DNA of 45,271 nt from Bacteroidota bacterium (lineage in GTDB: Bacteria; Bacteroidota; Bacteroidia; Chitinophagales; Saprospiraceae), in NCBI GenBank assembly GCA_030147525.1, contig JASBVF010000009.1, positions 1 to 45,271 on the forward strand, written 5' to 3'. The translations under genes and the position numbers were made by a program. A model generated the notes under the pieces. That model had not been told where the DNA came from. It saw only the letters and a list, made by a program, of their open reading frames with translations, and did no database searches. Within the stretch, counting starts at the first letter, position 1, and every line of letters starts with the position of its first letter. Of this stretch, positions 1 to 45,271 are shown piece after piece.

Positions 1-33
1 TGCGTTCTTTGCGCTCCTAGGTGCTGTCGGCCG

Positions 34-59
34 CCCCCCCCCCCCCCCCCCCCCCCCCC
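34..59. repeat. C26 homopolymer tract
   Basis: An uninterrupted run of 26 C lies near the window edge, about 37 bp beyond the adaptor-gene stop. Pure tracts this long are rare in bacterial DNA. It may be an assembly or gap-closing artefact, or a slippage-prone tract. Nothing else in positions 1-96 could be assigned. Confidence 0.9.
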
Positions 60-96
60 ACTCCTCAAACAATTCAAACAAATATACCCTCAAACC

Positions 97-1290
97 TCAT
101 TCCTCCACTTCAATCCCGGCGCCCTGCGCCGAGACGTAGTACGCTCCCTTCACCACGATTTTCGCTGCCTCCGGCAATGACTCCGCAGGCTGCACGGCCA
201 CGTAACCGTCGGTAGCGCCCCCTCTCGTCACTTTCATTTTTTTGAAAAAACTGCCCTCGGCACTTTCTTTTTCAAGGATGAAAATAAAATCCTCGTCGCC
301 TTCCCGTACCACGGCCTCCTCGGGCAGGGCATTCGTTTCACCGGCATCCAACGTCGCAATGCGGGCTTCCAGGAAGGCGCCGTTCACGAAGTTCACCTGT
401 CCGGCCGGGTTGCCTTCGAGGCGGGCATGCACCCTCACGGCCCGCTTCTCCGGGTTCAGTACTTTGTCGATGCTGTAAATCGTGGCAGGGTAGGTCTTCG
501 AGGGGTCGGATGAGAAGGAAAGGCTCACTTGCTGGCTGTTTTTCACTTTTAAAATGTCTTTTTCAAACACCCACAAATCGGCGTGCAGCTGGCTCAGATC
601 AGTTACCTCGCAGACGGGCGTGCCCGGCAGTACGGCGGCGCCCACGTTCGAGTAAATGGCCGTCACGACGCCGTTCACCGGTGCGACGAGCGAGAGTTGG
701 GTACTCAGGTTGTCAGCAGAGAGTTTGTCCGGGTCGATCTGGTACTGGCGCAGCTTGGCAGCGAGTACCTGCCCGGACGTTTTGGCGGCCCGCAGGTCGG
801 CGTCGGCTTTTTGAAAATTCTTCAAAGCTGTGGCATCGGCATCCTTCAGCGACTTGTAGCGGTCGAACTCGGCCTGCAAGAAAACGAGTTGGTCTTTGTT
901 TTCCAAAAACTGCTGCTGCATGTCGAGCAGGTCGGGCTTGCGCACGGTGGCGAGTACCTGACCCTTACGCACGGTAGCGTTCAAGGTCGTTTTCAGGCTG
1001 GTAATAATTCCGTCGGAAAAGGCCGATACGTCCGCCGTGTGTTCATGGTGTACGACGAGTTCGGCATTGACCTGCAGCTCTTCCGAGATTTGTTTTTTGA
1101 TGAAACCACCGTAGCCGACCCCCGCCTGTTTCATCTGCTCCGGCGTGAGCAGGGCGAGGCCGTCCACGGTTGCCGGGGCCGTGTAGGTATGGTCGTGGCT
1201 ATGTCCGCCGTTTTCGTCGTGGGTATGGCCGGCATCACCGCAGGCCCAAAGCGTGAGCGAAATGAGGAAAAGGAAAATGGTATTTTTCAT
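97..1290 (-). CDS. heavy-metal RND efflux periplasmic adaptor, CzcB/CusB family
   Basis: Membrane-fusion protein of 397 aa that would bridge the inner-membrane RND pump and the outer-membrane channel for efflux of metal ions. I chose the start that gives a lipoprotein-type signal peptide (hydrophobic residues 4-16, Cys17). An in-frame codon 54 bp upstream would add a non-signal extension. Directly after Cys17 there is a His-rich stretch (HTHDENGGHSHDH, residues 22-34) that could bind metal. Next come a biotinyl-lipoyl-like half domain, an alpha-helical hairpin with heptad-like Leu/Gln/Ala around residues 115-185, and the second lipoyl half with the APVNGVV motif. The other efflux genes lie upstream on the same strand but are separated by the VapBC-like pair at 1384-1982. 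Family is secure; the metal is inferred from the pump motif. Confidence 0.9.
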   Translation of the reverse strand: MKNTIFLFLISLTLWACGDAGHTHDENGGHSHDHTYTAPATVDGLALLTPEQMKQAGVGYGGFIKKQISEELQVNAELVVHHEHTADVSAFSDGIITSLKTTLNATVRKGQVLATVRKPDLLDMQQQFLENKDQLVFLQAEFDRYKSLKDADATALKNFQKADADLRAAKTSGQVLAAKLRQYQIDPDKLSADNLSTQLSLVAPVNGVVTAIYSNVGAAVLPGTPVCEVTDLSQLHADLWVFEKDILKVKNSQQVSLSFSSDPSKTYPATIYSIDKVLNPEKRAVRVHARLEGNPAGQVNFVNGAFLEARIATLDAGETNALPEEAVVREGDEDFIFILEKESAEGSFFKKMKVTRGGATDGYVAVQPAESLPEAAKIVVKGAYYVSAQGAGIEVEE

Positions 1291-1361
1291 TGTAAAATGT
1301 TGATTGTCAAGTAAAAAAACTGGAAGCCCGGTTGAACCTTCCATTCGAAATTGTTTTTTTG

Positions 1362-1369
1362 TAAGTTTG
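1362..1369 (+). promoter_or_regulatory. Bacteroidota -7 box of the first VapBC-like pair
   Basis: TAAGTTTG matches TAnnTTTG and ends 14 nt before the antitoxin start. No convincing -33 TTG at the usual spacing was found. The core TAAGTTTGTA recurs at the second VapBC-like pair. Confidence 0.55.
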
Positions 1370-1383
1370 TAAAAAATAAAGCC

Positions 1384-1596
1384 ATGAGTGCAGAGTCAAT
1401 CAAATTGGAATTAATGGTTTGGATTGGGGAACTGACGGATAAGGTTTTGTTGAACAAGATTTACCTTTTCAAAAAAAAGGTGGAAAAACCTTCTCCTGCC
1501 AAGCGCCAACCGGGATGGGGTAAGGATATTTTTCTGTACGTAGCACCTGATTTTGATGACACCCCGGACGGGTTTTCAGATTACATGCCCGCCTGA
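1384..1596 (+). CDS. putative antitoxin with DUF2281-like C-terminus
   Basis: Protein of 70 aa, probably the antitoxin partner of the PIN toxin that follows. I chose ATG 1384 rather than the upstream in-frame start because it lies just after the TAAGTTTG box and gives a typical antitoxin length. The N-terminal half (MSAESIKLELMVWIGEL) is predicted helical. The acidic C-terminal tail DFDDTPDGFSDYM resembles the end of DUF2281-type proteins encoded upstream of PIN toxins. The stop overlaps the toxin start as TGATG, indicating translational coupling. The assignment rests mainly on this arrangement; the sequence itself is only weakly recognisable. Confidence 0.65.
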   Translation: MSAESIKLELMVWIGELTDKVLLNKIYLFKKKVEKPSPAKRQPGWGKDIFLYVAPDFDDTPDGFSDYMPA

Positions 1597-1982
1597 TGAA
1601 ATACCTTATTGACACCCACGTCCTCATCTGGCACGGCGAAAACAACCCCACCCTCAAGCCGTCCGTACTCAGTATTTTAAATGATCTCCAAAACGAAATC
1701 TTCGTCAGCCACGCCTCCCTTTGGGAAATCGCCATCAAAACCAGCCTCGGAAAGCTAAAACTGGGCTTTCCCATGACTCGACTTGAAAATGTTTTAATCG
1801 GAAATGGATTCACGCTTCTGGCTTTTGATTTTTCGCACTATGAATTTTTATCCAACCTGCCTTTCCATCACAATGACCCTTTCGACCGGATGATTATCGC
1901 CCAGTCTATGGCTGAAAATTTGGACATCATCACCCATGATGAAAAATTTAAGTTATATCCAGTCTCCATCGTCTGGACTTGA
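1596..1982 (+). CDS. PIN-domain ribonuclease toxin, VapC family
   Basis: Toxin of 128 aa, a full-length single PIN domain. The acidic metal-binding residues expected for a PIN nuclease are visible: D6 in LIDTHVLIW, E44 in LWEIAIK, D97 in NDPFDRMIIAQ and D115 in ITHDEKF. VapC proteins cleave RNA (often tRNA) when the antitoxin is lost. The gene is translationally coupled to 1384-1596. It runs against the efflux operon and ends only 6 bp from the stop of the TolC-type channel gene. Family assignment is secure; the RNA target is unknown. Confidence 0.9.
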   Translation: MKYLIDTHVLIWHGENNPTLKPSVLSILNDLQNEIFVSHASLWEIAIKTSLGKLKLGFPMTRLENVLIGNGFTLLAFDFSHYEFLSNLPFHHNDPFDRMIIAQSMAENLDIITHDEKFKLYPVSIVWT

Positions 1983-1988
1983 TTTTCT

Positions 1989-3197
1989 TTACTGCCCCGT
2001 CAGCGCCTCCAGTTCGATAATCACCTGATTCAGCCCCAACAAGTTTTCCAAATGCCGTAACTCGATGCCCTCCGCCTGCTCCAGCAGTTGCGCAAAATCG
2101 GCGTAGCTCAGTTCGCCCTGCGAGTAGTTCAGTTCGCCCGTGCGGAGCAATTCCGTAGCCAGCGATCTGCCCTCCGTGTTGTAGTAATCCAGTAAAATCA
2201 GGCACTTCTCCTGCTCGTGAAGCAGATGGCCGAGTTCTGTTTGCTGTTGCAGCAGCGTTTGGCGGTATTCGGCATTGGCGGCGGCGATGCCCACCTGTGC
2301 AGCCTCCGACTGCGCCCGCAATGACTTTCGAAACAGCGGCACATTCAGCCCCAGCTGCCAGCCGGGGTACACGTCACCGTTGCCGAGGTACTGCCCGAAC
2401 ACACCCGCCGAGGCAGTCGGGGTGAATTTTGCCCTGGCCGCCTCCTGCTCCGAGCGGGCTACTTCGACAGCACTTTTTCCAAACTTCGCCAGTGCCGAAG
2501 TGCGCAGCAGGGTAGTGTCAGCAATCGAAAATACTCCTTCGTGCAGCCGCTCCACGACGGGCTGCACAGGTTCGTCCAATCCCAGAATTTGACCCAGTAC
2601 GATGCGGTCGAATTCGATTTCATGCTGCACCGTTCGGGCATCGAGGCGGATTTGGGCGGCCTTGTCCTGCGCTGCCAGTTTTTCCGCCAGCGATACATCG
2701 CCGGCCTGGTAGCGCACGTCCGCTGCCCTGGCCACCCGCTGGTACACGCTGTCCAGGCGGTTGAACAGTGCAGCCTTGCCGTCGAGGTAACTGAGGTGAT
2801 GGTAAATATCCCGTATCTGCCGAACGATATCCTGCCGAACGATGCCCTGCCGTGCTTCGGCCTGAAGCTGGCGATTGGCATGCAGGTTTCGATTGGCCCG
2901 GGTCATTTTTCCCGAAGGAAAATTCTGCTGAATGCCCACGGTTGTCGTACCGAACAGCCCCAGATCCGGGTCGGCAGTAATGTTGTGGAAGAGCTGCGAA
3001 GGCTCCCACATCGCACCGGCGTTTTTCAAGACCTCCTGCTGGCGGATGTACTGGTTGGTGGCCTCCATCGCCGGGTGATTTTGGAGAGCGAGTTCGATCG
3101 CTTGCTGCTCGGTGAGGGGGATTTGGGCAGGCAATGCGAAGGCCATTTTTACCAAAAGAAAAACTGCAAGTATTTTTTTCATGAAATGACTTTTCAT
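1989..3197 (-). CDS. TolC-family outer-membrane efflux channel
   Basis: Outer-membrane factor of 402 aa, the exit duct of the RND metal-efflux complex. It has an N-terminal signal peptide (KKILAVFLLVKMAFALPAQ) followed by the two long helical OEP repeats (roughly residues 30-205 and 225-395), including TEQQAIELALQNHPAM at the start of the first repeat. An alternative start 15 bp inside (3182) gives a tighter signal peptide. The gene begins 16 bp after the CzcA-type pump stop, so the two are co-transcribed. Its stop nearly abuts the convergent vapC stop. Confidence 0.9.
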   Translation of the reverse strand: MKSHFMKKILAVFLLVKMAFALPAQIPLTEQQAIELALQNHPAMEATNQYIRQQEVLKNAGAMWEPSQLFHNITADPDLGLFGTTTVGIQQNFPSGKMTRANRNLHANRQLQAEARQGIVRQDIVRQIRDIYHHLSYLDGKAALFNRLDSVYQRVARAADVRYQAGDVSLAEKLAAQDKAAQIRLDARTVQHEIEFDRIVLGQILGLDEPVQPVVERLHEGVFSIADTTLLRTSALAKFGKSAVEVARSEQEAARAKFTPTASAGVFGQYLGNGDVYPGWQLGLNVPLFRKSLRAQSEAAQVGIAAANAEYRQTLLQQQTELGHLLHEQEKCLILLDYYNTEGRSLATELLRTGELNYSQGELSYADFAQLLEQAEGIELRHLENLLGLNQVIIELEALTGQ

Positions 3198-3213
3198 CTT
3201 TAAAATTGTTGGG

Positions 3214-6200
3214 TTACGCTGATTTTGTTTTCCTGAAAAATATCGAGTACAACACCGGCAACACCACCAGCGTCAGCAGTGTCGAAGTCACCAGTCCCCC
3301 GATGACCACCGTGGCAAGCGGCCGCTGCACTTCCGCTCCGGCTCCCTGCGACAAAGCCATCGGCAGAAAGCCCAGCGAGGCCACCGCTGCTGTCATCAGT
3401 ACCGGCCGCAGACGCACCATGGCGCCACGGGTAATCCGTTCCTGAATGTTGTCCACCCCTTCTTTTTCCAGTTGGTTGAAATAGGCAATGAGCACGATGC
3501 CGTTCAGCACCGCCACCCCGAACAGAGCGATGAAGCCCACCCCCGCCGAAATGGAGAACGGCATGTCCCGAAGTAACAGGGCAAACACGCCCCCGATAGC
3601 CGACATGGGGATAGCAGTAAATATTAAAATACTCTCTTTCAGTGAGTTAAATGCGAAATACAACAACCCGAAAATCAGCGCCAACGCCACCGGTACAGCG
3701 ATACTTAGCCTTGCCTTCGCCGCTTCCAGGTTTTCAAACTGCCCGCCAAAAGTGTAGTAGTAGCCGGCCGGCAATCTCAGTTTTTCACCCAAAACCTGCT
3801 GCACATCACGGATGGCGCTCTCCACGTCACGACCCCGCACGTTAGCACTCACGACGATACGGCGGCGGCCATCGTCCCGGCTGATTTGCGCAGCACCGGG
3901 GCGGTAGCTCACATCAGCTACTTCACTGAGCGGGATGAGCTGCCCGGTCGGAGTGGCGACGGGGAGTTGACGCACGTCCTCGATGTCGGCACGGTGGTCG
4001 GAGGCGAGGCGCACTACGAGGTCGAAGCGGCGCTCATCTTCGAAAATGGCCCCGGCTGCCATGCCTGCGAAAGCGGTGCGCAGCGCCTCGTTCACTTCCC
4101 TGACCGCCAGACCGTAACGGGCGATTTTGGTGTAGTCGTATCGGGCTACGATCTGCGGGAGCCCCTCGATTTGCTCCACTTTCAAATCCTCAAGGCCTGT
4201 CACATTTCGGATAATATCTTCCACACGGTGACCGGCACGGGCGAGGCTGTCGAGATTGTCACCGAAGATTTTCACTGCAATGTCCGAGCGCACGCCGGTC
4301 ATCATTTCATCGAAACGCATTTTGATGGGCTGCGTGAATTCGAAGGCCATGCCGGGCACTTCATACACCTTTTCCTGGATCATTTCGACGAGCTCCTCCT
4401 TCGTTTCCGCTTTTGTCCACTCGTCTTTTGGTTTTAGTAAAATGACGTTGTCGGCCGTCTCCGGCGCCATCGGGTCAGTCGGGATTTCGGCGGAGCCGAT
4501 TTTTGAAATGACCTGCTCTACCTCGTCCGGAAAGTTTTCCATGATGATTTTTTGCGCCAGCCGGTGGCTTTCCAGCGTTTGCGTGAGCGAGGTGCCGGGC
4601 TTACAGAAACCATGCATCATAATGTCGCCCTCATCGAGCGTGGGTATGAACTCGCCGCCCATGCGCAGGAACAGCCAGAAGCTCAGAGCAAACAAGGCTA
4701 GCGTAGCGCCGAGCACAGCTTTTTTTTGCTTCAAAGCGAGGTTGAGCGAAGGCAGATATAGTTTTTGAATAAAACCAATGATGCGATCGGCGAAAGTCAC
4801 TTCTGCCGTTATTTTTTTATTTAAAAATGCAGCACTTGCCGCCGGCACGTAGGTCAGCGAGAGCAACAATGCCCCGATGAGGGCAAAGCTCACTGTCTGC
4901 GCCATGGGCTTGAACATTTTACCTTCCACGCCCGTGAGGGATAAAATCGGCAGATAAACGATAAGGATGATGATGATGCCGAAGACGCTCGAGCGCATGA
5001 TTTTCGAGGCGGCGGTGCGTACGGAGTCGTCCATTTCAGCCTGCGAAAGCCGGATGGTGGCCAAACTGCCATCGGCCTGCTGTCGCCGCTGGTAAACCTT
5101 GCCGTGCAAAAAGTGCAGCGTCGCCTCCACAATGATGACTGCCCCATCCACGATCAACCCGAAGTCGATGGCGCCGAGAGACATGAGGTTGGCGCTGACG
5201 CCCGTGAGTTGCATCATGCCCAGGGCAAAGAGCATGGAAAGCGGGATGACCGAAGCGATGATGAGGCCTGCCCGGAAGTTGCCGACCAGCAGCACCAGCA
5301 CGAAAATAACGATGAGCGCCCCCTCAATCAGGTTGTTCCGGACGGTGGCGATGGTCCGGTTTACGAGTTTTTCACGATCCAAAAACGTGGTGATGGTGAC
5401 GCCTTCAGGCAGGGAAGACTGGATTTGGTCAATGCGCTCCTTCACACGTTGGATGACGTTTGCAGCGTTTTCGCCCTTGAGCATCATCACGATTCCGAGC
5501 ACGATTTCACCTTCGCCATTGTGGCTCACGGCGCCGTAGCGGAGGGCGCTGCCGATTTTCACCTCAGCGATGTCGCCGATGCGGATGGGCGTACCGCCTT
5601 CCGTTTTCACCACAATCTGCCGGATGTCATCCATGGATTTTGCCAACCCCTCGCTACGGATGAAATAGGCGTTGGCATTTTTTTCAATGTAGGCGCCGCC
5701 AGTGTTTTCGTTGGCATTTTCCAGCGCTGCGAATACCTCGCCGATGCCGATGTTGAAAGCTTTCAAGCGGGCGGGCGTGACGGCTACCTCGTATTGCTTC
5801 AGGTAGCCGCCGAAACTGTTCACCTCCACGACGCCGGGAGTGCCGGCGAGCTGGCGTTTCACAATCCAATCCTGGATGCTGCGTAATTCGATGGGCGAGT
5901 AGCGGTCTTCGTACCCGGGTTTTGGTTCGATGCGGTAGTGTAAAATTTCACCCAAACCGGTGGAGACGGGCGCCAATTCCGGTGTGCCGAAGCCGGTAGG
6001 GATTTGCTCTCCGGCAATTTTCAGCTTCTCGTTGACGAGTTGCCGGATGAGGTATTTGTCGATGTCCTCTTCGAATACGACCGTCACCACGCTCAGGCCG
6101 AAACGGCTGATGCTACGCAATTCGATGACGCCGGGAATGGTTCGAACGGCGTTTTCGATGGGGTAGGTCACGAACTGTTCTACCTCCTGCGTCGCCAGTG

Positions 6201-6363
6201 TGGGGCAGACGGTGAGCACCTGCGCCTGGTTGTTGGTGATGTCAGGGATGGCGTCGATGGGCAGCCGGGTGAATGAAATAGCACCCCAAACGACGAGGGC
6301 CAGCGTGCCCAGGGCGACGATGACTTTGTTTTTGATGGAAAACTGGATGATGCTGTCGAGCAT
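3214..6363 (-). CDS. heavy-metal efflux RND pump, CzcA-type
   Basis: Inner-membrane proton/cation antiporter of 1049 aa, the usual length for HME-RND pumps. It starts with MLDSIIQFSIKNK and shows two large periplasmic loops and two blocks of six membrane segments. TM4 carries the charged motif DFGLIVDGAVIIVE, with D400, D406 and E413 matching the proton-relay triad of CzcA. Copper/silver pumps such as CusA carry a different TM4 sequence, so a divalent cation (Zn, Co, Cd or Ni) is the likelier substrate; this is inference. It is the second gene of the minus-strand operon, 179 bp after the small His-rich protein gene and 16 bp before the channel gene. Confidence 0.95.
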   Translation of the reverse strand: MLDSIIQFSIKNKVIVALGTLALVVWGAISFTRLPIDAIPDITNNQAQVLTVCPTLATQEVEQFVTYPIENAVRTIPGVIELRSISRFGLSVVTVVFEEDIDKYLIRQLVNEKLKIAGEQIPTGFGTPELAPVSTGLGEILHYRIEPKPGYEDRYSPIELRSIQDWIVKRQLAGTPGVVEVNSFGGYLKQYEVAVTPARLKAFNIGIGEVFAALENANENTGGAYIEKNANAYFIRSEGLAKSMDDIRQIVVKTEGGTPIRIGDIAEVKIGSALRYGAVSHNGEGEIVLGIVMMLKGENAANVIQRVKERIDQIQSSLPEGVTITTFLDREKLVNRTIATVRNNLIEGALIVIFVLVLLVGNFRAGLIIASVIPLSMLFALGMMQLTGVSANLMSLGAIDFGLIVDGAVIIVEATLHFLHGKVYQRRQQADGSLATIRLSQAEMDDSVRTAASKIMRSSVFGIIIILIVYLPILSLTGVEGKMFKPMAQTVSFALIGALLLSLTYVPAASAAFLNKKITAEVTFADRIIGFIQKLYLPSLNLALKQKKAVLGATLALFALSFWLFLRMGGEFIPTLDEGDIMMHGFCKPGTSLTQTLESHRLAQKIIMENFPDEVEQVISKIGSAEIPTDPMAPETADNVILLKPKDEWTKAETKEELVEMIQEKVYEVPGMAFEFTQPIKMRFDEMMTGVRSDIAVKIFGDNLDSLARAGHRVEDIIRNVTGLEDLKVEQIEGLPQIVARYDYTKIARYGLAVREVNEALRTAFAGMAAGAIFEDERRFDLVVRLASDHRADIEDVRQLPVATPTGQLIPLSEVADVSYRPGAAQISRDDGRRRIVVSANVRGRDVESAIRDVQQVLGEKLRLPAGYYYTFGGQFENLEAAKARLSIAVPVALALIFGLLYFAFNSLKESILIFTAIPMSAIGGVFALLLRDMPFSISAGVGFIALFGVAVLNGIVLIAYFNQLEKEGVDNIQERITRGAMVRLRPVLMTAAVASLGFLPMALSQGAGAEVQRPLATVVIGGLVTSTLLTLVVLPVLYSIFFRKTKSA

Positions 6364-6367
6364 TTTT

Positions 6368-6544
6368 CGAGTGACGATTTACGAGTGACGATTTACGATT
6401 TTGGTGGCCCGGAAACGGGCGAAAGGAAGGTGGTGATTTACAAATCAGGATCTGCCAATACGCTAAACATCAGCTCGTTGAATCAAATTCAAATCGTGCG
6501 GGTAGCTAAAAAAATCGTAAATCCTAAGTCGTAAATCCCAAATC
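6368..6544. repeat. mirrored tandem-unit repeat, unit GATTTACGA
   Basis: The left arm (6368-6402) contains GAGTGACGATTTAC twice plus a partial copy. The right arm (6510-6544) carries the reverse complement (ATCGTAAATCCTAAGTCGTAAATC). The loop is about 107 nt and contains a small GCCCG-GAAA-CGGGC hairpin at 6407-6420. The right arm touches the stop codon of the small secreted protein and the left arm lies 5 bp before the czcA-type start, so it fills the gap inside the operon. Confidence 0.75.
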
Positions 6545-6935
6545 AGACAGTTCGAGGCGGCTGCCAGATGTCGTGGAAGAGCGTGAATTCGTAAGATTGA
6601 TCAGCGAAGAGGGGCTGAACGGCAACGGATACCTGCAAGTTCAGCGCAGCAAAAGCAACTGCTGGCAAAACCGCTATCGCCGGTGCATGAAGATGATGGC
6701 AGGAGTCTTTGCCCGGCAGGTTAGAGTGGTCGTGTGCTGAGCGATGCTGAGCGAATTCTTCGCCGTAGTGAATTTTAAAAAACTCCAGGAAGGTGAGTTC
6801 CGGCGTTTCGAGTTTGTGCTCCTGAAAGTGCTCGAGCAGCGATGACAATTTCGTCAATTCCTCCTGCGCCTGAACAGGCACGAGGGCACTGAACAGAAAA
6901 ACGGGAAGGAGTAATATGGCGATTGTTTTACGCAT
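6543..6935 (-). CDS. small secreted His/Cys-rich protein, first gene of the metal-efflux operon
   Basis: Protein of 130 aa that I cannot place in a named family. It has a clear signal peptide (residues 1-23, ending VQAQ). A cluster of possible metal ligands follows: H64, H68, H70, C79, H80, H81 and H83. The C-terminal part has a hydrophobic segment (AIAVLPAVAFAAL) and ends with HDIWQPPR. As first gene of the operon, with its own -7 box, it may sense, buffer or deliver the metal exported by the pump downstream. That role is inferred only from position and composition. Confidence 0.8.
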   Translation of the reverse strand: MRKTIAILLLPVFLFSALVPVQAQEELTKLSSLLEHFQEHKLETPELTFLEFFKIHYGEEFAQHRSAHDHSNLPGKDSCHHLHAPAIAVLPAVAFAALNLQVSVAVQPLFADQSYEFTLFHDIWQPPRTV

Positions 6936-6943
6936 GAAGGTTG

Positions 6944-6951
6944 CAAATATA
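6944..6951 (-). promoter_or_regulatory. -7 box for the metal-efflux operon
   Basis: On the minus strand TATATTTG matches TAnnTTTG exactly, 8 nt before the start codon of the first operon gene. Transcription would start almost at the ATG, giving a very short leader. No clear -33 TTG was found. Confidence 0.55.
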
Positions 6952-7018
6952 GTGAATTAAGAAAAAGCAGCCGTGATTTTTATTACTCGACAAATTAGTT
7001 TATCCCAGATTCTACACC

Positions 7019-7026
7019 TACCTTTG
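7019..7026 (+). promoter_or_regulatory. candidate -7 box for the helicase leader
   Basis: TACCTTTG matches TAnnTTTG. If used, the transcript would have an untranslated leader of about 330 nt before the helicase start at 7364. No good -33 element is visible, so this is tentative. Confidence 0.4.
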
Positions 7027-7363
7027 CGCCCGTTTTACACGAAGCCCTGTTAATCAAGGCTTTTTTATCAAAAATTTTAACCGTTTAAAAAGGTTTAGAC
7101 GGGGTTTGAAAAGGAAAATGCCCACTGCGGCATTGCGAATTGCGAGTAAAATGGCTACCGAAGAGCTTTAATGAACTGTATTAAATCCGCCTGAGTACTC
7201 GCCTGAACGTTGGTCTGAAAAATGACCGGAGAGCGTTCCCGACTTCTCAGATTAATACATTCTAAACCTGTTTTTCGGCAATTGGCTATTTGCTTTTAGT
7301 CATTGGCTTAAATTTTTTTGTGCCAATGAGCGGGCAGATTTTGCCTTCAAATTCGCAATTTTA
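7027..7363 (+). other. long leader/intergenic region before the DEAD-box helicase
   Basis: About 340 bases with no credible coding frame. It holds a terminator-like hairpin at 7042-7066, an A/T-rich stretch with GGTTT/AAACC-type pairings near 7075-7105, and short repeats of TTGGC near 7280-7310. Long structured leaders are known upstream of cold-inducible DEAD-box helicases, so this could be a regulatory 5' UTR. Confidence 0.4.
7042..7066 (+). terminator. terminator-like hairpin in the helicase leader
   Basis: AAGCCCTG pairs with CAAGGCTT around a five-base loop (one mismatch) and is followed immediately by a T run (TTTTTT). It lies about 300 nt before the helicase start, so it could act as an attenuator or as the end of an upstream transcript. 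Confidence 0.4.
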
Positions 7364-8833
7364 ATGACAACTAATCTCACTTTCGGGGATCTGGGCCTCT
7401 CGGCTGACATCCTCGAAGCATTGAAGAAAAAGGGTTTTGAAAACCCGACTCCGGTTCAGGAGCAAACCATTCCACTTTTACTTTCCGGCGAAAAAGACAT
7501 CATTGCGCAAGCTCAAACCGGTACCGGCAAAACCGCTTCCTTCGGCTTGCCGATCATCGAACGCATCACCCCCGGCCTCGGCAAGGTACAGGCTATCGTG
7601 CTCGCCCCTACCCGTGAACTGGCCAGCCAGGTCGCCGAAGAACTCGAAAGCCTGACGGCCAAACGTGACATCCGCATCCTGCCTGTGTACGGCGGACAGG
7701 GTATGGACACCCAGCTTCGCCTGCTGAAAAAAGGCGTTGACATCATCGTCGCCACGCCCGGCCGGGCCATCGACCACCTGAAGCGCAAAACGCTGAAGCT
7801 CGACGATGTGAAATTTGTCGTACTCGACGAAGCCGACGAAATGCTGAACATGGGTTTTGTCGAAGACATCGAAACCATCCTCTCGCACGTGCCGGAAGAG
7901 CGCCGCATGCTGCTGTTTTCTGCCACCATGCCGCCTCCGATCATGCGGCTGGCAAAAAAATTCATGGGCGGCTACGACAAGGTGAAAGTCGCTTCCAAGC
8001 AGCAATCCGCAGCCAACGTAGAGCAGATTTTTTATGAAATGTATGAAAAAGACAAACTGCGGGCGCTCCGCCGTTTGATCGATACCGAGGCGGAATTTTA
8101 TGCCCTCGTTTTCTGCCGCACCCGGGCTGGCTCCGACCGGCTGGCCGCCAAACTGAGCGGTATGGACCTTGACGTTGAAGCGCTGCACGGCGACGTGACG
8201 CAGGCACAGCGGGAACGCATCCTTGCCAAATTCAAGCGGGGCCATTCGACCATTCTCGTAGCTACCGATGTTGCTGCTCGTGGTATTGACATCAACGATT
8301 TGACGCATGTCATCAACTTTGACATGCCGGACAGCTCCGAAGCTTACGTCCACCGCATTGGCCGGACGGGACGGGCCGGTAAAACAGGCAAGGCGATTTC
8401 CTTCGTGGCACCGGGCGAATTCCGCAAGATCCGCAACATCATGGAGGTGACGAAGACGACGATTCAGAAGGCTTACCTGCCATCTGGTCAGTCCGTGATC
8501 GAAGCGAAGCGCAATGCGATGAAAGCCAAGGTTTTTGCGGCAGCGGAAGAGGAAGCCCCACAGGAATTTCACACGCTCGCCAAGGAGATTCTGGACTCTG
8601 GCAAGCCAAAACAGCTGCTGGCTTCCCTGCTGAAAATGCACTTCGGCGGCTCAATGCATCCGAATGCTTATCCTGAAATCATGGAGCCGGAACGCAGAAG
8701 TGCTGCACCTTCGAGAAGGGGTTTTGACAGAAGGCCATCATCTTCCAGGCCATTCAAATCGTTTGGCAAATCCGGCAAGCCGCACAAGCACGAGGCGGCG
8801 GTTTTCAAGAAGAAAAAGAAGGCACATTTTTAA
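7364..8833 (+). CDS. DEAD-box ATP-dependent RNA helicase
   Basis: RNA helicase of 489 aa that remodels RNA duplexes, for example in ribosome assembly, mRNA decay or cold adaptation. All core motifs are visible: Q motif (GFENPTPVQEQ, 24-34), motif I AQTGTGKT (50-57), Ia PTRELA (82-87), GG, motif II DEAD (155-158), motif III SAT (186-188), and in the second RecA domain VATDVAARGID (299-309) and HRIGRTGR (330-337). The C-terminus is a short, very basic Arg/Ser/Lys-rich tail ending in KKKKKAHF, typical of CsdA/CshA-like enzymes and likely to bind RNA. It is monocistronic, with a long leader upstream and a strong terminator downstream. Confidence 0.97.
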   Translation: MTTNLTFGDLGLSADILEALKKKGFENPTPVQEQTIPLLLSGEKDIIAQAQTGTGKTASFGLPIIERITPGLGKVQAIVLAPTRELASQVAEELESLTAKRDIRILPVYGGQGMDTQLRLLKKGVDIIVATPGRAIDHLKRKTLKLDDVKFVVLDEADEMLNMGFVEDIETILSHVPEERRMLLFSATMPPPIMRLAKKFMGGYDKVKVASKQQSAANVEQIFYEMYEKDKLRALRRLIDTEAEFYALVFCRTRAGSDRLAAKLSGMDLDVEALHGDVTQAQRERILAKFKRGHSTILVATDVAARGIDINDLTHVINFDMPDSSEAYVHRIGRTGRAGKTGKAISFVAPGEFRKIRNIMEVTKTTIQKAYLPSGQSVIEAKRNAMKAKVFAAAEEEAPQEFHTLAKEILDSGKPKQLLASLLKMHFGGSMHPNAYPEIMEPERRSAAPSRRGFDRRPSSSRPFKSFGKSGKPHKHEAAVFKKKKKAHF

Positions 8834-8865
8834 TGAAGCCCTTTACGAAATAGTATCGTATTAAA

Positions 8866-8898
8866 AGTCCCGGCACGCTATGCGCCGGGACTTTTTTT
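8866..8898. terminator. intrinsic terminator between convergent genes
   Basis: AGTCCCGGC (8866-8874) pairs with GCCGGGACT (8884-8892) around a 9-nt loop and is followed by a T run to 8898. An A run on the other side makes it usable from both strands, ending the helicase and the SulP transcripts. Confidence 0.9.
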
Positions 8899-8914
8899 AT
8901 AAAACAGGAGGTTT

Positions 8915-10648
8915 TCACTCACTCGCCTGCACCGCATACTCCTTAAATTTCTTCGTAAAACTCCCGTCTTTCACGAGCGCATCGAAGGCATCGATCGATC
9001 GCTGATTGCTCATGAAAAAATTCTCCTCGCCGATTACCTCCATCAACCCCCAGCGGCGCAGCGCATCCCGCACCGGTCCGATGACACTGGTGAAATGGAT
9101 GCGAATGCCCCGTGCCTGCGTTTCCTTGATCCATTCCTCGAGGGCATGTACGGCGCTGCTGTCCACGTGACTGATGCTGTCGCCATTGAGGACGATGAGG
9201 CGCAGGGCTTCTCCTTTTTTAGCCATCAGGGCCTCCATTTTATCTTTGAAATAATTCAGGTTGGCAAAATAGAGCGGGCCGTCGAAGCGCACGACCAGCA
9301 CGTCGGGGCGCTGTTCGAGTTCTTTGAAACGGTCGATGTTGCGGTAAAATTCGGAGTCCGGCACCCGGCCCAGCACCGCTACGTGCGGCTTCGTCGAGCG
9401 GAAGATGACCAGCGCAAGCGAGAGTACCACACCCGTGCCGATGCCAATCTCGATGCCCATCGTCAGCGTGATGATGAAGGTGGCGAACAACATCCAGAAA
9501 TCGGAGCGGTCGTTGTGCCAGAGATGGACGGCTTCTTTCACGTTGATCAAACCCAGCACGGCGACGATGATGACGGCCGCCAGCACGGCATTTGGCAAAT
9601 AATAAAACAACGGCGTCAGGAAGAGCAGCGTCAAAATGATGAGCGCAGCGCTGATGATGCTGGCCAACCCTGTTTTGGCGCCAGCCTGGTCGTTGACGGC
9701 CGTGCGTGAAAAACCGCCTGTCACCGGGTAACCCTGAAAAACGGCAGCACCAAAGTTGGCGACACCAAGGCCGATGAGTTCCTGGTTGGCGTCCACCTTA
9801 TAATTTTTATGTTTGGACTGGATGGCTTTCGCTACCGCAAAACTTTCCATGAAACCCACCAGCGAGATGGTCAGCGCCGCCGTGAGCAGCGATTGCCAGG
9901 TGCTCATGTCGAATGAAGGCAGTGAAAACCCGGGCAGGCCCTGCGGCACCTCGCCGACGATTTTTACGCCCTGCTCCGTCAGCCCGAAACCCCAGACAGC
10001 CAGGATACCAAGTACCACGGCGACCAGTGCGCCGGGGATGGCCTTGTGCAGTTTTTTGATGTATTTGATCAAAAAAATGGCGGCGATGCCGATACCGAGT
10101 GTGACCAGGTGCGTCTGCCCGATATTTTGGCCGGCGGCCAGCAGGATTTCATGCACGTGTTCGCTTTTGGGGAGTTGAATGCCCAGCAGGTGTTTCAACT
10201 GGCTGAGACCGATGATGATCGCCGCCGCAGAAGTAAACCCGCTGATGACCGGGTGCGACAAGAAATTCACCAAGAAGCCCAACCGGAAAACGCCCATCAA
10301 AAACTGGATCGCCCCGGCCATGAACGCCAGCGTCACAGCCAGGTAGAGGTACACTTCCGGGCTTTCTGGGTTCAGCGCACCGATGCCCGCCGCCGTCAGC
10401 AGCGAGACCATCGCTACCGGCCCAACAGCCAACTGACGGCTGGTGCCCAGCAGCGCATACAAAACCAGCGGGATCGTGGAGGCGTAAAGTCCGTGAATCG
10501 GCGGCAGCCCGGCGATCATGGCGTAGGCCATGCCCTGCGGAATGAGCATCACGCCCACGGTCAAGCCTGCGGAAAGGTCGCCGCTAAGCCATTCTTTTTT
10601 ATAATTCGGAAGCCAGGAAAGGACTGGTAAGAGTTGTTTGATTTTCAT
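8915..10648 (-). CDS. SulP/SLC26-family inorganic anion transporter with STAS domain
   Basis: Membrane transporter of 577 aa. The N-terminal region starts LPNYKKEWLSGDLSAGLTVGVMLIPQGMAYA, the sulfate-transporter signature, and spans about 10-14 membrane segments to residue ~410. It is followed by a cytoplasmic STAS domain (about 435-555) containing VLNGDSISHVDSSAVHAL, with the Asp-Ser-Ser of the phospho-acceptor loop. SulP proteins carry sulfate, bicarbonate or other anions. No carbonic anhydrase or sulfate-assimilation gene is adjacent, so the substrate cannot be decided. Confidence 0.95.
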   Translation of the reverse strand: MKIKQLLPVLSWLPNYKKEWLSGDLSAGLTVGVMLIPQGMAYAMIAGLPPIHGLYASTIPLVLYALLGTSRQLAVGPVAMVSLLTAAGIGALNPESPEVYLYLAVTLAFMAGAIQFLMGVFRLGFLVNFLSHPVISGFTSAAAIIIGLSQLKHLLGIQLPKSEHVHEILLAAGQNIGQTHLVTLGIGIAAIFLIKYIKKLHKAIPGALVAVVLGILAVWGFGLTEQGVKIVGEVPQGLPGFSLPSFDMSTWQSLLTAALTISLVGFMESFAVAKAIQSKHKNYKVDANQELIGLGVANFGAAVFQGYPVTGGFSRTAVNDQAGAKTGLASIISAALIILTLLFLTPLFYYLPNAVLAAVIIVAVLGLINVKEAVHLWHNDRSDFWMLFATFIITLTMGIEIGIGTGVVLSLALVIFRSTKPHVAVLGRVPDSEFYRNIDRFKELEQRPDVLVVRFDGPLYFANLNYFKDKMEALMAKKGEALRLIVLNGDSISHVDSSAVHALEEWIKETQARGIRIHFTSVIGPVRDALRRWGLMEVIGEENFFMSNQRSIDAFDALVKDGSFTKKFKEYAVQASE

Positions 10649-10674
10649 TGAAACGATTTTTTCAAAAACAGGTG

Positions 10675-10682
10675 CAAAGGTA
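10675..10682 (-). promoter_or_regulatory. -7 box for the SulP gene
   Basis: TACCTTTG on the minus strand matches TAnnTTTG, 26 nt upstream of the start codon. No obvious -33 partner was found. Confidence 0.5.
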
Positions 10683-10730
10683 CGCCGGATCGGAAGGCGG
10701 GGCAGTGATTTGGGTCACAGAGACGTTTCA

Positions 10731-11141
10731 TCAAACAAACTGTAAGGCAACGCTGACAAACTCCCTGAAGTCAGCAAGATGCTTCTCGATGATACTTTTT
10801 ACAATGGCAAGGTCAAGTTGAGTGTAATTGTGAACAGCCACATTTCGGAACCCCACCATGTGGGATAGTTTTCGGTTGAGATCATCGTCGAGGATCTCAG
10901 CATCACGGAGCAATTCAAAAGCATTTCGGGTGGACTGAGGAACTCCTAAGCTTTTTGTTTTCACAAGATGATTAGCCAGGTCAATAGATTGTTCACAAGC
11001 ACGTTGAAGGTTGAGCAAGATGGCATCCTGGCGCATGAAATTGTTTTCAAAATCCGCCTCATGACCAAAGTAGTCCTCACTGATGCGTTTCAGGCAGCGC
11101 TCAATGCTCATCGTTTTGTTGACAATGATGGAATCAGCCAT
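10731..11141 (-). CDS. HepT-like ribonuclease toxin (HEPN domain)
   Basis: Toxin of 136 aa. I chose the start at 11141 because it overlaps the MntA stop by 8 bp; a longer in-frame reading would run 54 bp further into mntA. The HEPN motif GFRNVAVHNY gives R99-x4-H104-x-Y106, the Rx4HxY motif of HepT: Arg/His are needed for RNase activity, and the Tyr is the residue AMPylated by MntA in studied homologues. Downstream of and coupled to mntA, it forms the standard antitoxin-first pair. Confidence 0.9.
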   Translation of the reverse strand: MADSIIVNKTMSIERCLKRISEDYFGHEADFENNFMRQDAILLNLQRACEQSIDLANHLVKTKSLGVPQSTRNAFELLRDAEILDDDLNRKLSHMVGFRNVAVHNYTQLDLAIVKSIIEKHLADFREFVSVALQFV

Positions 11142-11541
11142 AAATCCTCCCTCGTTTTTTAATGCTTTCGATGATGGGTTTTCTTTCCTCCTCAAAACGC
11201 TGGTACATCGAGTAGGTAATCATTTCAAAGATGTCGCAGAAGGTTCGGTCGTTGCAAAAAATTCGCTTACCGGTAGAAACGATGACGAAGCGAAAGTCAA
11301 TGTTCGCCTGACGCAGGTCTACCAAATCCACGTCAGCAGAGAGCTGGCGGGCAAGTTCGTTGGACAAAGAGAAAAGTTCGGATGCATTCAGCTTTTCCGG
11401 ATATTCAAGCAGAAAGCCGATGTCAAAATCGCTTTCCTTCCGTGCTGTGCCATCGGCGTGGCTGCCAAACAGGTAGACCCCCCTGAGCTTGGGCAGGTTG
11501 GAAGAAAGAAAACGAATGATATCTTTTTCAGGCTTCGTCAC
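11134..11541 (-). CDS. MntA-like nucleotidyltransferase antitoxin
   Basis: Minimal nucleotidyltransferase of 135 aa with the GSx10DxD motif intact: G26-S27 in YLFGSHADG and D38-F-D40 in ESDFDIGF. In characterised MntA-HepT systems this enzyme transfers AMP to a HepT tyrosine and so neutralises the toxin. The start codon is GTG (minus strand, 11539-11541). It lies 14 nt after a TACTTTTG box and is divergent from gcvP. The C-terminal part (YSMYQRFEEERKPIIESIKKRG) is helical and is shared by family members. Confidence 0.9.
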   Translation of the reverse strand: MTKPEKDIIRFLSSNLPKLRGVYLFGSHADGTARKESDFDIGFLLEYPEKLNASELFSLSNELARQLSADVDLVDLRQANIDFRFVIVSTGKRIFCNDRTFCDIFEMITYSMYQRFEEERKPIIESIKKRGRIYG

Positions 11542-11555
11542 AAACTGATTTTCTA

Positions 11556-11563
11556 CAAAAGTA
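11556..11563 (-). promoter_or_regulatory. -7 box for mntA-hepT
   Basis: TACTTTTG on the minus strand matches TAnnTTTG and ends 14 nt before the GTG start, the same distance as at the first VapBC-like pair. Confidence 0.55.
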
Positions 11564-11649
11564 GCCTTTTTTAAAATTGGTTACACACCCGTGACGAAAA
11601 GCAGCAAACCAAACCGCCTTTGCCTTGTTCCTTTTCCCATTCAAAACCG

Positions 11650-11657
11650 TACATTTG
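11650..11657 (+). promoter_or_regulatory. promoter for gcvP
   Basis: TACATTTG matches TAnnTTTG, with a TTG at 11625-11627 (22-nt spacer) as candidate -33 element. Transcription would start near 11662, leaving a leader of about 45 nt. Confidence 0.6.
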
Positions 11658-11707
11658 TCCCCGCAAATTCCAATCACCAAATAATTCCAAATAGTTTCAA
11701 AATAGAT

Positions 11708-14599
<2,892 letters not shown>

Positions 14600-14620
14600 A
14601 TTTTTTGAAAAAATTGTGAT

Positions 14621-14657
14621 AAAATGGCCTGCCGGGGAGTCTGGTGGGCCATTTTTA
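14621..14657 (+). terminator. intrinsic terminator after gcvP
   Basis: AAAATGGCC (14621-14629) pairs with GGCCATTTT (14647-14655) around a 17-nt loop and continues into T residues. It lies about 20 nt after the gcvP stop. Confidence 0.8.
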
Positions 14658-14704
14658 TTCCCCTGTACCGCCAACTTCAACCGGCGCTGTTTTCAAAAAA
14701 GCGT

Positions 14705-14712
14705 TAAGTTTG
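14705..14712 (+). promoter_or_regulatory. -7 box of the second VapBC-like pair
   Basis: TAAGTTTG followed by TA, the same ten bases as in front of the first VapBC-like pair, 33 nt before the antitoxin start. Confidence 0.55.
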
Positions 14713-14745
14713 TATTCGTTGTAAAAAATTCAAATCTAAAGAATC

Positions 14746-14976
14746 ATGACACTGAAACAGCAGCTTTCGTTTGAGTTGGAAAAGGCCAGTCCTGAGGTAC
14801 TTCGCCAGCTCTTTGAGTTTTTACAGTTTTTAAAAAGGGTAGAAAAAAATGCTGTAAAAAAGGCAGAAGGCTCGCATCCCGTCCTGCCTTTCATTGGCTG
14901 CATGGCTGGTGCGGAAGGTGATCTTTTTATGGAAACGCTTCAATCGGAATTCAGCAAAATTGAAGGAGAATGGTAG
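14746..14976 (+). CDS. DUF2281-like antitoxin
   Basis: Protein of 76 aa. The N-terminal helix (LEKASPEVLRQLFEFLQFLKR) is the pattern seen in DUF2281-type proteins and related antitoxins. The remainder is variable and would wrap the toxin. It overlaps the downstream PIN toxin by 7 bp, so translation is coupled. It is similar in its first 35 residues to the antitoxin at 34604-34846 but differs beyond, as expected for partners specific to different toxins. Confidence 0.75.
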   Translation: MTLKQQLSFELEKASPEVLRQLFEFLQFLKRVEKNAVKKAEGSHPVLPFIGCMAGAEGDLFMETLQSEFSKIEGEW

Positions 14977-15356
14977 CAGTTTTCGATACGAATATCATCG
15001 CCGATATTTTTCGAAACAAAGGGGAAGCTCCAAAGAAAATACTCGGCTATACTGAAATTTACCTTCCTTTGGTTGTCTGTGGAGAATTGCTTTTTGGCGC
15101 TCATGTTTCCGGCAACCCCGCAAAAACACTTCAACAGGTCATGGATTTTATCAATATCAGCAAAGTGCTGTCACCAAATTTTACTGTTGCTGAAAACTAT
15201 GCGCTACATCGTAAAAACCTGAAAGACAAGGGGCTTCCGATCCCTGAAAATGATATTTGGATAGCTGCGACTGCTACTACTTTTGGTTTTAAACTTATCA
15301 CCAGGGACAAGCATTTCAGCAATATTGAGGGTTTGAACGTAGAGTTTTGGAAGTAG
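14970..15356 (+). CDS. PIN-domain ribonuclease toxin, VapC family
   Basis: Toxin of 128 aa and complete. The PIN acidic residues are D6 (VFDTNIIADIF), E39 (VVCGELLFGA), D95 (IPENDIWIAA) and D113 (ITRDKHF). The LPIPENDIWIAATA and TRDKHFSNIEGL motifs place it in the VapC/FitB group rather than with the DTHVLIW group of the first module, so the two toxins are not recent copies of each other. The RNA target is unknown. Confidence 0.92.
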   Translation: MVAVFDTNIIADIFRNKGEAPKKILGYTEIYLPLVVCGELLFGAHVSGNPAKTLQQVMDFINISKVLSPNFTVAENYALHRKNLKDKGLPIPENDIWIAATATTFGFKLITRDKHFSNIEGLNVEFWK

Positions 15357-15384
15357 ATCAACAAACTCCTTACTCGGCGGGCTA

Positions 15385-15822
15385 TTACGGGTGGGTCAAA
15401 AGCCGCCGATGATAATTCACCTGCCCAACATGATAATTCAAATGCCCCAGCAACTTCAACAGCGACTGCCCGACCGTCATCGGCTCGCCCCAAAACTCCG
15501 AGGAATATTCCGCCGCCAAATCCACGCCCGGCAGCACTCTGCCGAGCATCTCTGAAGTTTCCCCGATCCATTTCACCAACTCCGATCTGGACACATCACG
15601 AATCGTGAATTCGAGTGGGCGGTTGCGCACGTAGCCCGTGTTGCCCATGCCGTGGCCGATGAAGTGATTTAAATTTCCGAGCAGGTGGTAGCACAGCGTA
15701 CCGCCCGAATTGCTGATGCCTCCGGCAATTTGCCAGACGCTGCGGTCGTCTGGATAGGCTTCGATTTCCGCTCTCAACTGCTGGAGAGACTGCTGAAAAA
15801 AGGACAGGAAATGGTTCTGCAT
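15385..15822 (-). CDS. DinB-family protein
   Basis: Protein of 145 aa with a four-helix DinB/YfiT-like fold. Candidate metal-binding histidines occur in LCYHLLGNLNHFIGH and in the C-terminal GHLNYHVGQVNYHRR. Members are often thiol-dependent transferases, but the substrate of most is unknown. It starts 3 bp after the stop of the next DinB-superfamily gene, so the two form an operon. Confidence 0.8.
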   Translation of the reverse strand: MQNHFLSFFQQSLQQLRAEIEAYPDDRSVWQIAGGISNSGGTLCYHLLGNLNHFIGHGMGNTGYVRNRPLEFTIRDVSRSELVKWIGETSEMLGRVLPGVDLAAEYSSEFWGEPMTVGQSLLKLLGHLNYHVGQVNYHRRLLTHP

Positions 15823-15825
15823 GGC

Positions 15826-16341
15826 TTACTTCTTTACTCGAAATTCCAACCCGTGCGCCTCGACCGTCGTCACGCCGAACTGCGCCAGGTGGTGAACGAT
15901 GTGTTTGAAATGAAACAGCCGCCACTCGCTCTCCGTCAGCGGACCGAAGACGGCATTTTTAGTCGTGGCCCTTGGATTTTTATCAAAAAACTCCTCGAAG
16001 CCGTTCCACTCCTGCCAGAACCAACCCATCGCCGAGCGGAAATCCGGTTTTTTCAGTTTGGGAAGCTTGTCCGGATCCAAAATTGGCGACTTTGTGCCCT
16101 GGTCCATCGCCATGTTGATGAACAAAAATTTGCGGTAGCGGGGCAGGTGTTCCTCCGGCGTGTGAACGTCAATCTTCACGCCGCCGTTCGACGCTGCCGC
16201 CACCCAGGCGAGGTGTTCCACGACGTGCTGGGGCGTCATTTGACCCCACTGCCGGGGGGAGTCAGGGGTCAGTTTTTTCATTAAATTTTCAAGATGGTTT
16301 TCGAGAAAATCGTTGGCTTGAGCGAGGGTAATTTCCTGCAT
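15826..16341 (-). CDS. DinB-superfamily protein (DUF1569-like)
   Basis: Protein of 171 aa. The N-terminal MTPQHVVEHLAWVA and the C-terminal FKHIVHHLAQFGV supply histidines at the spacing used by DinB-superfamily metal sites, and the overall pattern resembles DUF1569 proteins. It is first in a two-gene operon and divergent from the GNAT gene. Function is unknown. The family placement is from pattern memory, so the exact subfamily is less certain than the superfamily. Confidence 0.65.
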   Translation of the reverse strand: MQEITLAQANDFLENHLENLMKKLTPDSPRQWGQMTPQHVVEHLAWVAAASNGGVKIDVHTPEEHLPRYRKFLFINMAMDQGTKSPILDPDKLPKLKKPDFRSAMGWFWQEWNGFEEFFDKNPRATTKNAVFGPLTESEWRLFHFKHIVHHLAQFGVTTVEAHGLEFRVKK

Positions 16342-16347
16342 GAAATT

Positions 16348-16355
16348 TATTTTTG
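16348..16355 (+). promoter_or_regulatory. candidate -7 box for the GNAT gene
   Basis: TATTTTTG matches TAnnTTTG, 60 nt upstream of the GNAT start. The region is A/T-rich, so a chance match is possible. Confidence 0.35.
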
Positions 16356-16415
16356 GTGATATTTGCTGGTAAAGGTCCGCTTTACCTTTCGTTTTTTTAT
16401 TAAAAAATTCATGTT

Positions 16416-16952
16416 ATGAACATCCCGGCTGCCCATTTCACAGGAAAATCCGTCCCATCCACCTTTGAAATCCGCCCTATCCGGCCTGAAGACAACGAGC
16501 AAACCGCCCGCCTCATCCGCACCGTGATGACCGAATTCGGCTGCGTCGGCGAAGGCTATTCCATCCTTGATCCCGAGGTGGACGATATGTTCGGCACTTA
16601 CGACCACGACCGGGCCGCCTTCTTCGTCATCACCCGGCCGGGCGACGACACAATCCTCGGCTGCGGCGGCATCGGCCCGCTTTCCGGCGGCGACGAACTG
16701 ACCTGCGAACTGAAAAAAATGTATTTCTACCCCGAACTCCGGGGCCACGGCTTGGGCCGGGAGATGGTCACCCGCTGTCTCGACGCCGCCCGCCAAATCG
16801 GCTACCGGCGCTGCTACCTCGAAACCGTCGCCCGCATGGAGCAGGCCAACCGGCTCTATCAAAAAATGGGTTTCAAAAAAATAGATGCCCCGATGGGATA
16901 TACCGGGCACAGCAGTTGTGAAGCGTGGTACCTGAAAGAAATGATTGAATGA
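16416..16952 (+). CDS. GNAT-family N-acetyltransferase
   Basis: Acetyltransferase of 178 aa that would move an acetyl group from acetyl-CoA to an amine. The acetyl-CoA pyrophosphate loop is visible as RGHGLG within MYFYPELRGHGLGREM (motif A), followed by motif B with ANRLYQKMGFKKI. The acceptor is unknown. The last codons (KEMIE-stop) lie inside a 122-bp tandem duplication shared with the convergent neighbour. Confidence 0.9.
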   Translation: MNIPAAHFTGKSVPSTFEIRPIRPEDNEQTARLIRTVMTEFGCVGEGYSILDPEVDDMFGTYDHDRAAFFVITRPGDDTILGCGGIGPLSGGDELTCELKKMYFYPELRGHGLGREMVTRCLDAARQIGYRRCYLETVARMEQANRLYQKMGFKKIDAPMGYTGHSSCEAWYLKEMIE

Positions 16953-17179
16953 GAGAATGAAGGAATGAGAGAATCTCACTGCCTCGGCGAGCTGTTGAAA
17001 ATCACGACGAACATCATCATCATTTTTGTTTCGAAGGGCACGTCCTCGTTCATTTCAAGGAAATGATTGAATGAGAGAATGAAGGAATGAGAGAATCTCA
17101 CTGCCTCGGCGAGCTGTTGAAAATCACGACGAACATCATCATCATTTTCGTTTCGAAGGGTACGTCCTCGTTCATTTCA
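16938..17179. repeat. 122-bp tandem duplication across a convergent gene junction
   Basis: Copies at 16938-17057 and 17060-17179 differ at only two places (period 122). Each contains the GNAT stop region, an array of GAATGAGA-type units, and the last ~28 codons of the minus-strand Trp-repeat gene. The GNAT uses the first copy and the minus-strand gene ends in the second. That leaves a stranded, non-functional copy of the latter's 3' end at 16976-17059. Confidence 0.95.
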
Positions 17180-17649
17180 TCGATGATGGTCCAGTCACGG
17201 GGATCACGTTCCCAGTTGGTGTACATGGTAAAATTACCGTGACGGGTGTCCCGCAGTTCCCACTCGTCCCAGAGATTTCCCCACTTGGTTTTCAGCGTCA
17301 GGGTGCGGTTGCCGTCGGAGATGCGCCACTCCCGGAAGTCGCCCCGCCAGATGGTTTTGGCGGTCACGATTTTGTTATCGCCCCGCAATTCCCATTCGTC
17401 GGGCTGTCCTTTCCATTTCATCTTGATGTCGCCGAAAATCTCGCCGATGCGGTAGTCCCACTCCGTCCAGTCGTCTTCCCGGAATTGCCAGGTGAGCTTC
17501 AGCGTGCCCTCCTCGTCGGAGTCTTCGACGTAAAAAAACCACTCGACGAAGCTGTCGTTGTAGCGGGTGGCGACGCCGGTAAGATATTGCGCTTTCAGGG
17601 TGAAAGGCAAAGCGAAAAGTAACAGGAGTGGAAGTACATTTTTCATCAA
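17098..17649 (-). CDS. secreted protein with 22-residue Trp repeats
   Basis: Unrecognised protein of 183 aa with a signal peptide (1-20, ending LKA). The mature part is a tandem repeat: tryptophans W64, W86, W108, W130 and W153 are spaced 22, 22, 22 and 23 residues apart. In four repeats each is preceded by another Trp in a W-x6-W pattern (79/86, 101/108, 123/130, 146/153), with Asp/Glu and Arg between, as in WKGQPDEWEL and WRGDFREWRI. Alternating polar and aromatic residues suggest a beta-meander or small propeller. Function is unknown. An alternative start is one codon downstream. The 3' end is part of a DNA duplication. Confidence 0.8.
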   Translation of the reverse strand: MMKNVLPLLLLFALPFTLKAQYLTGVATRYNDSFVEWFFYVEDSDEEGTLKLTWQFREDDWTEWDYRIGEIFGDIKMKWKGQPDEWELRGDNKIVTAKTIWRGDFREWRISDGNRTLTLKTKWGNLWDEWELRDTRHGNFTMYTNWERDPRDWTIIDEMNEDVPFETKMMMMFVVIFNSSPRQ

Positions 17650-17683
17650 AAAAATTTTCTTGTTGGGGAGTGAGTTTTTTCTT

Positions 17684-17745
17684 CAAAAGTCAAATCTGCG
17701 GAAATCGGCGGGATCAGCGGGAGCTTTCCGCAATTTTGGACTTTT
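17684..17745. repeat. hairpin with GCGGGA-type units between divergent genes
   Basis: AAAAGTC (17684-17690) pairs with GACTTTT (17739-17745), and inside it GCGGAAA (17698-17704) pairs with TTTCCGC (17725-17731). The loop holds repeats of the form ATC-GCGGGA, like the units at 29768-29824. It lies between two divergent genes, so it is not a simple terminator. Confidence 0.65.
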
Positions 17746-17802
17746 TTTGAATAAAAAGTAGAAATTGGCCGCTTCGGTTTCACCAAACGCAAAAACGATA
17801 GC

Positions 17803-18111
17803 ATGATTTTATACAACGTAACCGTAAAAATAGATCGCAGCGTCCACGACGAATGGCTCGAATGGATGCAAACGGTTCATATACCAGACGTGATGAATAC
17901 TGGTTTTTTCACAAAAAACCAGCTGATGCGCCTGCTTGATCCGCCGTCCGACGAGGAGGGTATCACTTACGCCATTCAATATTACTGTAAAAATATCGGA
18001 GCGCTGAAACGCTATTGGGACGAGGAAGCGCCCGCCCTGCAAGCCGCCCATACGAAGCGCTACGAGGGGAAATTTGTGGCTTTCAGGACGGTGATGAAAC
18101 TGGTGGAATAA
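17803..18111 (+). CDS. DUF4286-family protein
   Basis: Protein of 102 aa, typical length for DUF4286, a small ferredoxin-like (dimeric alpha/beta barrel type) protein common in Bacteroidota. It starts MILYNVTVKIDRSVHDEWLEWM and contains HIPDVMNTGFF, the family's recognisable segment. Function is unknown. It stands alone, with a GTAGGC-type repeat just after its stop. Confidence 0.85.
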   Translation: MILYNVTVKIDRSVHDEWLEWMQTVHIPDVMNTGFFTKNQLMRLLDPPSDEEGITYAIQYYCKNIGALKRYWDEEAPALQAAHTKRYEGKFVAFRTVMKLVE

Positions 18112-18118
18112 TTTTAAA

Positions 18119-18148
18119 GTAGGCCGGTAGGCAGTAGGCGAGTAGGCT
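18119..18148. repeat. single-arm tandem-unit repeat, unit GTAGGC(GA)
   Basis: Four degenerate copies of GTAGGC with one- or two-base spacers follow the DUF4286 stop. The same unit, in mirrored form, occurs 14 kb away at 32343-32435. No complementary arm was found here. Confidence 0.7.
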
Positions 18149-18303
18149 TGGGGACCGGTTTTCAAACTTTAATACTCGTATGTATTGACAGGTCACTTTT
18201 CTTTGAGTTTAACCTTTCCTTTACCAACGTCCGAAAGCCGGCGGCTGTCTGTATTCAAAACAGGACGGCGTTCCTGGCAGTTTTTTCACTTAAATTTTTC
18301 ATC

Positions 18304-18630
18304 ATGAAAACTTTCCTCTTGCTCGCTTTGCTTTCCCTGGCCGCCACTTGCCAGCAGAAGACCGGCCTTACCACTTTCGAAAATGCCGAAGGTAAAATCA
18401 AAGTCTTCGTCTGCACCCGTGGCTGCTACCAGTACCTGCTGGAACACAACGGCAGCCTGTACTTTCCCAACGAACTGCCCGACGAGCTGAAGGAAGACGG
18501 CAAGGCAGTGATCTTCACCGGCGAGTTGCAAAGCGACTCCACGATGGTGAAAAAACCGGCTCCGAACGACGTGCCGGTGGATGATTTCAAGGTGAGGAAT
18601 ATTAAGATTTCGAGTATCGAGGAAGGGTGA
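18304..18630 (+). CDS. small secreted or lipoprotein-like protein
   Basis: Unrecognised protein of 108 aa. The N-terminus MKTFLLLALLSLAATCQQ is a signal peptide with Cys at 16; the residues before it (A-A-T) are close to, but not an ideal, lipobox. The mature part carries two closely spaced cysteines (VFVCTRGCYQYLL), hinting at a disulfide or cofactor site. I chose ATG 18304 for the signal peptide; an upstream in-frame extension has none. The 3' end overlaps the convergent YndJ-like gene by 29 bp. Confidence 0.7.
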   Translation: MKTFLLLALLSLAATCQQKTGLTTFENAEGKIKVFVCTRGCYQYLLEHNGSLYFPNELPDELKEDGKAVIFTGELQSDSTMVKKPAPNDVPVDDFKVRNIKISSIEEG

Positions 18631-19561
18631 AATATTTCCACCACCAGCCCATCATCCCCAGCAACCCAAACCCCACCGCATTCGCCGTACCGTGCAGCGC
18701 CCGCATCGCCGGGATGTCGAGACCGGCAACGGGGGCGATGTAGCGGGTGCCGTACAGACCGGCAAGCAGCATGCCGCCCAGCAGGGCCACCGCCGCCAAA
18801 GCCCACAACCACCTGACTTTCAGCGAATTTTCTTTTTGAAACGCCAGACGCAGATGCAGTACGGCCACTGCCATTGCTGACAGCGCCATCCACCAGGCAC
18901 TCAGGCCCTCCCAATCGGGGCCAAGGCCGAGTTGGGTGAAAACGATGCCCGCCGCCACCAGTGCCACTCCGCTCACGACGAGGTAGCCGAGAATTTGAGT
19001 AAAAACGCCACCCGTTTTTTCAACTGCCACTCCCGTCAGCACAGGCAGCACGAAACCGGCGTAGTGAAAATGCACAATGGTCAAAAAAACGATCTCCGGG
19101 TCGTAACCCAGCGGACTGATGCCTGCCCGTTCGAACACCGCCCAAACTCCGGCGACGGAGAAGTAAACCATGCCCGCCGACAGGCAAAAAACAACCGGCT
19201 GCTTCCAGCCACCTTGCAGCAATTTCAGGCCACCGGCCCAGGCCACGGCAAACGTGACGGCCACCCACGGCAGCGCCAGGGCCGTTGCCAGCCAGCCCGT
19301 TGGTAACAAAAAAGCAACAGCAAAGGCCAGTGCGGCAGGCAATTGCCATTTCACCAAAACCCGCAAAATTTCACCGGAAAAATGCCCGCTGCGCAGCAGT
19401 AAGTCCACGCCCATCGGCACGATGACGAGTGGTGCCAGCAGCAGGATGCCCCGTGCCCACGCCGGTTCCAGCGGGTGAGGGTGCTGAAACGCCATCCAAA
19501 GCAGCCAGACGAGGGCGCCGGCGAGGAGGTGAAGGTTGGTTTTGGACGTAATTTTTTTCAT
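18602..19561 (-). CDS. YndJ-like integral membrane protein
   Basis: Membrane protein of 319 aa with about nine hydrophobic segments. TIVHFHYAGFVLPVLTG and the C-terminal ALHGTANAVGFGLLG are the features by which I recognise the YndJ family. The histidines in HFHY and LHG lie at the ends of membrane helices. The function of YndJ is not established. The next gene upstream on the same strand encodes a DUF1990 protein, an association I recall from other genomes, so the two probably act together. The C-terminus overlaps the convergent small-protein gene. Confidence 0.8.
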   Translation of the reverse strand: MKKITSKTNLHLLAGALVWLLWMAFQHPHPLEPAWARGILLLAPLVIVPMGVDLLLRSGHFSGEILRVLVKWQLPAALAFAVAFLLPTGWLATALALPWVAVTFAVAWAGGLKLLQGGWKQPVVFCLSAGMVYFSVAGVWAVFERAGISPLGYDPEIVFLTIVHFHYAGFVLPVLTGVAVEKTGGVFTQILGYLVVSGVALVAAGIVFTQLGLGPDWEGLSAWWMALSAMAVAVLHLRLAFQKENSLKVRWLWALAAVALLGGMLLAGLYGTRYIAPVAGLDIPAMRALHGTANAVGFGLLGMMGWWWKYFTLPRYSKS

Positions 19562-19599
19562 GAAAATTTTCTGGTTTACGTTCCAGCTCGTGAGGTCTC

Positions 19600-19699
19600 C
19601 TTGTCATGGTCGAAGACAACCTGCAACGTCATGAGTGCTGCAAAAAGTGCCATCGTGACTGCCCTCGTGACGTAGCAGGTGGCCTTCGGCCATGACAAG
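19600..19699. repeat. 100-bp imperfect palindrome (36-bp arms)
   Basis: The left arm 19600-19635 and the reverse complement of the right arm 19664-19699 agree at 31 of 36 positions, with a 28-nt loop. The arms begin CTTGTCATGG and end CATGACAAG. It occupies most of the gap between the DUF1990 and YndJ genes and has no T run. It resembles a REP/BIME unit or a small MITE rather than a terminator. It is not built of a short tandem unit, so it differs from the other repeats here. Confidence 0.85.
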
Positions 19700-19728
19700 A
19701 ACGGAGAAACCCAAGCCTAAAACCGGGA

Positions 19729-20313
19729 CTACAATTTCCTAATATCCAATTTTAAAATTTCATTTTTCATCGCCGCCTGTGACTCCCTTACGAAGCGCCG
19801 TTGTAGCCGACGGGCGACCGGGTAGCCCATTTTTACCAGCCAGAGCCGGGGATGCGAAAACGCTTTCAGGTCGTACCACACCGTGTCGTCGTCGAGCCAA
19901 ACCACACTGAAGCGCTCCTCGCCGCATTCGATGTGGGCGGGCAGTGTACCGTAGGCGAAACCGAAGCGCCGCTCTTCGTCGATGGTGTACACGATGCGGC
20001 AGGCATTCAGCCAGTGCAGCCCGAACAGCCGGACGATCATCGCCAGGGTTTCGCCCTGCCGGATCGGGGTGCCGCCGGGTTCGATGCGTGCCCAGCCGCC
20101 AGGGAACATTTTCCAGGTACGGATGGCTTCGCAGGCGGCTTCCCATACTTCAGGCCCCTGACCGAGCAGCACCCGGTTGTGGTCGTTGTCGTAACCTCGA
20201 ACGGGTTCATTTTTTTCGGTGAAACCAATTTCAGGATAGGAAAAATCAAGCGGCTGTTGGTGAGTTAAAAATTGAGCGATGATTTCCGGCGAAGGTTTTT
20301 GCAGGCTTTGCAT
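19729..20313 (-). CDS. DUF1990-family protein
   Basis: Protein of 194 aa. The start at 20313 (MQSLQKPSPEIIAQFL) is preferred over an upstream in-frame codon. Family features include LDFSYPEIGFT near the N-terminus, the central GGWARIEPGGTPIRQGETLAM, and the C-terminal RLQRRFVRESQAAM. DUF1990 proteins are cytoplasmic and START-like in predicted fold, with no settled function. It is upstream of and co-directional with the YndJ-like gene, separated by a 100-bp palindrome. Confidence 0.8.
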   Translation of the reverse strand: MQSLQKPSPEIIAQFLTHQQPLDFSYPEIGFTEKNEPVRGYDNDHNRVLLGQGPEVWEAACEAIRTWKMFPGGWARIEPGGTPIRQGETLAMIVRLFGLHWLNACRIVYTIDEERRFGFAYGTLPAHIECGEERFSVVWLDDDTVWYDLKAFSHPRLWLVKMGYPVARRLQRRFVRESQAAMKNEILKLDIRKL

Positions 20314-20476
20314 TTTAAAAAAATTTGAAAGTGAAACAGCCGTCGTGAATTTGGGTTTTGAAAAACAGATTCCCAGGCTTGAACGAGACAAGTTTTAAAA
20401 TGAAAAGAGAAAAAAGCCGCATTTTACTGTTGAAAATGAGAAATTTACCCCTTCACATAAATGCATTGATTTTTAA

Positions 20477-21472
20477 ATGAAAGCCATCATTCCCGTTGCC
20501 GGCGCCGGCACGCAACTCAGGCCACTGACCTACACACAGCCCAAACCGCTGATCCCGGTTGCGGGGAAGCCGATCATTTCGTTCATCGTGGATCAGCTAC
20601 TGGACCTGGGTGTGGAGGAGTTTATTTTCGTGATCGGTTACCTGGGTGAAAAAATCAAGGACTACATCGATCAGCAATACCCGGAAATTCAGAAGGAATT
20701 CGTCATGCAGGAGCACCGGCTCGGTACGGGCCATGCGATTTGGTCGGCACGGGAAGTCTTGCGAGGCACGGACGAGCTGTTTATTTTTTTCGGCGACACG
20801 ATCGTGGAGATGAATTTTGCAGAAATGCTGGCTTCGCCCATGTCCTGTTTTGCCATTAAAAAAGTAGCGGAGCCGAGGGGTTTCGGCATCGTCGAATTTG
20901 ACGAAAACAAGCAGGTGAAACGGGTGGTCGAAAAACCCAAAATCCCTATGTCGAACATGGCGATGGTCGGACTCTACAAAATCCGGGAAGTAGACATGCT
21001 ACTCGATTCACTGGACCACAACATCGCCAACGGTATTCGCTCAGAGACTGAGTTTGCCCTGACGGACGGACTGATGCGGATGATCGATCAAGGTATTGAT
21101 TTCGCTACCTTTCAGGTGGACAACTGGTACGACTGTGGCAAAAAAGAAAAACTTCTGGAAACCAATGCCCTCCTGCTCGACAAGGAAGGCTATGCCTCTG
21201 ATCACCTGCCGGAGTACGACAACTCCATCGTCATCCATCCGGTGAGCATCGGTAAAAACTGTAAGATCAGCAACTCCATCGTAGGCCCGCACGCTACCAT
21301 TGGCCACAATGCGATGATCGAATCTTCCATCGTAAAAGATTCGATTATCGGAAATTACGCCTCGCTGAACGAAGTAGTGTTGAAAAACTCCGTAATCGGT
21401 AACGATACGGCCATCACCGGCTTCCGGCAAAGCCTGAATATTGGCGACAATACGGAAATTGATTTTAGTTAA
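20477..21472 (+). CDS. sugar-1-phosphate nucleotidyltransferase with left-handed beta-helix tail
   Basis: Enzyme of 331 aa that activates a sugar phosphate as its NDP-sugar, probably for cell-surface glycans. The N-terminal nucleotide-binding segment is MKAIIPVAGAGTQLRPLTYTQPKPLIPVAGK. The Arg of the usual GTRLRP is replaced by Gln, and related Bacteroidota proteins also vary at this place. FFGDTIVEM supplies the metal-binding Asp. From about residue 245 there are hexapeptide repeats (SIGKNCKISNSIVGPHATIGHNAMIESSIV region), a left-handed beta-helix. Substrate (glucose, mannose or other) cannot be told from sequence alone. Confidence 0.9.
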   Translation: MKAIIPVAGAGTQLRPLTYTQPKPLIPVAGKPIISFIVDQLLDLGVEEFIFVIGYLGEKIKDYIDQQYPEIQKEFVMQEHRLGTGHAIWSAREVLRGTDELFIFFGDTIVEMNFAEMLASPMSCFAIKKVAEPRGFGIVEFDENKQVKRVVEKPKIPMSNMAMVGLYKIREVDMLLDSLDHNIANGIRSETEFALTDGLMRMIDQGIDFATFQVDNWYDCGKKEKLLETNALLLDKEGYASDHLPEYDNSIVIHPVSIGKNCKISNSIVGPHATIGHNAMIESSIVKDSIIGNYASLNEVVLKNSVIGNDTAITGFRQSLNIGDNTEIDFS

Positions 21473-21473
21473 A

Positions 21474-21553
21474 AAGGATTGAAGGATTGAAGGACTGAGG
21501 GATTGAAGATGGCGCCCCTCCAATCCTTCAATCCTCCAATCCCCCAATCCTCC
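21474..21553. repeat. mirrored tandem-unit repeat, unit GGATTGAA
   Basis: The left arm (21474-21508) is four 8-bp units of GGATTGAA type, the right arm (21519-21553) four units of the reverse complement (TTCAATCC type). The loop is about 10 nt. The hairpin starts 2 bp after the nucleotidyltransferase stop and ends 3 bp before the ATG of the permease-repressor gene. Confidence 0.9.
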
Positions 21554-21556
21554 ATC

Positions 21557-23044
21557 ATGGACCTCCTCCAACATTTCACCGAACCCTGGGCGCTGCGGGC
21601 GCTGGCTGCCTCCTCGATGGTGGGGATTATGTGCGGCATCCTGGGTTGTTTCATTGTGCTGCGTAACATGGCGCTCATCGGAGATGCGTTGAGCCACGCT
21701 ATCCTGCCGGGAGTCGTAGTGGCTTTCATCGTTGTGCAGGGGGCAAGTACGCTGGGGTTTTTCAGTGGAGCGGTGATTGCAGGGTTGTTGTCGGCAGCGC
21801 TCATCACCTGGATCCAGCGGAATGTGAACACCAAAAACGATGCAGCCATCGGCATCGTCTTCACGGCGATGTTTTCACTGGGGGTGATTGGCATTTCCTA
21901 CATCAGCCGTCAGCCGGGGGTACACCTCGATCTGAAAGATTTTTTGTTTGGCAACGTCCTGGGCGTTTCAAACGAAGACCTTTGGCTCACACTGGCCATT
22001 ACCGTTTACGTGCTGTTGAGCGTGGTAGCATTTTACCGCTATCTTTTCATCACCACTTTCCAGCCGGTCATTGCACAGACGATGGGCATTTCGGTGAGTT
22101 CGGTGCATTATTTTCTGATGTTGCTGCTATCGTTTGCAGTGGTGGCTTCGCTGCAAACGGTGGGAGTGATCCTCGTGGTAGCCATGCTGGTAACGCCTGC
22201 GGCGACGGCACTGTTGCTATCTGACCGGCTTCAGTATGTGTTGGGAATTGCGGCGCTGTTTGGGTTGCTTTCGGCAGTGGCGGGGTTGGTGGTTTCGATT
22301 TTATTTGAAACGACGCCCGGACCGGCCATGGCCGTGGTGGCAACTGTTTTTTACCTGTTGGCAGCCTTTTTTTCACCCAAAAAAGGGCTGGTGTTCCGCT
22401 TTTTTCAAAAAAGAAAACTGCAAAACCGCATCCGGCTGGAAGATACGCTGAAGCAGGCATTCAGGCTCCAGCAAAAAGAAAAATTGAGTCTGGAAGTACT
22501 TCAGCAAAATTCAGGCATCAGTAAAAATATTTTACAGCATCAAATCCATAAGCTTCGAAACAAGGGTTGGTTTCAAAAAAACACATTGGCGCTGACGGAG
22601 CAAGGCAAAGAAGAAGCCCGTCGCCTTGTCAGGGCGCACCGCCTCTGGGAAACTTACCTGGCAACGGAGGTAGGCCTGACCAACGAGCAAATCCACGAAG
22701 ACGCCGAAAAATACGAGCACCTGCTTTCCGACGAGGTTCTCGACGAGGTGGATAAAACCCTGGGCTATCCGACGATGGATCCGCATGGCTCGCCCATCCC
22801 TGCCCGCCGGGGTCTGCCTGAATTTTCGCTTCTGCAGCTTGGGCTAAAGGACGCCGGTAAAATTGCACTGAAGCAGCCCAGCGAACACGTGACGGCCCGC
22901 CTTTGGCAATTGGGCTTGTTGCCGGATATGATTTTTACTTTGCAGAAAAATGAAGGAGAGTTCGTAGAGCTTGAGCAGGCCGGAAAGCGAATCAGGATTA
23001 CCAAAGACCTGGCCAGGCGAATCAATGTCGTTGAGGAGAATTAG
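21557..23044 (+). CDS. metal ABC transporter permease fused to an MntR/DtxR-type repressor
   Basis: Fusion protein of 495 aa. Residues 1-275 are an ABC-3 family (ZnuB/MntB/TroC-like) permease with about eight membrane segments, including IGDALSHAILPGV and MLVTPAATALLLS. Residues 290-350 form a winged helix (SGISKNILQHQIHKLRNKGW). Residues 355-425 form the metal-dependent dimerisation domain with H361, E384, E387 and H388 matching MntR H77, E99, E102 and H103, plus PTMDPHGSPIP. Residues 430-495 form a FeoA/SH3-like domain. D296 matches MntR D8, but K299 stands where MntR has E11. No ATPase or binding-protein gene is adjacent. Likely metals are Mn, Zn or Fe. Confidence 0.92.
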   Translation: MDLLQHFTEPWALRALAASSMVGIMCGILGCFIVLRNMALIGDALSHAILPGVVVAFIVVQGASTLGFFSGAVIAGLLSAALITWIQRNVNTKNDAAIGIVFTAMFSLGVIGISYISRQPGVHLDLKDFLFGNVLGVSNEDLWLTLAITVYVLLSVVAFYRYLFITTFQPVIAQTMGISVSSVHYFLMLLLSFAVVASLQTVGVILVVAMLVTPAATALLLSDRLQYVLGIAALFGLLSAVAGLVVSILFETTPGPAMAVVATVFYLLAAFFSPKKGLVFRFFQKRKLQNRIRLEDTLKQAFRLQQKEKLSLEVLQQNSGISKNILQHQIHKLRNKGWFQKNTLALTEQGKEEARRLVRAHRLWETYLATEVGLTNEQIHEDAEKYEHLLSDEVLDEVDKTLGYPTMDPHGSPIPARRGLPEFSLLQLGLKDAGKIALKQPSEHVTARLWQLGLLPDMIFTLQKNEGEFVELEQAGKRIRITKDLARRINVVEEN

Positions 23045-23829
23045 TTTTTTTCAACTTTTGCACAGTCCATCCACCTGGGTAGTTTGTCACCGCTTTCTTT
23101 CAGGAGTTTCACCGCCGACCCTTCGACCACCCGGAACTTCCAGGCGTGCATTTTCCCCTTCCCGCTGATGTGGCCTCCAAACCTGAGGATGTAGGTGACC
23201 TCCCAACCACCTTTCACCGGTCTTGCCGTGATGTCATTGCCAGTCGTCTCAGGCACCCCCGTTTCCACCTTGACCACCCCCTGAATTTTTAAAAATACGA
23301 CCCCGAGGGCTGCCATGTTCAGTGGTTCTCCGGCACGGAGAATGAGAGCGTCGTGAGTGTCGTCCCAATTGACAGATTTTTCAATATTCAGCTGATATTT
23401 GGACAGCAGCACGTTGAGCTGCTGCTGAGAGGTGATTTGACTTCCTCTTTTGATGGATTGTGCCCATGGGGCTGATTTTTTGAAAACAACAACCATCCGG
23501 TCAATGGAAGGGTCCGGGAAAGTATGTATGTCACATTTTTCGAGGGCCCTTGCGGTGGGGCTTTCTTCGTAAATCAAGACCAGCACCTTGTAGAGTTCGT
23601 CAATTTTATAACCGGGAATAACAATGTTTTGATGTTCAAGACTTTTACTGTCATTGAGCATTCTTAGCGCTAGTCGGGCCGCATCACGCTGCAACTTGGC
23701 GGAAACGCTCTGAGGAATGACCTGTGCTTTATCCGTAGCTTGCCGCTGGGCAAGGGAGCTGAATGACAGGAACAGTAGGAACGCCAGCCATGCCAGGATA
23801 GGGAGTTTATTTCGAGGTCTGATTTTCAA
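23041..23829 (-). CDS. secreted protein of unknown function
   Basis: Unrecognised protein of 262 aa. The start codon is TTG; the only nearby upstream ATG is out of frame. The N-terminus KLPILAWLAFLLFLSFSSLAQ is a signal peptide. The mature protein has mixed alpha/beta composition, with segments such as GGWEVTYILRFGGHISGKGKMHAWKFRVVEGSAVKLLKESGDKLPRW split between polar and aromatic residues. It is convergent with the permease-repressor gene and overlaps its stop by 4 bp. A short palindrome lies 24 bp upstream of the start. Confidence 0.75.
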   Translation of the reverse strand: MKIRPRNKLPILAWLAFLLFLSFSSLAQRQATDKAQVIPQSVSAKLQRDAARLALRMLNDSKSLEHQNIVIPGYKIDELYKVLVLIYEESPTARALEKCDIHTFPDPSIDRMVVVFKKSAPWAQSIKRGSQITSQQQLNVLLSKYQLNIEKSVNWDDTHDALILRAGEPLNMAALGVVFLKIQGVVKVETGVPETTGNDITARPVKGGWEVTYILRFGGHISGKGKMHAWKFRVVEGSAVKLLKESGDKLPRWMDCAKVEKN

Positions 23830-23852
23830 CTGCGTTTTACCATTGAAATAAA

Positions 23853-23866
23853 GTGAAGCACTTCAC
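23853..23866. promoter_or_regulatory. short perfect inverted repeat upstream of the 23041-23829 gene
   Basis: GTGAAG-CA-CTTCAC is a perfect 6-bp inverted repeat with a 2-bp spacer, 24 bp before the TTG start. It could be a regulator's operator or a small hairpin. It is short enough to arise by chance. Confidence 0.3.
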
Positions 23867-23965
23867 GTGCTGAACAAGTTTGAAAAAAGCAAAAGCTGCA
23901 AAAAATAAGCCGTTTACATCATCCGCTCCTGCAGGGCGGGTAACTTTTTGAAAAAACTGACCTTT

Positions 23966-25420
23966 TTAAAAATCATAACATTTAACCCGCTTGTTTTTGC
24001 CATAGCGCCGATTGCCGTTTGCTCCTCCGAAATACAATCCAAGATCAAAAGGATTGACTTTCAATGCGATATAAAAATCAGTACCTGTGTAACTCTCCTG
24101 ACCAACCCAGCTGAGCAGGTTATCGGACCCGACGACCAACAGCCCAAGACGGGCGGCAAGCCCTAACCGAACGTCCTGCCAGTTGTAAACCGACACGGGC
24201 AGCGATGCAGAAACCCAACGATGCTCGAACCGGGGTGTCAGTGCCAGTAAGCTACCTCGTTTCACACCGGTGCCACCTGCATAAAATCGTTGCAGTACGA
24301 GCGCATTCAGGTAAATATTCGGCGTGAAGGAATAATCCGCCTGAATGCTCACCGCCGCAGGCATGACCATGCGAAAAGCACTGCCTTTTTCAGAGGCAGC
24401 CGGGTCATTCAGCACATCCTGGCTGAGCAGGCGGATGGCCTCATCCACGTCTTCCAGCTGATTGAATTGCTGGTAGTCATTCAGGTCGATAGTTGCGGAG
24501 TCAGTGACAAAGCGGTGGGAGACTGCATTTTCATTAAAATTCAGATAGCCAAGATCGATGATGGAAGCGCCCAACCTGAGCCGGTAACCATCATCCGTTT
24601 CCTGAAAAAGCTGAATAAATCCAAGGTCGACGGCAAGGCCGGAACCATTGCGCTGAATTTGGAATTCTTCGCCCTCCATGTTGGAGGTGGTATAGCCAAA
24701 ACGACCGTTAATCTGCCCAAGTGAAACAACATCTCCGGGAATTTTCGCTTGCTGGAGCGTACCCATGTTTTCAAAATAGCCTGCTTCGTAGCCTTGCAAA
24801 ATCCGGACATTGACCCCAAAGCCAAAAGCGCCGTAATGGGCAGGGATTTTTAGCGCATAGTTCAAGCCTACCTCCGACCAGCTCATGGCCGCTCCGTCAA
24901 ATTCACCCACATTGAAACCATCAAAAAATTCACGGCGATCGTAATTGTAGTAGCTGTAAACCGAAGGAATGCGTTGTGTACTGGCCCTTGACTGAAAGCG
25001 GGTAAACAAACCGAAAGAGTGCTTGTCCTGAATTTTAACAACAAAAGAAGGCCCGGTGACAAAGCTGGAAAAATTCACAAACCGCTGCCGGTTGTCATCG
25101 TAAAAATCGGTGACGAAGGTATTCGGGCGAACCGGCCCTTCCACCTCTTCGGCAAGCACGAACACTGCGTCGTTCCGGTGCCGGATCAGTTCAATCGTAT
25201 TGGTTTGCTGAAGGAAAGCGTAATTATTTTCAAAAAAAGCACCTGCGCCGGCAATGTTTACGTCCCAGCTTAGCGGGTTGGACAGATTACCGGCGGGGTT
25301 GAGCGGAAGGCTGTTGACCCCGGCGTAATTGGAAAGGCGCATGCCTAATTGTTCCTGTGAAAACAAGTTGAGGCAAAGGATGGTAAGGGCAAAGACAGTG
25401 AGGAATTTCGGTGTGCTCAT
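23966..25420 (-). CDS. DUF5723-family outer-membrane protein
   Basis: Protein of 484 aa with a signal peptide (1-21) and a beta-barrel-like pattern of alternating residues to the C-terminus. The opening of the mature part (MRLSNYAGVNSLPLNPAGNL) and the repeated YxLRLGASIIDLGYL-type strands are characteristic of DUF5723 proteins, which are confined to Bacteroidota and are thought to be outer-membrane barrels. Function is unknown. The C-terminus GGANGNRRYGKNKRVKCYDF is basic. It is separated from dgkA by about 140 bp in which no gene is visible. Confidence 0.85.
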   Translation of the reverse strand: MSTPKFLTVFALTILCLNLFSQEQLGMRLSNYAGVNSLPLNPAGNLSNPLSWDVNIAGAGAFFENNYAFLQQTNTIELIRHRNDAVFVLAEEVEGPVRPNTFVTDFYDDNRQRFVNFSSFVTGPSFVVKIQDKHSFGLFTRFQSRASTQRIPSVYSYYNYDRREFFDGFNVGEFDGAAMSWSEVGLNYALKIPAHYGAFGFGVNVRILQGYEAGYFENMGTLQQAKIPGDVVSLGQINGRFGYTTSNMEGEEFQIQRNGSGLAVDLGFIQLFQETDDGYRLRLGASIIDLGYLNFNENAVSHRFVTDSATIDLNDYQQFNQLEDVDEAIRLLSQDVLNDPAASEKGSAFRMVMPAAVSIQADYSFTPNIYLNALVLQRFYAGGTGVKRGSLLALTPRFEHRWVSASLPVSVYNWQDVRLGLAARLGLLVVGSDNLLSWVGQESYTGTDFYIALKVNPFDLGLYFGGANGNRRYGKNKRVKCYDF

Positions 25421-25562
25421 CGGATTCTATTTTTATAAATGGGAGGCAGGTTTTATATGCAAAAACCATTCAAAATCAACAGGAAGGGCAGGTGAATGTT
25501 CGGAAATAATACGATTAAGCACAGCAGCTTATTGCCTGCATTGGTTTTTCAGGCTTCCTTTT

Positions 25563-25931
25563 TCAATTTAAACCAAAGAAAATCAACAACTTAGGAAGAA
25601 AAACAATCAAGCCTGTAACGGCGGCGCCAATAGCTGTGAGTAACACAGCGGCAGCAGCGACATCTTTCGCCCTCCCGGCCAAAGGATGATAGCCTGGAGA
25701 AACAAGGTCGGTTAGATTTTCGAGGGCCGTGTTGAATGCTTCTGCTGCAAAAACCATTGCTATCGCAAGCACAATCAGGCACCACTCGTTGGCTGTCAAC
25801 CCAAAATAGAAACCCGCAAGGATGACGAAGAAAGTGAAGGCGAGATGAATTTTTGCATTTGCCTGAGAACGGATCATCTCTTTCAGACCCGCAAAAGCGT
25901 AGCGGAAGCTATTGAGACGTTTTCCGAGCAT
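25563..25931 (-). CDS. dgkA: diacylglycerol/undecaprenol kinase family protein
   Basis: Small membrane kinase of 122 aa with three membrane helices. The active-site signature EAFNTALENLTDLV in the second helix is diagnostic. Gram-negative DgkA phosphorylates diacylglycerol, while many relatives of this sequence type act on undecaprenol and feed the lipid carrier pool for envelope glycans. Its 5' end overlaps the end of the EEP-family gene by 23 bp, so they are co-translated. Confidence 0.93.
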   Translation of the reverse strand: MLGKRLNSFRYAFAGLKEMIRSQANAKIHLAFTFFVILAGFYFGLTANEWCLIVLAIAMVFAAEAFNTALENLTDLVSPGYHPLAGRAKDVAAAAVLLTAIGAAVTGLIVFLPKLLIFFGLN

Positions 25932-26904
25932 TTTGGCTTAACTGATTGAGTTGGTAGGATCCGATAATCCCAAGATGCCTGACAGTCGGGCTTCTTAAAA
26001 TTGTAAAATCATCGCACCTCAAATGGCGGGAGTAAAAAATATGGTCGAGCGGAATACTTAACGGCAACCCTGAAGTCATGAAACCTGTACGACTTTCCAT
26101 CAGTCCGGTATTATCCATAAACAATTGGATTTCACTGGACCATGCCACCGCGTTAAAATCTCCGAAAACGAGCAGTGGCATTTCCATGTGCCTCAACTCT
26201 TCTGATGCAGCAGAAAGATGCTCCTGAAGACGCCGGAGCGAGTAAGAGTTCAGAGCAGGCTCTGTGTGAATACTGACCAGGCAGATGCTGCGACCGTTAA
26301 ATTTCAGGCAACTTCTCAGGTTGGGGATGTCCTGGTAATAAAAGGTATCCGTATGCTCCAGTTCGAAACGGGAAAAGATCGCCATGCCATAAATACCTAT
26401 ATCGACCAGGCTATGATGATGCGGATACAGACTGCTCAGTGAGTCTATGAGCCATTGATCCCAGTCTGGCGTCACTTCATGAATGGACAAAACATCTGCA
26501 TTCGATCCCTTGATTGTCAACAGCGCATCATCCGGTGAGGCAATGTTGGTAATGTTCAGGTGTGCAAGTTTAAGCGGCGCTTCTTCCTCGCCCGGAGTCG
26601 TGTTGGTTCGCTTTTTTATGACAGTCTGACGCCAGCGTTCGATGTGGTCGCTCTTGACGGAGTATTTCAAAAAGAAACACAGCACAGCGCTGCCGGCAAA
26701 ACAGACAAAAGTGAGCCGGGGCTGTTTTAAAAAAAGAAAAACAAGCCCACCTGCCAGGTACAAAAGCATAATCTGTACAGCGTAATTAACCCCCCATGAA
26801 ATACTCGAAAAAAAATGGGGGAATACACAGACGATCACTCCCAGTGCGACAAAAGAGATGACTGAGAGATGTACAAAAGGGTGGGACAATAATTTCTGAA
26901 GCAT
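25909..26904 (-). CDS. membrane-anchored endonuclease/exonuclease/phosphatase-family protein
   Basis: Protein of 331 aa. Three membrane segments occupy residues 10-85. An EEP (DNase I/sphingomyelinase-like) domain follows from about 110. Visible motifs are SIHEVTPDWD (metal-binding Glu), FGDFNAVAWS (GDFN) and PLDHIFYS. The last motif, normally S-D-H, appears as VRHLGIIGSYQL: the His is kept but the Asp is Arg. Members with this anchor are usually phosphodiesterases acting at the membrane. The substitution leaves activity uncertain. The gene overlaps dgkA downstream. Confidence 0.85.
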   Translation of the reverse strand: MLQKLLSHPFVHLSVISFVALGVIVCVFPHFFSSISWGVNYAVQIMLLYLAGGLVFLFLKQPRLTFVCFAGSAVLCFFLKYSVKSDHIERWRQTVIKKRTNTTPGEEEAPLKLAHLNITNIASPDDALLTIKGSNADVLSIHEVTPDWDQWLIDSLSSLYPHHHSLVDIGIYGMAIFSRFELEHTDTFYYQDIPNLRSCLKFNGRSICLVSIHTEPALNSYSLRRLQEHLSAASEELRHMEMPLLVFGDFNAVAWSSEIQLFMDNTGLMESRTGFMTSGLPLSIPLDHIFYSRHLRCDDFTILRSPTVRHLGIIGSYQLNQLSQNARKTSQ

Positions 26905-26945
26905 AAGTTCTCAGGTTAGTGGAGTTTCCTGCTTAGTAATGTTTG

Positions 26946-26953
26946 CAAAGATA
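26946..26953 (-). promoter_or_regulatory. -7 box for the EEP-dgkA operon
   Basis: TATCTTTG on the minus strand matches TAnnTTTG, 41 nt before the EEP gene start. Confidence 0.45.
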
Positions 26954-26986
26954 ACGTGTTTGGTGACAAATCGTCATTTTCCCCAA

Positions 26987-27430
26987 TTACCTTTTATTTT
27001 GAAAAAACTGCGTCATCAAACCACTGCATTCGTCCATCATCACGCCAAACTCCACCTTGGTTTTGGGGTGAAGCAGCGCCTTTCCGAATCGCATAAAACC
27101 TCGTTTATCGTCGCTGGCGCCGTACACCAGCCTGCCCAATTGTGACCAACCCAGTGCTCCTGCACACATCACGCATGGTTCCAGCGTGACGTAGAGGGTG
27201 CATTCGTCAAGGTATTTACTACCCAGCGTGTTGGCAGCTGCCGTCAGGGCGAGCATCTCAGCGTGGGCTGTCACATCGTTCAGCAACTCCGTCTGGTTGT
27301 GAGCCCGTGCGATGATGCGATTGCGGCAAACAACGACCGCTCCGACCGGGATTTCATCTTTTTCAAAAGCTGCCTGCGCCTCCTGCAGGGCTTGTTTCAT
27401 AAAATGGGTATCGCTGAAAATAGTGAGCAT
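26987..27430 (-). CDS. tadA: tRNA adenosine deaminase (nucleoside deaminase)
   Basis: Zinc deaminase of 147 aa that converts adenosine-34 of tRNA-Arg(ACG) to inosine. The zinc and catalytic residues are in HAE (H56, E58) and PCVMC (C86, C89), followed by AGALGWSQLGRLVYGA. Length and the RNA-binding C-terminal region fit TadA better than cytosine or guanine deaminases. Its start codon directly abuts a mirrored repeat element and it is divergent from guaB. Confidence 0.93.
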   Translation of the reverse strand: MLTIFSDTHFMKQALQEAQAAFEKDEIPVGAVVVCRNRIIARAHNQTELLNDVTAHAEMLALTAAANTLGSKYLDECTLYVTLEPCVMCAGALGWSQLGRLVYGASDDKRGFMRFGKALLHPKTKVEFGVMMDECSGLMTQFFQNKR

Positions 27431-27604
27431 TTTTGGTAATTGGTGACTGGTGGCTGGTGAACGGGAAGCCGCCCGGTCATTTTGAAATAAATTTTTGCAA
27501 AGAAAACTAAGGCTTGGGACAAATGTTATTTGGTTTCAAAAATAGGGTTTTTATCAATGCCCGTAATTTTCCAATCATCAGTCACTAATTACCATTTACC
27601 AAAA
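27431..27604. repeat. mirrored repeat, unit TGGTGACTGG, between tadA and guaB
   Basis: The left arm (27431-27461; TTGGTGACTGGTGGCTGGTG) and the right arm (27571-27604) are imperfect reverse complements: the right arm read backwards is GGTAATTAGTGACTGATGATTGG. The loop is about 110 nt. The arms begin one base from the tadA start and end 16 bp before the guaB start, filling a divergent intergenic region. Confidence 0.7.
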
Positions 27605-27608
27605 ATAA

Positions 27609-29104
<1,496 letters not shown>

Positions 29105-29105
<1 letters not shown>

Positions 29106-29142
29106 TTGGGAATTAGGAAATTGGTAAATTGGGGAATTAGGA
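29105..29142. repeat. single-arm tandem-unit repeat, unit ATTGGGAATTAGGAA
   Basis: Degenerate copies of AATTGG and AATTAGG (TTGGGAATTAGGAAATTGG and continuing) fill the space between the guaB stop and the glycosylase start. No complementary arm was found. Composition differs sharply from the flanking genes. Confidence 0.65.
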
Positions 29143-29152
29143 CTGCCTGCGC

Positions 29153-29761
29153 ATGCAAAAACTGACAGCATCATTCTACACCCGTGAGGACGTCGTCCAA
29201 ATAGCCAAAGACCTCCTCGGCAAATACCTCGTTACCCGTTTCGACGGTCAAATTACTGCCGGCAAAATCGTCGAAACGGAAGCCTACCGTGGCCCCGACG
29301 ACAAAGCCTGCCACGCCTGGATGAATCGCCGCACCAACCGCACCGAAATCATGTTTGCCGAAGGCGGGCATGCTTACGTTTACCTTTGCTACGGCATTCA
29401 TCACCTGTTCAACATCGTTTCCGGTAAAAAAGACATGGCACACGCCATCCTAATCCGGGCCGTCGAACCCGTTGAAAATGTGGAATTGATGCTCAAACGC
29501 CGGAATTTAACCAAAATAACGCCCCGCCTGACGGCAGGCCCCGGCTCACTCACGCAGGCGCTCGGCATCCGCACAGAGCATACCGGGCAGAGCCTCGTCG
29601 CTGATGATTCACCGATTTGGTTAGAAGACCGGGGGGAGGAGGTTTTGGAAGAAAATATCATCGCCAGCCCGAGAGTCGGCATCGGTTATGCGGAGGAATG
29701 TGCGCTGTGGGACTGGCGGTTTCGGATGAGAGGGGCAAAATGGGCGAGTCCGGCGAAGTGA
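29153..29761 (+). CDS. mpg: DNA-3-methyladenine glycosylase (AAG/MPG family)
   Basis: Base-excision repair enzyme of 202 aa that removes alkylated purines. The family core is clear: LLGKYLVT, then KIVETEAYRGPDDKACHAW (the Glu of VETEAY activates water), then HAYVYLCYGIHHLFNIV and AGPGSLTQALGI. The length is usual for bacterial members. It is 47 bp downstream of guaB across a low-complexity repeat, so co-transcription is possible. Confidence 0.95.
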   Translation: MQKLTASFYTREDVVQIAKDLLGKYLVTRFDGQITAGKIVETEAYRGPDDKACHAWMNRRTNRTEIMFAEGGHAYVYLCYGIHHLFNIVSGKKDMAHAILIRAVEPVENVELMLKRRNLTKITPRLTAGPGSLTQALGIRTEHTGQSLVADDSPIWLEDRGEEVLEENIIASPRVGIGYAEECALWDWRFRMRGAKWASPAK

Positions 29762-29767
29762 ATTTTG

Positions 29768-29824
29768 CTCCCGCAGATTGACGCAGATTTTATTTTCAAA
29801 AAGAATCTGCGAAATCTGCGGGAG
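29768..29824. repeat. mirrored tandem-unit repeat, unit CGCAGATT
   Basis: The left arm (29768-29789) reads CTCCCGCAGATTGACGCAGA, the right arm (29804-29824) AATCTGCGAAATCTGCGGGA. They form a near-perfect 20-bp stem with a 14-nt loop of A/T residues. It starts 6 bp after the glycosylase stop and ends 15 bp before the first glycosyltransferase start. It lacks a T run directly after the stem. Confidence 0.9.
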
Positions 29825-29839
29825 ACGACAATTTCAAAA

Positions 29840-31069
29840 ATGCAATCAAAAAATAACCAACTCCACGTATTCATCATCGTCAACCGCCTTTACGAGTGGT
29901 CCCAGAATTTCATCACCCGGGAACTGACGGAACTCAACGAACACGGCGTCCGCATGCACATCGCCGCCCGTGAAATCGTCCAGCGTGACGACCTCACCGA
30001 GCGGGAAAAAAAGCTGCTACCCCTTGCCGTGATACTGCCTGAAAACCCATTCTTACCACGGTTTTTGATCAAACATTTGAAAACGAAAATCCGCTTTTTC
30101 GGCGGCTATCTGCGGGCGTGGCGGGCGCTTTTTTCGTTGAAACATAAGCCCTCGAAATTCTTCCGCAGCGTCGTTTGCCTCTTCCGGGCGGCGGCGATGG
30201 CCGAGTGGGTTGTTTCACAAAAAATCAACCTCATCCACGCACACTTCCTCACCGCCCCCACTGATACGGCGCTCTATCTTTCCAAAATTACAGGCATCCC
30301 CTACGGGGCCACGGCGTACGCCATGGACATTTACGTGGACAAAAGCGGCATTGTGGGTAAGCTGAAAAATGCTGCCTACGTTAACGGCACTACCCTTTAC
30401 AATGAAAATTCAATGAAAAAAATGGTGCCTGCATACCGGGACCACATCGTTACCCGCTATTACGGCATTCATACCTCTCCCGAACTGATGTCGCCACTGC
30501 CACACCAAACTTTCAATTTCATAGCTGTCGGCCGGTTGGTTGAAAAGAAAGGGTTTAAATACTTAATTGAAGCCTGCGACATACTTAAACACCAGGGCTT
30601 CGACTTTCACTGCGAGATCATCGGTAAGGGCCCACTCGAAGCGGAACTGGCAGGGCAAATCAAGGCATTACAATTGGAGAGTCACGTTTCGCTTACAGGT
30701 TACATGCCCCCTAACAAGATGCAAGACATGTATCGCAAGGGTGATGTTCTGGTGGCCCCCTGTGTCATTGCCAAAGATGGTGACGTGGACGGCCTGCCTA
30801 ATGTCTGTCTCGAGGCTATGAACTATGGCCTGCCCGTTATCAGTACCACCATCAGCGGCATCCCCGAGGGGGTGAATGACGGTGTGAATGGCTGGCTTAT
30901 TCCTCCCAATGACGCCGAAGAACTGGCGGAAGCCATGAGAAAAGCACTGCAAACCCCTGACCTCCTAACCATGCGGATAGCATCCCACCGGATGGTGTGC
31001 GATAAATTTGACGTCAAGAAAAATGCACTTCTGATCCGGGATTTGTTGGAAAGGCATCGCTTGAAGTGA
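29840..31069 (+). CDS. GT4-family glycosyltransferase (first tandem copy)
   Basis: Enzyme of 409 aa with the GT-B fold, likely to add a sugar to a cell-surface polysaccharide or lipid-linked intermediate. The start at 29840 (MQSKNNQLHVFIIVNRL) matches the paralogue downstream; the longer reading runs into a hairpin. Visible features are NLIHAHFLTAP, the nucleotide-sugar half with FNFIAVGRLVEKKGFKYLIEA, and the E-x7-E region CLEAMNYGLPVISTTISGIPE. The N-terminal ~170 residues are nearly the same as the next gene, and the C-terminal half is much less similar. Confidence 0.92.
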   Translation: MQSKNNQLHVFIIVNRLYEWSQNFITRELTELNEHGVRMHIAAREIVQRDDLTEREKKLLPLAVILPENPFLPRFLIKHLKTKIRFFGGYLRAWRALFSLKHKPSKFFRSVVCLFRAAAMAEWVVSQKINLIHAHFLTAPTDTALYLSKITGIPYGATAYAMDIYVDKSGIVGKLKNAAYVNGTTLYNENSMKKMVPAYRDHIVTRYYGIHTSPELMSPLPHQTFNFIAVGRLVEKKGFKYLIEACDILKHQGFDFHCEIIGKGPLEAELAGQIKALQLESHVSLTGYMPPNKMQDMYRKGDVLVAPCVIAKDGDVDGLPNVCLEAMNYGLPVISTTISGIPEGVNDGVNGWLIPPNDAEELAEAMRKALQTPDLLTMRIASHRMVCDKFDVKKNALLIRDLLERHRLK

Positions 31070-31119
31070 GCTTTTATATGACACAACTGTAAAAACCTGC
31101 TGGAAACAGAATCACAATA

Positions 31120-32346
31120 ATGCAATTAAAAAATAACCAACTCCATGTCCTCATCATCATCAACCGCCTACACGAGTGGTCCCAGAATTTCATCACCCGG
31201 GAACTGACGGAACTCAACGAGCAGGGCGTCCGCATGCACATCGCCACCCGCAAAATCGTACAGCGGGACGACCTCACCGAGCGGGAAAAAAAGCTACTGT
31301 CCCTTGCCAAGCTGCTGCCTGAAAATCCCTTTTTGCCTAAATTTTGGATAAAAATTGTAAAAACAAAACTCCGCTACACCGGCGGCTACCTGCGGGCGTG
31401 GCGGGCGCTTTTTTCGTTGAAACACAAGCCTTCTAAATTCTTCCGCAGCGTCATTTGCCTCTTTAGGGCGGCAGCCGTGGCCGAGTGGGTCGTTTCACAA
31501 AAAATCAACCTCATCCACGCCCACTTCCTTACCGCCCCCGGCGACACGGCACTCTACCTCTCCAAAATCACCGGCATCCCCTACGGCGGCACCGCCCACG
31601 CCATGGACATCTACACCGACAACAGCGGCCTCGTCGGCAAAATCGCCAACGCCGCCTACCTCAGCACCTGCACCGCCGCCAACGAGCAGTACCTGAAAAC
31701 GCTCCCCGGCGTCGAACCTGAAAAAATCCGCAAACTTTACCACGGCATCGAAATTCAGCCCGAAGAACCAAAGCCAGAAAACCATCGCCCCTTTACCTTC
31801 ATCGCCGTCGGGCGGATGGTGGAAAAAAAGGGTTTTAAATTTCTGATCGAGGCGTGCAGTTTTTTGAAAAAACAGGGCCTCGATTTTCAACTGAACTTCA
31901 TCGGCAACGGTCCGCTGGAGGAGGAACTGAAAGCACAGGCGCAGTCGCTCGGCCTCGCTGACCGCCTGCATTTCAAAGGCATGTTCCCGCCCAATAGCAT
32001 GGGCGAACAGTACCGCCAGGCCGACGTGCTCGTCATGCCCTCCATCGTTGACCCCTCCGGCGACCGGGACGGCCTGCCAAACGTCTGCCTCGAAGCCATG
32101 AACCACGGCCTGCCCATCGTCGGCAGCAACGTCTCCGGCATCCCGGAGGGCGTGGTTCACGGTGAAAACGGCTGGCTCGTCCCTCCCGGCGACTCCGAAA
32201 AACTGGCCGAAGCGATGGCCGAAGCCATTCAACACAAAAATTTATTTGAAATGAAACAAGCAGCACGGCGGATGGCTATCGGGCATTTCAGCCTCGAAAA
32301 CAACATCCGGGCGCTGCGCAAACTGATGGAAGGAGTGGGCAAGTAG
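31120..32346 (+). CDS. GT4-family glycosyltransferase (second tandem copy)
   Basis: Enzyme of 408 aa, paralogue of the preceding gene. It keeps INLIHAHFLTAPGDTALYLS, FTFIAVGRMVEKKGFKFLIEA and CLEAMNHGLPIVGSNVSGIPE. Between the two proteins the middle (residues ~185-225, after the HAMDIY segment) and the donor-binding half diverge strongly, so sugar donor or acceptor may differ. The 50-bp gap between the two genes has no promoter box. The stop is the first base pair group of a mirrored repeat leading into asnB. Confidence 0.92.
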   Translation: MQLKNNQLHVLIIINRLHEWSQNFITRELTELNEQGVRMHIATRKIVQRDDLTEREKKLLSLAKLLPENPFLPKFWIKIVKTKLRYTGGYLRAWRALFSLKHKPSKFFRSVICLFRAAAVAEWVVSQKINLIHAHFLTAPGDTALYLSKITGIPYGGTAHAMDIYTDNSGLVGKIANAAYLSTCTAANEQYLKTLPGVEPEKIRKLYHGIEIQPEEPKPENHRPFTFIAVGRMVEKKGFKFLIEACSFLKKQGLDFQLNFIGNGPLEEELKAQAQSLGLADRLHFKGMFPPNSMGEQYRQADVLVMPSIVDPSGDRDGLPNVCLEAMNHGLPIVGSNVSGIPEGVVHGENGWLVPPGDSEKLAEAMAEAIQHKNLFEMKQAARRMAIGHFSLENNIRALRKLMEGVGK

Positions 32347-32435
32347 GCCGGTAAGCCGGTAGGCAAGTAGGCGAGTCCCAAAGCGGGTGCCTGCATGCCT
32401 ACTCGCCTACTCGCCTACTCGCCTACCGGCCTACT
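32343..32435. repeat. mirrored tandem-unit repeat, unit GTAGGCGA
   Basis: The left arm (32343-32376) starts GTAGGCCGGTAAGCCGGTAG, the right arm (32397-32435) ends CTACTCGCCTACCGGCCTAC. Both are arrays of GTAGGCGA/TCGCCTAC and form a long G/C-rich stem with a ~20-nt loop. It begins inside the glycosyltransferase stop codon and ends 5 bp before the asnB ATG. Confidence 0.92.
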
Positions 32436-32440
32436 AAAAA

Positions 32441-34201
32441 ATGTGTGGAATCACAGGCATACTCACCCTCGACGGCTCGCCCGCAAAGCGTGAAACCGTC
32501 GAAAAAATGAACGGCACCATCGCCCACCGGGGGCCGGACGGGCACGGCTTTTTTGTGGACGGTTCCGTCGGCCTCGGCCATCGCCGGCTCAGCATCATCG
32601 ACCTGGAGTCGGGCAGCCAGCCCATGCATTCGGCCAACGGGCAGGCGACCCTCGTCTTCAACGGCGAGATTTACAACTATCCCACACTGCGGGAGGATTT
32701 GCTGAAAAAAGGCTACCCGTTCCAGACACACAGCGACACGGAATGCATCCTGGCGCTGTACCAGCTGGAGGGCGAGGAGGGTTTCAAAAAACTCTCCGGC
32801 ATGTTCGCTTTCGCCCTTTGGGACAACCGGCAGCAGCGCCTGCTGCTCGTGCGGGACCGGACGGGCATGAAGCCGCTTTACTTCGCCACCGTCAGGGGTC
32901 ATTTTGTTTTTGCTTCTGAAATAAAAGCCATCCGGGCGGCCTTCCCCGAAGTGGAGGAAATCGACCGGAGTGCCGTGAATTTTTACTTTTCCCGGCAGTA
33001 CATCGGCGGCGAGACGACCATTTTTCAAAAAGTAAAAAAAGTGAAACCCGGCGCCTGGCTCGACGTGCGGCCGGAGGGGAAGATTAGCGAGAGGCAGTAT
33101 TGGCAACTCTCGCCTGTTTCACCCAAAAAAATTAGCCTTGAAGAGGCTGAAAAACAAACTGACGAACTCCTCGCCAACGCCGTCCGCTCGCACCTCATCG
33201 CCGACGTGCCCGTGGGAGTTTTCCTCAGCGGCGGGCTGGACAGCAGCACAGTGCTCTCCTACGCCGCCGAGCAATCGGAGCGGAAGCTGCAAACTTTTTC
33301 GGTGGGTTTCGGTGAAAACAACGAACTGAACGAGACGCATTTTGCCAAAAAACTGGCGCAGCACTACGGCACGGAACACCACGAAATCCACGTGACCGAG
33401 CCGGAGGTGCTCGAATGCCTGCCGCACATCATCCGGCACATGGACCAACCGCTGGCCGACTACGCCGTGCTGCCGACTTACGTGATGAGCCGTTTCGCTG
33501 CGCAACACGTTAAGGTCGTGCTGTCCGGCGAGGGCGCCGACGAGCTGTTCGGCGGGTACAAACGCTACCACGCTTACGCACTCTTCGACCGGCTGCCGTT
33601 CAGCGGTTTTTTTAAAAACTGGCTGCCGAACCCCAGCGTTTTCAAGCCCTGCGACCGGAAGAAGTTGCTCAACCCCGATGTTTTTATTGAAAACCCGCTG
33701 CTGCCGCAGGAGCAGCAGTTGATGTTTGACAAAAACTACTTCGCCCCGGCAGGCCATGTGAACAGCATGCTCTACACCGACCTGCACAACTGGCTGGTGG
33801 ACGACCTGCTGATGAAGGTGGATAAAATGGGCATGCTCGCCTCCCTCGAAGCCCGCATCCCCTTCCTTGACCACATGCTCGTAGAGTACATCGCCTCTCT
33901 CGACGGCCGGCTGAAGGTGAGTTTAAAAGAGAAAAAAATCCTGCTGCGCCGGGTGGCTGCGAAGCGCCTTCCCCCGGCGGTTTTCAACCGCCCGAAACAC
34001 GGCTTCACGGTGCCCGTCGGCGACTGGCTGCGGGGCGCCCTGCGGGAAACGTTCGAGGAAGTGGTGCTGAATGACCCGTCGAACGCCGCCTGGTTCGATA
34101 TGGATTCTTTGAAAAAACTGTTTGCGGAGCATTTAAAGGGGAAGAATCACCGGTTGCAGTTGTGGGCGGTGCTGGTGTTTTGTTTGTGGGTAAAGAATTG
34201 A
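32441..34201 (+). CDS. asnB: asparagine synthase (glutamine-hydrolysing)
   Basis: Enzyme of 586 aa with an N-terminal class II glutaminase (Cys2 after removal of Met; MCGITGILT) and a C-terminal ATP pyrophosphatase synthetase domain with SGGLDSS (263-269). SGEGADELFGGYKRY follows in the second domain. It makes asparagine from aspartate, glutamine and ATP; copies in polysaccharide clusters may amidate sugars or amino acids on glycans. The ATG is 5 bp after a long hairpin that could affect translation. A degraded relative of its 3' end lies at 34962-35025. Confidence 0.93.
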   Translation: MCGITGILTLDGSPAKRETVEKMNGTIAHRGPDGHGFFVDGSVGLGHRRLSIIDLESGSQPMHSANGQATLVFNGEIYNYPTLREDLLKKGYPFQTHSDTECILALYQLEGEEGFKKLSGMFAFALWDNRQQRLLLVRDRTGMKPLYFATVRGHFVFASEIKAIRAAFPEVEEIDRSAVNFYFSRQYIGGETTIFQKVKKVKPGAWLDVRPEGKISERQYWQLSPVSPKKISLEEAEKQTDELLANAVRSHLIADVPVGVFLSGGLDSSTVLSYAAEQSERKLQTFSVGFGENNELNETHFAKKLAQHYGTEHHEIHVTEPEVLECLPHIIRHMDQPLADYAVLPTYVMSRFAAQHVKVVLSGEGADELFGGYKRYHAYALFDRLPFSGFFKNWLPNPSVFKPCDRKKLLNPDVFIENPLLPQEQQLMFDKNYFAPAGHVNSMLYTDLHNWLVDDLLMKVDKMGMLASLEARIPFLDHMLVEYIASLDGRLKVSLKEKKILLRRVAAKRLPPAVFNRPKHGFTVPVGDWLRGALRETFEEVVLNDPSNAAWFDMDSLKKLFAEHLKGKNHRLQLWAVLVFCLWVKN

Positions 34202-34221
34202 GGATATTTCAATTTGGCACC

Positions 34222-34613
34222 TCAAAGCGCAGCCATATCCACCAACCGAAGCCCTGTTATCCTCGAATAATGCTTCGTATTCGTTGAAGCTATCCGAAGT
34301 TGATTTCTCTTGGCAGTAGCGCCGATCAAGATGTCTTCTATGTCAATCATTTGGCCTTTCCGTTGAAGTTCGAGAAAGTCTCTTCCGGCAATTTTTGCGC
34401 TTTCCACATCGAAATCGAGGAGGGTCATATTTGAAAACAGTTGAAGCCAAAAGGCATCTTCGCCGGAGTTATCCCCTTTCCAAAGTTCAAAAACAGAGAT
34501 GGCGGTGATAGCAAAAGAATAATGGGAAATCCTACGAAACAGCAGGCTTTTCGATTTATCCTTTGCCCGCCGGTGGTCGATAAGGTGGAGGTATCAAGGC
34601 AGACTAATTCCAT
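34222..34613 (-). pseudogene. frameshifted vapC toxin gene
   Basis: Read from ATG 34613, the frame begins MELVCLDTSTL and then turns into nonsense. Moving one base at about 34579-34584 restores IDHRRAKDKSKSLLF, then AITAISVFELWKG, and finally joins the frame of the downstream reading (MTLLDFDVESAKI through DIEDILIGATAKR and NTKHYSRITGLRL). Together they make one full VapC of about 130 aa with all PIN segments (LDTS, FELWKG, DIEDILIGATA, TNTKHY). A single missing base therefore inactivates it, unless the sequence has an error there. The antitoxin gene upstream is intact and overlaps its start by 10 bp. Confidence 0.88.
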
Positions 34614-34846
34614 TGGTTGAGGGCTTTTCGCTTTTCCATGATGAGCCTATAATCCTCGTCTTTCATATCGGGCGCCTCAAGCAGAAGACGCTGCAATTCG
34701 GTCAGATCTGTTTTTTCTGGCTTTTGTGGTTTGCCCGTCTGTTTGTTTTGATATTTCTGCAATAGAAATTCAAGAAAATCAAACAGTTCCTGCTTGAGGT
34801 TGTCAGGCAATTGATTGATTTGTTTCAGAAATAGCTGTTCGGTCAT
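34604..34846 (-). CDS. DUF2281-like antitoxin of the broken third VapC pair
   Basis: Protein of 80 aa. ATG 34846 gives MTEQLFLKQINQLPDNLKQE, the usual DUF2281-like start, rather than an upstream in-frame start with unrelated sequence. The N-terminal helix LKQELFDFLEFLLQKY resembles that of the antitoxin at 14746-14976. The C-terminal half (LLLEAPDMKDEDYRLIMEKR) differs. It remains intact although its toxin is frameshifted, as expected if the antitoxin is harmless or still represses its own promoter. Confidence 0.8.
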   Translation of the reverse strand: MTEQLFLKQINQLPDNLKQELFDFLEFLLQKYQNKQTGKPQKPEKTDLTELQRLLLEAPDMKDEDYRLIMEKRKALNQWN

Positions 34847-34876
34847 TTTTTCAGAATTTTTCAATGGAGAACTATA

Positions 34877-34884
34877 CAAAGTTA
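34877..34884 (-). promoter_or_regulatory. -7 box of the third VapBC-like pair
   Basis: TAACTTTG on the minus strand matches TAnnTTTG, 30 nt before the antitoxin start. Confidence 0.5.
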
Positions 34885-34961
34885 ACGGGAGTTTCCTGAT
34901 TTGAAAATACCGGTAAGATTTTATATCCCTCTTGGTAATTTCAAAAAAGTCTATCACCATC

Positions 34962-35025
34962 TGGTTCGACCTGGATTTTTTGAAAAACTGTTTGCGGAGT
35001 ATTTGCGGGGTAAAATCACCTTTGG
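34962..35025 (+). pseudogene. remnant of an asnB-type 3' end
   Basis: These bases align with asnB 34091-34155: TGGTTCGA, TGGATT, TTTGAAAAA, CTGTTTGCGGAG and AATCACC recur in order. Translated with one frameshift it gives WFDLDFLK then LFAEYLRGK, against WFDMDSLKKLFAEHLKGK in AsnB. The divergence suggests the tail of a former second asnB rather than a fresh copy. The VapBC-like remnant lies between the two. Confidence 0.75.
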
Positions 35026-35044
35026 AGGAGTTTTAACTTGAGCA

Positions 35045-35569
35045 ATGAATAGAACTACTCATCGTTTCAAAACAAACTCAATCCAAAAAGACGTGCAAAC
35101 AAAATTCCGAACCCAATTCTTGAAATACTTCCTGCCCGCCATTTTATTAGTTCTCACCATTGCATCCGACGGCTGCAAAAAAGCATGCGAGATCCCTCCC
35201 GACGACCGAACCCTGAAAATCGTCGTTTTTGAATCTGGTGAAAATGCGGTTGAAATTTACAATGAAAAAGACTTCGTCATTACGGAGGATAGTGCGGTCA
35301 ATTTCCAAATTCCACCGGTGCTTGAATTTCATGAAGACCACGTTGATGCCCGATTCGTGATGGACTGCGATGCAAAGGAGACGGTCAAATATTTTGGCAT
35401 TTCCGTCAAAGGCCAATCCGTTGAACAGCTAAAGGTGACTATCAGTAAAACTTCCAACGAACATTGCGAATGCGGTGAAATGGCTGGAACGATAACGAGT
35501 ATTGTTGCTGCAAAAAATTCATTAGTGCAAGTTTCGCCGGGTGATCATTTTCTCAGAATTGAACTATAA
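35045..35569 (+). CDS. hypothetical exported protein
   Basis: Unrecognised protein of 174 aa. The N-terminus is long and basic (to residue ~25), then hydrophobic (YFLPAILLVLTIASDGC), suggesting an uncleaved anchor or a poor lipoprotein signal. The mature part has several cysteines (GCKKACEIPP, MDCDAK, EHCECGE) and alternating beta-type sequence. It stands alone between the broken toxin pair and the convergent flippase gene. No function can be given. Confidence 0.65.
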   Translation: MNRTTHRFKTNSIQKDVQTKFRTQFLKYFLPAILLVLTIASDGCKKACEIPPDDRTLKIVVFESGENAVEIYNEKDFVITEDSAVNFQIPPVLEFHEDHVDARFVMDCDAKETVKYFGISVKGQSVEQLKVTISKTSNEHCECGEMAGTITSIVAAKNSLVQVSPGDHFLRIEL

Positions 35570-35590
35570 AAACCGGAACTAAAATATTTT

Positions 35591-37099
35591 CTACTTCCTC
35601 ACCTTCCCCGCCCGCAACAACCTTCGCCAATCCTCCTCCTCCACAATCCCCGTCCCCCTTGCCAGCACGAGGTACACCAGCAGGTAAGCCACCGCCAGCA
35701 CGAAGAATCCTGCCGCTGCCGGCATTTCAACCTGGTATTTTAAAATAAAAACCGGCACGGCGGCCAGCGCTGCCACGCCGAGCGCCTTACCGTAAAACGC
35801 AAACGGGAACACTTCCGAAAACCGGATGTCCAGCAGCCGCCGGATGCGATCGAGGGCATACCACCAGGTGAAGGTATTGGCGATCAGCGAGGCCAGCGGC
35901 GGCCCGGCGATGCCCAGCCACATGACGAACGGCACGGACAGCGCAACGTTGATCACGAACAGGTAAATGGCGGCGTAGGTGATTTCCTTCGTGCTGCCGA
36001 GCGCCTTTTGCATGTTGCTGTACGATGCCACCCGTTGCAGTAAGATGAAGGTGTAAATGCGGAACGGAATGGCCGCATCGGCGTAGTTTTCCGGGAAGAG
36101 CAGGGCGATGAATTCCTCCGCTGCCACGATGAACACCATGACCAGCGGCAGCACGATGACCGTGACTTTGCGGATGCTTTTGTACCAAAGTGCGAGCAGC
36201 GGCTCTTTTTCGTTGCGGAGGTAGTGGCCGATGAGTTGAGGCATCATCACCGAGGCGATGGAGTAGGCGATGGTCGGGATGATCGGGATTTCGTAGGCTC
36301 CGGCGGTGTAGATGGCGAATGTGGCAGGCATAAACCACTGCACGATGTACTTGTCCACCTGCCGGTTGAGGCCCCAGAAAATCTGGGCGAGGCTGAGCGG
36401 TACGGAGTAAGTGAAAAGCTCCCGCACCGTGCCGGGCGGCAGCGGCTCCGCCGTTTCATTTTTAAATAAACGATGGAAAATACCGGCACTGATGGCCAGT
36501 CGCAGCACGCCGTACACCAGCAGTCCCCAGGTGATGCCTGCCACGGGGTTGGGCAGCAGCAGCGGGATGGTCATGGCGGCGAACTGGGTGAGACCGATGA
36601 AAAGATTCAGCCAGGCCGCCCCCTTCGCCCGGTCGAGGGCGATGAGGATATTGGGCATGGGCAGCGTAGGCAGTTCGAAAATGAGCAGACCCATCAGCGC
36701 CCAGATGAGCAGGCGCACCTCGCCGAAGCCCTCCCTCGTGGCGCCCACCCAGGCAATAGCCAGCATGACGATGGCCCCGGCGATGCTGAGCCAGAGCAGC
36801 GCCTTGCCGATGAGCAGGGCGACGCCCTTGCGGAGGTTGGGGTTGAGTTTTTCAAAAAAATAAAAAACGCTGTCGGGCAGGCCGAGCTGGCCGAAGGTTT
36901 GAGCGGTGCCGTAGATCGTGAGCAGGTAAAAAACGATGCCCGCTTCCTCCTCCGACAGGCTGTGCGTAAGGACGACCACGGCCATCAACTGTGCCAGGAT
37001 GGTAACGGCCCGGCTGATGGTGAAGATGCCCGCCTTGCGGGCCAGGCTCATGGGCTTTTTGCCGGAAGGTGGGTCGTTTTGATAATTTTTAGATGCCAA
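35591..37099 (-). CDS. polysaccharide flippase, Wzx/MOP superfamily
   Basis: Membrane protein of 502 aa with about 12-14 hydrophobic segments. It opens with a polar N-terminus and AGIFTISRAVTILAQLMAVVVLTHSLSEEEAG, typical of Wzx/RfbX-like oligosaccharide flippases that move lipid-linked sugar units across the inner membrane. Conserved features include QLGLPDSVFYFFEK and a mid-protein RQVDKYIVQWF. It fits with the two glycosyltransferases and asnB in the 30-34 kb block, though it lies on the opposite strand. Confidence 0.9.
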   Translation of the reverse strand: MASKNYQNDPPSGKKPMSLARKAGIFTISRAVTILAQLMAVVVLTHSLSEEEAGIVFYLLTIYGTAQTFGQLGLPDSVFYFFEKLNPNLRKGVALLIGKALLWLSIAGAIVMLAIAWVGATREGFGEVRLLIWALMGLLIFELPTLPMPNILIALDRAKGAAWLNLFIGLTQFAAMTIPLLLPNPVAGITWGLLVYGVLRLAISAGIFHRLFKNETAEPLPPGTVRELFTYSVPLSLAQIFWGLNRQVDKYIVQWFMPATFAIYTAGAYEIPIIPTIAYSIASVMMPQLIGHYLRNEKEPLLALWYKSIRKVTVIVLPLVMVFIVAAEEFIALLFPENYADAAIPFRIYTFILLQRVASYSNMQKALGSTKEITYAAIYLFVINVALSVPFVMWLGIAGPPLASLIANTFTWWYALDRIRRLLDIRFSEVFPFAFYGKALGVAALAAVPVFILKYQVEMPAAAGFFVLAVAYLLVYLVLARGTGIVEEEDWRRLLRAGKVRK

Positions 37100-37119
37100 A
37101 GTCAGTTATGGAAAGGATT

Positions 37120-37214
37120 CAATTTTGATTTTTGATTCTTTGAATCTTGATTTTTGATTTTTGATTTTGGGACCTCAATCAAAAATCAAGTTTCAAAAAT
37201 CGAAGAATCTGAAA
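37120..37214. repeat. mirrored tandem-unit repeat, unit TTGATTTT
   Basis: The left arm (37120-37169) is an array of TTGATTTT with an internal GATTC-TTT-GAATC. The right arm (37175-37214) is the complementary array AATCAAAAATCAAG and onward. The loop is only a few bases. It lies between the divergent flippase and T9SS plug genes, so it cannot be a terminator for either. Confidence 0.88.
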
Positions 37215-37272
37215 CCATCTTATTTCCGGACAAAGGTTCGTTAAACTTCCTGTTTCGATGAAATTTTAGACC

Positions 37273-37280
37273 TATTTTTG
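37273..37280 (+). promoter_or_regulatory. -7 box for the T9SS plug gene
   Basis: TATTTTTG matches TAnnTTTG, 55 nt before the chosen ATG at 37336. Confidence 0.45.
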
Positions 37281-37335
37281 CTGAAATACGATGCAAATTG
37301 ACTCTGTACCCTATCAACCATTCCTAATTCTGATG

Positions 37336-38688
37336 ATGAAAAAAACACTTTTACTGCTTGCGCTTATTCTTCCCTCGTTTTGTTTTTCCCAGGATGAAAA
37401 CCTGCGTAACTACGACTACATCTACCTCAACAACATCAAATCGGTCACCTTTCACCTGAACGGACTGCTGGTAAGCATGCCCATCATGGAACTGGGCCGG
37501 GGTGGAAACCTGCTGCTCTCCTTCGACGACATGAACGAAGATTACGTGGACTATACCTATTCCGTCGTCCACTGCGACGCCAACTGGCAGCCTTCCAGCC
37601 TAACGGAATTCGAGTACCTGAATGGCTTTTCCAACCAGCGCATTGAGACGTACGACTACTCCTTCAAAGCAAAATCCATTTACACGCACTACCGCCTGCT
37701 ACTGCCCAACCGGGACATGCAGCTCACCAAATCAGGTAACTACCTGCTGAAGGTGTACGAAGACAACAACGGCAAACGCCTCGCCATCACCCGCCGTTTC
37801 ATGATTGTCGACCCGAAGGTGGAAATCATCCCAACCGTGACCCGACCGGCAGACGTGAGCAAGATGAACACGCACCAGGAAATAGATTTCGTGGTAAGCC
37901 ACGAGAAGTTTGAAGTCAGAAATCCCCGGCAGGAATTATCGGCTTTTGTGATCCAAAACGGGCGCTGGGACAACGCCATCACTGATATCAAACCACTGTT
38001 CAGCCGCCCAACAGAGCAACGATATGATTACCAGAATAAAATCATTTTCGAGGCCGGGAAGGAGTTTCGCTACCTTGACCTGCGGGGTTTGCGGTATCCG
38101 GCCCCCGGTATTTTTGCAGTTGAATTTTTGAACAACCAGTATGAAGTTCAGCTGGAGCAGGATCGCAAACGTGGAGATGCGCCCTACTTCGAATCGTTTG
38201 ACATCAACGGGCAATTCATCATCGAAAACACTGATGACGGCGACCGGCTTTTTATCGAACGGATTATTGCGCAGCAAGGTACTGCTGACCAACGGGCGCT
38301 GATTGAACTGGAGGGATCGGACGTCCACGACCTGCAAAGCGAATACGCCAACGTTTTCTTCTCGCTCTACAGCCCGACGGAATACGAAAATGAGGACATT
38401 TTCATTTTCGGCGGCCTGACCGACTGGCAACTGAAAGAGGAGTTCAGAATGACATACAACCCTGCCATCAACAGTTACGTGGCTAAATTGAAACTCAAGC
38501 AGGGCTACTACGATTACATGTATGCCATGCTTCCACGGGGTGGTAAAACACCAAGTTTCGACATCACGGAAGGGAGCTGGCACGAAACGGACAACAGTTA
38601 CACTATCCTGCTTTATTACCGGCCCTTCGGTGGGCGATACGATCAGCTCATCGGGGTGCGGACGTTTAGTTCGAGATTTGTCCGGTAG
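37336..38688 (+). CDS. type IX secretion system plug protein (DUF5103)
   Basis: Secreted protein of 450 aa. I chose the start giving the signal peptide MKKTLLLLALILPSFCFSQ; a codon 3 bp upstream is equally possible. The family is recognised by VTFHLNGLLVSMPIMELG, SVVHCDANWQPSSLTEFEYL and IYTHYRLLLPNRDM-type segments and the C-terminal TDNSYTILLYYRPFGGRYDQLIG. DUF5103 proteins include the plug of the SprA translocon in the type IX system, which exports proteins with C-terminal sorting domains. The presence of this gene implies T9SS elsewhere in the genome. Confidence 0.9.
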   Translation: MKKTLLLLALILPSFCFSQDENLRNYDYIYLNNIKSVTFHLNGLLVSMPIMELGRGGNLLLSFDDMNEDYVDYTYSVVHCDANWQPSSLTEFEYLNGFSNQRIETYDYSFKAKSIYTHYRLLLPNRDMQLTKSGNYLLKVYEDNNGKRLAITRRFMIVDPKVEIIPTVTRPADVSKMNTHQEIDFVVSHEKFEVRNPRQELSAFVIQNGRWDNAITDIKPLFSRPTEQRYDYQNKIIFEAGKEFRYLDLRGLRYPAPGIFAVEFLNNQYEVQLEQDRKRGDAPYFESFDINGQFIIENTDDGDRLFIERIIAQQGTADQRALIELEGSDVHDLQSEYANVFFSLYSPTEYENEDIFIFGGLTDWQLKEEFRMTYNPAINSYVAKLKLKQGYYDYMYAMLPRGGKTPSFDITEGSWHETDNSYTILLYYRPFGGRYDQLIGVRTFSSRFVR

Positions 38689-38875
38689 TGTTCATTTCTT
38701 TCCGGCAGGGTGCGAATTGAATTCACACCTTATCGGAAGAAAAAGAACAAATCCACACGGGATGGGGATTACTTAAAAACTTCGCCCGGCTTGTCATCTC
38801 GCACACTTTTTGAACAATGAAGGATGTTTAAACCTTGTTGGAAATTCACCCGGCAAGACCTAACCGATTTTAATC

Positions 38876-40843
38876 ATGAAGGGAAATCTGCTACATTTTT
38901 TTATAAAAAACATACTGCCCGCACTGCTGTTACTGGCATTTTCAGAAGGCTCTCACGCCCAGTCGAAAGCTGTGGAAAAGGCCAATGAGCTTTTCAAATA
39001 CAACCAATTCGCCGATGCGGCAGCACTGTACCAGCAGGCAATTGGCGAACTGGAAGCCGGTGGTAAGTCCGGCCGTGGTATGCTCAACCTGAAAACCAAA
39101 CTCGCCTACTGCTACCGCATGAATAACAAAATGGACTTGGCCGAAACGCTCTACGCCGAAGTGGTTCAGGATGAAAAAACGAAGTCCGATAACTACTTCT
39201 ACTACGCCGAGGCGCTGATGAGCAACGGCAAATACGAGGAGGCCAAAAAGTGGTTCTCTGACTACCTCGTACTGGAACCGGAGGATGAAAAAGCCAAACT
39301 CATGATCCAGTCCTGCGACCAGGCCCCGTTGATTCAACCTTACTTTCAATACCTTGACATTCAGGAATTTGCGCATAATTCGCCTGCCGATGACAACGCC
39401 CCGCTGCTCTGGCAAGGCGGCGTCCTGTTCTCCTCCGATCGCCAAACAGGCGTGAAATTGCTGAAGGAAAAATCGGGCTGGACAGGCCGGGACTATCTCG
39501 ATCTTTATTTCAGTGAAAAACTGCCGGATGGCGGCTTTGGCGAGCCGAAGCAGTTTTCCTCCAAACTCAGCGAAACCAACAAAAACACCGGCAATGCCTC
39601 CGTCACTGCCGATGGCTCTGAAATTTATTTCACCCGCAACGACAATGTACTCAACAAGCAGGACGCCTACAGCCTCCAGCTTTTCAGGGCCACTTCCACC
39701 GGCAGCGACCGCTGGAAGAGCGTGGACAAACTTTCGTTTTGTTCCCCGAATTACAACTTCATGCACCCGGCCATTTCGCCCGACGGGCAGACGCTGTACT
39801 TCGTAACCAACAAAGCAGGCGGCGAGGGCGGCACCGACATCTGGGTCGCCCAGCGCAAGGGCGACGATTGGGAACGGCCTGAAAACCTCGGTCCTGTCGT
39901 CAACACGCCGTTCAACGAGGGCTTCCCGTTCGTGGACACGCTGGGCAGGCTTTATTTTTGTTCAAAAGGCCATCCCGGCTTCGGCGGCTTCGACATTTTT
40001 GTTACGGAAAAAAACACTGACGGCACCTGGGCAACGCCCCGCAACCTCGGCAAGCCCATCAACAGCTCACTCGACGATATCTCCATTTACATTGTACCGG
40101 ACCAGCGCAGCGGCATGTTCACCAGCTCCCGCAGCGGTGGCGACGACGACATCTATCTTTTTACCGTTCTGGATGAAGCACCGGCCGAACAGCCGGTTGT
40201 TTTAACCCCAAAGAAAGAAGAAGTACCGATAGAAGAAAAGAAAATAAACCAGGTAGACAGCGATGAAAAAATGGAGGAAGCCATTCCTCTGCCCGTAAAA
40301 AAAGAGGAAGCCGTGCCGGTAAAAATCCCTGTTTCAACAGAAAAAAAGACTCGGGATACTGCGCCGGAAGTTGAAGAAAAAGTGCTCGCTCCGATAGAAA
40401 ACCCTGCCCCGAAAGACCTCGCCTCGTTCAGCGATTTCATCCAAAAACTGGAAAGTGAAACGCTGATTTCCGGCGAACGCTTCCGGCTCGACAATGCCGT
40501 TTTCGACCCCAACATCTGGCAACTGACACCTCGTGTATCCACCATGCTCGACAAGCTCGTGGATTTGCTGCGTCAGTATCCCTCACTGAAAATCGAGCTC
40601 AGCGCTCACACCGAAGCACTCGGCATCGACGAGGCAAACCTCGAACTCTCGCAAAACCGGGTTCAGATTGCCCTTGACTACATCGTCAAGGAAGGTATTT
40701 CAAAAGATCGCATCGCCATCAAAGCCTGCGGCGAAACCCTGCCACTGAACCACTGCAAAAACGACGTGCCTTGCAGCACGGAGGAACATCAATTCAACCA
40801 GCGCCTGGAAATCAAAGTGCTGGCGCTCAACGGCAAGTGGTAG
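38876..40843 (+). CDS. PorE-like TPR/PD40/OmpA protein
   Basis: Envelope protein of 655 aa with four parts. There is a signal peptide (1-28), then TPR-like helices (30-145; KANELFKYNQFADAAALYQQAI). PD40/WD40-like beta-propeller blades follow (about 170-435; HPAISPDGQTLYFVTNKAGG, GTDIWVAQRKGDDW). A Glu/Lys/Pro-rich linker (440-515) leads to an OmpA-like peptidoglycan-binding domain (540-650; ELSAHTEALG and HQFNQRLEIKV). This order is that of PorE, which anchors the type IX machine to peptidoglycan. It follows the DUF5103 gene by 187 bp. Many Bacteroidota carry paralogues, so a T9SS role is likely but not certain. Confidence 0.88.
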   Translation: MKGNLLHFFIKNILPALLLLAFSEGSHAQSKAVEKANELFKYNQFADAAALYQQAIGELEAGGKSGRGMLNLKTKLAYCYRMNNKMDLAETLYAEVVQDEKTKSDNYFYYAEALMSNGKYEEAKKWFSDYLVLEPEDEKAKLMIQSCDQAPLIQPYFQYLDIQEFAHNSPADDNAPLLWQGGVLFSSDRQTGVKLLKEKSGWTGRDYLDLYFSEKLPDGGFGEPKQFSSKLSETNKNTGNASVTADGSEIYFTRNDNVLNKQDAYSLQLFRATSTGSDRWKSVDKLSFCSPNYNFMHPAISPDGQTLYFVTNKAGGEGGTDIWVAQRKGDDWERPENLGPVVNTPFNEGFPFVDTLGRLYFCSKGHPGFGGFDIFVTEKNTDGTWATPRNLGKPINSSLDDISIYIVPDQRSGMFTSSRSGGDDDIYLFTVLDEAPAEQPVVLTPKKEEVPIEEKKINQVDSDEKMEEAIPLPVKKEEAVPVKIPVSTEKKTRDTAPEVEEKVLAPIENPAPKDLASFSDFIQKLESETLISGERFRLDNAVFDPNIWQLTPRVSTMLDKLVDLLRQYPSLKIELSAHTEALGIDEANLELSQNRVQIALDYIVKEGISKDRIAIKACGETLPLNHCKNDVPCSTEEHQFNQRLEIKVLALNGKW

Positions 40844-40848
40844 GATTA

Positions 40849-41748
40849 TCAGAGAATTTCCAGCACTTTTATTTTGAAAATGACCACCGAGTTGGCAGGG
40901 ATTTTACCAACCGGCACCGGGCCGTAGGCCAGTTTGGAAGGCACCAGCAGCCAGCCTTCGCTGCCTTTATTGAAAAATTGCAGCCCCTCTTCCCAGCCTT
41001 GAATCACGCTGGCGCCACCAAGCGTAAACTCGAATGGCTTCTCGGAAGCTTCAAATAAATTTCCATCTAAAAAATAGCCTTCGTAATTGATTTTCAGCCG
41101 ATTACCTTTTTTTGCGGGAGCGCCCTTGCCAGGTTTGGTGATGACGTAGCTGAGGCCGGAAGGTGTTCGTTTCGTGCGCAATTGGTTGGCAGCGGCATAC
41201 TCCTCGATGAGGCGGACGTCCGTATTGAATTGCGATTTCTTTTGATGTTCAAACTCCGCCCGTTCCCGCTCCTCCAGCTCCCGCATGTAGCGGTCGTACT
41301 GGTCAAAATCCATTACGTCGAGCAACTCCACCTCGTACATCAACGGACTGTTTGGCGGTACCGAACCCTCAACCCCGTACTGCTGATAACCCATCACAGG
41401 AGGAATGAAAAGCGTGGTTTTCCCACCCATTTTCATCAGTTGAACACCTTGGTCGAGGCCCTTGATGACCTCCCGGTTGCCTACCTGAAAAACGAACGGA
41501 TTGCCTGCCTCCGACTCGTCGAACACCGTACTGTCCAGCAGCATGGCCTTGTACCGGATCAGCACGTAGTCGCCGTCTTTGGGTGAAATACCACTGCCGG
41601 GACTGTTTGCGAGGTAGTGCAAACCATCGGGCGTGGACCTGGCCTGGAGATTATTTTGACGAAGAAAGTTTTCAAGTGAAAGAGGCTGGGCGACGGCCGT
41701 TGAAAGCGACATCCACCCGAAAACGAGCAGTAAAAAATGATTTTTCAT
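40849..41748 (-). CDS. double-domain FKBP-type peptidyl-prolyl isomerase
   Basis: Exported isomerase of 299 aa with signal peptide (1-20) and two FKBP domains (about 50-135 and 205-298), each with the central GVQLMKMGGKTTLFIPPVMGYG-like core. The first reads VIKGLDQGVQLMKMGG and the second VIQGWEEGLQFFNKGSEGW. It would assist folding of exported proteins in the periplasm or outer envelope. The charged helix between the domains (RYMRELEERERAEFEHQKK) acts as a linker. It is convergent with the PorE-like gene, 5 bp apart. Confidence 0.92.
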   Translation of the reverse strand: MKNHFLLLVFGWMSLSTAVAQPLSLENFLRQNNLQARSTPDGLHYLANSPGSGISPKDGDYVLIRYKAMLLDSTVFDESEAGNPFVFQVGNREVIKGLDQGVQLMKMGGKTTLFIPPVMGYQQYGVEGSVPPNSPLMYEVELLDVMDFDQYDRYMRELEERERAEFEHQKKSQFNTDVRLIEEYAAANQLRTKRTPSGLSYVITKPGKGAPAKKGNRLKINYEGYFLDGNLFEASEKPFEFTLGGASVIQGWEEGLQFFNKGSEGWLLVPSKLAYGPVPVGKIPANSVVIFKIKVLEIL

Positions 41749-41914
41749 CGGGCTGTAAAGTTTGCGTTTTATAAAATTTCTCGACTTTTGGTTTCAGAGG
41801 CTCTTGAAGTTCAATGGGTTTGGAGGCTGGATACAACCTGAAGAAGAACAAAATTCAGAGTAGGACTTTCCCTCAAATCCACAGATACCCAAGGCATGAC
41901 AAACCATTCAGAAC

Positions 41915-43204
41915 ATGACAACGCAAAAATACCACCGATGCGCATGGCTCACACTATTGTTTTTTTCCATATTTATTTTTTTGGGTAAAACACAGCCTGC
42001 CAGCCTCTACCTCCTCGAACCCGATCGGGTTTTTGACGGTGAAAACATGCACGAGGGCTGGGCCGTACTCATAGACGGTGAAAAAATCGCTGCCGCCGGC
42101 CCAAAAAACAGCATCAAACTACCCGGCGACCGCCGAACTGAAGTGCTCCCATTGCCCGGCTGCACGCTGCTGCCAGGCCTCATCGAAGGCCATTCCCACC
42201 TGCTGCTCCATCCCTACAACGAAACCTCCTGGAACGATCAGGTGCTCGTGGAAAGCGAGGCCGAGCGGGTTGCCAGAGCTACCGTCCATGCCCGAAATAC
42301 GCTGCGGGCAGGCTTCACCACCGTGCGTGACCTCGGCTCGGAGGGCGCCGGCTACGCCGATGTGGGGCTCAAAAAAGCCATTGAAAAAGGCGTCATTCCA
42401 GGGCCTCGGATGCTCGTTGCAGGCCCTGCCATCGTTGCGACCGGCAGCTACGGCCCGAAGGGTTTCGCCCCGCACGTAGAGGTGCCGCTCGGCGCCGAGG
42501 AAGCTGATGGAGTGGACGATTTGATCAAAGTCGTGCGGCGGCAAATTGGCAACGGGGTGGACATCGTGAAGGTATACGCCGACTACCGTTGGGGGCCGAA
42601 CGGGGAGGCGATGCCCACTTTTTCAGTGGAGGAATTGCGTTTAATGGTTGAAACGGCAGCCAGTTCGGGCCGCCCGGTGGTGGCGCATGCGTCCACACCG
42701 GAAGGAATGCGGCGGGCGACCCTTGCAGGGGTGAAAACCATCGAACATGGCGATGGAGGCACACTTGAAGTATTTCAACTGATGAAAGAAAAAGGTGTGG
42801 CACTCTGCCCAACCCTGGCGGCAGGGAATGCCATTTCACAATACCGTGGCTGGCAGAAAAGCAGCCAGCCGGAGCCGGCACGTATCGTGGAGAAGCGGAA
42901 AAGTTTTACAGCAGCGCTTGCATCCGGCGTCACGATTTGCGCCGGTGGCGATGTGGGCGTTTTCACCCACGGTGACAATGTGCGGGAGTTGGAAATGATG
43001 GTGGAATACGGCATGAAACCGCTGGAAGTTTTGCGTTCGGTGACGTCGGTAAATGCACAGATATTTGACCTGAGTAAAAAGCTGGGATCAGTGAAACCCG
43101 GGCTACTCGCCGATTTAATTGTGGTGAAAGGCAATCCCGCCAGCGATATGCGCCAACTCCGGGATGTTAAACTGGTGATGAAAGGTGGGGTCATTATTGA
43201 TTAA
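41915..43204 (+). CDS. secreted metal-dependent amidohydrolase
   Basis: Hydrolase of 429 aa with a signal peptide (ending GKTQ). The binuclear metal site of the amidohydrolase superfamily is visible: LIEGHSHLLLHP (HxH), VDIVKVYAD (bridging Lys), VVAHAST, TIEHGDGG and CAGGDVGVFTHG (catalytic Asp). Close relatives are imidazolonepropionase-like or Xaa-Pro/prolidase-type enzymes, and the substrate is usually a dipeptide or cyclic amide. The C-terminal LADLIVVKGNPASDM is the usual closing beta-sandwich. It is divergent from the FKBP gene. Confidence 0.93.
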   Translation: MTTQKYHRCAWLTLLFFSIFIFLGKTQPASLYLLEPDRVFDGENMHEGWAVLIDGEKIAAAGPKNSIKLPGDRRTEVLPLPGCTLLPGLIEGHSHLLLHPYNETSWNDQVLVESEAERVARATVHARNTLRAGFTTVRDLGSEGAGYADVGLKKAIEKGVIPGPRMLVAGPAIVATGSYGPKGFAPHVEVPLGAEEADGVDDLIKVVRRQIGNGVDIVKVYADYRWGPNGEAMPTFSVEELRLMVETAASSGRPVVAHASTPEGMRRATLAGVKTIEHGDGGTLEVFQLMKEKGVALCPTLAAGNAISQYRGWQKSSQPEPARIVEKRKSFTAALASGVTICAGGDVGVFTHGDNVRELEMMVEYGMKPLEVLRSVTSVNAQIFDLSKKLGSVKPGLLADLIVVKGNPASDMRQLRDVKLVMKGGVIID

Positions 43205-43474
43205 AATTCCCAATGGTGCGCAGCATATCGTTTTTTCAAAATATTTGCCCACGAACAACTGTAAACAACTGAAAACAAGCGGATTGTCCTGCCATTTCAA
43301 AATTACACAGAAAATATCCGGTTAAAAATCAAGCAATTCAGAAACTGCAAGCCGCCGAAATCCCCATCAATTAGCAGAAAAATTAAATTTATTAGCTTTT
43401 AAAAAATATTAGCAACTTTTTGAATATTGAGTAAGAAAGCCCCATACTTGCCTACGATTTAACCCGGTGATGCT

Positions 43475-43482
43475 TAACTTTG
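43475..43482 (+). promoter_or_regulatory. promoter-like box in the 43.2-44.1 kb gap
   Basis: TAACTTTG matches TAnnTTTG, with TTG at 43448-43450 (24-nt spacer). Transcription from here would give a leader of about 630 nt to the gene at 44116. Confidence 0.5.
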
Positions 43483-43778
43483 CAGTCCAAAAACAGATTT
43501 ATTCTGTTCATACCTATTTGAAAACTTACCACCTCTGACCTTACCTAAAGAAACAACAGCCCGGCATATCTAAACACGAAACAAAGACCAGGTGCCTTAG
43601 CTTTAAACTATTTGGAGAAAAGCAAAAACAGGTAAACCTTGAATCGAGTGACGACTACACACAACGTGCGTACAGATTATCTATTATTCATACCGCTGGG
43701 CTTTCATGCCCGGATTACCCACTATTCTCAGCCCTGTGATTCGCCATCGAATCTTTACAAGGAGTTGACAGGCGTAGC

Positions 43779-43804
43779 TGGCGGCAATCGTACTTTTGCC
43801 GCCA
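43779..43804 (+). ncRNA. strong hairpin in a putative leader RNA
   Basis: TGGCGGCAA (43779-43787) and TTGCCGCCA (43796-43804) form a perfect 9-bp stem with loop TCGTACTT. There is no T run after it, so it is not a standard terminator. Confidence 0.5.
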
Positions 43805-44115
43805 ACATACGCCTTCAATTGTGTGATGTTCCAACTCAGATATCAGATTTCAGCATAAAAAATACCTCTTGGCAAACGGACTTGCAACCGGGCTATCAAC
43901 CTGCATGAAATGCGATAGCCGCGTAGCTTCCGGATGCTGTGCAATTTCAAATTGAATCAAATCCTGATTACCCAAATGAATAACATAGCGAACCGAAAAC
44001 TTTCGCTAATTAGCCTTTTTAGCTGTGAAAGCAGTAGACCCCGACCATACAAATCCTTGGGAGGCAAATGATTCATTAACAATCTTAAGTACACGAAGGG
44101 AACCGATTAACAACT

Positions 44116-45133
44116 ATGAACAACCCAAAGCTACACTTTACAGCCATCACTGTTATCCTGTTTATGGCTTTCCACATGCCCGGGCAATCACTTCACGCCT
44201 ATGCACGGCAGTCGAATGAAACGTTGAGGCTTTACGACTACTCATCCGCCTCTAATCAGCTGATGCTTTCTTACAAAGATCAGGGGCTTCAAATTGATGA
44301 CCTGCTGACGAAAAAGCTGAGTGCACATCAGCTGAGTATTTTCAAAGTAACTGAAAGCATTTTTAATAAAATGCCCGATTCGCTGAAAACCAACCTCAAC
44401 GGAAGTGCGATCCTTCATGCCGCCAACGTCAAAAAAGACCAGGGTAAGTATGGCCAGGCAGCTCATTTGTATAAAAAATATTTAGATGCGCACGCCGACA
44501 CCAGTGATTTGATTTACCAAAAAGCAAAAATTGACCTTAAAAACTGCCTGCAGGCAAAGGAAAGTATCGGAAATGCATCAAGGATCAAAGTAGTCCATCT
44601 GGGCGAAAATATTAATACAGCCCACCCGGATTTTGCCCCGCTGCGGTATGCCGACAAACTTTACTTCTCCTCCTCCTGGCAGGAAACTCCGAAGTCAAAA
44701 CCCGTTACCAGAATCTACGCTGCCATTCAGGATGACCCGGCTAAGCTCATCCCTGAAAATACAGACAGAAAGGACGCCCACTCATCCCACATGTCGCTGA
44801 CGGCTGACGGCAGAAGGATGTACTTCACCATTTGTCAAGATCATTCTCCCGGCGAACACATCTGTCAGATTTTTTATCGTGAAAGAAAATACGAAGGAGA
44901 CTGGACTGCGCCCAGGCGCCTGCCTCGCAACGTGATCATGGAAGGATTTACGAGCACTCAACCGGCTGCCGGATATGATAAGTCCCTGAAAAAAGAGGTG
45001 CTTTTCTTCGCTTCTGACCGGCCCGGAGGGCAGGGGGGCATGGATATCTGGTGCTCGGTCATCGAAAGGGACGGTACGTTTGGCAATCCGTTCCCGCTAC
45101 CCTTCAACACACCACAGGACGACATCACACCAT
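44116..45133 (+). pseudogene. PD40-type envelope protein gene, interrupted by an IS at the window end
   Basis: From ATG 44116 the protein starts MNNPKLHFTAITVILFMAFH (signal peptide). A TPR-like helical part follows (KYGQAAHLYKKYLDAHADTS), then beta-propeller strands with PD40 motifs (HMSLTADGRRMYFTI, LFFASDRPGGQGGMDIWC, FGNPFPLPFNTPQDDITP). At that point homologues continue with the next blade, but here the sequence becomes unrelated (about 45133 onward) and enters what looks like an IS end. The frame stays open to the window edge, so the end seen is arbitrary. It is related in layout to 38876-40843 and would probably have had an OmpA domain. Confidence 0.7.
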
Positions 45134-45173
45134 TAGACTTGTTGGGGCATAACTCGTTGAGAATCAATCGTTG

Positions 45174-45181
45174 TATTTTTG
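45174..45181 (+). promoter_or_regulatory. -7 box of the transposase gene
   Basis: TATTTTTG matches TAnnTTTG and ends 15 nt before the transposase ATG. Confidence 0.45.
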
Positions 45182-45196
45182 CTTCAAAAACGAGCT

Positions 45197-45271
45197 ATGA
45201 GCACCATATTTACAAATGTCAAAACAGATCGTCAATTCAGCGCAACGACCGGATTTACAAAAATCCAGTTC
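45197..45271 (+). CDS. transposase, N-terminal 25 codons (IS5-like, partial)
   Basis: Only the first 25 residues are in the window. The segment TDRQFSATTGFTKIQF resembles the N-terminus of IS5-group/DDE transposases (typical pattern T-D-R-x-F/W-x-A-x-T-G-L/F). It is in a different frame from the interrupted PD40 gene. The assignment is tentative given the length. Confidence 0.55.
   Translation, partial: MSTIFTNVKTDRQFSATTGFTKIQF

Follow-up and report, generated by a model that had tools for sequence, protein, structure and literature searches.

How can many intergenic sites of a single genome have one mirrored architecture in common while differing in sequence? The question is posed by a 45,271-nucleotide contig of a Saprospiraceae bacterium (the window, meaning this whole stretch), in which a first-pass annotation had recognized arrays of short units that face their own reverse complement. 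We envision that arrays arise by slippage at gene edges, that snap-back template switching gives them a mirror arm and maintains its complementarity, and that start and stop signals filter their orientation, a reading to which we assign a probability of about one half. Four observations bear on it: mirrored arrays are in genome-wide excess, they obey a polarity rule that decays with distance from the gene, arms match their own partner best, and words differ at orthologous slots.

The mirrored arrays proposed at 6.4, 21.5, 29.8, 32.3 and 37.1 kb are all confirmed, as is, in weaker form, the one at 27.4 kb. At the first site, the left arm (6376-6402, plus strand; GATTTACGA word) lies 5' of the start of an AcrB-like gene (3214-6363, minus), and its 27 nt are 89% complementary to the right arm (6511-6537, minus; TCGTAAATC), which is located 5 bp from the stop of an ORF at 6543-6935 (minus). 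A GGATTGRR arm (21475-21508, plus) begins 2 bp past the stop codon of the gene at 20477-21472 (plus), and its CAATCCYY partner (21518-21551, minus) is followed 5 bp on by the start of an ABC-3 permease fusion gene (21557, plus). The weaker pair, 77% complementary, consists of a TGGTGACTGG/AATTGG arm (27429-27467, plus) that reaches the start codon of a deaminase gene (26987-27430, minus) and of an arm at 27568-27606 (minus), upstream of the IMPDH gene in the same divergent gap. Two CGCAGATT units (29770-29789, plus), 8 bp past the stop of a methylpurine-DNA glycosylase gene, pair with AATCTGCG (29804-29823, minus); with two units per arm and a 1-nt offset, this element has a stem score of 24, below our cut-off of 30, and folds well (z -9.7). 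Its word contains C and is exceptional in this respect. At 32.3 kb, a unit of the GTAGGC arm (32342-32376, plus; z -8.3) contains the TAG stop of a glycosyltransferase gene (31120-32346), and the GCCTAC arm (32401-32435, minus) ends 5 bp ahead of the asparagine synthase gene start (32441, plus). The last pair, TTTTTGATT (37126-37166, plus) and AATCAAAAA (37177-37217, minus), occupies the middle of a divergent gap, where 2 of 200 shuffles fold equally well (z -3.9).

Two single arms are likewise real, both with a G-rich sense strand: a GTAGGC array (18118-18147, plus) 6 bp past the stop of 17803-18111 (plus), and a AATTGGGA array (29104-29142, plus) that overlaps the IMPDH stop codon and shows no fold (z +1.8). 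The arrays reported at 16.9 and 17.1 kb exist but are not independent sites: a 122-bp tandem duplication (16938-17179), its copies 98% identical, carries one single GAATGAGA array in each copy (16947-16974 and 17069-17096), the former containing the TGA stop of a GNAT gene (16416-16952). No Rfam family matches the window at gathering thresholds.

The phenomenon is genome-wide. Among 913 gaps of 30-1440 bp in a 1.645 Mb sample of the genome, drawn from contigs showing high coordinates in the match list of a word search, we found 191 hairpins, 120 of them array-like (core of at least 3), as opposed to 1 hairpin in a control of one dinucleotide shuffle per gap; detection was based on ungapped stems and misses elements whose arms differ by gaps. 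Of the period 6-9 arrays located between genes in 845 kb (n=124), 74 face an inverted partner no more than 250 bp away (score at least 32) and 4 have a direct one, and no inverted partner appears when the flanks are reversed or complemented. For arrays called genic the figure is 10 of 113, with 1 in the complement control. Units of 8 bp are commonest (70 of 242 arrays, with 29 of period 7), and two shuffles of the 845 kb contain no array of period 7 or 8.

The arrays are oriented by a rule absent from the first-pass annotation: the strand leading away from the gene is G-rich and C-poor. Mirrored array-like elements are G-first in 104 cases, C-first in 15 and tied in one, and the rule holds in every gene context; in genomes G001 and G004, which represent two other species, have orthologous elements in common and are not two independent replicates, the ratio is 40:2. 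Unpaired arrays (n=88, excluding those with a G-C difference below 3) follow the rule 52 times and contradict it 5 times within 30 bp of a gene, compared with 19 and 12 beyond that distance (Fisher p 0.0013); in G001 and G004 the corresponding counts are 16 and 1 near genes and 4 and 7 far from them. Mirrored elements more than 30 bp from both genes number 5 G and 3 C. Split by the kind of gene edge, unpaired arrays no more than 30 bp from a stop are G-sense 27 times and C-sense 4 times, and those equally near a start are C-sense 25 times and G-sense once; genes were called by our own codon-usage script rather than by a standard annotator, which may have biased starts near G-sense arrays. In G007, two different words, judged by eye, face each other across one gap, each with the correct polarity. 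Since unpaired arrays follow the rule near genes and much less so far from them, snap-back alone was rejected as the main cause of the G-first polarity. Selection for stops in every reading frame was rejected as well: arms contain stops in 2.10 frames, only slightly above the 1.93 of column-permuted arms (sd 0.04), with TGA up and TAG down, a result that also speaks against the copying model.

How might a gene edge come to carry such an element? Slippage would lengthen arrays of 7-9 bp units in short gaps, in many cases directly against a stop or start codon, and snap-back copying of the first arm would produce the second and subsequently maintain its complementarity; template switching has been described as both making and mending hairpins (PMC8794818). 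The pair would then look like one mirrored element, the word changing in both arms together. Stop-side arms touch or overlap the stop codon in 50 of 133 cases, and start-side arms the start in 7 of 107. The neighboring gene, in turn, may filter orientation through its translation signals, such that the sense strand past a stop would be G/A/T-rich and stop-bearing and that before a start C/A/T-rich and poor in false starts. In three families, whose elements had been selected beforehand by stem score, the arms of one element are 0.89-0.94 identical and those of different sites 0.69-0.81. Loops are 0.45-0.50 identical between sites, compared with 0.42-0.45 after shuffling. At one orthologous slot the word differs between species in both arms together (ATTGGTG to ATTGGGC), and at another a matched T/A change affects both arms (CGACAG/CTGTCG to CGTCAG/CTGACG), the species compared being 77-89% identical and too distant for resolving single mutation steps. 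The better match of own arms, the word switch and the matched change support the local copying process proposed in the first-pass annotation. Loops are not better conserved than arms in the four pairs measured, and a special loop motif was discarded as too rare (GGG-n-CCC in 4 of 107 loops, 0.8 expected).

Alternatively, the elements may be selected as RNA hairpins, acting as terminators or 3'-end stabilizers between genes with a sequence that is free to vary. We consider this doubtful, although several findings fit it. The four mirrored sites of the window that were folded (21.5, 29.8, 32.3 and 37.1 kb) are more stable than their shuffles, with z between -3.9 and -9.7. Mirrored arrays also occur in convergent gaps, and short convergent gaps are the richest in them (23 of 64). 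Of the stop-side arms, 110 of 133 lie within 15 bp of the stop; for start-side arms and starts the corresponding count is 43 of 107. At the slot past the glycosylase stop, inspected in 10 of 13 matching genomes, an ungapped stem of at least 30, our criterion for occupancy, is present in 6, four of them array-like, and two more score 29 (G002) and 24 (the window's own); together these hairpins comprise five unrelated sequences. Mirrored arrays of another word, AGTTGGCAG, occupy this slot in four genomes. Hairpins recurring at one slot with unrelated sequences count against the copying model, and hairpin selection would also explain them.

The base pairs and flanks tell otherwise. In co-directional gaps, mismatches on the transcribed strand are A.C 94 times and G.U 70 times (p 0.07, opposite in direction to that expected from RNA selection), and in G001 and G004 28 and 15 times; selected RNA structures would show G.U over A.C, so selection for RNA hairpin shape, as raised in the first-pass annotation, is unsupported. 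Copying at the level of DNA predicts no G.U excess. Convergent and divergent gaps, where the transcribed strand is ambiguous, yield G.T 45 and A.C 29 on the plus strand. The same annotation had argued that the sites are not simply terminators, and rightly so: 16 array-like elements sit in divergent gaps, and TTTT at the stem end (within its final 8 bases or the 8 that follow) accompanies 18 of 133 gene-facing sides of array-like elements, whereas other hairpins have it on 34 of 88, the U-tract of intrinsic terminators thus being scarce. Directly past the stem the counts are 5 of 133 and 11 of 88. Terminators lacking poly-U have been reported (PMC8355165). Furthermore, two single arms do not fold, yet single arms follow the same polarity rule, and in 6 of 9 genomes the divergent 37.1 kb slot lacks a stem of at least 30. 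A recurring hairpin slot with paired arm changes, usually taken as proof of RNA function, can arise without the wobble signature of RNA selection.

Words differ between genomes at some of the slots compared, and occupancy is partial. At 37.1 kb the three genomes with a stem include two array-like cases, our own and G008, the latter with another word (GGTTCT). The 27.4 kb slot has a stem in 3 of 6 genomes, only our own being array-like. The 21.5 kb slot has one in 1 of 6 (our own), G007 (29) and G011 (28) falling just short and G006, G009 and G001 having none, of which G006 looks arrayed by eye. The 32.3 kb slot was left out because asparagine synthase matches outside the own gene are at most 43% identical.

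The claim that units are site-specific is not borne out. By our definition the genome contains 18 distinct words, which are shared between sites; word families are regular expressions picked after inspection of the data and leave 26 of 120 elements as 'other'. GTAGGC occurs at two window sites (18118 and 32342), and GGATTGAAGGATTGAAGG (up to 3 mismatches) at 179 places in the genome, as opposed to 7 for its reversed control. Some words are genome-wide and partly cross-phylum, the genomes behind cross-phylum sharing having been preselected for carrying a match. The sharing of words between sites and phyla exceeds what local slippage gives and counts against the copying model; for the spread of one word to dozens of sites and other phyla, we assume that an arm is occasionally copied to a new edge. 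What did hold is the common architecture with differing sequence: many words, one orientation rule and a preserved mirror form separate architecture from sequence within one genome, and this separation makes models of origin testable in close strains.

Conceivably, the arrays are small mobile elements (REP- or MITE-like) whose movement depends on a transposase or on other machinery acting in trans, an explanation that we regard as unlikely. Families with similar arms do occupy many sites, and their words are patchy: two GGATTGRR units are found in 28 of 298 genomes of the order (own included), with 98 copies in the own genome and 69, 68 and 1 in three congeners drawn. A 20-nt end, GTTATTGAGGATTGAGGATT, is common to an Acidimicrobiia and a Vicinamibacterales locus, and one element (A_C50:13952) is present in G001 and missing from G004. 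However, loops show no relationship across sites (an identity of 0.75 is reached by 6 of 141 pairs), so that the sharing of whole sequences including the loop, by which REPs and MITEs are recognized, was not found; moreover, words differ in place at orthologous slots, and mirrored GGATTG has no match in viral contigs. Viral carriage was rejected on the same null result; a 21-nt composite occurs in 2 viral contigs.

Binding sites of a DNA- or RNA-binding protein, as suggested for TAACTGA repeats (PMC4679880), would agree with the intergenic location, but no common recognition sequence is obvious when one genome uses 18 words and orthologous slots differ in theirs, making this very improbable. 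It is about as improbable that repeats rich in G and poor in C are added at gene edges by a dedicated enzyme or an RNA-templated polymerase that snaps back for the mirror arm, its species-specific vocabulary spreading between phyla; such a repeat-writing machine would be the bacterial counterpart, in intergenic DNA, of telomere-like repeat addition, and a telomerase-like or reverse-transcriptase origin was rejected with one RVT_1 match in the genome.

To our knowledge, the open-licence literature offers no accepted origin or function for intergenic heptamer arrays, of which the cyanobacterial STRR heptamers of Mazel (1990) are reportedly an early example. REP families have a conserved palindrome in common. 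The palindromes of REPs and REPINs are dispersed extragenic hairpins, as are the elements described here (PMC3116915, PMC3733652). In our elements, by contrast, the words are free, the units stand in tandem and the loops are unrelated. The earlier statement that no named element is like these was too strong. The closest published case is the GGGAATC heptamer of Xanthomonas, followed by STRRs, some of which form hairpins between genes (Rehm et al., 2015, PMC4692102; PMC2670836). In Xanthomonas, 7-bp intergenic arrays include 70 and 75 convergent-array pairs that form inverted repeats, the G-rich strand is sense past stops (stop-codon overlap included) and antisense before starts, and the single or paired type is usually conserved between two species (PMC4692102). 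Intergenic tandem arrays of about 7 bp, paired convergent arrays and the same two orientations recur here. Xanthomonas, however, has one word, its G-runs form quadruplexes and divergent gaps are under-represented (PMC4692102); here units are 7-9 bp, words are many under one orientation rule, and GGG is depleted in arms (68 compared with 124 in column-permuted arms), which have few G-runs. Best-matching own arms and differing words at orthologous slots also depart from the Xanthomonas description. The TAACTGA heptamers of Beggiatoaceae are intergenic, patchy across distant phyla including Bacteroidetes and strain-specific in their paths; they consist of one word, and the main genome contains 169 direct-repeat sets and a single indirect set, mostly just before starts (MacGregor, 2015, PMC4679880), unlike the many words in mirrored arrays seen here. 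STRRs are short arrays of 7-bp units in filamentous cyanobacteria (PMC2670836), whereas 8-bp units are the commonest in our Saprospiraceae-like host, and Nostoc is described as having few paired repeats (PMC4692102). In 300 kb of Trichormus, plasmids only, we found 8 period-7 arrays and 2 mirrored array-like elements, one G-first and one C-first.

We conclude that the mirrored arrays, short tandem-repeat arrays that face their own reverse complement, belong to a known but unexplained kind of repeat, here in a multi-word form. The nearest known case is the GGGAATC repeat of Xanthomonas, with 70 and 75 inverted pairs (PMC4692102). Unlike that repeat, the source genome uses many words (repeat-unit sequences), does not rely on G-runs, and has words that differ between species; as its repeats are not built on a single G-run word, we do not claim membership of the Xanthomonas type. 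TAACTGA repeats are likewise patchy across phyla (PMC4679880), and hairpins are a feature in common with STRRs (PMC2670836).

Arrays lie opposite their own reverse complement at all six sites named by the first-pass annotation, whose single arms are real as well; its two GAATGAGA arrays also exist, but both fall inside one 122-bp duplication. The window is a single contig of a 7.08 Mb genome. An 845 kb sample yielded 242 arrays with Tandem Repeats Finder, with prominent periods of 8 (n = 70) and 7 (n = 29), whereas two shuffles gave 22 and 17 arrays, with both of these periods absent. In this sample 74 of the 124 intergenic arrays of period 6-9 are matched by an inverted partner no more than 250 bp away, and none is when the flanks were reversed or complemented; a direct partner accompanies four, and 10 of 113 genic arrays have an inverted partner. 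The search for further elements proposed by the annotation gave 191 intergenic hairpins in 913 gaps (1.645 Mb) versus one in shuffled gaps. Since 120 of the 191 are array-like (array core of at least 3), against 21 after arm shuffling, about one gap in eight (120/913) carries such an element.

How are these elements oriented? Array-like mirrored elements are G-first, with the G-rich, C-poor strand leading away from the gene, in 104 cases, C-first in 15 and tied in one, compared with 40, 28 and 3 for other hairpins. The rule holds in every gene context (27:2, 38:8, 25:3 and 14:2) and in the pooled related genomes G001 and G004 (40:2), and, because a palindrome is the same on both strands, strand does not account for it. 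Stronger evidence comes from the unpaired arrays. Those no more than 30 bp from a start have a C-rich sense strand (25:1), those equally close to a stop have a G-rich one (27:4), and beyond 30 bp from a gene 19 obey and 12 break the rule. In G001 and G004, 16 near arrays obey and one breaks it, versus 4 and 7 far ones. Where over 30 bp separates a mirrored element from the genes on both sides, 5 are G-first and 3 C-first. We read polarity as a property of the gene edge, which mirrored elements follow because each arm lies at one. Of 133 stop-side arms, 50 abut or overlap the stop codon, an arrangement also seen at 32342 and 16947 of the window, and in G007 two different words, each correctly polarised by eye, oppose one another across one gap. 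Xanthomonas arrays, as published, obey an identical rule (PMC4692102).

Do the arms arise by copying, or are they selected as RNA? Own arms score higher together than same-word arms elsewhere, in elements preselected by stem score (AATTRGTR, 45.7 versus 36.1; ATGATGAA, 38.7 versus 23.0), and loops are no more alike between sites than shuffled loops. Template switching has been inferred as maker and mender of stems (PMC8794818). RNA folding is strong at four mirrored sites (z -3.9 to -9.7) and not for two single arms, so a hairpin effect on transcripts is possible. Against RNA selection stand those two arms and the absence of the G.U excess it predicts: mismatches on the transcribed strand in co-directional gaps comprise 94 A.C, 70 G.U and 85 transversions, and in G001 and G004 28, 15 and 36. 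TTTT lies at the stem end on 18 of 133 sides of array-like elements, versus 34 of 88 for other hairpins.

The annotation held the units to be site-specific, which failed: GGATTGAAGGATTGAAGG, allowing up to 3 mismatches, occurs at 179 places in the source genome versus 7 for its reversed control. Eighteen words, as we defined them, account for 94 of the 120 array-like elements, AATTRGTR by itself for 18. The exact mirrored GGATTG pattern was found in 49 stretches of public genomes, by title 31 Saprospiraceae, 7 Bacteroidetes bacterium and 11 others, including Acidimicrobiia, Vicinamibacterales, Gemmatimonadetes and Desulfosarcina; one Acidimicrobiia and one Vicinamibacterales locus have the 20-nt end GTTATTGAGGATTGAGGATT in common. 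Within the order, GGATTGRR is patchy (two units in 28 of 298 genomes, the source genome included). A composite-word family on three contigs of the source genome (C54:25012; C56:146894, 182631 and 184721; C9:54687 and 57716) has arms of 47-49 nt, 0.81 alike across sites, and unrelated loops, and is useful material for tracing the spread of arms. The 21-nt composite TTATTGAGGATTGAGGATTGG occurs once each in viral contigs L309 and L310.

Orthologous gaps, whose comparison had also been suggested, carry different words at some slots. Before the ABC-3 permease gene (21.5 kb) the upstream gene is kept at 6 of 14 loci, and these were compared: the word is GGATTGRA in the source genome (stem 38), of ATACTGG type in the G007 array and of GATTGTT type in the G011 array (stems 29 and 28, just below the cut-off of 30); G006 has no ungapped stem and an array by eye, and G009 and G001 have no stem. 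After the glycosylase stop (29.8 kb), AGTTGGCAG mirrored arrays exceed the cut-off in 4 of 10 genomes viewed; the source genome has a two-unit CGCAGATT pair scoring 24, G012 (48), G009 (40) and G002 (29) have other palindromes, G008 one single array by eye and G010 nothing clear. Non-array palindromes GGCGACTTCAGTCGCC, GAGCGGCAGGGTT and GGGAGGCACCACGCC (loci L106, L107 and L109) lie downstream of the glycosylase gene, in the slot that bears arrays in other species. The 37.1 kb slot holds a mirrored GGTTCT array in G008, a long non-array inverted repeat in G006 and no stem of at least 30 in 6 of 9 genomes; the 27.4 kb slot is array-like in the source genome only (1/6), with non-array stems in two others. 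Between G001 and G004, ATTGGTG becomes ATTGGGC in both arms at one slot, a T/A change is matched in both arms at another, and one of the two species lacks an element that the other has; across four measured pairs, identity is 0.60-0.76 for arms and 0.33-0.68 for loops.

The window also holds a REP-like, not array-like, 39-nt palindrome (CTTGTCATGGTCGAAGACAACC...) at 19600-19699, of a family dispersed in the source genome (C54:32645 and 104228; C56:12811, 257167 and 295348), and, at the contig start (34-59), 26 consecutive C, possibly a contig-end artefact. In a single ORF at 21557-23044 an ABC-3 metal permease domain is linked with the C-terminal domain of an iron-dependent repressor, a fusion with near-full-length matches in 12 of 29 relatives searched.
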